This document shows, one piece after another, positions 1 to 64,000 of a stretch of 64,000 nt of DNA. The DNA is from Siphonodentalium dalli. Taxonomy: Eukaryota; Mollusca; Scaphopoda; Gadilida; Siphonodentaliidae. The position numbers and the translations under genes were made by a program. Within the stretch, counting starts at the first letter, position 1. Each line of letters opens with the position of its first letter. The notes under the pieces are model-generated. The model saw only the letters and a program-made list of their open reading frames with translations, was not told the origin of the DNA and did not search any database. Location of the stretch: positions 4,836,001 to 4,900,000 of the forward strand of contig CP136062.1 in NCBI GenBank assembly GCA_032622095.1, written 5' to 3'.

Positions 1-458
1 TTTCGACATTGAAAAATACATTTTTAAATAAAAAAGTGTTTTATTCTACAGTATGCACATATATTGTGAGGTAATATTTATAGTGCCAATAAGCCAACAT
101 TGTGTTTAATTTTTACATAAATAGTCCAGTTACTTATTAATGACTTCTTCACTGTTGCTCCCAAAAAGGTGCCACCAACCATCATATCAGAACACCTTAT
201 AGCCATACCTGCAATGACAGTTATATAGTATATAAGTATCACTCTTTGGAGCTAAATAAACAGGCTGGCATGTTTATTTTTTTAATTTGAGGTATTTTGT
301 TAGCCAGCACTCTGCAGCACTAGTATTATTTGGTCATTAGACATGCCAAAGTGAAAATGCCAGCACTATCAGGCACTATTCAATATTAATTTTAGGTGAA
401 ATGCAAACCAGCACTCCTATTCAGTCATCACTTTTATTTGGCACCAGAGAGTGCTTTA
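1..458. other. AT-rich non-coding flank, no gene seen
   Basis: No ORF with protein-like composition is visible on either strand. The only structure I see is three loosely spaced copies of a CCAGCACT word (about 303, 360 and 411) with weakly similar AT-rich spacers, too diverged to call a repeat family. It may be intergenic or intronic. Confidence 0.5.
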
Positions 459-628
459 TCTTATACCTACATATGTTATTAAGTGTTGGTTAAGGTCATA
501 ATCTATGTTAGAACACATTTATTAGTGAAAACAACTTAAAACAATGTCCATAATGTGGGTTGAAAAAAATTTGCACAAACAATTTTTTTCAGGCCTCTGA
601 GATGCACCCACCCCGCCCGGAATAGGTA
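459..628 (+). repeat. Diverged direct repeat, copy 1
   Basis: This segment and 662-832 align collinearly with an offset of about 201-203 bp. Shared landmarks in order are TCTTATA-CTAC, TAAGTGT, GGTCATAA/GGCCATAA, TTAGAACACA, GAAAACAACTTAAAACAA, GAAAAAAATTTGCAC, GGCCTCT and CACCCACCC. Several small indels and substitutions separate the copies, so this is an old local duplication or two copies of one dispersed repeat. No coding potential is apparent. Confidence 0.75.
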
Positions 629-661
629 TGTTTTTGGAAGATCTCCCCTGTATTACTTATG

Positions 662-832
662 TCTTATAGCTACCCTGTTCCTAAGTGTCTGTAAAGGCCA
701 TAACCTGCCTTAGAACACAATTATTAATGAATATATTTGAAAACAACTTAAAACAAGGGAAAAAATGTGAATAGAAAAAAATTTGCACGAACTCATTTGT
801 CGGGCCTCTTCGGACCCACCCACCCTGGTCCT
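662..832 (+). repeat. Diverged direct repeat, copy 2
   Basis: Second copy of the 459-628 segment, in the same orientation, with matching landmark words in the same order. It carries an extra short AT insertion near 730 relative to copy 1. Its right edge abuts the MITE-like element at 866. The 70-codon minus-strand ORF spanning this copy and the MITE arm (710-922) is low complexity and looks fortuitous. Confidence 0.75.
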
Positions 833-865
833 GTATGATACAACTTTTGTGCGCCCCCCCTGATT

Positions 866-1187
866 TATGTCCTTTTTTTCGTCAGTTAAACATATTTCTT
901 TTCGCGGGAGGCCATTTTGCAAAACTGAAAGCGAAACTAACTTGAACTTTATTAAATTAATTTTAATATCTCTTTTAATTGATATCCGGCATTCTTAATG
1001 ACAAAAATCATGCGGTGGATATATAATACCCGCTAGATAAGGAATTAGACAAAACTTTTTTTTTATCGATGTAAAATTATTTTATTTTGGAGTCATTTAC
1101 TGCAGCGTTTATCGAGTTTGTTTCGCACTTTCAAAATGGCCTCCCGCGAAAAGAATCATGTATAGCTGACGGAAAAAAAGACAAAAT
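866..1187. mobile_element. MITE-like inverted-repeat element
   Basis: The arm at about 868-942 is the reverse complement of about 1113-1184, with small indels. The best-conserved core is TTCTTTTCGCGGGAGGCC followed by ATTTTG, present at 898-917 and inverted at about 1134-1154. Further out the arms share a TTTTTTTCGTCAG-like word, and further in GCGAAAC-AACT. The ~170-bp centre is AT-rich and has no ORF. Size, long imperfect arms and lack of coding capacity fit a MITE or fold-back element. I cannot define a target-site duplication, so the outer limits are uncertain by some 10 bp. Confidence 0.75.
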
Positions 1188-1755
1188 TCGTTATTAAACT
1201 CGATGTATGTTGAGTACCACACCCAAATTAGATGTCCGTGAAACAATATCTGTTTAACAATGTGGCTATTTAGTTTGATGATTAGAGTATAGATTTCGGT
1301 TATTTAGGGTTGGATTGTTTGATTTTTGTATTTATCATTGGACGGACGTTTCGGGAACCAACCAAATAAATTTGATTAACAACTTTAAATGTTTTTCTAT
1401 GTTCACTAATCTCAAATACGACGGCAAACCAAACTTTTTTGAAAACTATGATTATTTGGTCACATAGTGCTGCAATTACAGATCAATCACAAATAAAATG
1501 TTGCTTTTGCAGAGAAAAATGCTGATCTCTATTAAAAATGAGATAGATACCTTTCCGAGATTTTGATTAAATTAAAAAAAAAATTGTGCCTAAATTAAAT
1601 ACCTGTGGTCTGAACTACGCTAAATTGTATATATTACTACTCGAATCGGGACGCTTTTATCGGCGATAAACTAACGAAAACGATTTCGCCATCGGCAGTC
1701 ACTGCATTTGATTAATATATAAGAATGCCAGTGTGTTGTCAATTTAGATATAATA
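1188..1755. other. Non-coding spacer left of the giant element
   Basis: AT-rich unique-looking sequence with no convincing ORF, RNA gene or repeat. It ends in TATAATA immediately before the left TIR; the last TA (1754-1755) is the candidate target duplication of the giant element. Confidence 0.5.
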
Positions 1756-1774
1756 GCAACCACCCCGGTGGGTG

Positions 1775-1808
1775 TTTATACCTAAGGCGTGTGTGAATGA
1801 TGACGTCA
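1775..1808 (-). promoter_or_regulatory. Outward-facing CRE plus TATA module, left TIR
   Basis: Read on the minus strand, TGACGTCA (1801-1808) is followed 20 bp later by TATAAA (complement of 1775-1780). TATA-to-start spacing of about 30 bp would place a start near 1750, just outside the element. TGACGTCA is the full CREB/ATF consensus. Promoter function is inferred from motif content and spacing only. Confidence 0.4.
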
Positions 1809-1883
1809 TATAATTTTTCGATATATATTTCTATACGATGGAACGATTTTCAGGAAAGAGTGTATGCTATTTAGCGAAATTGA

Positions 1884-1889
1884 CACGTG
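1884..1889. promoter_or_regulatory. CACGTG E-box, left TIR
   Basis: Palindromic canonical E-box (bHLH-ZIP type site) one base before the ETS-arm hairpin. It is conserved at the equivalent position in the right TIR. A six-base word alone is weak evidence. Confidence 0.3.
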
Positions 1890-1930
1890 ACTTCCGATTA
1901 GCAACTGTTTAAAATTGCGGAATCGGAAGT
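1890..1930. other. Long hairpin with ETS-like arms, left TIR
   Basis: ACTTCCGATT and AATCGGAAGT form perfect 10-bp arms, extended inward by GCAA/TTGC after one and two unpaired bases, around an AAACTG/TTTAAA-rich loop. The arms contain CGGAAGT, the ETS-family core. The structure could act as a cruciform, a transposase-binding subterminal repeat or a pair of divergent ETS sites; the sequence does not decide between these. Confidence 0.7.
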
Positions 1931-1957
1931 GGAACAACGAGATGAAATGCCACGGCC

Positions 1958-1978
1958 CATGACGTAATTTACGTCATG
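1958..1978. other. ACGTCA palindrome at TIR/satellite border, left
   Basis: Perfect odd palindrome: CATGACGTAA on one side of a central T and its reverse complement on the other. It presents two divergent TGACGTAA half-sites of the bZIP type about 20 bp before the first satellite unit. Confidence 0.75.
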
Positions 1979-1999
1979 TTGGCTTCGTATGTGCAACAT

Positions 2000-2858
2000 T
2001 AACCCTTTCACGATGGGAGACGCGCTAGTGCAGCATTAATGTTTTTTTATTACGGGAGCTGTGCTGGTGCAGCATTAACCATTTCATGACCTCTGCTGGA
2101 GCAGCATTAACTCTCTCATGACGGGAGCTGCGCTGGTGCAGCATTAATTATTTGATGACGGGAGCTGCGTTGGTGCAGCATTAACTCTTTCATGACGGGA
2201 GCTGAGCTGGTGTAGCATTAATTATTTCATGACGGGAGCGGCGTTGGTGCAGCATTAATTATTTGATAATGGGAGCTGCATTGGTGCAGCATTAACTCTT
2301 TCATGAAGGGAGCTGCGTTTGTGCAGCATTAAATATTTCACGACGGGAGCTGCGTTGGTGCAGCATTAACTATTTCATGATGGGAGCTGCGCTGGTGCAC
2401 CACTAATTATTTCAGGACGGGGCTGCGTTGGTGCAGCATTAATTATTTCATGATGGGAGCTGCATTGGTGCAGCATTGACTCTTTCGTGACGGGAGCTGC
2501 GCTGGTGCAGTATTAATACATTTCATGACGGGAGCTGCGTTGGTGCAGCATTAACTCTTTCATGACGGGAGCTGCGTTGGTGCAGCATTAATTATTTGAT
2601 GATGGGAGCTACGTTGTTGCATCATTAACTCTCTCATGACGGGAGCTGCGCTGGTGCAGCATTAATTATTTGATCACGGGAGCTGCGTTGGTGCAGCATT
2701 AACTCTTTCATGACCAGAGCTGAGCTGGTGCAGCATTAATTATTTCATGACGGGAGCTGCGTTGGTGCAGCATTAATTATTTGATTTTGGGAGCTGCGTT
2801 GGTGCAGCATTAACTCTTTCATGACGGGAGCTGCGTTAGTGCAGCATTAATTATTTGA
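2000..2858 (-). repeat. 37-bp satellite, inverted left segment (~23 units)
   Basis: Tandem monomers of about 37 bp in the opposite orientation to the rest of the array, recognisable on the plus strand as GGGAGCTGCGTTGGTGCAGC followed by ATTAA and a CATGA or GATGA word. The first units (about 2000-2110) are the most divergent and match the outermost units of the right arm. Later units are typical. Length divided by 37 gives about 23 copies. Confidence 0.95.
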
Positions 2859-2861
2859 TCA
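2856..2861. other. Satellite orientation switch at TGATCA
   Basis: Left of this point units run in minus orientation, right of it in plus. The junction is the palindrome TGATCA within TTTGATCATGAAA. The units on each side are not mirror images beyond that, so an inversion breakpoint fits better than a simple fold-back. Confidence 0.85.
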
Positions 2862-5800
2862 TGAAAGAGTCAATGATGCACCAATGCAGCTGCCATCATG
2901 AAATAATTAATGCTGCACCAACGCAGCCCCGTCCTGAAATAATTAATGCTGCACCAGCGCAGCCCCCGTCATGAAAGGTTTAATGCTGCACCAGCACTGA
3001 TCCCATCATAAAATAGTTAATGCTGCACCAACGCAGCTCCCGTCATGAAATAATTAATGCTGCACCAGCGCAGCTCCCGTCATGAAAGGGTTAATACTGC
3101 ACCAACACAGCTCCCGTCATAAAAAGGTTAATGCTGCACTAGCACAGCTCCCATCATGAAAGAATTAATGCTGCACCAGCAGAGCTCCCGTCATGAAATA
3201 ATTATTGATGCACTAACGCATCATGATAGAGTAATGCTGCACCAACGCAGCTCCCATAAACAAATAATTAATGCTGCACTAACGCAGCTCCCGTCATGAA
3301 ATAGTTAATGCTGCACCAACACAGCTCCCATTATCAAATAATTAACGCTGCACCAACGCAGCTCCCGTCATGAAATGTATTAATACTGCACCAGCGCAGC
3401 TCCCGTCATGAAAGAGTTATTGCTGTATAAATGCAGCTCCCATCATTAAATAATTAATGCTGCACCAACGCAGCTCCCGTCATGAAATAATTAATGCTGC
3501 ACCAGCGCAGCTCCCGACATGAAAGGGTTAACACTGCACCAACACAGCTCCCGTCATAAAAAGGTTAATGCTGCACCAGCACAGCTCCCATCATGAAAGA
3601 ATTAATGCTGCCCCAACGCAGCTCCCGTCATGAAAGAATTAATGCTGCCCCAACAGAGCTCCCGTCACCAAAGGGTTAAAGCTGCACCAACGCAGCTCCC
3701 GTCATGAAATGGTTAATGTTGCACCAACGCAGCTCCCATCATCAAATAACTAATGCTGCACCAACGTAGTACCCGTCATGAAATAATTAATTCTGCACCA
3801 ACGCAGCTCCCATCATCAAATAATTAATGCTGCACCAACGCAGCTCCCGTCATGAAATAATTATTGATGCACCAGCGCAGCTCCCGTCATGATAGAGTAA
3901 TGCTGCACCAACGCAGCTCCCATAAACAAATAATTAATGCTGCACTAACGCAGCTCCCGTCATGAAATAGTTAATGCTGCACCAACACAGCTCCCATTAT
4001 CAAATAATTAACGCTGCACCAACGCAGCTCCCGTCATGAAATGTATTAATACTGCACTGGCGCAGCTCCCATCATGAAAGAGTTATTGCTGCATAAATGC
4101 AGCTCCCATCATTAAATAATTAATGCTGCACCAACGCAGCTCCCGTCATGAAATAATTAATGCTGCACCAGCGCAGCTCCCGTCATGAGATAATTAATGC
4201 TGCATCAGCGCAGCTCCCGTCATGAAATTATTAATGATGCACCAACGCAGCTCCCGTCATGAAATAATTAATGCTGCACCAGCTCAGCTCCCATCAGCAA
4301 ATAATTAATGCTACACCAACGCAGCTCCCGTCGTGAAATAGTTAATGCTGCACCAACGCAGCTCCCATCATTAAATAATTAATGCTGCACCAAGGCAGCT
4401 CCCGTCATGAAAGAGTTAATGCTGCATCAACGCAGCTCCCATCATCAAATAATTAATGCTGCACCACGCAGCTCCCGTCATTAAAGAGTTAATTCTGCAT
4501 CAACGCAGCTCCCATCATCAAATAATTAATGCTGTACCAACGCAACTCCCGTCATGAATGGGTAATGCTACACCAACGCAGCTCCCGTCATGAAATAATT
4601 AATGCTGCACCAGCGCAGCTCCCGCCATGAAATAGTTAATGCTGCACCAACGCGGGCTCCCATCATCAAATAATTAATGCTGCACCAACGCAGCTCCCTT
4701 CATGAAATAATTAATGCTGCACCAGCGCAGCTCCCGTCATGAAAGAGTTAATGCTGCACCAACGCAGCTCCCATCTTCAAATATTTAATGCTGCACCAAC
4801 GCAGCTCCCTTCATGAAATGTATTAATACTGCACCAGCGCAGCTCCCGTCATGAAAGAGTTATTGCTGCATAAATGCAGCTCCCATCATTAAATAATTAA
4901 TGCTGCACCAACGTAGCTCCCGTCATGAATGGGTTAATGCTGCACCAACGCGGGCTCCCATCATCAAATAATTAATGCTGCACCAACGCAGCTCCCTTCA
5001 TGAAATAATTAATGCTGCACCAGCGCAGCTCCCGTCATGAAAGAGTTAATGCTGCACCAACGCAGCTCCCATCATCAAATATGTAATGCTGCACCAACGC
5101 AGCTCCCGTCATGAAATGTATTAATACTGCACCAGCGCAGCTCCCGTCATGAAAGAGTTATTGCTGCATAAATGCAGCTCCCATCATTAAATAATTAATG
5201 CTGCACCAACGCAGCTCCCGTCATGAAATAATTAATGCTGCATCAGCGCAGCTCCCGTCATGAAATTATTAATGATGCACCAAAGCAGCTCCCGTCATGA
5301 AATAATTAATGCTGCACCAGCTCAGCTCCCGTCATGAAAGAGTTAACGCTGCACCAACGCAGCTCCCATCATTAAATAATTAATGCTGCACCAAGGCAGC
5401 TCCCGTCATGAAAGAGTTAATGCTGCATCAACGCAGCTCCCATCATCAAATAATTAATGCTGCACCACGCAGCTCCCGTCATTAAAGAGTTAATTCTGCA
5501 TCAACGCAGCTCCCATCATCAAATAATTAATGCTGTACCAACGCAACTCCCGTCATGAATGGGTTAATGCTACACCAACGCAGCTCCCATCAACAAATAA
5601 TTAATGCTGCACCAACGCAGCTCCCGTCATGAATGGGTTAATGCTACACCAACGCAGCTCCCGTCATGAAATAATTAATGCTGCACCAACGCAGCTCCCG
5701 CCATGAAATAGTTAATGCTGCACCAACGCGGGCTCCCATCATCAAATAATTAATGCTGCACCAACGCAGCTCCCTTCATGAAATAATTAATGATGCACCA

Positions 5801-8800
5801 GCGCAGCTCCCGTCATGAAAGAGTTAATGCTGCACCAAGGCAGCTCCCATCATCAAATATTTAATGCTGCACCAACGCAGCTCCCTTCATGAAATAACTA
5901 ATGCTGCAACAACGCAACTGTCGTCATGGTCCCACCATGGAAGGGTTAATGCTGGACCAGCAGAGCTACCCGTCATGAAAGGGTTAATGCTGCACCAGCA
6001 CAGCACAGATCCCATCATAAAATAGTTAATGCTGCACCAACGCAGCTCCCGTCATGAAATAATTACTGCTGCACCAGCGCAGCTCCCGTCATGAATGAGT
6101 TAATGCTGCACCAACGCAGCTCCCGTCATTAAATAATTAATGCTGCACCAGCACAGATCCCGTCATGAAATAATTAATGCTGCATCAGCGCAGATTCCGT
6201 CCTGAAATGGTTAATACTCCACCAACACAGCTCCCGTCATAAAAAAGGTTAATGCTGCACCAGCACAGCTCCCATCATGAAATAATTAATGCTGCCCAAC
6301 GCAGCTCCAGTCATGAAATACTTGATGTTGCCCCAATGCAGCTCGCATCATCAAATAACTAATGCTGCACCAACGCTGCTCCCGTCATAAAATAATTAAT
6401 GCTGCACCAGCGCAGCTCCCATCAGCAAATAATTAATGCTGCACTAACGAAGCTCCCGTCATGAAAGAGTTAATGCTGCACCAACGCAGCTCCCATAATC
6501 AAATAATTAATGATGCTCTAACGCAGCTCCCGTCACGAAAGAGTTAATGCTGCACCAACGCAGCTCCCATAATCAAATAATTATTTCTGCACTAACGCAG
6601 CTCCCGTCATGAAATAACTAATGCTGCACCAGCGCAGCTCCCATCAGCAAATAATTAATGCTGCATTAACGCAGCTCCCGTCATGAAAGGGTTAATGCTG
6701 CACCAACGCAGCTCCCATAATCAAATAATTAATGCTGCACTAACGCAGCTCCCGTCATGAAAGGGCTAATGCTGCACCAACGCAGCTCCCATAATCAAAT
6801 AATTAATGCTGCACCAACGCAACTTCCGTCATGAAATGTATTAATACTGCACCAGCGCAGCTCCCATCATGAAAGAGTCAATGCTGCACCAACGCAGATC
6901 CCGTCATAAAAAGGTTAATGCTGCACCAGCACAGCTCCCATCATGAAATTATTAATGCTGCTCAACGCAGCTCCCGTCATGAAAGAATTAATGCTGCCCC
7001 AACGCAGCTCCCGTCATGAATGGGTAAATGCTACACCAACGCAGCTCCCATCATCAAATAACTAATGCTGCACCAACGCAGCTCCCGTCATGAAATAATT
7101 AATGCTACACAAGCGCAGCTCCCATCAGCAAATAATTAATGCTACACCAACGCAGCTCCCGTCATGAAATAGTTAATGCTGCACCAACGCAGCTCCCATA
7201 ATCAAATAATTAATGCTGCACTAACGCAGCGCCCGTCATGAAAGAGTTAATGCTGCACCAACGCAGCTCCCATCATCAAATAATTAACTCTGCACCAACG
7301 CAACTCCCGTCATGAAATGTATTAATACTGCACCAGCGCAGCTTCCGTCATGAAAGAGTTAATACTGCACCAACGCAGTTCCCTTCATGAAATAGTTAAT
7401 GCTGCACCAACGCAGCTCCCGTCATCAAATAATTAATGCTGCACCAACGCAGCTCCCGCCATGAAATAGTTAATGATGCACCAACGCGGGCTCCCATCAT
7501 CAAATAATTAATGCTGCACCAACGCAGCTCCATTCATGAAATAATTAATGCTGCACCAGCGCAGCTCCCGTCACGAAAGAGTTAATGCTGCACCAACGCA
7601 GCTCCCATCATCAAATATTTAATGCTTCACCAACGCAGCTCCCTTCATGAAATAACTAATGCTGCAACAACACAACTGTCGTCATGGTCCCACCATGGAA
7701 GGGTTAATGCTGGACCAGCAGAGCTACCCGTCATGAAAGGGTTAATGCTGCACAGCACAGATCCCATCATAAAATAGACAGTGCTGCACCAACGCAGCTC
7801 CCGTCATGAAATAATTAATGCTGCACCAGCGCAGCTCCCGTCATGAATGGGTTAATGCTACACCAACGCAGCTCCCGTCATGAAATAATTAATGCTGCAC
7901 CAGCGCAGCTACCGCCATGAAATAGTTAATGCTGCACCAACGCGGGCTCCCATCATGAAATAACTAATGCTGCACCAACGCAGCTCCCTTCATGAAATAA
8001 CTAATGCTGCAACAACGCAACTGTCGTCATGGTCCCACCATGGAAGGGTTAATGCTGGACCAGCAGAGCTACCCGTCATGAAAGGGTTAATGGTGCACCA
8101 GCACAGATCCCATCATAAAATAGTTAATGCTGCACCAACGCAGCTCCCGTCATTAAATAATTAATGCTGCACCAGCACAGATCCCGTCATGATAAAATTA
8201 ATGCTGCATCAGCGCAGATCCCGTCATGAAATGGTTAATGCTCCACCAACACAGCTCCCGTCATAAAAAGGTTAATGCTACACCAGCACAGCTCCCATCA
8301 TGAAATAATTAATGCTGCCCAACGCAGCTCCTGTCATGAAAGACTTGATGTTGCCCCAATGCAGCTCCCATCATCAAATAACTAATGCTGCACCAACGCA
8401 GCTCCCGTCATGAAATAATTAATGCTGCACCAGCGCAGCTCCCATCAGCAAATAATTAATGCTGCACTAACGCAGCTCCCGCCATGAAAGAGTTAATGCT
8501 GCACCAACGCAGCTCCCATAATCAAATAATTAATGCTGCACTAACGCAGCTCCCGTCATGAAAGAGTTAATGCTGCACCAACGCAGCTCCCATAATCAAA
8601 TAATTATTTATGAACTAACGCAGCTCCCGTCATGAAAGAGTTTATGCTGCACCAACGCAGCTCCCATCATCAAATAATTAACGCTGCACCAACGCAACTC
8701 CCGTCATGAAATGTATTAATACTGCACCAGCGCAGCTCAGTCATGAAAGAGTCAATGCTGCACCAACGCAGATCCCGTCATAAAAAGGTTAATGCTGCAC

Positions 8801-11800
8801 CAGCACAGCTCCCATCATGAAAGAATTAATGCTGCCCAACGCAGCTCCCGTCATGAAATAATTAATGCTGCCCCAACGCAGCTCCCGTCATGAATGAGTA
8901 AATGCTACACCAACGCAGCTCCCATCATCAAATAACTAATGCTGCACCAACGCAGCTCCCGTCATGAAATAATTAATGCGGCACCAACGCAGCTCCCGTC
9001 ATGAAATAATTAATGCTGCACAAGCGCAGCTCCCATCAGCAAATAATTAATGCTGCACCAACGCAGCTCCCGTCATGAAATAGTTAATGCTGCACCAACG
9101 CAGCTCCCATAATCAAATAATTATTTCTGCACTAACGCAGCTGCCGTCATGAAAGAGTTTATGCTGCACCAACGCAGCTCCCTTCATCAAATAATTAATG
9201 CTGCAATAACGCAGCTCCCGCCATGAAAGAGTTAAAGCTGCACCAACGAAGCTACCATAATCAAATAATTAATGCTGCACTAACGCAGCTCCCGTCACGA
9301 AAGAGTTAATGCTGCACCAACGCAGATCCCATAATCAAATAATTATTTCTGCACTAACGCAGCTCCCGTCATGAAAGAGTTTATGCTGCACCAACGCAGC
9401 TCCCATCATCAAATAATTAACGCTGCACCAACGCAACTCCCGTCATGAAATGTATTAATACTGCACCAGCGCAGCTCCCGTCATGAAAGAGTCAATGATG
9501 CACCAACGCAGCTCCCGTCATAAAAAGGTTAATGCTGCACCAGCACAGCTCCCATCATGAAATAATTAATGCTGCCCAACGCAGCTCCCGTCATGAAAGA
9601 ATTAATGCTGCCCCAACGCAGCTCCCGTCATGAATGGGTAAATGCTACACCAACGCAGCTCCCATCATCAAATAACTAATGCTGCACCAACGCAGCTCCC
9701 GTCATTAAATAATTAATGCTGCACAAGCGCAGCTCCCATCAGCAAATAATTAATGCTGCACCAACGCAGCTTCCGTCGTGAAATAGTTAATGCTGCACCA
9801 ACGCAGCTCGCATAATCAAATAATTAATGCTGCACTAACGCAGCTCCCGTCATGAAAGAGTTAATGCTGCACCAACGCAGCTCCCATCATCAAATAATTA
9901 ACGCTGCACCAACGTAACTCCCGTCATGAAATGTATTAATACTGCACCAGCGCAGCTCCCGTCATGAAAGAGCAATGCTGGAACAATGCAGCTCCCTTCA
10001 TGAAATAATTAATGCTGCACCAACGCAGCCCCGTCCTGAAATAATTAATGGTGCACCAGCGCAGCTCCCGTCATGAACTAGTTAATGCTGCACCAACGCA
10101 GCTCCCGTCATGAAATATTTAATGCTGCACCAACGCAGCTCCCGTCATGAAAGAGTTAATGCTGCACCAACGCAGCTCCCATTATCAAATAATTAACGCT
10201 GCACCAACGAAGCTGTCGTCATGAAGTGTATTAATACTGCACCAGCGCAGCTCCTGTCATGAAAGAGTTATTGCTGCATAAATGCAGCTCACATCATGAA
10301 ATAATTAATGATGCACCAACGCAGCTCCCGTCATGAAATAATTAATGCTGCACCAGCTCAGCTCCCGTCATGAAATAATTAATGATGCACCAACGCAGCT
10401 CCCGTCATGAAAAAATTAATGCTGCACCAGCTCAGCTCCCGTCATGAAAGAGTTAACGCTGCAACAACGCAGCTCCCATCATCAAATAATTAATGCTGCA
10501 TCAGCGCAGCTCCCGTCATGAAATTATTAATGATGCACCAGCTCAGCTCCCGTCATGAAAGAGTTAACGCTGCACCAACGCAGCTCCCATCATCAAATAA
10601 TTAATGATGCACCAAGGCAGCTCCCGTCATGAAAGAGTTAATGCTGCATCAACGCAGCTCCCATCATCAAATAATTAATGCTGCACCACGCAGCTCCCGT
10701 CATGAAAGAGTTAATTCTGCATCAACGCAGCTCCCATATTCAAATAATTAATGCTGCACCAACGCAGCTCCCGTCATGAATGGGTTAATGCTACACCACC
10801 GCAGCTCCCATCAGCAAATAATTAATGCTGCACCAACGCAGCTCCCGTCATGAATGGGTAAATGCTACACCAACGCAGCTCCCGTCATGAAATAATTAAT
10901 GCTGCACCAGCGCAACTCCCGCCATGAAATAGTTAATGCTGCACCAACGCGGGCTCCCATCATCAAATAATTAATGCTGCACCAACGCAGCTCCCTTCAT
11001 GAAATAATTAATGCTGCACTAACGCAGCTCCCGTCATGAAAGAGTTAATGCTGCACAAACGCAGCTCCCGTCATGAAATAATTAATGCTGCACCAGCGCA
11101 ACTCCCGCCATGAAATAGTTAATGCTGCACCAACGCGGGCTCCCATCATCAAATAATTAATGCTGCACCAACGCAGCTCCCTTCATGAAATAATTAATGC
11201 TGCACTTACGCAACTCCCGCCATGAAATAATTAATGCTGCACCAACGCAGCTCCCATCATCAAATAATTAACGCTGCATCAACGCAACTCCCGTCATGAA
11301 ATGTATTAATACTGCACCAGCGCAGCTCCCGTCATGAACGAGTCAATGCTGCAACAATACAGCTCCCTTCATGAAATAATTCATGCTGCACCACGGCAGC
11401 CCCGTCCTGAAATAATTAATGATGCACCAGCGCAGCTCCCGTCATGAAATAGTTAATACTGCACCAACGCAGTTCGCTTCATGAAATAGTTAATGCTGCA
11501 CCAACCCAGCTCCCGTCATCAAATAATTAATGCTGCACCAGCACAGCTCCCGTCACCAAAGGGTTAATGCTGCACCAACGCAGCTCCCGTCACGAAAGGG
11601 TTAATGCTGCACCAACGCAGCTCCCATCATCAAATAACTAATGTTGCACCAACGCAGCTCACGTCATGAAATAATTAATGCTGCACCAGCGCAGAACGCA
11701 GCTCCCATCATCAAATATTTAATGCTGCACCAACGCAGCTCCCTTCATGAAATAACTAATGCAGCAACAACGCAACTGTCGTCATGGTCCCACCATGGAA

Positions 11801-14800
11801 GGGTTAATGCTGGACCAGCAGAGCTACCCGTCATGAAAGGGTTAATGCTGCACCAGCACAGATCCCATCATAAAATAGTTAATGCTGCACCAACGCAGCT
11901 CCCGTCATGAAATAATTAATGCTGCACCAGCGCAGCTCCCGTCATGAATGGGTTTAATGCTACACCAACGCAGCTCCCGTCATGAAATAATTAATGCTGC
12001 ACCAGCGCAGCTCCCGCCATGAAATAGTTAATGCTGCACCAACGCGGGCTCCCATCATCAAATAATTAATGCTGCACCAACGCAGCTCCCTTCATGAAAT
12101 AACTAATGCTGCAACAAATGCTACACCAACGCAGCTCCCGTCATGAAATAATTAATGCTGCACCAGCGCAACTCCCGCCATGAAATAGTTAATGCTGCAC
12201 GAAGCGGGCTGCCATCATCAAATAATTAATGCTGCACCAACGCAGCTCCTTTCATGAAATAATTAATGCTGCACTAACGCAGCTCCCGTCATGAAAGAGT
12301 TAATGCTGCACCAACGCAGCTCCCATCATCAAATAATTAACGCTGCACCAACGCAACTCCCGTCATGAAATGTATTAGTACTGCACCAGCGCAGCTCCCG
12401 TCATGAAAGAGTCAATGCTGCAACAATGCAGCTCCCTTCATGAAATAATTAATGCTGCACCACGGCAGCCCCGTCCTGAAATAATTAATGATGCACCAGC
12501 ACAGCTCCCGTCATGAAATAGTTGATACTGCACCAACGCAGTTCCCTTCTTGAAATAGTTAATGCTGCACCAACCCAGCTCCCGTCATCAAATAATTAAT
12601 GCTGCACCAGCACAGCTCCCGTCACCAAAGGGTTAATGCTGCACCAACGCAGCTCCCGTCATGAAAGGGTTAATGCTGCACCAACGCAGCTCCCATCATC
12701 AAATAACTAATGTTGCACCAACGCAGCTCCCGTCATGAAATAATTAATGCTGCACCAGCGCAGAACGCAGCTCCCATCATCAAATATTTAATGCTGCACC
12801 AACGGAGCTCCCTTCATGAAATAACTAATGCTGCAACAACGCAACTGTCGTCATGGTCCCACCATGGAAGGGTTAATGCTGGACCAGCAGAGCTACCCGT
12901 CATGAAAGGGTTAATGGTGCACCAGCACAGATCCCATCATAAAATAGTTAAAGCTGCACCAACGCAGCTCCCGTCATGAAATAATTAATGCTGCACCAGC
13001 GCAGCTCCCGTCATGAATGAGTTAATGCTGCACCAACGCAGCTCCCGTCATTAAATAATTAATGCTGCACCAGCACAAATCCCGTCATGAAAGAATTAAT
13101 GCTGCATCAGCGCAGATCCCGTCATGAAATGGTTAATACTCCACCAACACAGCTCCCGTCATAAAAAGGTTAATGCTGCTCCAGCACAGCTCCCATCATG
13201 AAATAATTAATGCTGCCCAACGCAGCTCCAGTCATGAAAGACTTGATGTTGCCCCAATGCAGCTCCCATCATCAAATAACTAATGCTGCACCATCGCAGC
13301 TCCCGTCATGAAATAATTAATGCTGCACCAGCGCAGCTCCCATCAGCAAATAATTAATGTTGCACTAACGCAGCTCCCGCCATGAAAGAGTTAATGCTGC
13401 ACCAACGCAGCTCCCATAATCAAATAATTAATGCTGCACTAACGCTGCTCCCGTCATGAAAGAGTTAATGCTGCACCAACGCAGCTCCCATAATCAAATA
13501 ATTATTTCTGCACTAACGCAGCTCCCGTCATGAAATAGTTTATGCTGCACCAACGCAGCTCCCATCATCAAATAATTAACGCTGCACCAACGCAACTGCC
13601 GTCATGAAATGTATTAATACTGCACCAGCGCAGCTCCCGTCATGAAAGAGTCAATGTGGCACCAACGCAGCTCCCGTCATAAAAAGGTTAATGCTGCACC
13701 AGCACAGCTCCCATCATGAAAGAATTAATGCTGCCCAACGCAGCTCCCGTCATGAAAGAATTAATGCTGCCCCAACGCAGCTCCCGTCATGAATGGGTAA
13801 ATGCTGCACCAACGCAGCTCCCATCATCAAATACATAATGCTGCACCAACGCAGCTCCCGTCATGAAATAATTAATGCTGCACCAACGCAGCTCCCATCA
13901 TCAAATAATTAACGCTGCACCAACACAACTGCCGTCATGAAATGTATTAATACTGCACCAGCGCAGCTCCCGTCATGAAAGAGTCAATGTGGCACCAACG
14001 CAGCTCCCGTCATAAAAAGGTTAATGCTGCACCAGCACAGCTCCCATCATGAAAGAATTAATGCTGCCCAACGCAGCTCCCATCATGAAAGAATTAATGC
14101 TGCCCAACGCAGCTCCCGTCATGAAAGAATTAATGCTGCCCCAACGCAGCTCCCGTCATGAATGGGTAAATGCTACACCAGCGCAGCTCCCATCATCAAA
14201 TAAATAATGCTGCACCAACGCAGCTCCCGTCATGAAATAATTAATGCTGCACAAGCGCAGCTGCTATCAGCAAATAATTAATGCTGCACCAACGCAGCTC
14301 CCGTCATGAAATAGTTAAAGCTGCACCAACGCAGCTCCCATAATCAAATAATTAATGCTGCACTAACGCAGCTCCCGTCATGAAAGAGTTAATGCTGCAC
14401 CAACGCAGCTCCCATCATCAAATAATTAACGCTGCACCAACGCAACTCCCGTCATGAAATGTGTTAATACTGCACCAGCGCAGTCCTGAACTAATTAATG
14501 GTGCACCAGCGCAGCTCCCGTCATGAAATAGTTAATGCTGCACCAACGCAGCTCCCGTCATGAAATATTTAATGCTGCACCAACGCAGCTCCCGTCATGA
14601 AAGAGTTAATGCTGCACCAATGCAGCTGCCATCATCAAATAATTAATGCTGCACCAACGCAGCTCCCGTCATGAAATAATTAATGCTGCCCCAGCTCAGC
14701 TCCCGTCATGAAAAAGTTAATGCTGCACCAACGCAGCTCCCGTCATCAAATAATTAATGCTGCACCAGCGCAGCTCCCGTCATGAGAGAGTTAATGCTGC

Positions 14801-17800
14801 ACCAACGCGTAGCTCCCATCATCAACGCGGCTCCCATCATCAAATAATTAATGCTGCACCAACGCAGCTCCCGTCATGAAATAATTAATGCTGCACCAGC
14901 GCAGCTCCCGTCACGAAAGAGTTAATGCTGCACCAACGCAGCTCCCATCATCAAATATTTAATGCTGCGCCAACGCAGCTCCCTTCATGAAATAACTAAT
15001 CCTACACCAACTCAACTACCATCATGGAAGAGTTAATGCTGCTCCAGCACAGCTCCCCGTCATGAAAGGGTGAATGCTGCCCAGCACAGCTCCCGTCGTG
15101 AAATAGTTAATGCTGCACCAACGCAGCTCCCATTATCAAATAATTAACGCTGCACCAACGCAGCTCCCGTCATGAAGTGTATTAATACTGCACCAGCGCA
15201 GCTCCCGTCATGAAAGAGTTATTGCTGCATAAATGCAGCTCCCATCATTAAATAATTAATGCTGCACCAACGCAGCTCCCGTCATGAAATAATTAATGCT
15301 GCACCAGCGCAGCTCCCGTCATGAAATAATTAATGATGCACCAACGCAGCTCCCGTCATGAAATAATTAATTCTGCACCAGCCCAGCTCCCGTCATGAAA
15401 TAGTTAACGCTGCACCCACGCAGCTCCCGTCAAGAAATTATTAATGATGCACCAACGCAGCTCCCGTCATGAAATAATTAATGCTGCACCAGCTCAGCTC
15501 CCGTCATGAAAGAGTTAACGCTGCACCAACGCAGCTCCCATCATCAAATAATTAATGATGCACCAATGCAGCTCCCGTCATGAAAGAGTTAATGCTGCAT
15601 CAACGCAGCTCCCATCATCAAATAATTAATGCTGCACCACGCAGCTCCCGTCATGAAAGAGTTAATTATGCATCAACGCAGCTCCCATATTCAAATAATT
15701 AATGCTGCACCAACGCAGCTCCCGTCATGAATGGGTTAATGCTACACCAACGCAGTTCCCATCAGCAAATAATTAATGCTGCACCAACGCAGCTCCCGTC
15801 ATGAATGGGTAAATGCTACACCAACGCAGCTCCCGTCATGAAATAATTAATGCTGCACCAGCGCAACTCCCGCCATGAAATAGTTAATGCTGCACCAACG
15901 CGGGCTCCCATCATCAAATAATTAATGCTGCACCAACGCAGCTCCCTTCATGAAATAATTAATGCTGCACCAGCGCAGCTTCCGCCATGAAAGAGTTAAT
16001 GCTGCACCAACGCAGCTCCCATCATCAAATATTTAATGCTGCACCAACGCAGCTCCCTTCATGAAATAACTAATGCTGCAACAACGCAACTGTCGTCATG
16101 GTCCCACCATGGAAGGGTTAATGCTGGACCAGCAAAGCTACCCGTCATGAAAGGGTTAGTGCTGCACCAGCACAGATCCCATCATAATATAGTTAATGCT
16201 GCACCAACGCAGCTCCCGTCATGACATAGTTAATGCTGCACCAGCGCAGGTCCCGTCATGAATGAGTTAATGCTGCACCAACGCAGCTCCCGTCATTGAA
16301 TAATTAATGCTGCACCAGCACAGATCCCGTCATGAAAGAATTAATGCTGCGTCAGCGCAGATCCCGTCATGAAATGGTTAATACTCCACCAACACAGCTC
16401 CCGTCATAAAAAGGTTAATGCTGCACTAGCACAGCTCCCATCATGAAATAATTAATGCAGCTCCAGTCATGAAAGACTTGATGTTGCCCCAATGCAGCTC
16501 CCATCATCAAATAACTAATGTTGCACGAACGCAGCTCCCGTCATGAAATAATTAATGCTGCACCAGCGTAGCTCCCGTCACGAAAGAGTTATTGCTGCAC
16601 CGACGCAGCTCCCATCATCAAATATTTAATGCTGCACCAACGCAGCTCCCTTCATGAAATAACTAATCCTACTCCAACTCAACTACCGTCATGGAAGAGT
16701 TAATGCTGCTCCAGCACAGCTCCCCGTCATGAAAGGGTTAATGCTGCCCAGCACAGCTCCCGTCATGACATAATTAATGCTGCACCAACGCAGCTCCCAT
16801 CATCAAATAATTAACGCTGCACCAACGCAACTCCCGTCATGAAATGTATTAATACTGCACCAGCGAAGCTCCCGTCATGAAAGAGTCAATGTGGCACCAA
16901 CGCAGCTCCCGTCATAAAAAGGTTAATGCTGCACCAGCACAGCTCCCATCATGAAAGAATTAATGCTGCCCAACGCAGCTCCCGTCATGAAATAATTAAT
17001 GCTGCCCCAACGCAGCTCCCGTCATGAATGGGTAAATGCTACACCAACGCAGCTCTCATCATCAAATAAATAATGCTGCACCAACGCAGCTCCCGTCATG
17101 AAATAGTTAATGCTGCACCAAAGCAGCTCCCATCATCAAATAATTAACGCTGCACCAACGCAACTCCCGTCATGAAATGTATTAATACTGCACCCGCGCA
17201 GTCCTGAAATAATTAATGGTGCACCAGCGCAGCTCCCGTCATGAAATAGTTAATGCTGCACCAACGCAGCTCCCGTCATGAAATATTTAATGCTGCACCA
17301 ACGCAGCTCCCGTCATAAAAGAGTTAATGCTGCACCAATGCAGCTCCCATCATCAAATAATTAATGCTGCACCAACGCAGCTCCCTTCATGAAATTATTA
17401 ATGCGGCACCAGCTCAGCTCCCGTTATGAAAGAGTTAATGCTGCACCAACGCAGCTCCCGTCATCAAATAATTAATGCTGCACCAGCGCAGCTCCCGTCA
17501 TGAGAGAGTTAATGCTGCACCAACGCGTAGCTCCCATCATCAACGCAGCTCCCATCATCAAATAATTAATGCTGCACCAACGCAGCTCCCGTCATGAAAT
17601 AATTAATGCTGCACCAGCGCAGCTCCCGTCATGAATAAGTTAATGATGCACCAACGCAGCTCCCGTCATGAAAGAATTAATGCTGCATCAGCGCAGATCC
17701 CGTCATGAAATGGTTAATACTCCACCAACACAGCTCCCGTCATAAAAAGGTTAATGCTGCTCCAGCACAGCTCCCATCATGAAATAATTAATGCTGCCCA

Positions 17801-17999
17801 ACGCAGCTCCAGTCATGAAAGACTTGATGTTGCCCCAATGCAGCTCCCATCATCAAATAACTAATGCTGCACCAACGCAGCTCCCGTCATGAAATAATTA
17901 ATGCTGCACCAGCGCAGCTCCCATCAGCAAATAATTAATGCTGCACTAACGCAGCTCCCGCCATGAAAGAGTTAATGCTGCACCAACGCAGCTCCATAA

Positions 18000-20900
18000 T
18001 CAAATAAATAATGCTGCACTAACGCAGCTCCCATCATGACAGAGTTAATGCTGCACCAACGCAGCTCCCATAATCAAATAATTATTTCTGCACTAACGCA
18101 GCTCCCGTCATGAAAGAGTTTATGCTGAACCAACGCAGCTCCCATCATCAAATAATTAACGCTGCACCAACGCAACTCCCGTCATGAAATGTATTAATAC
18201 TGCACCAGCGCAGCTCCCGTCATGAAAGAGTCAATGTGGCACCAATGCAGCTCCCGTCATAAAAAGGTTAATGCTGCACCAGCACAGCTCCCATCATGAA
18301 AGAATTAATGCTGCCCAACGCAGCCCCCGTCATGAAAGAATTAATGCTGCCCCAACGCAGCTCCCGTCATGAATAGGTAAATGCTACACCAACGCAGCTC
18401 CCATCATCAAATAAATAAAGCTGCACCAACGCAGCTCCCGTCATGAAATAATTAATGCTGCACAAGCGCAGCTCCCATCAGCAAATAATTAATGCTGCAC
18501 CAACGCAGCTCCCGTCATGAAATAGTTAATGCTGCACCAACGCAGCTCCCATAATCAAATAATTAATGCTGCACTAACGCAGCTCCCGTCATGAAATAGT
18601 TAATGCTGCACCAACGCAGCTCCCATCATCAAATAATTAACGCTGCACCAACGCAACTCCCGTCATGAAATGTATTAATACTGCACCAGCGCAGTCCTGA
18701 AATAATTAATGGTGCACCAGCGCAGCTCCCGTCATGAAATAGTTAATGCTGCACCAACGCAGCTCCCGTCATGAAATATTTTATGCTGCACCAACGCAGC
18801 TCCCGTCATGAAAGAGTTAATGCTGCACCAATGCAGCTCCCATCATCAAATAATTAATGCTGCACCAACGCAGCTCCCGTCATGAAATAATTAATGCTGC
18901 ACCAGATCAGCTCCCGTCATGAAAGAGTTAATGCTGCACCAACGCAGCTCCCGTCATCAAATAATTAATGCTGTACCAGCGCAGCTCCCGTCATGAGAGA
19001 GTTAATGCTGCACCAACGCGTAGCTCCCATCATCAACGCAGCTCCCGTCATCAAATAATTAATGCTGCACCAACGCAGCTCCCGTCATGAAATAATTAAT
19101 GCTGCACCAGCGCAGCTCCCGTCACGAAAGAGTTAATGCTGCACCAACGCAGCTCCCATCATCAAATATTTAATGCTGCACCAACGCAGCTCCCTTCATG
19201 AAATAACTAATCCTACACCAACTCAACTACCGTCATGGAAGAGTTAATGCTGCTCCAGCACAGCTCCCCGTCATGAAAGGGTTAATGCCCAGCACAGCTC
19301 CCGTCGTGAAATAGTTAATGCTGCACCAACGCAGCTCCCATTATCAAATAATTAACGCTGCACCAACGCAGCTCCCGTCATTAAGTGTATTAATACTGCA
19401 CCAGCGCAGCTCCCGTTATGAAAGAGTTATTGCTGCATAAATGCAGCTCCCATCATTAAATAATTAATGCTGCACCAACGCAGCTCCCGTTATGAAATAA
19501 TTATTGATGCACCAGCGCAGCTCCCGTCATGAAATAATGAATGATGCACCAACGCAGCTCCCGTCATGAAATAATTAATGCTGCACCAGCTCAGCTCCCG
19601 TCACGAAAGAGTTAACGCTGCACCAACGCAGCTCCCATCATCAAATAATTAATGCTGCATCAGCGCAGCTCCCGTCATGAAATTATTAATGATTCACCAA
19701 CGCAGCTCCGTCATGAAATAATTAATGCTGCACCAGCTCAGCTCCCGTCATGAAAGAGTTAACGCTGCACCAACGCAGCTTCCATCATCAAATAATTAAT
19801 GATGCACCAATGCAGCTCCCGTCATGAAAGAGTTAATGCTGCATCAAGGCAGCTCCCATCATCAAATAATTAATGCTGCACCACGCAGCTCCCGTCATGA
19901 AAGAGTTAATTCTGCATCAACGCAGCTCCCATATTCAAATAATTAATGCTGCACCAACGCAGCTCCCGTCATGAATGGGTTAATGCTACACCAACGCAGT
20001 TCCCATCAGCAAATAATTAATGCTGCACCAACGCAGCTCCCGTCATCAATGGGTAAATGCTACACCAACGCAGCTCCCGTCATGAAATAATTAATGTGCA
20101 CCAGCGCAACTCCCGCCATGAAATAGTTAATGCTGCACCAACGCGGGCTCCCATCATCAAATAATTAATGCTGCACCAACGCAGCTCCCTTCATGAAATA
20201 ATTAATGCTGCACCAGCGCAGCTCCCGTCATGAAAGAGTTAATGCTGCACCAACGCAGCTCCCATCATCAAATATTTAATGCTGCACCAACGCAGCTCCC
20301 TTCATGAAATAACTAATACTGCAACAACGCAACTGTCGTCATGGTCCCACCATGGAAGGGTTAATGCTGGACCAGCAAAGCTACCCGTCATGAAAGGGTT
20401 AATGCTGCACCAGCACAGATCCCATCATAATATAGTTAATGCTGCACCAACGCAGCTACCGTCATGAAATAATTAATGCTGCACCAGCGCAGTTCCCGTC
20501 ATGAATGAGTTAATGCTGCACCAACGCAGCTCCCGTCATTGAATAATTAATGCTGCACCAGCACAGATCCCGTCATGAAAGAATTAATGCTGCGTCAGCG
20601 CAGATCCCGTCATGAAATGGTTAATACTCCACCAACACAGCTCCCGTCATAAAAAGGTTAATGCTGCACCAGCACAGCTCCCATCATGAAATAATTAATG
20701 CAGCTCCAGTCATGAAAGACTTGATGTTGCCCGAATGCAGCTCCCATCATCAAATAACTAATGCTGCACCAACGCAGCTCCCGTCATGAAATAATTAATG
20801 CTGCACCAGCGCAGCTCCCGTCACGAAAGAGTTATTGCTGCACCAACGCAGCTCCCATCATCAAATATTTAATGCTGCACCAACGCAGCTCCCTTCATGA

Positions 20901-23900
20901 TATAACTAATCCTACTCCAACTCAACTACCGTCATGGATGAGTTAATGCTGCTCCAGCACAGCTCCCCGTCATGAAAGGGTTAATGCTGCCCAGCACAGC
21001 TTCCGTCGTGAAATAGTTAATGCTGCACCAACGCAGCTCCCATTATCAAATAATTAACGCTGCACCAACGCAGCTCCCGTCATGAAATGTATTAATACTG
21101 CACCAGCGCAGCTCCCATCAGCAAATAATTAATGATGCACCAACGTAGCTCCCGTCATGAAATAATAAATGCTGCACCAGCTCAGCTCCCGTCATGAAAG
21201 AGTTAACGCTGCACCAACGCAGCTCCCGTCATCAAATAATTAATGCTGCATCAGCGCAGCTCCGGTCATGAAATTATTAATGATGCACCAAGGCAGCTCC
21301 CTTCATGAAAGAGTTAATGCTGCACCACGCAGCTCCCGTCATGAAAGAGTTAATTCTGCATCAACGCAGCTCCAACATCAAATAATTAATGCTGCACCAA
21401 CGCAGCTCCCGTCATGAAAGGGTTAATGCTACACCAACGCAGCTCCCATCAGCAAATAATTAATGCTGCACCAACGCAGCTCCCGTCATCAATGGGTAAA
21501 TGCTACACCAACGCAGCTCCCGTCATGAAATAATTAATGATGCACCAGCGCAACTCCCGCCATGAAATAGTTAATGCTGCACCAACGCGGGCTCCCATCA
21601 TCAAATAAATAATGCTGCACCAACGCAGCTCCCTTCGTGAAATAATTAATGCTGCACTAACGCAGCTCCCGTCATGAAAGAGTTAATGCTGCACCAACGC
21701 AGCTCCCATCATCAAATAATTAACGCTGCACCAACGCAACTCCCGTCATCAAATGTATTAATACTGCACCAGCGCAGCTCCCGTCATGAAAGAGTCAATG
21801 CTGCAACAATGCAGCTCCCTTCATGAAATAATTAATGCTGCACCACGGCAGCCCCGTCCTGAAATAATTAATGGTGCACCAGCGCAGCTCCCGTCATGAA
21901 ATAGTTAATACTGCACCAACGCAGTTCCCTTCATGAAATAGTTAATGCTGCACCAACGCAGCTCCCGTCATCAAATAATTAATGCTGCACCAGCACAAAT
22001 CCCGTCACCAAAGGGTTAATGCTGCACCAACGCAGCTCCCGTCATGAAAGGGTTAATGCTGCACCAACGCAGCTCCCATCATCAAATAACTAATGTTGCA
22101 CCAACGCAGCTCCCGTCATGAAATAATTAATGCTGCACCAGCGCAGCTCCCATCATCAAATAATTAATGCTGCCCCAACGCAGCTCCCGCCATGAAATAG
22201 TTAATGCTGCACCAACGCGGGTTCCCATCATCAAATAATTAATGCTGCACCAACGCAGCTCCCTTCATGAAATAATTAATGCTGCACCAGCGAAGCTCCC
22301 GTCATGAAAGAGTTAATGCTGCACCAACGCAGCTCCCATCATCAAATATTTAATGCTGCACCAACGCAGCTCCCTTCATGAAATAACTAATGCTGCAACA
22401 ACGTAACTGTCGTCATGTTCCCACCATGGAAGGGTTAATGCTGGACCAGCAGAGCTACCCGTCATGAAAGGGTTAATGCTGCACCAGCACAGATCCCATC
22501 ATAAAATAGTTAATGCTGCACCAACGCAGCTCCCGTCATGAAATAATTAATGCTGCACCAGCGCAGCTCCCGTCATGAATGGGTGTAATGCTACAGCAAC
22601 GCAGCTCCCGTCATGAAATAATTAATACTGCACCGGCACAGCTCCCGGCATGAAATAGTTAATGCTGCACCAACGCGGGCTCCCATCATCAAATGATTAA
22701 TGCTGCACCAACGCAGCTCCCTTCACGAAATAACTAATGCTGCAACAACGCAACTGTCGTCATGGTCCCACCATGGAAGGGTTAATGCTGGACCAGCAGA
22801 GCTACCCGTCATGAAAGGGTTAATGGTGCACCAGCACAGATCCCATCATAAAATAGTTAATGCTGCACCAACGCAGCTCCCGTCATGAAATAATTAATGC
22901 TGCACCAGCGCAGCTCCCGTCATGAATGAGTTAATGCTGCACCAACGCAGCTCCCGTCATTAAATAATTAATGCTGCACCAGCACAGATCCCGTCATGAA
23001 AGAATTAATGCTGCATCAGCGCAGATCCCGTCATGAAATGGTTAATACTCCACCAACACAGCTCCCGTCATAAAAAGGTTAATGCTGCTCCAGCACAGCT
23101 CCCATCATGAAATAATTAATGCTGCCCAACGCAGCTCCAGTCATGAAAGACTTGATGTTGCCCCAATGCAGCTCCCATCATCAAATAACTAATGCTGCAC
23201 CAACGCAGCTCCCGTCATGAAATAATTAATGCTGCACCAGCGCAGCTCCCATCAGCAAATAATTAATGCTGCACTAACGCAGCTCCCGCCATGAAAGAGT
23301 TAATGCTGCACCAACGCAGCTCCCATAATCAAATAATTATTTCTGCACTAACGCAGCTCCCGTCATGAAAGAGTTTATGCTGCACCAACGCAGCTCCCAT
23401 CATCAAATAATTAACGCTGCACCAACGCAACTCCCGTCATGAAATGTATTAATACTGCACCAGCGCAGCTCCCGTCATGAAAGAGTCAATGTGGCACCAA
23501 CGCAGCTCCCGTCATAAAAAGGTTAATGCTGCACCAGCACAGCTCCCATCATGAAAGAATTAATGCTGCCCAACGCAGCTCCCGTCATGAAAGAATTAAT
23601 GCTGCCCCAACGCAGCTCCCGTCATGAATGGGTAAATGCAACACCAACGCAGCTCCCATCATCAAATAAATAATGCTGCACCAACGCAGCTCCCGTCATG
23701 AAATAATTAATGATGCAAAAGCGCAGCTCCCATCAGCAAATAATTAATGCTGCACCAACGCAGCTCCCGTCATGAAATAGTTAATGCTGCACCAACGCAG
23801 ATCCCATAATCAAATAATTAATGCTGCACTAACGCAGCTCCCGTCATGAAAGAGTTAATGCTGCACCAACGCAGCTCCCATCATCAAATAATTAACGCTG

Positions 23901-26900
23901 CACCAACGCAACTCCCGTCATGAAATGTATTAATACTGCACCAGCGCAGTCCTGAAATAATTAATGGTGCACCAGCGCAGCTCCCGTCATGAAATAGTTA
24001 ATGCTGCACCAACGCAGCTCCCGTCATGGAATATTTAATGCTGCACTAACGCAGCTCCCGTCATGAAAGAGTTAATGCTGCACCAATGCAGCTCCCATCA
24101 TCAAATAATTAATACTGCACCAACGCAGCTCCCGTCATGAAATAATTAATGCTGCACCAGCTCAGCTCCCGTCATGAAAGAGTTAATGCTGCACCAACGC
24201 AGCTCCCGTCATCAAATAATTAGTGCTGCACCAGCGCAGCTCCCGTCATGAGAGAGTTAATGCTGCACCAACGCGTAGCTCCCATCATCAACGCAGCTCC
24301 CATCATCAAATAATTAATGCTGCACCAACGCAGCTCCCGTCATGAAATAATTAATGCTGCACCAGCGCAGCTCCCGTCACGAAAGAGTTAATGCTGCACC
24401 AACGCAGCTCCCATCATCAAATATTTAATGCTGCACCAACGCAGCTCCCTTCATGAAATAACTAATCCTACACCAACTCAACTACCGTCATGGAAGAGTT
24501 AATGCTGCTCAAGCACAGCTCCCCGTCATGAAAGGGTTAATGCTGCCCAGCACAGCTCCCGTCGTGAAATAGTTAATGCTGCACCAACGCAGCTCCAATT
24601 ATCAAATAAATAACGCTGCACCAACGCAGCTCCCGTCATGAAGTGTATTAATACTGCACCAGCGCAGCTCCCGTCATGAAAGAGTTATTGCTGCATAAAT
24701 GCAGCTCCCATCATTAAATAATTAATGCTGCACCAACGCAGCTCCCGTCATGAAATAACTAATGCTGCACCAGCGCTGCTCTCGTCATGAAATAATTAAT
24801 GATGCACCAACGCAGCTCCCGTCATGAAATAATTAATGCTGCACCAGCTCAGCTCCCGTCATGAAAGAGTTAACGCTGCACCAACGCAGATCCCGTCATG
24901 AAAGAGTTATTGCTGCATAAATGCAGCTCCCATCATTAAATAATTAATGCTGCACCAACGCAGCTCCCATCATCAAATAATTAATGCTGCATGAGCGCAG
25001 CTCCCGTCATGAAATTATTAATGATGCACCAACGCAGCTCCCGTCATGGCATAATTAATGCTGCACCAGCTCAGCTCCCGTCATGAAAGTGTTAACGCTG
25101 CACCAACGCAGCTCCCATCATCAAATAATTAATGATGTGCCAATGCAGCTCCCGTCATGAAAGAGTTAATGCTGCATCAACGCAGCTCTCATCATCAAAT
25201 AATTAATGCTGCACCACGCAGCTCCCGTCATGAAAGAGTTAATTCTGCATCAACTCAGCTCCCATATTCAAATAATTAATGCTGCACCAACGCAGCTCCC
25301 GTCATGAATGGGTTAATGCTACACCAACGCAGTTCCCATCAGCAAATAATTAATGCTGCACCAACGCAGCTCCCGTCATGAATGGGTAAATGCTACACCA
25401 ACGCAGCTCCCGTCATGAAATAATTAATGCTGCACCAGCGCAACTCCCGCCATGAAATAGTTAATGCTGCACCAACGCGGGCTCCCATCATCAAATAATT
25501 AATGCTGCACCAACGCAGCTCCCTTCATGAAATAATTAATGCTGCACCAGCGCAGCTCCCGTCATGAAAGAGTTAATGCTGCACCAACGCAGCTCCCATC
25601 ATCAAATATTTAATGCTGCACCAACGCAGCTCCCTTCATGAAATAACTAATGCTGCAACAACGCAACTGTCGTCATGGTCCCACCATGGAAGGGTTAATT
25701 CTGGACCAGCAAAGCTACCCGTCATGAAAGGGTTAATGCTGCACCAGCACAGATCCCATCATAATATAGTTAATGCTGCACCAGCGCAGCTCCCGTCATG
25801 AATGAGTTAATGCTGCACCAAGTCAGCTCCCGTCATTGAATAATTAATGCTGCACCAGCACAGATCCCGTCATGAAAGAATTAATGCTGCGTCAGCGCAG
25901 ATCCCGTCATGAAATGGTTAATACTCCACCAACACAGCTCCCGTCATGAAAAGGTTAATGCTGCACCAGCACAGCTCCCATCATGAAATAATTAATGCAG
26001 CTCCAGTCATGAAAGACTTGATGTTGCCCCAATGCAGCTCCCATCATCAAATAACTAATGCTGCACCAACGCAGATCCCGTCATGAAATAATTAATGCTG
26101 CACCAGCGCAGCTCCCGTCACGAAAGAGTTATTGCTGCACCAACGCAGATCCCATCATCAAATATTTAATGCTGCACCAACGCAGCTCCCTTCATGAAAT
26201 AACTAATCCTACTCCAACTCAACTACCGTCATGGAAGAGTTAATGCTGCTCCAGCACAGCTCCCCGTCATGAAAGGGTTAATGCTGCCCAGCACAGCTCC
26301 CGTCGTAAAATAGTTAATGATGCACCAACGCAGCTCCCATTATCAAATAATTAACGCTGCACCAACGCAGCTCCCGTCATGAAATGTATTAATACTGCAC
26401 CAGCGCAGCTCCCATCAGCAAATAATTAATGATGCACCAACGTAGCTCCCGTCATGAAATAATAAATGTTGCACCAGCTCAGCTCCCGTCATGAAAGAGT
26501 TAACGCTGCACCAACGCAGCTCCCGTCATCAAATAATTAATGCTGCATCAGCGCAGCTCCGGTTATGAAATTATTAATGATGCACCAACGCAGCTCCAGT
26601 CATGAAATAATTAATGCTGGACCAGCGCAACTCCCGCCATGAAAGAGTTAATGCTGCACCAAAGCAGCTCCCATAATCAAATAATTAATGCTGCACTAAC
26701 GCAGCTCCCGTCATGAAAGAGTTAATGCTGCACCAACGCAGCTCCCATAATCAAATAATTATTTCTGCGCTAACGCAGCTCCCGTCATGAAAGAGTTTAT
26801 GCTGCACCAACGCAGCTCCCATCATTAAATAATTAACGCTGCACCAACGCAACTCCCGTCATGAAATGTATTAATACTGCACCAGCGCAGCTCCCGTCAT

Positions 26901-27550
26901 GAAAGAGTCAATGCTGCACCAACGCAGCTCCCGTCATGAAATAATTAATGCTGCACCAGCGCAGCTCCCGTCATGAATGAGTTAATGCTGCACCAACGCA
27001 GCTCCCGTCGTTAAATAATTAATGCTGCACCAACACAGCTCCCGTCATGAAACAATTAATGCAGCACCAGCGCAGCTCCCGTCATGAAAGGGTTAATACT
27101 GCACCAACACAGCTCCCGTCATAAAAAGGTTAATGCTGCACCAGCACAGCTCCCATCATGAAAGAATTAATGCTGCCCAACGCAGCTCCCGTCATGAACA
27201 AATTAATGCTGCCCCAACGCAGCTTCCGTCATGAATGGGTTAATGCTGCACAAACGCAGCTCCCGTCATGAAATAATTAATGCTGCACCAACGCAACCCC
27301 GTCCTGAACTAATTAATGGTGCACCAGCGCAGCTCCCATCATGAAATAGTTAATGCTGCACCAGCGCAGCTCCCGCCATGAAATAGTTAATGCTGCACCA
27401 ACGCGGGCTCCCATCATCAAATAATTAATGCTGCAGCTCACTTCGTGAAATAATTAATGCTGCACCAGCGCAGCTCCCGTCATGAAAGAGTTAATGCTGC
27501 ACCAGCGCAGTTCCCATCATCAAATATTTAATGCTGCACCAACGCAGCTC
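18000..27550 (+). repeat. Satellite block A, copy 1 (offset ~22.55 kb)
   Basis: This block recurs at about 41000-50400. Marker-monomer spacings 2075, 348, 2914 here match 2075, 347, 2909 in the other copy. Private variants match too: AAATAAATAAAG near 18412 and 41330, GCATGAGCGCAG near 24990 and 47540, and two coupled CAGATCCC changes near 26070-26150 and 48660-48740. Offset is 22550-22554 over most of the block. It rises by 37 (one lost unit near 25800) and then by a further ~220 bp, a deletion near 26620. Edges are approximate. Confidence 0.85.
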
Positions 27551-30500
27551 CCTTCGTGAATGGGTTAATGCTACACCAACGCAGCTCCCATCAGCAAATA
27601 ATTAATGCTGCACCAACGCAGCTCCCGTCATAAAAGGGTTAATGCTACACCAACGCAGCTCCTGTCATGAAATAATTAATGCTGCATCAGCGCAACTCTC
27701 GCCATGAAATAGTTAATGCTGCACCAACGCGGGCTCCCATCATCAAATAATTAATGCTGCACCAACGCAGCCCCCTTAATGAAATAATTAATGCTGCACC
27801 AGCGCAGCTCCCGTCATGAAAGAGTTAATGCTGCACCAACGCAGCTCCCATCATCAAATATTTAATGCTGCACCAACGCAGCTACCTTCATGAAATAACT
27901 AATGCTGCAACAACGCAACTGTCGTCAAGGTCCCACCATGGAAGGGTTAATGCTGGACCAGCAGAGCTACCCGTCATGAAAGGGTTAATCCTGCACCAGC
28001 ACAGATCCCATCATAAAATAGTTAATGCTGCACCAACGCAGCTCCCGTCATTAAATAATTAATGCTGCACCAACGCAGCTCCCTTCATAAAATAACTAAT
28101 GCTGCACCAACGCGGGCTCCCGTCATGAAATAATTAATGCTGCACCAGCGCAGCTCCCGTCATGAATGGGTTTAATGCTACACCAACGCAGCTCCCGTCA
28201 TGAAATAATTAATGCTGCACCAGCGCAGCTCTCGCCATGAAATAGTTAATGCTGCACCAACGCGGGCTCCCATCATCAAATAATTAATGCTGCACCAACG
28301 CAGCTCCCTTCATGAAATAACTAATGCGGCAACAAATGCTACACCAACGCAGCTCCCGTCATGAAATAATTAATGCTGCACCAGCGCAACTCCCGCCATG
28401 AAATAGTTAATGCTGCACCAAGCGGGCTCCCATCATCAAATAATTAATGCTGCACCAACGCAGCTCCCTTCATGAAATAATTAATGCTGCACTAACGCAG
28501 CTCTCGTCATGAAAGAGTTAATGCTGCACCAACGCAGCTCCCATCATCAAATAATTAACGCTGCACCAACGCAACTCCCGTCATGAAATGTATTAATACT
28601 GCACCAGCGCAGCTCCCGTCATGAAAGAGTCAATGCTGCAACAATGCAGCTCCCTTCATGAAATAATTAATGCTGCACCACGGCAGCCCCGTCCTGAAAT
28701 AATTAAAGATGCACCAGCGCAGCTCCCGTCATGAAATAGTTAATACTGCACCAACGCAGTTCCCTTCATGAAATTGTTAATGCTGCACCAACCCAGCTCC
28801 CGTCATCAAATAATTAATGCTGCACCATCACAGCTCCCGTCACCAAAGGGTTAATGTTGCACCAACGCAGCTCCCGTCATGAAAGGGTTAATGCTGCACC
28901 AACGCAGCTCCCATCATCAAATAACTAATGTTGCACCAACGCAGCTCCCGTCATGAAATAATTAATGCTGCACCAGCGCAGAACGCAGCTCCCATTATCA
29001 AATATTTAATGCTGCACCAGCGCAGCTCCCGCTATGAAATAGTTAATGCTGCACCAACGCGGGCTCCCATCATCAAATAATTAATGCTGCACCAACGCAG
29101 CTCCCTTCATGAAATAACTAATGCTGCAACAACGCAACTGTCGTCATGGTCCCACCATGGAAGGGTTAATGCTGGACCAGCAGAGCTACCCGTCATGAAA
29201 GGGTTAATGGTGCACCAGCACAGATCCCATCATAAAATAGTTAATGCTGCACCAACGCAGCTCCCGTCATGAAATAATAAATGCTGCACCAGCGCAGCTT
29301 CCGTCATGAATGAGTTAATGCTGCACCAACGCAGCTCCAGTCATTAAATAATTAATGCTGCACCAGCACAAATCCCGTCATGAAAGAATTAATTCTGCAT
29401 CAGCGCAGATCCCGTCATGAAATGGTTAATACTCCACCAACACAGCTCCCGTCATAAAAAGGTTAATGCTGCTCCAGCACAGCTCCCATCATGAAATAAT
29501 TAATGCTGCCCAACGCAGCTCCAGTCATGAAAGACTTGATGTTGCCCCAATGCAGCTCCCATCATCAAATAACTAATGCTGCACCAACGCAGCTCCCGCA
29601 ATGAAATAATTAATGCTGCACCAGCGCAGCTCCCATCAGCAAATAATTAATGTTGCACTAACGCAGCTCCCGCCATGAAAGAGTTAATGCTGCACCAACG
29701 CAGCTCCCATAATCAAATAATTAATGCTGCACTAACGCAGCTCCCGTCATGAAAGAGTTAATGCTGCACCAACGCAGCTCCCATCATCAAATAACTAATG
29801 TTGCACCAACGCAGCTCCCGTCATGAAATAATTAATGCTGCACCAGCGCAGAACGCAGCTCCCATTATCAAATATTTAATGCTGCACCAACGCAGCTCCC
29901 TTCATGAAATAACTAATGCTGCAACCACGCAACTGTCGTCATGGTCCCACCATGGAAGGGTTAATGCTGGACCAGCAGAGCTACCCGTCATGAAAGGGTT
30001 AATGCTGCACCAGCACAGATCCCATCATAAAATAGTTAATGCTGCACCAACGCAGCTCCCGTCATGAAATAATTAATGCTGCACCAGCGCAGCTCCCGTC
30101 ATGAATGGGTTTAATGCTACACCAACGCAGCTCCCGTCATGAAATAATTAATGCTGCACCAGCGCAGCTCCCGCCATGAAATAGTTAATGCTGCACCAAC
30201 GCGGGCTCCCATCATCAAATAATTAATGCTGCACCAACGCAGCTACCTTCATGAAATAACTAATGCTGCAACAACGCAACTGTCGTCATGGTCCCACCAT
30301 GGAAGGGTTAATGCTGGACCAGCAGAGCTACCCGTCATGAAAGGGTTAATGGTGCACCAGCACAGATCCCATCATAAAATAGTTATTGCTGCACCAACGC
30401 AGCTCCCGTCATGAAATAATAAATGCTGCACCAGCGCAGCTCCCGTCATGAATGAGTTAATGCTGCACCAACGCAGCTCCAGTCATTAAATAATTAATGC

Positions 30501-33500
30501 TGCACCAGCACAAATCCCGTCATGAAAGAATTAATTCTGCATCAGCGCAGATCCCGTCATGAAATGGTTAATACTCCACCAACACAGCTCCCGTCATAAA
30601 AAGGTTAATGCTGCTCCAGCACAGCTCCCATCATGAAATAATTAATGCTGCCAACGCAGCTCCAGTCATGAAAGACTTGATGTTGCCCCAATGCAGCTCC
30701 CATCATCAAATAACTAATGCTGCACCAACGCAGCTCCCGCAATGAAATAATTAATGCTGCACCAGCGCAGCTCCCATCAGCAAATAATTAATGTTGCACT
30801 AACGCAGCTCCCGCCATGAAAGAGTTAATGCTGCACCAACGCACCTCCCATAATCAAATAATTAATGCTGCACTAACGCAGCTCCCGTCATGAAAGAGTT
30901 AATGCTGCACCAACGCAGCTCCCATACTCAAATAATAATTTCTGCACTAACGCAGCTCCCGTCATGAAAGAGCTTATGCTGCACCAACACAGCTCCCATC
31001 ATCAAATAATTAACGCTGCACCAACGCAACTGCCGTCATGAAATGTATTAATACTGCACCAGCGCAGCTCCCGTCATGAAAGAGTCAATGTGGCACCAAC
31101 GCAGCTCCCATTATCAAATAATTAATGCTGCACTAACGCAGCTCCCGTCATGAAAGAGTTAATGCTGCACCAACGCAGCTCCCATCATCAAATAATTAAC
31201 GCTGCACCATCGGAACTCCCGTCATGAAATGTATTAATACTGCACCAGCGCAGTCCTGAAATAATTAATGGTGCACCAGCGCAGCTCCCGTCATGAAATA
31301 GTTAATGCTGCACCAACGCAGCTCCCGTCATGAAATATTTAATGCTGCACCAACGCAGCTCCCGTCATGAAAGAGTTAATGCTGCACCAATGCAGCTCCC
31401 ATCATCAAATAATTAATGCTGCACCAACGCAGCTCCCGTCATGAAATAATTAATGCTGCCCCAGCTCAGCTCCCGTCATGAAAGAGTTAATGCTGCACCA
31501 ACGCAGCTCCCGTCATTAAATAATTAATGCTGCACCAGCGCAGCTCCCGTCATGAGAGAGTTAATGCTGCACCAACGCGTAGCTCCCATCATCAACGCAG
31601 CTCCCATCATCAAATAATTAATGCTGCACCAACGAAGCTCCCGTCATGAAATAATTAATGCTGCACCAGCGCAGCTCCCGTCACGAAAGAGTTAATGCTG
31701 CACCAACGCAGCTCCCATCATCAAATATTTAATGCTGCACCAACGCAGCTCCCTTCATGAAATAACTAATCCTACACCAACTCAACTACCATCATGGAAG
31801 AGTTAATGCTGCTCCAGCACAGCTCCCCGTCATGAAAGGGTTAATGCTGCCCAGCACAGCTCCCGTCGTGAACTAGTTAATGCTGCACCAACGCAGCTCC
31901 CATTATCAAATAATTAACGCAGCTCCCGTCATGAAGTGTATTAATACTGCACCAGCGCAGCTCCCGTCATGAAAGAGTTATTGCTGCACAAATGCAGCTC
32001 CCATCATTAAATAATTAATGCTGCACCAACGCAGCTCCCGTCATGAAATAATTAATGCTGCACCAGCGCAGCTCCCGTCATGAAATAATTAATGATGCAC
32101 CAACGCAGCTCCCGTCATTAAATAATTAATGCTGCACCAGCCCAGCTCCCGTCATGAAATAGTTAACGCTGCGCCAACGCAGCTCCCGTCATGAAATTAT
32201 TAATGATGCACCAACGCAGCTCCCGTCATGAAATAATTAATGCTGCACCAGCTCAGCTCCCGTCATGAAAGAGTTAACGCTGCACCAACGCAGCTCCCAT
32301 CATCAAATAATTAATGCTGCACCACGCAGCTCCCGTCATGAAAGAGTTAATTCTGCATCAACGCAGCTCCCATATTCAAATAATTAATGCTGCACCAACG
32401 CAGCTCCCGTCATGAATGGGTTAATGCTACACCAACGCAGTTCCCATCAGCAAATAATTAATGCTGCACCAACGCAGCTCCCGTCATGAATGGGTAAATG
32501 CTACACCAACGCAGCTCCCGTCATGAAATAATTAATGCTGCACCAGCGCAACTCCCGCCATGAAATAGTTAATGCTGCACCAACGCGGGCTCCCATCATC
32601 AAATAATTAATGCTGCACCAACGCAGCTCCCTTCATGAAATAATTAATGCTGCACCAGCGCAGCTCCCGCCATGAAAGAGTTAATGCTGCACCAACGCAG
32701 CTCCCATCATCAAATATTTAATGCTGCACCAACGCAGCTCCCTTCATGAAATAACTAATGCTGCAACAACGCAACTGTCGTCATGGTCCCACCATGGAAG
32801 GGTTAATGCTGGACCAGCAAAGCTACCCATCATGAAAGGGTTAGTGCTGCACCAGCACAGATCCCATCATAATATAGTTAATGCTGCACCAACGCAGCTC
32901 CCGTCATGAAATAATTAATGCTGCACCAGCGCAGCTCCCGTCATGAATGAGTTAATGCTGCACCAACGCAGCTCCCGTCATTAAATAATTAATGCTGCAC
33001 CAGCACAGATCCCGTCATGAAAGAATTAATGCTGCGTCAGCGCAGATCCCGTCATGAAATGGTTAATACTCCACCAACACAGCTCCCGTCATAAAAAGGT
33101 TAATGCTGCACCAGCACAGCTCCCATCATGAAATAATTAATGCAGCTCCAGTCATGAAAGACTTGATGTTGCCCCAATGCAGCTCCCATCATCAAATAAC
33201 TAATGCTGCACGAACGCAGCTCCCGTCATGAAATAATTAATGCTGCACCAGCGCAGCTCCCGTCACGAAAGAGTTATTGCTGCACCAACGCAGCTCCCAT
33301 CATCAAATATGTAATGCTGCACCAACGCAGCTCCCTTCATGAAATAACTAAGCCTACTCCAACTCAACTACCGTCATGGAAGAGTTAATGCTGCTCCAGC
33401 ACAGCTCCCCGTCATGAAAGGGTTAATGCTGCCCAGCACAGCTCCCGTCGTGAAATAGTTAATGCTGCACCAACGCAGCTCCCATTATCAAATAATTAAC

Positions 33501-33864
33501 GCTGCCCCAACGCAGCTCCCGTCATGAAATGTATTAATACTGCACCAGCGCAGCTCCCATCAGCAAATAATTAATGATGCACCAACGTAGCTCCCGTCAT
33601 GAAAGAGTTAACGCTGCACCAACGCAGCTCCCGTCATCAAATAATTAATGCTGCATCAGCGCAGCTCCGGTCATGAAATTATTAATGATGCACCAACGCA
33701 GCTCCAGTCATGAAATAATTAATGCTGCACCAGCTCAGCTCCCGTCATGAAAGAGTTAACGCTGCACCAACGCAGCTCCCATCATCAAATAATTAATGAT
33801 GCACCAAGGCAGCTCCCTTCATGAAAGAGTTAATGCTGCATCAACGCAGCTCCCATCATCAAAT

Positions 33865-34271
33865 AATTAATGCTGCACCACGCAGCTCCCGTCATGAAAG
33901 AGTTAATTCTGCATCAACGCAGCTCCCATCATCAAATAATTAATGCTGCACCAACGCAGCTCCCGTCATGAATGGGTTAATGCTACACCAACGCAGCTCC
34001 CATCAGCAAATAATTAATGCTGCACCAACGCAGCTCCCGTCATGAATGGGTAAATTCTACACCAACGCAGCTCCCGTCATGAAATAATTAATGCTGCACC
34101 AGCGCAACTCCCGCCATGAAATAGTTAATGCTGCACCAACGCGGGCTCCCATCATCGAATAATTAATGCTGCACCAACGCAGCTCCCTTCATGAAATAAT
34201 TAATGCTGCACTAACGCAGCTCCCGTCATGAAAGAGTTAATGCTGCACCAACGCAGATCCCATCATCAAAT
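33865..34271 (+). repeat. 407-bp local satellite duplication, copy 1
   Basis: Matches the sequence 407 bp downstream through rare variants GGTAAATTCTACACC (34050 and 34457) and CATCGAATAATT. 407 equals 11 x 37, as expected for unequal exchange between registered monomers. The duplication is absent from the related block near 38.1-38.6 kb. Confidence 0.8.
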
Positions 34272-34678
34272 AATTAATGCTGCACCACGCAGCTCCCGTC
34301 ATGAAAGAGTTAATTCTGCATCAACGCAGCTCCCATCATCAAATAATTAATGCTGCACCAACGCAGCTCCCGTCATGAATGGGTTAATGCTACACCAACG
34401 CAGCTCCCATCAGCAAATAATTAATGCTGCACCAACGCAGCTCCCGTCATGAATGGGTAAATTCTACACCAACGCAGCTCCCGTCATGAAATAATTAATG
34501 CTGCACCAGCGCAACTCCCGCCATGAAATAGTTAATGCTGCACCAACGCGGGCTCCCATCATCGAATAATTAATGCTGCACCAACGCAGCTCCCTTCATG
34601 AAATAATTAATGCTGCACTAACGCAGCTCCCGTCATGAAAGAGTTAACGCTGCACCAACGCAACTCCCGTCATGAAAT
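34272..34678 (+). repeat. 407-bp local satellite duplication, copy 2
   Basis: Second copy of 33865-34271. Its downstream edge runs into a unit that differs from copy 1, so the right boundary is approximate. Confidence 0.75.
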
Positions 34679-36999
34679 ATATTAATACTGCACCAGCGCA
34701 GCTCCCGTCATGAAAGAGTCAATGCTGCAACAATGCAGCTCCCTTCATGGAATAATTAATGCTGCACCACGGCAGCCCCGTCCTGAAATAATTAATGGTG
34801 CACCAGCGCAGCTCCCGTCATGAAATAGTTAATACTGCACCAACGTAGTTCCCTTCATGAAATAGTTAATGCTGCACCAACGCAGCTCCCGTCATCAAAT
34901 AATTAATACTGCACCAGCCTCGCTCCCATCACCAAAGGGTTAATGCTGCACCAACGCAGCTCCCGTCGTGAAAGGGTTAATGCCTCACCAACGGAGCTCC
35001 CATCATCAAATAACTAATGTTGCACCAACGCAGCTCCCGTCATGAAATAATTAATGCTGCACCAGCGCAGCTCCCATCATCAAATAATTAATGCTGCCCC
35101 AACGCAGCTCCCGCCATGAAATAGTTAATGCTGCACCAACGCGGGCTCCCATCATCAAATAATTAATGCTGCACCAACGCAGCTCCCTTCATGAAATTAT
35201 TAATGCTGCACCAGCGCAGCTCCCATCATGAAAGAGTTAATGCTGCACCAACGCAGCTCCCTTCATCAAATATTTAATGCTGCACCAACGCAGCTCCCTT
35301 CATCAAATAACTAATGTTGCACCAACGCAGCTCCCGTCATGACATAATTAATGCTGCACCAGCGCAGCTCCCATCATCAAATAATTAATGCTGCCCCAAC
35401 GCAGCTCCCGCCATGAAATAGTTAATGCTGCACCAACGCAGCTCCCATCATCAAATAATTAACGCTGCACCAACGCAACTCCCGTCATGAAATGTATTAA
35501 TACTGCACCAGCGCAGCTCCCGTCATGAAAGAGTCAATGTGGCACAAACGCAGCTCCCGTCATAAAAAGGTTAATGCTGCACCAGCACAGCTCCCATCAT
35601 GAAAGAATTAATGCTGCCCAACGCAGCTCCCGTCATGAAATAATTAATGCTGCCCCAACGCAGCTCCCGTCATGAATGGGTAAATGCTACACCAACGCAG
35701 CTCTCATCATCAAATAAATAATGCTGCACCAACGCAGCTCCCGTCATGAAATTATTAATGATGCACAAGCGCAGCTCGCATCAGCAAATAATTAATGCTG
35801 CACCAACGCAGCTCCCGTCATGAAATAGTTAATGCTGCACCAACGCAGCTCCCATAATCAAATAATTAATGCTGCACTAACGCAGCTCCCGTCATGAAAG
35901 AGTTAATGCTGCACCAAAGCAGCTCCCATCATCAAATAATTAACGCTGCACCAACGCAACTCCCGTCATGAAATGTATTAATACTGCACCAGCGCAGTCC
36001 TGAAATAATTAATGGTGCACCAGCGCAGCTCCCGTCATGAAATAGTTAATGCTGCACCAACGCAGCTCCCGTCATGAAATATTTAATGCTGCACCAACGC
36101 AGCTCCCGTCATGAAAGAGTTAATGCTGCACCAATGCAGCTCCCATCATCAAATAATTAATGCTGCACCAACGCAGCTCCCGTCATGAAATTATTAATGC
36201 GGCACCAGCTCAGCTCCCGTCATGAAAGAGTTAATGCTGCACCAACGCAGCTCCCGTCATCAAATAATTAATGCTGCACCAGCGCAGCTCCCGTCATGAG
36301 AGAGTTAATGCTGCACCAACGCGTAGCTCCCATCATCAACGCAGCTCCCATTATCAAATAATTAATGCTGCACCAACGCAGCTCCCGTCATGAAATAATT
36401 AATGCTGCACCAGCGCAGCTCCCGTCATGAATGAGTTAATGCTGCACCAACGCAGCTCCCGTCATTAAACAATTAATGCTGCACCAGCACAGATCCCGTC
36501 ATGAAAGAATTAATGCTGCATCAGCGCAGATCCCGTCATGAAATGGTTAATACTCCACCAACACAGCTCCCGTCATAAAAAGGTTAATGCTGCTCCAGCA
36601 CAGCTCCCATCATGAAATAATTAATGCTGCCCAACGCAGCTCCAGTCATGAAAGACTTGATGTTGCCCCAATGCAGCTCCCATCATCAAATAACTAATGC
36701 TGCACCAACGCAGCTCCCGTCATGAAATAATTAATGCTGCACCAGCGCAGCTCCCATCAGCAAATAATTAATGCTGCACTAACGCAGCTCCCGCCATGAA
36801 AGAGTTAATGCTGCACCAACGCAGCTCCCATAATCAAATAATTAATGCTGCACTAACGCAGCTCCCGTCATGACAGAGTTAATGCTGCACCAACGCAGCT
36901 CCCATAATCAAATAATTATTTCTGCACTAACGCAGCTCCCGTCATGAAAGAGTTTATGCTGCACCAACGTAGCTCCCATCATCAAATAATTAACGCTGC

Positions 37000-39900
37000 A
37001 CCAACGCAGCTCCCTTCATGAAATAACTAATGCTGCAACAACGCAACTGTCGTCATGGTCCCACCATGGAAGGGTTAATGCTGGACCAGCAAAGCTACCC
37101 ATCATGAAAGGGTTAGTGCTGCACCAGCACAGATCCCATCATAATATAGTTAATGCTGCACCAACGCAGCTCCCGTCATGAAATAATTAATGCTGCACCA
37201 GCGCAGCTCCCGTCATGAATGAGTTAATGCTGCACCAACGCAGCTCCCGTCATTGAATAATTAATGCTGCACCAGCACAGATCCCGTCATGAAAGAATTA
37301 ATGCTGCGTCAGCGCAGATCCCGTCATGAAATGGTTAATACTCCACCAACACAGCTCCCGTCATAAAAAGGTTAATGCTGCACCAGCACAGCTCCCATCA
37401 TGAAATAATTAATGCAGCTCCAGTCATGAAAGACTTGATGTTGCCCCAATGCAGCTCCCATCATCAAATAACTAATGCTGCACGAACGCAACTCCCGTCA
37501 TGAAATAATTAATGCTGCACCAGCGCAGCTCCCGTCACGAAAGAGTTATTGCTGCACCAACGCAGCTCCCATCATCAAATATGTAATGCTGCACCAACGC
37601 AGCTCCCTTCATGAAATAACTAAGCCTACTCCAACTCAACTACCGTCATGGAAGAGTTAATGCTGCTCCAGCACAGCTCCCCGTCATGAAAGGGTTAATG
37701 CTGCCCAGCACAGCTCCCGTCGTGAAATAGTTAATGCTGCACCAACGCAGCTCCCATTATCAAATAATTAACGCTGCCCCAACGCAGCTCCCGTCATGAA
37801 ATGTATTAATACTGCACCAGCGCAGCTCCCATCAGCAAATAATTAATGATGCACCAACGTAGCTCCCGTCATGAAATAATAAATGCTGCACCAGCTCAGC
37901 TCCCGTCATGAAAGAGTTAACGCTGCACCAACGCAGCTCCCGTCATCAAATAATTAATGCTGCATCAGCGCAGCTCCGGTCATGAAATTATTAATGATGC
38001 ACCAACGCAGCTCCAGTCATGAAATAATTAATGCTGCACCAGCTCAGCTCCCGTCATGAAAGAGTTAACGCTGCACCAACGCAGCTCCCATCATCAAATA
38101 ATTAATGATGCACCAAGGCAGCTCCCTTCATGAAAGAGTTAATGCTGCATCAACGCAGCTCCCATCATCAAATAATTAATGCTGCACCACGCAGCTCCCG
38201 TCATGAAAGAGTTAATTCTGCATCAACGCAGCTCCCATCATCAAATAATTAATGCTGCACCAACGCAGCTCCCGTCAAGAATGGGTTAATGCTACACCAA
38301 CGCAGCTCCCATCAGCAAATAATTAATGCTGCACCAACGCAGCTCCCGTCATGAATGGGTAAATTCTACACCAACGCAGCTCCCGTCATGAAATAATTAA
38401 TGCTGCACCAGCGCAACTCCCGCCATGAAATAGTTAATGCTGCACCAACGCGGGCTCCCACATCGAATAATTAATGCTGCACCAACGCAGCTCCCTTCAT
38501 GAAATAATTAATGCTGCACTAACGCAGCTCCCGTCATGAAAGAGTTAATGCTGCACCAACGCAGATCCCATCATCAAATAATTAACGCTGCACCAACGCA
38601 ACTCCCGTCATGAAATATATTAATACTGCACCAGCGCAGCTCCCGTCATGAAAGAGTCAATGCTGCAACAATGCAGCTCCCTTCATGAAATAATTAATGC
38701 TGCACCACGGCAGCCCCGTCCTGAAATAATTAATGGTGCACCAGCGCAGCTCCCGTCATGAAATAGTTAATACTGCACCAACGCAGTTCCCTTCATGAAA
38801 TAGTTAATGCTGCACCAACGCAGCTCCCGTCATCAAATAATTAATGCTGCACCAGCACAGCTCCCATCACCAAAGGGTTAATGCTGCACCAACGCAGCTC
38901 CCGTCATGAAAGGGTTAATGCCTCACCAACGGAGCTCCCATCATCAAATAACTAATGTTGCACCAACACAGCTCCCGTCCTGAAATAATTAATGGTGCAC
39001 CAGCGCAGCTCCCGTCATGAAATAGTTAATACTGCACCAACGCAGTTCCCTTCATGAAATAGTTAATGCTGCACCAACGCAGCTCCCGTCATCAAATAAT
39101 TAATGCTACACCAGCACAGCTCCCATCACCAAAGGGTTAATGCTGCACCAGCGCAGCTCCCATCATCAAATAATTAATGCTGCCCCAACGCAGCTCCCGC
39201 CATGAAATAGTTAATGCTGCACCAACGCGGGCTCCCATCATCAAATAATTAATGCTGCACCAACGCAGCTCCCTTCATGAAATAATTAATGCTGCACCAG
39301 CGCAGCTCCCGTCATGAAAGAGTTAATGCTTCTCCAACGCAGCTCCCTTCATCAAATATTTAATGCTGCACCAACGCAGCTCCCTTCATCAAATAACTAA
39401 TGATGCACCAACGCAGCTCCCGTCATGACATAATTAATGCTGCACCAGCGCAGCTCCCATCATCAAATAATTAATGCTGCCCCAACGCAGCTCCCGCCAT
39501 GAAATAGTTAATGCTGCACCAACGCAGCTCCCATCATCAAATAATTAACGCTGCACCAACGCAACTCCCGTCATGAAATGTATTAATACTGCACCAGCGC
39601 AGCTCCCGTCATGAAAGAGTCAATGTGGCACCAACGCAGCTCCCGTCATAAAAAGGTTAATGCTGCACCAGCACAGCTCCCATCATGAAAGAATTAATGC
39701 TACCCAACGCAGCTCCCGTCATGAAATAATTAATGCTGCCCCAACGCAGCTCCAGTCATGAATGGGTAAATGCTACACCAACGCAGCTCTCATCATCAAA
39801 TAAATAATGCTGCACCAACGCAGCTCCCGTCATGAAATTATTAATGATGCACAAGCGCAGCTCCCATCAGCAAATAATTAATGCTGCACCAACGCAGCTC

Positions 39901-41040
39901 CGTCATGAAATAGTTAATGCTGCACCAACGCAGCTCCCATAATCAAATAATTAATGCTGCACTAACGCAGCTCCCGTCATGAAAGAGTTAATGCTGCACC
40001 AAAGCAGCTCCCATCATCAAATAATTAACGCTGCAACAACGCAACTCCCGTCATGAATTGTATTAATACTGCACCAGCGCAGTCCTGAAATAATTAATGG
40101 TGCACCAGCGCAGCTCCCGTCATGAAATAGTTAATGCTGCACCAACGCAGCTCCCGTCATGAAATATTTAATGCTGCACCAACGCAGCTCCCGTCATGAA
40201 AGAGTTAATGCTGCACCAATGCAGCTCCCATCATCAAATAATTAATGCTGCACCAACGCAGCTCCCGTCATGAAATTATTAATGCGGCACCAGCTCAGCT
40301 CCCGTCATGAAAGAGTTAATGCTGCACCAACGCAGCTCCCGTCATCAAATAATTAAGGCTGCACCAGCGCAGCTCCCGTCATGAGAGAGTTAATGCTGCA
40401 CCAACGCGTAGCTCCCATCATCAACGCAGCTCCCATTATCAAATAATTAATGCTGCACCAACGCAGCTCCCGTCATGAAATAATTAATGCTGCACCAGCG
40501 CAGCTCCCGTCATGAATGAGTTAATGCTGCACCAACGCAGCTCCCGCCATTAAATAATTAATGCTGCACCAGCACAGATCCCGTCATGAAAGAATTAATG
40601 CTGCATCAGCGCAGATCCCGTCATGAAATGGTTAATACTCCACCAACACAGCTCCCGTCATAAAAAGGTTAATGCTGCTCCAGCACAGCTCCCATCATGA
40701 AATAATTAATGCTGCCCAACGCAGCTCCAGTCATGAAAGACTTGATGTTGCCCCAATGCAGCTCCCATCATCAAATAACTAATGCTGCACCAACGCAGCT
40801 CCCGTCATGAAATAATTAATGCTGCACCAGCGCAGCTCCCATCAGCAAATAATTAATGCTGCACTAACGCAGCTCCCGCCATGACAGAGTTAATGCTGCA
40901 CCAACGCAGCTCCCATAATCAAATAATTAATGCTGCACTAACGCAGCTCCCGTCATGACAGAGTTAATGCTGCACCAACGCAGCTCCCATAATCAAATAA
41001 TTATTTCTGCACTAACGCAGCTCCCGTCATGAAAGAGTTT
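37000..41040 (+). repeat. Satellite block B, copy 2
   Basis: Adjacent partner of 32700-36950 with the same ordered private variants. Its start near 37010 is a recombinant junction: the unit TAACGCTGCACCAACGCAGC passes directly into CTCCCTTCATGAAATAAC, skipping the units that precede the marker in copy 1. Confidence 0.75.
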
Positions 41041-44000
41041 ATGCTGCACCAACGTAGCTCCCATCATCAAATAATTAACGCTGCAACAACGCAACTCCCG
41101 TCATGAAATGTATTAATACTGCACCAGCGCAGTTCCCGTCATGAAAGAGTCAATGTGGCACCAACGCAGCTCCCGTCATAAAAAGGTTAATGCTGCACCA
41201 GCACAGCTCCCATCATGAAAGAATTAATGCTGCCCAACGCAGCTCCCGTCATGAAAGAAGTAATGCTGCCCCAACGCAGCTCCCGTCATGAATGGGTAAA
41301 TGCTACACCAACGCAGCTCCCATCATCAAATAAATAAAGCTGCACCAACGCAGCTCCCGTCATGAAATAATTAATGCTGCACAAGCGCAGCTCCCATCAG
41401 CAAATAATTAATGCTGCACCAACGCAGCTCCCGTCATGAAATAGTTAATGCTGCACCAACGCAGCTCCCATAATCAAATAATTAATGCTGCGCTAACGCA
41501 GCTCCCGCCATGAAAGAGTTAATGCTGCACCAACGCAGCTCCCATCATCAAATAATTAACGCTGCACCAACGCAACTCCCGTCATGAAATGTATTAATAC
41601 TGCACCAGCGCAGTCCTGAAATAATTAATGGTGCACCAGCGCAGCTCCCGTCATGAAATAATTAATGCTGCACCAGCGCAGCTCCCGTCACGAAAGAGTT
41701 AATGCTGCACCAACGCAGCTCCCATCATCAAATATTTAATGCTGCACCAACGCAGCTCCCTTCATGAAATAACTAATCCTACACCAACTCAACTACCGTC
41801 ATGGAAGAGTTAATGCTGCACCAGCTCAGCTCCCGTCATGAAAAAGTTAATGCTGCACCAACGCAGCTCCCGTCATCAAATAATTAATGCTGCACCAGCG
41901 CAGCTCCCGTCATGAGAGAGTTAATGCTGCACCAACGCGTAGCTCCCATCATCAACGCATCTCCCATCATCAAATAATTAATGCTGCACCAACGCAGCTC
42001 CCATCATTAAATAATTAATGCTGCACCAACGCAGCTCCCGTCATGAAATAATTAATGATGCACCAGCGCAGCTCCCGTCATGAAATAATGAATGATGCAC
42101 CAACGCAGCTCCCGTCATGAAATAATTAATGCTGCACCAGCTCAGCTCCCGTCATGAAAGAGTTAACGCGGCACCAACGCAGCTCCCATCATCAAATAAT
42201 TAATGCTGCATCAGCGCAGCTCCCGTCATGAAATTATTAATGATGCACCAACGCAGCTCCCGTCATGAAATAATTAATGCTGCACCAGCTCAGCTCCCGT
42301 CATGAAATAGTTAACGCTGCACCAACGCAGCTCCCATCATCAAATAATTAATGATGCACCAATGCAGCTCCCGTCATGAATGAGTTAATGCTGCATCAAG
42401 GCAGCTCCCATCATCAAATAATTAATGCTGCACCACGCAGCTCCATTCATGAAAGAGTTAATTCTGCATCAACGCAGCTCCCATATTCAAATAATTAATG
42501 CTGCACCAACGCAGCTCCCGTCATGAATGGGTTAATGCTACACCAACGCAGTTCCCATCAGCAAATAATTAATGTTGCACCAACGCAGCTCCCGTCATGA
42601 ATGGGTAAATGCTACACCAACGCAGCTCCCGTCATGAAATAATTAATGCTGCACCAGCGCAACTCCCGCCATGAAATAGTTAATGCTGCACCAACGCGGG
42701 CTCCCATCATCAAATAATTAATGCTGCACCAACGCAGCTCCCTTCATGAAATAATTAATGCTGCACCAGCGCAGCTCCCGTCATGAAAGAGTTAATGCTG
42801 CACCAACGCAGCTCCCATCATCAAATATTTAATGCTGCACCAACGCAGCTCCCTTCATGAAATAACTAATGCTGCAACAACGCAACTGTCGTCATGGTCC
42901 CACCATGGAAGGGTTAATGCTGGACCAGCAAAGCTACCCGTCATGAAAGGGTTAATGCTGCACCAGCACAGATCCCATCATAATATAGTTAATGCTGCAC
43001 CAACGCAGCTCCCGTCATGAAATAATTAATGCTGCACCAGCGCAGCTCCCGTCATGAATGAGTTAATGCTGCACAAACGCAGCTCCCGTCATTGAATAAT
43101 TAATGCTGCACCAGCACAGATCCCGTCAAGAAAGAATTAATGCTGCGTCAGCGCAGATCCCGTCATGAAATGGTTAATACTCCACCAACACAGCTCCCGT
43201 CATAAAAAGGTTAATGCTGCACCAGCACAGCTCCCATCATGAAATAATTAATGCAGCTCCAGTCATGAAAGACTTGATGTTGCCCCAATGCAGCTCCCAT
43301 CATCAAATAACTAATGCTGCACCAACGCAGCTCCCGTCATGAAATAATTAATGCTGCACCAGCGCAGCCCCCGTCACGAAAGAGTTATTGCTGCACCAAC
43401 GCAGCTCCCATCATCAAATATTTAATGCTGCACCAACGCAGCTCCCTTCATGAAATAACTAATCCTACTCCAACTCAACTACCGTCATGGAAGAGTTAAT
43501 GCTGCTCCAGCACAGCTCCCCGTCATGAAAGGGTTAATGCTGCCCAGCACAGCTCCCGTCGTGAAATAGTTAATGCTGCACCAACGCAGCTCCTATTATC
43601 AAATAAATAACGCTGCACCAACGCAGCTCCCGTCATGAAATGTATTAATACTGCACCAGCGCAGCTCCCATCAGCAAATAATTAATGATGCACCAACGTA
43701 GCTCCCGTCATGAAATAATAAATGCTGCACCAGCTCAGCTCCCGTCATGAAAGAGTTAACGCTGCACCAACGCAGCTCCCATCATCAAATAATTAATGAT
43801 GCACCAAGGCAGCTCCCTTCATGAAATAGTTAATGCTGCATCAACGCAGCTCCCATCATCAAATAATTAATGCTGCACCACGCAGCTCCCGTCATGAAAG
43901 AGTTAATTCTGCATCAACGCAGCTCCCAACATCAAATAATTAATGCTGCACCAACGCAGCTCCCGTCTTGAATGGGTTAATGCTACACCAACGCAGCTCC

Positions 44001-47000
44001 CATCAGCAAATAATTAATGCTGCACCAACGCAGCTCCCGTCATCAATGGGTAAATGCTACACCAACGCAGCTCCCGTCATGAAATAATTAATGATGCACC
44101 AGCGCAACTCCCGCCATGAAATAGTTAATGCTGCACCAACGCGGGCTCCCATCATCAAATAATTAATGCTGCACCAACGCAGCTCCCTTTATGAAATAAT
44201 TAATGCTGCACTAACGCAGCTCCCGTCATGAAAAAGTTAATGCTGCACCAACGCAGCTCCCATCATCAAATAATTAGCGCTGCACCAACGCAACTCCCGT
44301 CATCAAATGTATTAATAATGCACCAGCGCAGCTCCCGTCATGAAAGAGTCAATGCTGCAACAATGCAGCTCCCTTCATGAAATAATTAATGCTGCACCAC
44401 GGCAGCCCCGTCCTGAAATAATTAATGGTGCACCAGCGCAGCTCCCGTCATGAAATAGTTAATACTGCACCAACGCAGTTCCCTTCATGAAATAGTTAAT
44501 GCTGCACCAACGCAGCTCCCGTCATCAAATAATTAATGCTGCACCAGCACAGATCCCGTCACCAAAGGGTTAATGCTGCACCAACGCAGCTCCCGTCATG
44601 AAAGGGTTAATGCTGCACCAACGCAGCTCCCATCATCAAATAACTAATGTTGCACCAACGCAGCTCCCGTCATGCAATAATTAATGCTGCACCAGCGCAG
44701 CTCCCATCATCAAATAATTAATGCTGCCCCAACGCAGCTCCCGCCATGAAATAGTTAATGCTGCACCAACGCGGGTTCCCATCATCAAATAATTAATGCT
44801 GCACCAACGCAGCTCCCTTCATGAAATAATTAATGCTGCACCAGCGCAGCTCCCGTCATGAAAGAGTTAATGCTGCACCAACGCAGCTCCCATCATCAAA
44901 TATTTAATGCTGCACCAACGCAGCTCCCTTCATGAAAAAACTAAAGCTGCAACAACGCAACTGTCGTCATGGTCCCACCATGGAAGGGTTAATGCTGGAC
45001 CAGCAGAGCTACCCGTCATGAAAGGGTTAATGCTGCACCAGCACAGATCCCATCATAAAATAGTTAATGCTGCACCAACGCAGCTCCCGTCATGAAATAA
45101 TTAATGCTGCACCAGCGCAGCTCCCGTCATGAATGGGTTTAATGCTTCAGCAACGCAGCTCCCGTCATGAAATAATTAATGCTGCACCGGCGCAGCTCCC
45201 GGCATGAAATAGTTAATGCTGCACCAACGCGGGCTCCCATCATCAAATAATTAATGCTGCACCAACGCAGCTCCCTTCATGAAATAACTAATGCTGCAAC
45301 AACGCAACTGTCGTCATGGTCCCACCATGGAAGGGTTAATGCTGGACCAGCAGAGCTACCCGTCATGAAAGGGTTAATGGTGCACCAGCACAGATCCCAT
45401 CATAAAATAGTTAATACTGCACCAACGCAGCTCCCGTCATGAAATAATTAATGCTGCACCAGCGCAGCTCCCGTCATGAATGAGTTAATGCTGCACCAAC
45501 GCAGCTCCCGTCATTAAATAATTAATGCTGCACCAGCACAGATCCAGTCATGAAAGAATTAATGCTGCATCAGCGCAGATCCCGTCATGAAATGGTTAAT
45601 ACTCCACCAACACAGCTCCCGTCATAAAAAGGTTAATGCTGCTCCAGCACAGCTCCCATCATGAAATAATTAATGCTGCCCAACGCAGCTCCAGTCATGA
45701 AAGACTTGATGTTGCCCCAATGCAGCTCCCATCATCAAATAACTAATGCTGCACCAACGCAGCTCCCGTCATGAAATAATTAATGCTGCACCAGCGCAGC
45801 TCCCATCAGCAAATAATTAATGCTGCACTAACGCAGCTCCCGCCATGAAAGAGTTAATGCTGCACCAACGCAGCTCCCATAATCAAATAATTATTTCTGC
45901 ACTAACGCAGCTCCCGTCATGAAAGAGTTTATGCTGCACCAACGCAGCTCCCATAATCAAATAATTAACGCTGCACCAACGCAACTCCCGTCATGAAATG
46001 TATTAATACTGCACCAGCGCAGCTCCCGTCATGAAAGAGTCAATGTGGCACCAACGCAGCTCCCGTCATAAAAAGGTTAATGCTGCACCAGCACAGCTCC
46101 CATCATGAAAGAATTAATGCTGCCCAACGCAGCTCCCGTCATGAAAGAATTAATGCTGCCCCAACGCAGCTCCCGTCATGAATGGGTAAATGCTACACCA
46201 ACGCAGCTCCATCAAATAAATAATGCTGCACCAACGCAGCTCCCTTCATGAAATAATTAATGATGCAAAAGCGCAGCTCCCATCAGCAAATAATTAATGC
46301 TGCACCAACGCAGCTCCCGTCATAAAATAGTTAATGCTGCACCAACGCAGCTCCCATAATCAAATAATTAATGCTGCACTAACGCAGCTCCCGTCATGAA
46401 AGAGTTAATGCTGCACCAACGCAGCTCCCATCATCAAATAATTAACGCTGCACCAACGCAAATCCCGTCATGAAATGTATTAATACTGCACCAGCGCAGT
46501 CCTGAAATAATTAATGGTGCACCAGCGCAGCTCCCGTCATGAAATAGTTAATGCTGCACCAACGCAGCTCCCGTCATGAAATATTTAATGCTGCACCAAC
46601 GCAGCTCCCGTCATGAAAGAGTTAATGCTGCACCAATGCAGCTCCCATCATCAAATAATTAATGATGCACCAACGCAGCTCCCGTCATGAAATAATTAAT
46701 GCTGCACCAGCTCAGCTCCCGTCATGAAAGAGATAATGCTGCACCAACGCAGCTCTCGTCATCAAATAATTAATGCTGCACCAGCGCAGCTCCCGTCATG
46801 AGAGAGTTAATGCTGCACCAACGCGTAGCTCCCATCATCAACGCAGCTCCCATCATCAAATAATTAATGCTGCACCAACGCAGCTCCCGTCATGAAATAA
46901 TTAATGCTGCACCAGCGCAGCTCCCGTCACGAAAGAGTTAATGCTGCACCAACGCAGCTCCCATCATCAAATATTTAATGCTGCACCAACGCAGCTCCCT

Positions 47001-50000
47001 TCATGAAATAACTAATCCTACACCAACTCAACTACAGTCATGGAAGAGTTAATGCTGCTCCAGCACAGCTCCCCGTCATGAAAGGGTTAATGCTGCCCAG
47101 CACAGCTCCCGTCGTGAAATAGTTAATGCTGCACCAACGCAGCTCCCATTATCAAATAATTAACGCTGCACCAACGCAGCTCCCGTCATGAAGTGTATTA
47201 ATACTGCACCAGCGCAGCTCCCGTCATGAAAGAGTTATTGCTGCATAAATGCAGCTCCCATCATTAAATAATTAATGCTGCACCAACGCAGCTCCCGTTA
47301 TGAAATAACTAATGCTGCACCAGCGCTGCTCCCGTCATGAAATAATTAATGATGCACCAACGCAGCTCCCGTCATGAAATAATTAATGCTGCACCAGCTC
47401 AGCTCCCGTCATGAAAGAGTTAACGCTACACCAACGCAGATCCCGTCATGAAAGAGTTATTGCTGCATAAATGCAGCTCCCATCATTAAATAATTAATGC
47501 TGCACCAACGCAGCTCCCATCATCAAATAATTAATGCTGCATGAGCGCAGCTCCCGTCATGAAATTATTAATGATGCACCAACGCAGCTCCCGTCATGAC
47601 ATAATTAATGCTGCACCAGCTCAGCTCCCGTCATGAAAGTGTTAACGCTGCACCCACGCAGCTCCCATCATCAAATAATTAATGATGCACCAATGCAGCT
47701 CCCGTCATGCAAGAGTTAATGCTGCATCAACGCAGCTCCCATCATCAAATAATTAATGCTGCACGACGCAGCTCCCGTCATGAAAGAGTTAATTCTGCAT
47801 CAACGCAGCTCCCATATTCAAATAATTAATGCTGCACCAACGCAGCTCCCGTCATGAATGGGTTAATGCTACACCAACGCAGTTCCCATCAGCAAATAAT
47901 TAATGCTGCACCAGCGCAGCTCCCGTCATGAATGGGTAAATGCTACACCAACGCAGCTCCCGTCATGAAATAATTAATGCTGCACCAGCGCAACTCCCGC
48001 CATGAAATAGTTAATGCTGCACCAACGCGGGCTCCCATCATCAAATAATTAATGCTGCACCAACGCAGCTCCCTTCATGAAATAATTAATGCTGCACCAG
48101 CGCAGCTCCCGTCATGAAAGAGTTAATGCTGCACCAACGCAGCTCCCATCATCAAATATTTAATGCTGCACCAACGCAGCTCCCTTCATGAAATAACTAA
48201 TGCTGCAACAACGCAACTGTCGTCATGGTCCCACCATGGAAGGGTTAATGCTGGACCAGCAAAGCTACCCGTCATGAAAGGGTTAATGCTGCACCAGCAC
48301 AGATCCCATCATAATATAGTTAATGCTGCACCAACGCAGCTCCCGTCATGAAATAATTAATGCTGCACCAGCGCAGCTCCCGTCATGAATGAGTTAATGC
48401 TGCACCAACGCAGCTCCCGTCATTGAATAATTAATGCTGCACCAGCACAGATCCCGTCATGAAAGAATTAATGCTGCGTCAGCGCAGATCCCGTCATGAA
48501 ATGGTTAATACTCCACCAACACAGCTCCCGTCATAAAAAGGTTAATGCTGCACCAGCACAGCTCCCATCATGAAATAATTAATGCAGCTCCAGTCATGAA
48601 AGACTTGATGTTGCCCCAATGCAGATCCCATCATCAAATAACTAATGCTGCACCAACGCAGATCCCGTCATGAAATAATTAATGCTGCACCAGCGCAGCT
48701 CCCGTCACGAAAGAGTTATTGCTGCACCAACGCAGATCCCATCATCAAATATTTAATGCTGCACCAACGCAGCTCCCTTCATGAAATAACTAATCCTACT
48801 CCAACTCAACTACCGTCATGGAAGAGTTAATGTTGCTCCAGCACAGCTCCCCGTCATGAAAGGGTTAATGCTGCCCAGCACAGCTCCCGTCGTAAAATAG
48901 TTAATGCTGCACCAACGCAGCTCCCATTATCAAATAATTAACGCTGCACCAACGCAGCTCCCGTCATGAAATGTATTAATACTGCACCAGCGCAGCTCCC
49001 ATCAGCAAATAATTAATGATGCACCAACGTAGCTCCCGTCATGAAATAATAAATGCTGCACCAGCTCAGCTCCCGTCATGAAAGAGTTAACGCTGCACCA
49101 ACGCAGCTCCCGTCATCAAATAATTAATGCTGCATCAGCGCAGCTCCGGTCATGAAATTATTAATGATGCACCAACGCAGCTCCAGTCATGAAATAATTA
49201 ATGCTGCACCAGCTCAGCTCCCGTCATGAAAGAGTTAACGCTGCACCAACGCAGCTCCCATCATCAAATAATTAATGCTGCACCACGCAGCTCCCGTCGT
49301 GAAAGAGTTAATTCTGCATCAACGCAGCTCCCATCATCAAATAATTAATGCTGCACCAACGCAGCTCCCGTCATGAATGGGTTAATGCTACACCAACGCA
49401 GCTCCCATCAGCAAATAATTAATGCTGCACCAACGCAGCTCCCGTCATGAATGGGTTAATGCTACACCAACGCAGCTCCCGTCATGAAATAATTAATGCT
49501 GCTCCAGCGCAACTCCCGCCATGAAATAGTTAATGCTGCACCAAAGCAGCTCCAATAATCAAATAATTAATGCTGCACTAACGCAGCTCCCGTCATGAAA
49601 GAGTCAATGCTGCACCAACGCAGCTCCCATAATCAAATAATTATTTCTGCACTAACGCAGCTCCCGTCATGAAAGAGTTTATGCTGCACCAACGCAGCTC
49701 CCATCATTAAATAATTAACGCTGCACCAACGCAACTCCCGTCATGAAATGTATTAATACTGCACCAGCGCAGCTCCCGTCATGAAAGAGTCAATGCTGCA
49801 CCAACGCAGCTCCCGTCATGAAATAATTAATGCTGCACCAGCGCAGCTCCCGTCATGAATGAATTAATGCTGCACCAACGCAGCTCCCGTCGTTAAATAA
49901 TTAATGCTGCACCAACACAGCTCCCGTCATGAAACAATTAATGCAGCACCAGCGCAGCTCCCGTCATGAACGGGTTAATACTGCACCAACACAGCTCCCG

Positions 50001-50400
50001 TCATAAAAAGGTTAATACTGCACCAGCACAGCTCCCATCATGAATGTGTTAATGCTGCACAAACGCAGCTCCCGTCATGAAATAATTAATGCTGCACCAA
50101 CGCAACCCCGTCCTGAACTAATTAATGGTGCACCAGCGCAGCTCCCATCATGAAATAGTTAATGCTGCACCAGCGCAGCTCCCGCCAAGAAATAGTTAAT
50201 GCTGCACCAACGCGGGCTCCCATCATCAAATAATTAATGCTGCAGCTCACTTCGTGAAATAATTAATGCTGCACCAGCGCAGCTCCCGTCATGAAAGAGT
50301 TAATGCTGCACCAGCGCAGCTCCCATCATCAAATATTTAATGCTGCACCAACGCAGCTCCCTTCATGAATGGGTTAATGCTACACCAACGCAGCTCCCAT
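41000..50400 (+). repeat. Satellite block A, copy 2
   Basis: Partner of about 18000-27550. Near the left edge the offset is about 22.92 kb, so the copies differ by a few hundred bp of internal deletion around 19-20 kb versus 41.6-42 kb. Near the right end both copies contain a truncated GCTGCAGCTCACTTCGTG unit (about 27430 and 50240). Confidence 0.85.
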
Positions 50401-53400
50401 CAGCAAATAATTAATGCTGCACCAACGCAGCTCCCGTCATGAATGGGTTAATGCTACACCAACGCAGCTCCCGTCATGAAATAATTAATGCTGCACCAGC
50501 GCAACTCTCGCCATGAAATAGTTAATGCTGCACCAACGCGGGCTCCCATCATCTAATAATTAATGCTGCACCAACGCAGCTCCCTTCTTGAAATAACTAA
50601 TGCTGCACCAGCGCAGCTCCCGTCATGAAAGAGTTAATGCTGCACCAACGCAGCTCCCATCATCAAATATTTAATGCTGCACCAACGCAGCTCCCTTCAT
50701 GAAATAACTAATGCTGCAACAACGCAACTGTCGTCATGGTCCCAACATGGAAGGGTTAATGCTGGACCAGCAGAGCTACCCGTCATGAAAGGGTTAATGC
50801 TGAACCAGCACAGATCCCATCATAATATAGTTAATGCTGCACCAACGCAGCTCCCGTCATGAAATAATTAATGCTATACCAGCGCAGCTCCCGTCATGAA
50901 TGAGTTAATGCTGCACCAACGCAGCTCCCGTCATTGAATAATTAATGCTGCACCAGCAAAGATTCCGTCATGAAAGAATTAATGATGCATCAGCGCAGAT
51001 CCCGTCATGAAATGGTTAATACTCCACCAACACAGCTCCCGTCATAAAAAGGTTAATGCTGCACCAGCACAGCTCCCATCATGAAATAATTAATGCTGCC
51101 CAACGCAGCTCCAGTCATGAAAGACATGAAGTTCCCCCAATGCAGCTCCCATCATCAAATAACTAATGCTGCACCAGCGCAGCTCCCATCAGCCAATAAT
51201 TAATGCTGCACTGACGCAGCTCCCGTCATGAAAGAGTTAATGCTGCACCAACGAAGCTCCCATAATCAAATAATTATTTCTGCACTAACGCAGCTCCCGT
51301 CATGAAACAGTTTATGCTGCACCAACGCAGCTCCCATCATCAAATAATTAACGCTCCACCAACGCAACTCCCGTCATGAAATGTATTAATACTGCACCAA
51401 CACAGCTCTCGTCATGAAACAATTAATCCAGCACCAGCGCAGCTCCCGTCATGAAAGGGTTAATACTGCACCAACACAGCTCCCGTCATAAAAAGGTTAA
51501 TGCTGCACCAGCACAGCTCCCATCATGAAAGAATTAATGCTGCCCAACGCAGCTCCCGTCATGCAAGAATTAATGCTGCCCCAACGCAGCTCCCGTCATA
51601 AATGGGTTAATGCTGCACAAACGCAGCTCCCGTCATGAAATTATTAATGCTGCACCAACGCAACCCCGTCCTGAACTAATTAATGGTGCACCAGCGCAGC
51701 TCCCATCATGAAATAGTTAATGCTGCACCAGCGCAGCTCCCGCCATGAAATAGTTAATGCTGCACCAACGCGGGCTCCCATCATCAAATAATTAATGCTG
51801 CAGCTCCCTTCGTGAAATAATTAATGCTGCACCACGCAGCTCCCGTCATGAAAGAGTTAATTCTGCATCAACGCAGCTCCCATCATCAAATAATTAATGC
51901 TGACCAACGCAGCTCCCGTCATGAATGGGTTAATGCTACACCAACGCAGCTCCCATCAGCAAATAATTAATGCTGCACCAACGCAGCTCCCGTCATGAAT
52001 GGGTTAATGCTACACCAACGCAGCTCCCGTCATGGAATAATTAATGCTGCACCAGCGCAGCTCCCGCCATGAAATAGTTAATGCTGCACCAACGCGGGCT
52101 CCCATCATCAAATAATTAATGCTGCAGCTCCCTTCGTGAAATAATTAATGCTGCACCAGCGCAGCTCCCGTCATGAAAGAGTTAATGCTGCAACATCGCA
52201 GCTCCCATCATCAAATATTTAATGCTGCACCAACGCAGCTCCCTTCATGAAATAACTAATTCTGCAACAACGCAACTGCCGTCATGGTCCCACCATGGAA
52301 GGGTTAATGCTGGACCAGCAAAGCTACCCGTCATGAAAGGGTTAATGCTGCACCAGCAGATATCCCATCATAAAATAATTAATGCTGCACCAACGCAGCT
52401 CCCGTCATGAATTAATTAATGCTGCACCAGCGAAGCTCCCGTCATGAATGAGTTAATGCTGCACCAACGCAGCTCCCGTCATTAAATAATGAATGCTGCA
52501 CCAGCACAGATCCCGTCATGAAATAATTAATGCTGCATCAGCGCAGCTCCCGTCATGAAATGGTTAATACTGCACCAACACAGCTCCCGTCATAAAAAGG
52601 TTAATGCTGCACCAGCACAGCTCCCGTCATGAAATGGTTAATACTGCACCAACACAGCTCCCGTCATAAAAAAAGGTTAATGCTGCACCAGCACAGCTCC
52701 CATCATGAAATAATTAATGCTGCCCAACGCAGCTCCAGTCATGAAAGAATTAATGCTGCCCCAATGCAGCTCCCATCATCAAATAACTAATGCTGCACCA
52801 ACGCAGCTTCCGTCATGAAATAATTAATGCTGCACCAACGCAGCTCCCATCATCAACTAATTAACGCTGCACCAACGCAACTCCCGTCATGAAATGTATT
52901 AATACTGCACCAGCGCAGCTCCCGTCATGAAAGAGTCAATGCTGCACCAATGCAGCTACCTTCATGAAATAATTAATGCTGCACCAACGCAGCCCCGTCC
53001 TGAAATAATTAATGGTGCACCAGCGCAGTTCCCGTCATGAAATAGTTAATACTGCACCAACGCAGCTCCCTTCATGAAATAGTTAATGCTGCACCAACGC
53101 AGCTCCCGTCATCAAATAATTAATGCTGCACCAGCACAGCTCCCGCCACCAAAGGGTTAATGCTGCACCAACGCAGCTCCCGTCATGAAAGGGTTAATGC
53201 TGCACCAACGCAGCTCCCATCATCAAATAACTAATGCAGCACCAACGCAGCTCCCGTCATGAAATAATTAATGCTGCACCAGCGCAGCTCCCATCATCAA
53301 ATAATTAATGCTGCACCAACGCAGCCCCGTCCTGAAATAATTAATGGTGCACCAGCGCAGCTCCCGTCATGAAATAGTTAATGCTGCACCAACGCAGCTC

Positions 53401-54480
53401 CCGTCATGAAAGAGTTAATGCTGCACCAATGCAGCTCCCATCATCAAATAATTAATGCTGCACCAACGCAGCTCCCGTCATGAAATAATTAATGATGTAC
53501 CAGCTCACCTCCCGTCATGTAAGAGTTAATGCTGCACCAACGCAGCTCCCGCCATCAAATAATTAATGCTGCACCAGCGCAGCTCCCGTCATGCGAGAGT
53601 TAATGCTGCACCAACGCGTAGCTCCCATCATCAACGCAGCTCCCATCATCAAATAATTGATGCGGCACAAACGCAGCTCCCGTCATGAAATAATTAATGC
53701 TGCACCAGCGCAGCTCCCATCATCAAATAATTAATGCTGCACCAACGCAGCCCCGTCCTGAAATAATTAATAGTGCACCAGCGCAGCTCCCGTCATGAAA
53801 TAGTTAATGCTGCACCAACGCAGCTCCCGTCATGAAATATTTAATGCTGCACCAACGCAGCTCCCGTCATGAAAGAGTTAATGCTGCACCAATGCAGCTC
53901 CCATCATCAAATAATTAATGCTGTACCAACGCAGCTCCCGTCATGAAATAATTAATGATGCACCAGCTCAGCTCCCATCATGAAATAGTTAATGCTGCAC
54001 CAGCGCAGCTCCCGCCAAGAAATAGTTAATGCTGCACCAACGCGGGCTCCCATCATCAAATAATTAATGCTGCAGCTCACTTCGTGAAATAATTAATGCT
54101 GCACCAGCGCAGCTCCCGTCATGAAAGAGTTAATGCTGCACCAGCGCAGCTCCCATCGTCAAATATTTAATGCTGCACCAACGCAGCTCCCTTCATGAAT
54201 GGGTTAATGCTACACCAACGCAGCTCCCATCAGCAAATAATTAATGCTGCACCAACGCAGCTCCCGTCATGAATGGGTTAATGCTACACCAACGCAGCTC
54301 CCGTCATGAAATAATTAATGCTGCACCAGCGCAACTCTCGCCATGAAATAGTTAATGCTGCACCAACGCGGGCTCCCATCATCTAATAATTAATGCTGCA
54401 CCAACGCAGCTCCCTTCATGAAATAATTAATGCTGCACCAGCGCAGCTCCCGTCATGAAAGACTTAATGCTGCACCAACG

Positions 54481-56780
54481 CAGCTCCCATCATCAAATAT
54501 TTAATGCTGCACCAACGCAGCTCCCTTCATGAAATAACTAATGCTGCAACAACGCAACTGTCGTCATGGTACCAACATGGAAGGGTTAATGCTGGACCAG
54601 CAGAGCTACCCGTCATGAAAGGGTTAATGCTGAACCAGCACAGATCCCATCATAATATAGTTAATGCTGCACCAACGCAGCTCCCGTCATGAAATAATTA
54701 ATGCTGTACCAGCGCAGCTCCCGTCATGAATGAGTTAATGCTGCACCAACGCAGCTCCCGTCATTGAATAATTAATGCTGCACCAGCAAAGATTCCGTCA
54801 TGAAAGAATTAATGATGCATCAGCGCAGATCCCGTCATGAAATGGTTAATACTCCACCAACACAGCTCCCGTCATAAAAAGGTTAATGCTGCACCAGCAC
54901 AGCTCCCATCATGAAATAATTAATGCTGCCCAACGCAGCTCCAGTCATGAAAGACTTGAAGTTCCCCCAATGCAGCTCCCATCATCAAATAACTAATGCT
55001 GCACCAGCGCAGCTCCCATCAGCAAATAATTAATGCTGCACTGACGCAGCTCCCGTCATGAAAGAGTTAATGCTGCACCAACGAAGCTCCCATAATCAAA
55101 TAATTATTTCTGCACTAACGCAGCTCCCGTCATGAAACAGTTTATGCTGCACCAACGCAGCTCCCATCATCAAATAATTAACGCTCCACCAACGCAACTC
55201 CCGTCATGAAATGTATTAATACTGCACCAGCGCAGCTCCCGTCATGAAAGAGTCAATGCTGCACCAACGCAGCTCCCGTCATGAAATAATTAATGCTGCA
55301 CCAGCGCAGCTCCCGTCATGAATGAGTTAATGCTGCACCAACGCAGCTCCCGTCGTTAAATAATTAATGCTGCACCAACACAGCTCTCGTCATGAAACAA
55401 TTAATCCAGCACCAGCGCAGCTCCCGTCATGAAAGGGTTAATACTGCACCAACACAGCTCCCGTCATAAAAAGGTTAATGCTGCACCAGCACAGCTCCCA
55501 TCATGAAAGAATTAATGCTGCCCAACGCAGCTCCCGTCATGCAAGAATTAATGCTGCCCCAACGCAGCTCCCGTCATAAATGGGTTAATGCTGCACAAAC
55601 GCAGCTCCCGTCATGAAATAATTAATGCTGCACCAACGCAACCCCGTCCTGAACTAATTAATGGTGCACCAGCGCAGCTCCCATCATGAAATAGTTAATG
55701 CTGCACCAGCGCAGCTCCCGCCATGAAATAGTTAATGCTGCACCAACGCGGGCTCCCATCATCAAATAATTAATGCTGCAGCTCCCTTCGTGAAATAATT
55801 AATGCTGCACCACGCAGCTCCCGTCATGAAAGAGTTAATTCTGCATCAACGCAGCTCCCATCATCAAATAATTAATGCTGACCAACGCAGCTCCCGTCAT
55901 GAATGGGTTAATGCTACACCAACGCAGCTCCCATCAGCAAATAATTAATGCTGCACCAACGCAGCTCCCGTCATGAATGGGTTAATGCTACACCAACGCA
56001 GCTCCCGTCATGGAATAATTAATGCTGCACCAGCGCAGCTCCCGCCATGAAATAGTTAATGCTGCACCAACGCGGGCTCCCATCATCAAATAATTAATGC
56101 TGCAGCTCCCTTCGTGAAATAATTAATGCTGCACCAGCGCAGCTCCCGTCATGAAAGAGATAATGCTGCAACATCGCAGCTCCCATCATCAAATATTTAA
56201 TGCTGCACCAACGCAGCTCCCTTCATGAAATAACTAATTCTGCAACAACGCAACTGCCGTCATGGTCCCACCATGGAAGGGTTAATGCTGGACCAGCAAA
56301 GCTACCCGTCATGAAAGGGTTAATGCTGCACCAGCAGATATCCCATCAAAAAATAATTAATGCTGCACCAACGCAGCTCCCGTCATGAATTAATTAATGC
56401 TGCACCAGCGAAGCTCCCGTCATGAATGAGTTAATGCTGCACCAACGCAGCTCCCGTCATTAAATAATGAATGCTGCACCAGCACAGATCCCGTCATGAA
56501 AGAATTAATGCTGCATCAGCGCAGCTCCCGTCATGAAATGGTTAATACTGCACCAACACAGCTCCCGTCATAAAAAAGGTTAATGCTGCACCAGCACAGC
56601 TCCCATCATGAAATAATTAATGCTGCCCAACGCAGCTCCAGTCATGAAAGAATTAATGCTGCCCCAACGCAGCTCCCATCATCAAATAACTAATGCTGCA
56701 CCAACGCAGCTTCCGTCATGAAATAATTAATGCTGCACCAACGCAGCTCCCATCATCAAATAATTAACGCTGCACCAACG
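54481..56780 (+). repeat. 2300-bp tandem satellite block, copy 1
   Basis: Every stretch I compared is identical to the sequence 2300 bp downstream, including rare variants such as CATGGTACCAACATGG (54566), GAAGTTCCCCCAATG (54958) and GCAACATCGCAG. It is an ancient relative of about 50650-52600, which has the same variants with more differences. Confidence 0.9.
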
Positions 56781-59080
56781 CAGCTCCCATCATCAAATAT
56801 TTAATGCTGCACCAACGCAGCTCCCTTCATGAAATAACTAATGCTGCAACAACGCAACTGTCGTCATGGTACCAACATGGAAGGGTTAATGCTGGACCAG
56901 CAGAGCTACCCGTCATGAAAGGGTTAATGCTGAACCAGCACAGATCCCATCATAATATAGTTAATGCTGCACCAACGCAGCTCCCGTCATGAAATAATTA
57001 ATGCTGTACCAGCGCAGCTCCCGTCATGAATGAGTTAATGCTGCACCAACGCAGCTCCCGTCATTGAATAATTAATGCTGCACCAGCAAAGATTCCGTCA
57101 TGAAAGAATTAATGATGCATCAGCGCAGATCCCGTCATGAAATGGTTAATACTCCACCAACACAGCTCCCGTCATAAAAAGGTTAATGCTGCACCAGCAC
57201 AGCTCCCATCATGAAATAATTAATGCTGCCCAACGCAGCTCCAGTCATGAAAGACTTGAAGTTCCCCCAATGCAGCTCCCATCATCAAATAACTAATGCT
57301 GCACCAGCGCAGCTCCCATCAGCAAATAATTAATGCTGCACTGACGCAGCTCCCGTCATGAAAGAGTTAATGCTGCACCAACGAAGCTCCCATAATCAAA
57401 TAATTATTTCTGCACTAACGCAGCTCCCGTCATGAAACAGTTTATGCTGCACCAACGCAGCTCCCATCATCAAATAATTAACGCTCCACCAACGCAACTC
57501 CCGTCATGAAATGTATTAATACTGCACCAGCGCAGCTCCCGTCATGAAAGAGTCAATGCTGCACCAACGCAGCTCCCGTCATGAAATAATTAATGCTGCA
57601 CCAGCGCAGCTCCCGTCATGAATGAGTTAATGCTGCACCAACGCAGCTCCCGTCGTTAAATAATTAATGCTGCACCAACACAGCTCTCGTCATGAAACAA
57701 TTAATCCAGCACCAGCGCAGCTCCCGTCATGAAAGGGTTAATACTGCACCAACACAGCTCCCGTCATAAAAAGGTTAATGCTGCACCAGCACAGCTCCCA
57801 TCATGAAAGAATTAATGCTGCCCAACGCAGCTCCCGTCATGCAAGAATTAATGCTGCCCCAACGCAGCTCCCGTCATAAATGGGTTAATGCTGCACAAAC
57901 GCAGCTCCCGTCATGAAATAATTAATGCTGCACCAACGCAACCCCGTCCTGAACTAATTAATGGTGCACCAGCGCAGCTCCCATCATGAAATAGTTAATG
58001 CTGCACCAGCGCAGCTCCCGCCATGAAATAGTTAATGCTGCACCAACGCGGGCTCCCATCATCAAATAATTAATGCTGCAGCTCCCTTCGTGAAATAATT
58101 AATGCTGCACCACGCAGCTCCCGTCATGAAAGAGTTAATTCTGCATCAACGCAGCTCCCATCATCAAATAATTAATGCTGACCAACGCAGCTCCCGTCAT
58201 GAATGGGTTAATGCTACACCAACGCAGCTCCCATCAGCAAATAATTAATGCTGCACCAACGCAGCTCCCGTCATGAATGGGTTAATGCTACACCAACGCA
58301 GCTCCCGTCATGGAATAATTAATGCTGCACCAGCGCAGCTCCCGCCATGAAATAGTTAATGCTGCACCAACGCGGGCTCCCATCATCAAATAATTAATGC
58401 TGCAGCTCCCTTCGTGAAATAATTAATGCTGCACCAGCGCAGCTCCCGTCATGAAAGAGATAATGCTGCAACATCGCAGCTCCCATCATCAAATATTTAA
58501 TGCTGCACCAACGCAGCTCCCTTCATGAAATAACTAATTCTGCAACAACGCAACTGCCGTCATGGTCCCACCATGGAAGGGTTAATGCTGGACCAGCAAA
58601 GCTACCCGTCATGAAAGGGTTAATGCTGCACCAGCAGATATCCCATCAAAAAATAATTAATGCTGCACCAACGCAGCTCCCGTCATGAATTAATTAATGC
58701 TGCACCAGCGAAGCTCCCGTCATGAATGAGTTAATGCTGCACCAACGCAGCTCCCGTCATTAAATAATGAATGCTGCACCAGCACAGATCCCGTCATGAA
58801 AGAATTAATGCTGCATCAGCGCAGCTCCCGTCATGAAATGGTTAATACTGCACCAACACAGCTCCCGTCATAAAAAAGGTTAATGCTGCACCAGCACAGC
58901 TCCCATCATGAAATAATTAATGCTGCCCAACGCAGCTCCAGTCATGAAAGAATTAATGCTGCCCCAACGCAGCTCCCATCATCAAATAACTAATGCTGCA
59001 CCAACGCAGCTTCCGTCATGAAATAATTAATGCTGCACCAACGCAGCTCCCATCATCAAATAATTAACGCTGCACCAACG
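56781..59080 (+). repeat. 2300-bp tandem satellite block, copy 2
   Basis: Direct copy of 54481-56780. The copies part company just after the shared word TAACGCTGCACCAACGCA, which gives a clean junction at about 56780 and 59080. Identity this high implies very recent duplication, conversion or an assembly duplicate. Confidence 0.9.
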
Positions 59081-60682
59081 CAACTCCCGTCATGAAATGT
59101 ATTAATACTGCACCAGCGCAGCTCCCGTCATGAAAGAGTCAATGCTGCACCAATGCAGCTACCTTCATGAAATAATTAATGCTGCACCAACGCAGCCCGT
59201 CCTGAAATAATTAATGGTGCACCAGCGCAGTTCCCGTCATGAAATAGTTAATACTGCACCAACGCAGCTCCCTTCATGAAATAGTTAATGCTGCACCAAC
59301 GCAGCTCCCGTCATCAAATAATTAATGCTGCACCAGCACAGCTCCCGTCACCAAAGGGTTAATGCTGCACCAACGCAGCTCCCGTCATGAAAGGGTTAAT
59401 GCTGCACCAACGCAGCTCCCATCATCAAATAACTAATGCTGCACCAACGCAGCTCCCGTCATGAAATAATTAATGCTGCACCAGCGCAGCTCCCATCATC
59501 AAATAATTAATGCTGCACCAACGCAGCCCCGTCCTGAAATAATTAATGGTGCACCAGCGCAGCTCCCGTCATGAAATAGTTAATGCTGCACCAACGCAGC
59601 TCCCGTCATGAAAGAGTTAATGCTGCACCAATGCAGCTCCCATCATCAAATAATTAATGCTGCACCAACGCAGCTCCCGTCATGAAATAATTAATGCTGT
59701 ACCAGCTAACCTCCCGTCATGAAAGAGTTAATGCTGCACCAACGCAGCTTCCGCCATCAAATAATTAATGCTGCACCAGCGCAGCTCCCGTCATGCGAGA
59801 GTTAATGCTGCACCAACGCGTAGCTCCCATCATCAACGCAGCTCCCATCATCAAATAATTGATGCTGCACAAACGCAGCTCCCGTCATGAAATAATTAAT
59901 GCTGCACCAGCGCAGCTCCCATCATCAAATAATTAATGCTGCACCAACGCAGCCCCGTCCTGAAATAATTAATGGTGCACCAGCGCAGCTCCCGTCATGA
60001 AATAGTTAATGCTGCACCAACGCAGCTCCCGTCATGAAATATTTAATGCTGCACCAACGCAGCTCCCGTCATGAAAGAGTTAATGCTGCACCAATGCAGC
60101 TCCCATCATCAAATAATTAATGCTGCACCAACGCAGCTCCCGTCATGAAATAATTAATGATGCACCAGCTCAGCTCCCGTCATGAACGAGTTAATGCTGC
60201 ACCAACGCAGCTACCGTCATCAAATAATTAATGCTGCACCAGCGCAGCTCCCGTCACGAGAGAGTTAATGCTGCACCAACGCGTAGCTCCCATCATCAAC
60301 GCAGCTCCCATCATCAAATAATTAATGCTGCACCAACGCAGCTCCCGTCATAAAATAATTAATGCTGCACCAGCGCAGCTCCCGTCACGAAGGAGTTAAT
60401 GCTGCACCAACGCAGTTCCCATCATCAAATATTTAATGCTGCACCAACGCAGCTCCCTTCATGAAATAACTAATCCTACACCAACTCAACTACCTTCATG
60501 GAACAGTAAATGCTGCTCCAGCACAGCTCCCCGTCATGAAAGGGTTAATGCTGCACAGCACAGCACAGCTCTCGTCGTGAAATGGTTAATGCTACACCAG
60601 CACAGCTCCCGTAATAAAACATTAATGCTGCACTAGCGCGTCTACCATCGTGAAAGGGTTAATGTTGCACCTACGAAGCCAA

Positions 60683-60703
60683 CATGACGTAAATGACGTC
60701 ATG
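60683..60703. other. ACGTCA palindrome at TIR/satellite border, right
   Basis: Mirror copy of 1958-1978 with one substitution that breaks the perfect dyad but converts one half-site into a full TGACGTCA. Either the left copy lost a CRE or the right gained one. Confidence 0.7.
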
Positions 60704-60730
60704 AGCCGTGGCATTTCATCTCGTTGTTCC

Positions 60731-60771
60731 ACTTCCGATTCCGCAATTTTAAACAGTTGCTAATCGGAAGT
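60731..60771. other. Long hairpin with ETS-like arms, right TIR
   Basis: Mirror copy of 1890-1930, with both 10-bp arms and the inner GCAA/TTGC pairing intact. No difference from the left copy is seen in this 41-bp stretch. Confidence 0.7.
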
Positions 60772-60777
60772 CACGTG
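60772..60777. promoter_or_regulatory. CACGTG E-box, right TIR
   Basis: Mirror copy of the left-TIR E-box, immediately beside the hairpin at 60731-60771. Unproven as a functional site. Confidence 0.3.
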
Positions 60778-60852
60778 TCAATTTCGCTAAATAGCATACA
60801 CTCTTTCCTGAAAATCGTTCCATCGTATAGAAATATATATAGAAAAATTATA

Positions 60853-60886
60853 TGACGTCATCATTCACACACGCCTTAGGTATAAA
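60853..60886 (+). promoter_or_regulatory. Outward-facing CRE plus TATA module, right TIR
   Basis: TGACGTCA at 60853-60860 and TATAAA at 60881-60886 mirror the left module. A start about 30 bp beyond the TATA would fall near 60911, a few bases outside the element, so transcripts would run rightward toward the membrane-protein exon at 62186. Both boxes are intact in both TIR copies. Function is inferred. Confidence 0.4.
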
Positions 60887-61023
60887 CACCCACCGGGGTG
60901 GTTTCTATAATTCTATCAACAAATAGCGCCAAGGGTAATTGCAAATTGAATGTTTAAGTTGAAAACCTGTCTTTTCTGGAGCACATTTCATTGCATGGAA
61001 AATCAAACTAATGAAACATTTAG

Positions 61024-61054
61024 TTAACCCTTCATGACGGGAGCTGCGCTGGTG
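61024..61054 (-). repeat. Orphan single satellite monomer outside the element
   Basis: A 31-bp match to the satellite in minus orientation: TTAACCCTTCATGACGGG followed by AGCTGCGCTGGTG. It lies 119 bp beyond the right TIR with ordinary flanking sequence on both sides. It could be a pre-existing genomic copy, a relic of a second element or a transposition or repair by-product. Confidence 0.85.
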
Positions 61055-61171
61055 AGACATGAAAGCACCTGTGCCAATGCATTATCTATAATATGCGTTC
61101 GACCTTATGTCGCCTCGCATATATAAGAGAATTCATTGGCCTAACAATTAATGATCGTTATATATCAATTG

Positions 61172-61295
61172 TTCTTACATTCTTTAACAATTTTTATCAT
61201 TTTTATATTTTTTTCTTACATGCTTTAACAAATTTTATATTTTCTTATAATATTTTCTTACATTCTATAACAATTTTTATCATTTTTTCTTTAAC
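61172..61295 (+). repeat. AT-rich degenerate tandem repeat (~41 bp x 3)
   Basis: Three diverged units start TTCTTACAT(T/G)CT at 61172, 61213 and 61255. Each continues with TAACAA followed by TTTTTATCATTTT-like sequence. Low complexity makes the exact unit ends uncertain. Confidence 0.65.
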
Positions 61296-61400
61296 AAATT
61301 TATAATCTGTAATATATATAATAATATGTAATAATACATTCATGATTTGATCAGCATTTGATAAACTATTTGTTTATAAAATGGCTGGCATGTAACAGTA

Positions 61401-61559
61401 ATGTCTACGCAGCAAATTTTGACTTGTCACTGTCATTCCGGAGGTCTATGTGCGATTTGGGCTGACCCTGTAAGAGTTGTCACTTGGACAGACACCCACG
61501 AACACGGCCCTGGTCAAATGGTTCTGCTAATGTGCAATGATGCTGGTGGGTACTGCTGA
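61401..61559 (+). CDS. Small ORF of doubtful status (52 codons)
   Basis: An ATG ORF begins MSTQQILTCHCHSGG and ends NDAGGYC, with Cys, His, Trp and Gly enriched and balanced codon use unlike the AT-rich surroundings. There is no signal peptide and no family I recognise. The frame stays open upstream only to a stop at 61377. An AG at 61397-61398 could be a splice acceptor, so this might be a terminal exon. Equally it may be chance; 52 codons is short and no domain supports it. Confidence 0.2.
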   Translation: MSTQQILTCHCHSGGLCAIWADPVRVVTWTDTHEHGPGQMVLLMCNDAGGYC

Positions 61560-61841
61560 TTAGGGCAAACAGATGCTGTTAAGAAAAAGTACTGTTAATT
61601 TGTACAAAGTTTTCATTTTCGCGGTGTCCATCTAATCTGAACATATCGAGGAAAAGCCATTATGTGAATCAAACATTCAAAAACAGATTAGCCAAATATC
61701 GCGAAAAACACAACTTTATCATATATAACGGTACTTATTATTAGCAACATCAGTTTAATCTACCAGTAGTATAGAAAATCAGCATGATCCCAACTCCATA
61801 GCAGACTAGCTGGACCACGTGACCAGGGGTGGTACATATAT
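61560..61841. other. Non-coding spacer, nothing recognised
   Basis: No repeat or gene is evident. A CACGTG at 61816-61821 within CCACGTGACC is a USF/Myc-type E-box by sequence and could belong to the upstream region of the exon at 62186. Confidence 0.4.
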
Positions 61842-61901
61842 ACACAGAACGACACGATGTGTAAATGGGGTTTTCGATGTATACGGCATGTCGTTCTGCG
61901 T
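61842..61901. other. Inverted repeat upstream of the membrane-protein exon
   Basis: Arms ACACAGAACGACACG (61842-61856) and the complement of ACGCAGAACGACATG (61887-61901) pair over 15 bp with two mismatches around a 30-bp loop. It could be a regulatory dyad or the end of a small mobile element. Overlapping opposite-strand ORFs here (61760-61942 minus, 61865-62104 plus) are by-products. Confidence 0.55.
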
Positions 61902-62038
61902 TTATTACACGGTTCGCGTCCTATAATCCGTGCATTAAACATACAGGCTTAGAAGGTTTATTTGGGCACAGAGAGGGCGTGTTTTGTCATGTGTGGTGGT
62001 GCTTTTATTTTATAGATCCGGTTTCATGGTTGAGGCGA

Positions 62039-62063
62039 ACGTCATGTACGTCATGTTACGTCA
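62039..62063 (+). promoter_or_regulatory. Cluster of three ACGTCA sites
   Basis: ACGTCA occurs at 62039-62044, 62048-62053 and 62058-62063, spaced 9 and 10 bp, close to one helical turn, so all three would face the same side of the DNA. They lie about 120 bp upstream of the ATG at 62186, with a TATA-like GTATATGTAAATA at about 62096-62108. This arrangement fits a bZIP-responsive proximal promoter; function is inferred. Confidence 0.45.
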
Positions 62064-62185
62064 ACGAGATGCGTATGGAATGTACGTTACATACGTATAT
62101 GTAAATATGGAACAGCAATAATACTGTATTTCTCGGAACAAGCGTGTAATCAAATGGTTAACCTACAAAAATATTTCCAGACACC

Positions 62186-62437
62186 ATGTCGCAGAAACGT
62201 CTTCTTTGGACGATCGTCTTGGCAATCTTGGCTGTCGCGCTGGTAGTTCACCTTTCATCGATTAGAAAAGACATTGTACATATACTGCCCTTGCCGGGAG
62301 ATAACCTGTTTAGGATGCTGCCCTTGTCTGGAGGTGAGACAAACGATGCAACAAGAGATAAACTGTCTAGAATGGCGAACAGAATCCAACACAACGCTGC
62401 CAAACTTCGATGCCAATTGGAAAAATTAACAAAAAAG
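62186..62437 (+). CDS. Type II membrane protein, N-terminal exon (partial)
   Basis: The exon encodes 84 residues to a consensus donor: AAAAAAG before GTAATT at 62438, phase 0. Reading through would add only four residues before TAA. The ATG has A at -3 and context ACACC; TTTCCAG just before (62174-62180) could be an acceptor of a 5'UTR intron. Residues 1-5 (MSQKR) form a short basic tail and 6-25 a hydrophobic signal anchor (LLWTIVLAILAVALVVHL), giving a type II topology. Residues 33-50 carry a near-duplicated LPLPGDN/LPLSGGE. Residues 57-84 form a heptad stretch (L60, I67, L74, L81 with A64, A71, L78) with a lone C76, suited to a coiled-coil, possibly disulphide-linked stem. Golgi glycosyl- or sulphotransferases often start this way, but no catalytic part lies in the window, so the product is unidentified. 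Confidence 0.65.
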
Positions 62438-62452
62438 GTAATTAAGGTTTAA

Positions 62453-62764
62453 CCAAACCACTCCAATATGGACTCTGATAACAAGTTGGATAAATTTTTA
62501 AGTAAAAACAAAAATGGCACCAACTTTACAGAAATTGGAAACATGTGATAATTTCTTCACAATTTAACTTGATTGATTTATTGCACAAGTCACATAACAG
62601 TGAAACAAGCAAAATATATATACACTATGTACACAACTTTGGATATCACATTCACCATTGTTCATTTCATATACACATGCATGTTTATATATATACAGCA
62701 GTAATTAAACTAGATTGCACAATACTACGCGATAAACTTAACAAATGTGATAATTACATATAAT
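62453..62764. other. Probable first-intron sequence, no feature seen
   Basis: AT-rich sequence after the candidate splice donor, with short TATATATA tracts and a CATGCATG word. The 72-codon ORF at 62545-62763 has a composition dominated by His, Ile and Tyr from AT-rich DNA and shows no domain, so I leave it out. Confidence 0.45.
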
Positions 62765-62795
62765 TATACTTCCATGGTGTAACCAAGGAAGTATA
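62765..62795. other. 31-bp near-perfect palindrome
   Basis: Arms TATACTTCC-A-TGG and CCA-A-GGAAGTATA surround a 5-nt loop, with one A:A mismatch. It sits just left of the three-copy repeat block and may mark the tip of that repeat or a small fold-back element. Confidence 0.65.
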
Positions 62796-62799
62796 TTGT

Positions 62800-63300
62800 T
62801 TTTCTACTGAGGTCGTTTTCCGTTTATTTCGAAATACTCAGAAACTGATTGCAGTAGGAACGCGAAATCTCTAGCGAATGTAGGCATCGAAGGTTTACTA
62901 AATATAATGGTATCAGGATTTCCGCCCAATGTTTCTTGGCGGAGTTATGGCCCTTTTGCGATTATTTTTCATTGTTATTATTATTATTATACTTGACACT
63001 TTTGTAATCACTATTACTCGAAAAGTACAAGAAGTAGGACACTAAAGCTTGGTAAATAGGTTGGGGTACATGAGTTCTATGCCTATGGCCCATAACGATT
63101 TTGTCTGCGCTTTCACCGAGGAGTTATCTCCCTTTATTTGAAAAAATGTCATTTTATTATCTCGGAAATTATAAGAAGCAGAGCATCGAAAATTAGACCG
63201 TATGCACATCTCGATATGCACTACTGCCCACGGGCATAACAACTTGTGTCCGCGCTTTCCCTGAAGAGTTACCGCCCATAGTTCGCAAACCTCTATTTTA
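62800..63300 (+). repeat. Diverged three-copy repeat (~145-180 bp spacing)
   Basis: Anchor words GAGTTATGGCCCTT (62942), GAGTTATCTCCCTT (63121) and GAGTTACCGCCCAT (63266) each close a unit. Upstream anchors also recur: ACTCAGAAACTGATTGCAG-like words near 62836, 63017 and 63158. Units two and three share GCCCATAAC-TT and CGCGCTTTCCC-like segments most clearly. No unit carries an intact ORF. This style of repeat resembles abundant dispersed repeats I associate with mollusc genomes; that link is from memory, not tested. The minus-strand ORF 63042-63242 lies within it and is discounted. Confidence 0.6.
62975..62990 (+). repeat. (TTA)n microsatellite
   Basis: Five uninterrupted TTA units and a partial sixth within the three-copy repeat block. 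Confidence 0.9.
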
Positions 63301-63336
63301 TTGTACTCTGTTGTCCTCCCGTACCATTCCAGATAA

Positions 63337-64000
63337 ATGTAACATACGTATTATAAGTGTTTAAGTACATGTAACATACGTATTATAAGTGTCTAAGTGC
63401 ATGTAACATACGTATTATAAGTGTCTAAGTACATGTAACATACGTATTATAAGTGTCTAAGTACATGTAACATGCGTATTATAAGTGTATAAGTACATGT
63501 AACATACGTATTATAAGTGTCTAAGTACATGTAACATACGTATTATAAGTGTCTATGTACATGTAACATACGTATTATAAGTGTCTAAGTGCATGTAACA
63601 TACGTATTATAAGTGTCTAAGTACATGTAACATACGTATTATAAGTGTCTAAGTACATGTAACATGCGTATTATAAGTGTATAAGTACATGTAACATACG
63701 TATTATAAGTGTCTAAGTACATGTAACATACGTATTATAAGTGTCTATGTACATGTAACATACGTATTGTACGTGTCTAAGTACATGTAACATACGTATT
63801 ATAAGTGTCTAAGTACATGTAACATACGTATTGTAAGTGTCTAAGTACATGTAACATACGTATTATAAGTGTCTAAGTACATGTAACATGCGTATTATAC
63901 GTGTCTAAGTACATGTAGCATACGTATTATAAGTAACTACGTACATGTAACATACGTATTATAAATGTTTAAGTACATGTAACATACGTATTATAAGTGT
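63337..64000 (+). repeat. 32-bp minisatellite (~20.75 units, runs off window)
   Basis: The unit reads ATGTAACATACGTATTATAA followed by GTGTCTAAGTAC, exactly 32 bp in nearly all copies. It contains the palindromes ATACGTAT and GTACAT/ATGTAC. Variants define a six-unit (192-bp) higher-order repeat: 63369-63560 and 63561-63752 share AAGTGC, CATGCG with GTATAAG, and TCTATG at the same relative positions. Later units are less ordered. The array continues beyond the window. Confidence 0.97.

Follow-up and report, generated by a model that had tools for sequence, protein, structure and literature searches.

A 59-kb satellite-filled block in a scaphopod genome is probably a fusion of two convergent Helentron-like insertions

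Helentron-type elements whose central repeats have grown into satellites are known; the double-headed fusion proposed here appears to be new. Among the Helentron-associated interspersed elements of the Pacific oyster (Cg_HINE), the longest array mentioned in the accessible part of the source has 29.3 monomers, and two clusters averaging 146 and 138 bp are described as departing from the typical length (PMC7492417). The central tandem repeats of the Helentron-type DINE-TR1 of Drosophila have been amplified into satellite-like arrays, according to the accessible portions of two reports (PMC9957191, PMC9659126). As far as the available text of the oyster study goes, the element family described here shares with Cg_HINE its two modules, the central satellite-like array, the subterminal inverted repeats, the 3′ palindrome, the dispersed distribution and the lack of a TSD (PMC7492417). 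It differs from it in its 37-bp unit, in the length of its largest array (about 1,560 units) and in its target, which is TWA^TA and mostly A^T here and TT for the oyster HINEs. The orientation of the Cg_HINE array is constant relative to the modules, and normal copies of the present element are alike in this respect, whereas the locus studied here breaks the rule (PMC7492417). DINE-TR1, by the same partial accounts, has a unit of about 150 bp and forms satellite arrays, not one locus between two 5′ ends (PMC9957191, PMC9659126). The Tetris foldback element of Drosophila virilis looks similar, with inverted ends and tandem repeats from which a satellite develops; there the satellite reportedly arises from the TIRs of one element (Dias et al, 2014), whereas the inverted pair at the present locus appears to be secondary. 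A limited search of the open literature, covering titles and the beginnings of abstracts, returned no report of such an array bounded by two 5′ ends.

The window analysed is a stretch of 64,000 nucleotides from Siphonodentalium dalli (GCA_032622095.1, contig CP136062.1, positions 4,836,001 to 4,900,000 of the forward strand), and genome searches covered nine sequences totalling 2.23 Gb. The features of the window are given below, with E1 and E2 denoting the left and right parts of the block and L039 an element-free locus; the names of the parts follow the reading favoured further on.

1..1753, no strand assigned: left flank, 97.3% identical to the element-free C2:2931196-2932947
1751..1753, forward strand: TAA closing the 5′ target flank of E1 (target in L039, TATAA^TATTTG)
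1754..2041, forward strand: 5′ module of E1 (left), from TAGCAACCACCCCGGTGGGTG... to the first 37-bp unit
2042..2858, forward strand: leftover 37-bp array of E1, about 22 units, forward
2850..2870, no strand assigned: putative fusion point, ATTATTTGA/TCATGAAAGAGT, at which the orientation of the array reverses
2859..60619, reverse strand: 37-bp array of E2, about 1,560 units, reverse, with internal block duplications
54469..59082, reverse strand: pair of 2.3-kb blocks within the E2 array, head to tail
60620..60907, reverse strand: 5′ module of E2 (right), the same end as in E1, inverted
60908..60910, reverse strand: TAA (minus strand TTA) closing the 5′ target flank of E2 (target in L039, GAATTA^TATTAAC)
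60908..62678, no strand assigned: right flank, 96.4% identical to L039, the element-free locus that also matches the left flank

The inverted ends of the block read TAG... from 1754 and ...CTA to 60907 and are 98% identical over 284 aligned bp. Between them lies the 37-bp repeat alone, without a single N. The preliminary description had recognized inverted ends of about 98% identity bounding an array with no other sequence in between, but it placed the ends at 1756 and 60905 and overlooked that the array changes orientation at 2858/2859, where the GC skew switches too. On the forward side, an arm of about 820 bp contains 18 exact cores of the unit, the last at 2841; the reverse arm extends over 57.8 kb and contains 958, the first at 2908. 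The block thus consists of two mutually inverted arrays that differ greatly in length. Cutting the E2 array yielded 1,535 units, 1,218 of them exactly 37 bp long, with a mean identity of 90% to their own consensus. The unit had 741 matches with up to three mismatches and none in 100 shuffles, which excludes chance. The open frames inside the block are three stop-to-stop frames of 90 aa (minimum 80 aa), and an Rfam scan gave no match. Outside the element, the right flank carries at 61024-61055 a lone piece resembling the 37-bp unit (GTTAACCCTTCATGACGGGAGCTGCGCTGGTG), also present in L039 and in three further element-free loci (L133-L135); it is possibly a trace of the unit's origin or a remnant of an older element. 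A stop-to-stop frame of 96 aa at 62162-62452 has, by eye, a hydrophobic N-terminal stretch resembling a membrane anchor, and a Pfam scan of 88 aa of it returned no match. Another tandem array, with a 32-bp unit and 93% matches, occupies 63337-64000 and continues beyond the window.

The ends belong to a dispersed family. The 5′ tip (an exact 25-mer) occurs 123 times in the genome and the junction between tip and array at 129 places with up to three mismatches, which bears out the initial view of a multi-copy mobile element. That the number of internal 37-bp units varies was also anticipated, and the array in the window is about 20 times the usual size. Comparisons among junctions rest on 100 listed of the 129. 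A normal copy is asymmetric: the 5′ end is followed by the 37-bp array and then by a distinct 3′ end, which has a hairpin and, subterminally, an inverted repeat. When we read inward from 20 array-bearing tips, this conserved 3′ end (...GTGTGGTTGCTCCACTACGTGTCACGTATGATTCATAT, slightly variable between copies) was read directly in nine. This 3′ end has 2,012 places in the genome (up to three mismatches) against 129 for the array-bearing 5′ ends, so that other 5′ types probably share it. We compared 63 of the 100 listed 5′ ends, of which 61 lie on C1-C6 and the other two, whose 3′ ends were read, on C7 and C8, with the exact 3′-end matches listed and four 3′ ends added by hand from loci read. A 3′ end on the same strand was found within 200 kb for 44 of the 63 and within 5.9 kb for 39 (median, 2.8 kb). 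The 19 array-bearing 5′ ends without a listed 3′ end include the two in the window, that of a homologous array at C2:8479170 and 16 others; because exact 3′ ends alone were listed, an absent 3′ end may be a mutated one. In the window itself, blastn-short detected no trace of the 3′ end.

The 3′ hairpin, TACGT-GTC-ACGTA with a predicted 5-bp stem, is present as sequence in 8 of 8 copies printed with both ends. Subterminally, the 3′ GTGGTTGCT pairs with the 5′ AGCAACCAC as inverted 9-mers; the former is present in all eight of these copies and the latter in seven, the remaining one having AGAAACCAC. Two joints read at C1:273.0 Mb (...CATAT/TAGCAACC...) show copies placed directly head to tail, with no base between them. 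The 37-bp unit itself has at least 6,772 places genome-wide with up to three mismatches, a lower bound, as its listed perfect matches miss the window although the window holds some. The tip also occurs without the 37-bp repeat, at 13 of 38 first-read loci (L009-L011, L016, L019-L021, L023, L024, L028, L029, L032 and L035; the 38 include the window's ends again). Eight of these tip-only loci were compared and have the first 111-114 bp in common; L009 and L011 diverge after about 32 bp. The tip-only loci are a sister subfamily, and a pair of them at C2:1898213/1903162 is arranged head to tail with a spacing of 4.95 kb.

The mode of insertion could be read from two normal copies: their flanks, once joined, match stretches elsewhere that run on without a break at the joint (16 rows for one copy, 40 for the other). 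In the two empty places aligned for each copy the joint was exact with no duplicated bases (TTTTA^TATTT and CATAA^TAGTG), i.e. neither of the two copies tested has a TSD. All four resolved targets are TWA^TA, that is, A^T within an AT-rich site; in five copies (L002, L003, L005, L006 and L017) TAT precedes the element, i.e. T^T. The lack of a TSD, the asymmetric ends with shared inverted 9-mers, the 3′ hairpin and the head-to-tail copies together fit a non-autonomous, Helentron-like element of the rolling-circle type (HINE/DINE). The genome contains 151 matches to the Helitron-like Rep domain PF14214; some lie within open frames 1,600-2,800 aa long and several have equal scores at different sites, which suggests recently active rolling-circle elements. 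We did not find an autonomous partner with the ends TAGCAACCACC / CACTACGTGTCACGTATGATTCATAT; the one long-frame Helitron locus read, over 9 kb, has neither end.

These data bear directly on the class originally assigned to the block. Inverted ends with TAA on both sides are what the window's anatomy, taken alone, offers in favour of one cut-and-paste, PIF/Harbinger-like TIR element with a 3-bp TAA duplication, 286-bp TIRs and an expanded satellite. Before the 3′ ends and the empty sites were read, the TAA had the look of a 3-bp TSD. Normal copies, however, terminate in a different 3′ end and lack a TSD in both cases tested, and of the 100 junctions listed (129 in all), only those in the window form a convergent pair less than 355 kb apart. 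The flanks of the block are moreover not adjacent in the element-free locus: the preliminary description had expected a target duplication and an empty site with one TA, whereas in L039, the sole locus found with both flanks, the targets lie 723 bp apart. Nor is the TAA that borders each end a TSD. We therefore regard a single TIR element as hardly credible.

L039 (C2:2931196-2935400) contains both window flanks in order and no element, with identities to the window of 97.3% over 1,763 bp on the left and 96.4% over 1,773 bp on the right. The 5′ flank of E1 matches it right up to 1754, and the E2 target GAATTA^TATTAAC is uninterrupted in L039 and likewise in L133-L135. Given the 723 bp between the targets, the two ends of the block mark two insertion sites. 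In L133-L135, which are dispersed, the 723-bp stretch is present, within the sequence read, from 12 bp past the left target and runs into the right flank, at about 89% identity over 914 aligned columns. The stretch (about 720 bp) is contiguous with the right flank in all four element-free loci examined; the right flank has further, weaker matches, such as C7:11134919. We conclude from the four loci that the stretch is ancestral and that the window has lost it.

Two 5′ ends without a 3′ end, separate targets and a sequence at the flip that was found once lead us to conclude, with a probability of about 0.7, that the block consists of two convergent Helentron-like insertions fused inside their arrays by deletion. 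Two copies would have inserted, facing each other, at TWA^TA sites separated by 723 bp, presumably with a Helitron/Helentron enzyme acting in trans. A later deletion would have removed the inner parts of the arrays, both 3′ ends and the intervening 723 bp, so that the remaining 22 units of the forward E1 array came to adjoin the reverse E2 array. Tandem block duplications would have enlarged the latter to about 1,560 units, after insertion rather than before it. With its own 3′ end absent, the fused locus is probably immobile as a unit. The short E1 array is 81-92% identical to the arrays of other copies (control mean 87%, maximum 90%) and is thus not clearly recognizable by its sequence as the 5′-proximal array of a normal copy.

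We asked how the two 5′ ends relate to each other and to 19 unlinked copies. The right end, cut to 265 bp, is nearer to 14 of the 19 than to the left end, which would be unexpected had both ends been copied from one template. The comparison is one-sided: the left end is nearer to only 8 of the 19 than to the right end, with three ties. Eight of the 19 are farther from the left end than the right end is, as might be expected of an inverted 5′-5′ dimer that arose by aberrant rolling-circle replication and, in one insertion, replaced 723 bp of the target. Such a dimer would also place two 5′ ends at preferred targets without two rare nearby insertions. By rough calculation, a convergent pair within about 720 bp is expected 0.0013 times with 129 random insertions and 0.33 times with 2,012 places; with so low an expectation, two separate insertions may need a local hotspot or coupled insertion. 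A dimer shows no sign of having spread, however, given that no second convergent pair lies within 355 kb among the 100 junctions listed and that the fusion 21-mer was found once, and we consider it improbable. It is very improbable that the double-headed form stems from one rolling-circle event in which a missing end signal let the repeat run to 58 kb; if true, this would be a route that turns a rolling-circle element directly into a satellite.

The 21-mer across the flip has a single occurrence in the genome in a search allowing up to one mismatch. Likeness between the arms on either side of it is 86% and does not exceed that of unrelated array pieces, which rules out a mirror-image fold-back artefact at this position. 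Long satellites are a classic place for assembler jumps, and E1, the 723 bp, E2 and both 3′ ends could all still be present in the chromosome if the assembler had jumped from one array to the other. In line with such a jump, the homologous array at C2:8479170 meets a 100-N gap after 50.5 kb, and the 3′ end of E2 is out of view both there and in the window. The window, on the other hand, contains no N, its joint is not a fold-back, and both flanks are ordered correctly and close together in L039. We thus give an assembly artefact a small but appreciable chance.

If two insertions were fused, most of the present length was contributed by E2, whose array of 57.8 kb compares with a median 5′-to-3′ distance of 2.8 kb in other copies. 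Within it, 62% of the 60-mers recur, and the 2.3-kb blocks starting at 54469 and 56769 are identical over 2,314 bp (100%); this pair is the newest visible growth step. The homologous stretch, C2:8475700-8529646, comprises the right flank and then, over 50.5 kb up to the gap, the same 5′ end with its array. Its right flank has two mismatches to the window in 1,504 bp and is 98.6% identical over the next 2,195 bp, and it may represent the other haplotype or a duplication. Probes from the homologue are 99.3-100% identical to the window array, with best matches shifted from collinearity by 0, +2.3, +2.1, -3.2, -4.9, -9.3 and -9.4 kb. The first shift equals the size of the 2.3-kb duplication, which suggests that the duplication is absent from the array at C2:8479170. 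As best matches within a repeat are ambiguous, we limit the claim to length changes of several kb: the array was probably already very long before the window and its homologue split and has been changing since. Elsewhere in C2:1.4-8.5 Mb, the pairs L018/L030, L019/L029, L020/L028 and L026/L033 have flanks 99.2-99.9% identical, some of them inverted, and appear to be recent large duplications or haplotypes left unpurged in the assembly. L039 is a further relative of the window flanks, at 96-97% identity.

The longest confirmed among the other arrays, about 9.7 kb at C4:21.33 Mb, was satellite in two of two sampled probes. Three candidates for long arrays were discarded. At C4:142.34 Mb the nearest listed 3′ end is 22.1 kb away and satellite was found in none of four probes; at C4:247.42 Mb (12.6 kb) it was found in one of three, beside the 3′ end, and at C5:31.99 Mb (8.9 kb) in neither of two. 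Five further 5′ ends without a listed 3′ end gave no satellite in eight probes placed about 4.5 to 21 kb inward. A 36-kb sister element, suggested by two facing tips at C2:34434385/34470704, was likewise rejected: the copy at C2:34434385 is 2.2 kb long and closes with a 3′ end of its own, and the 3′ end of the copy at C2:34470704 lies 2.8 kb inward.

At this locus the inner repeat of a transposon has reached the size of a satellite at a single addressable site, and the same genome supplies many short relatives for comparison. Two rolling-circle insertions can together pass for a flawless giant TIR element, matching TSD included, and naming such structures requires that element-free paralogues be consulted first.
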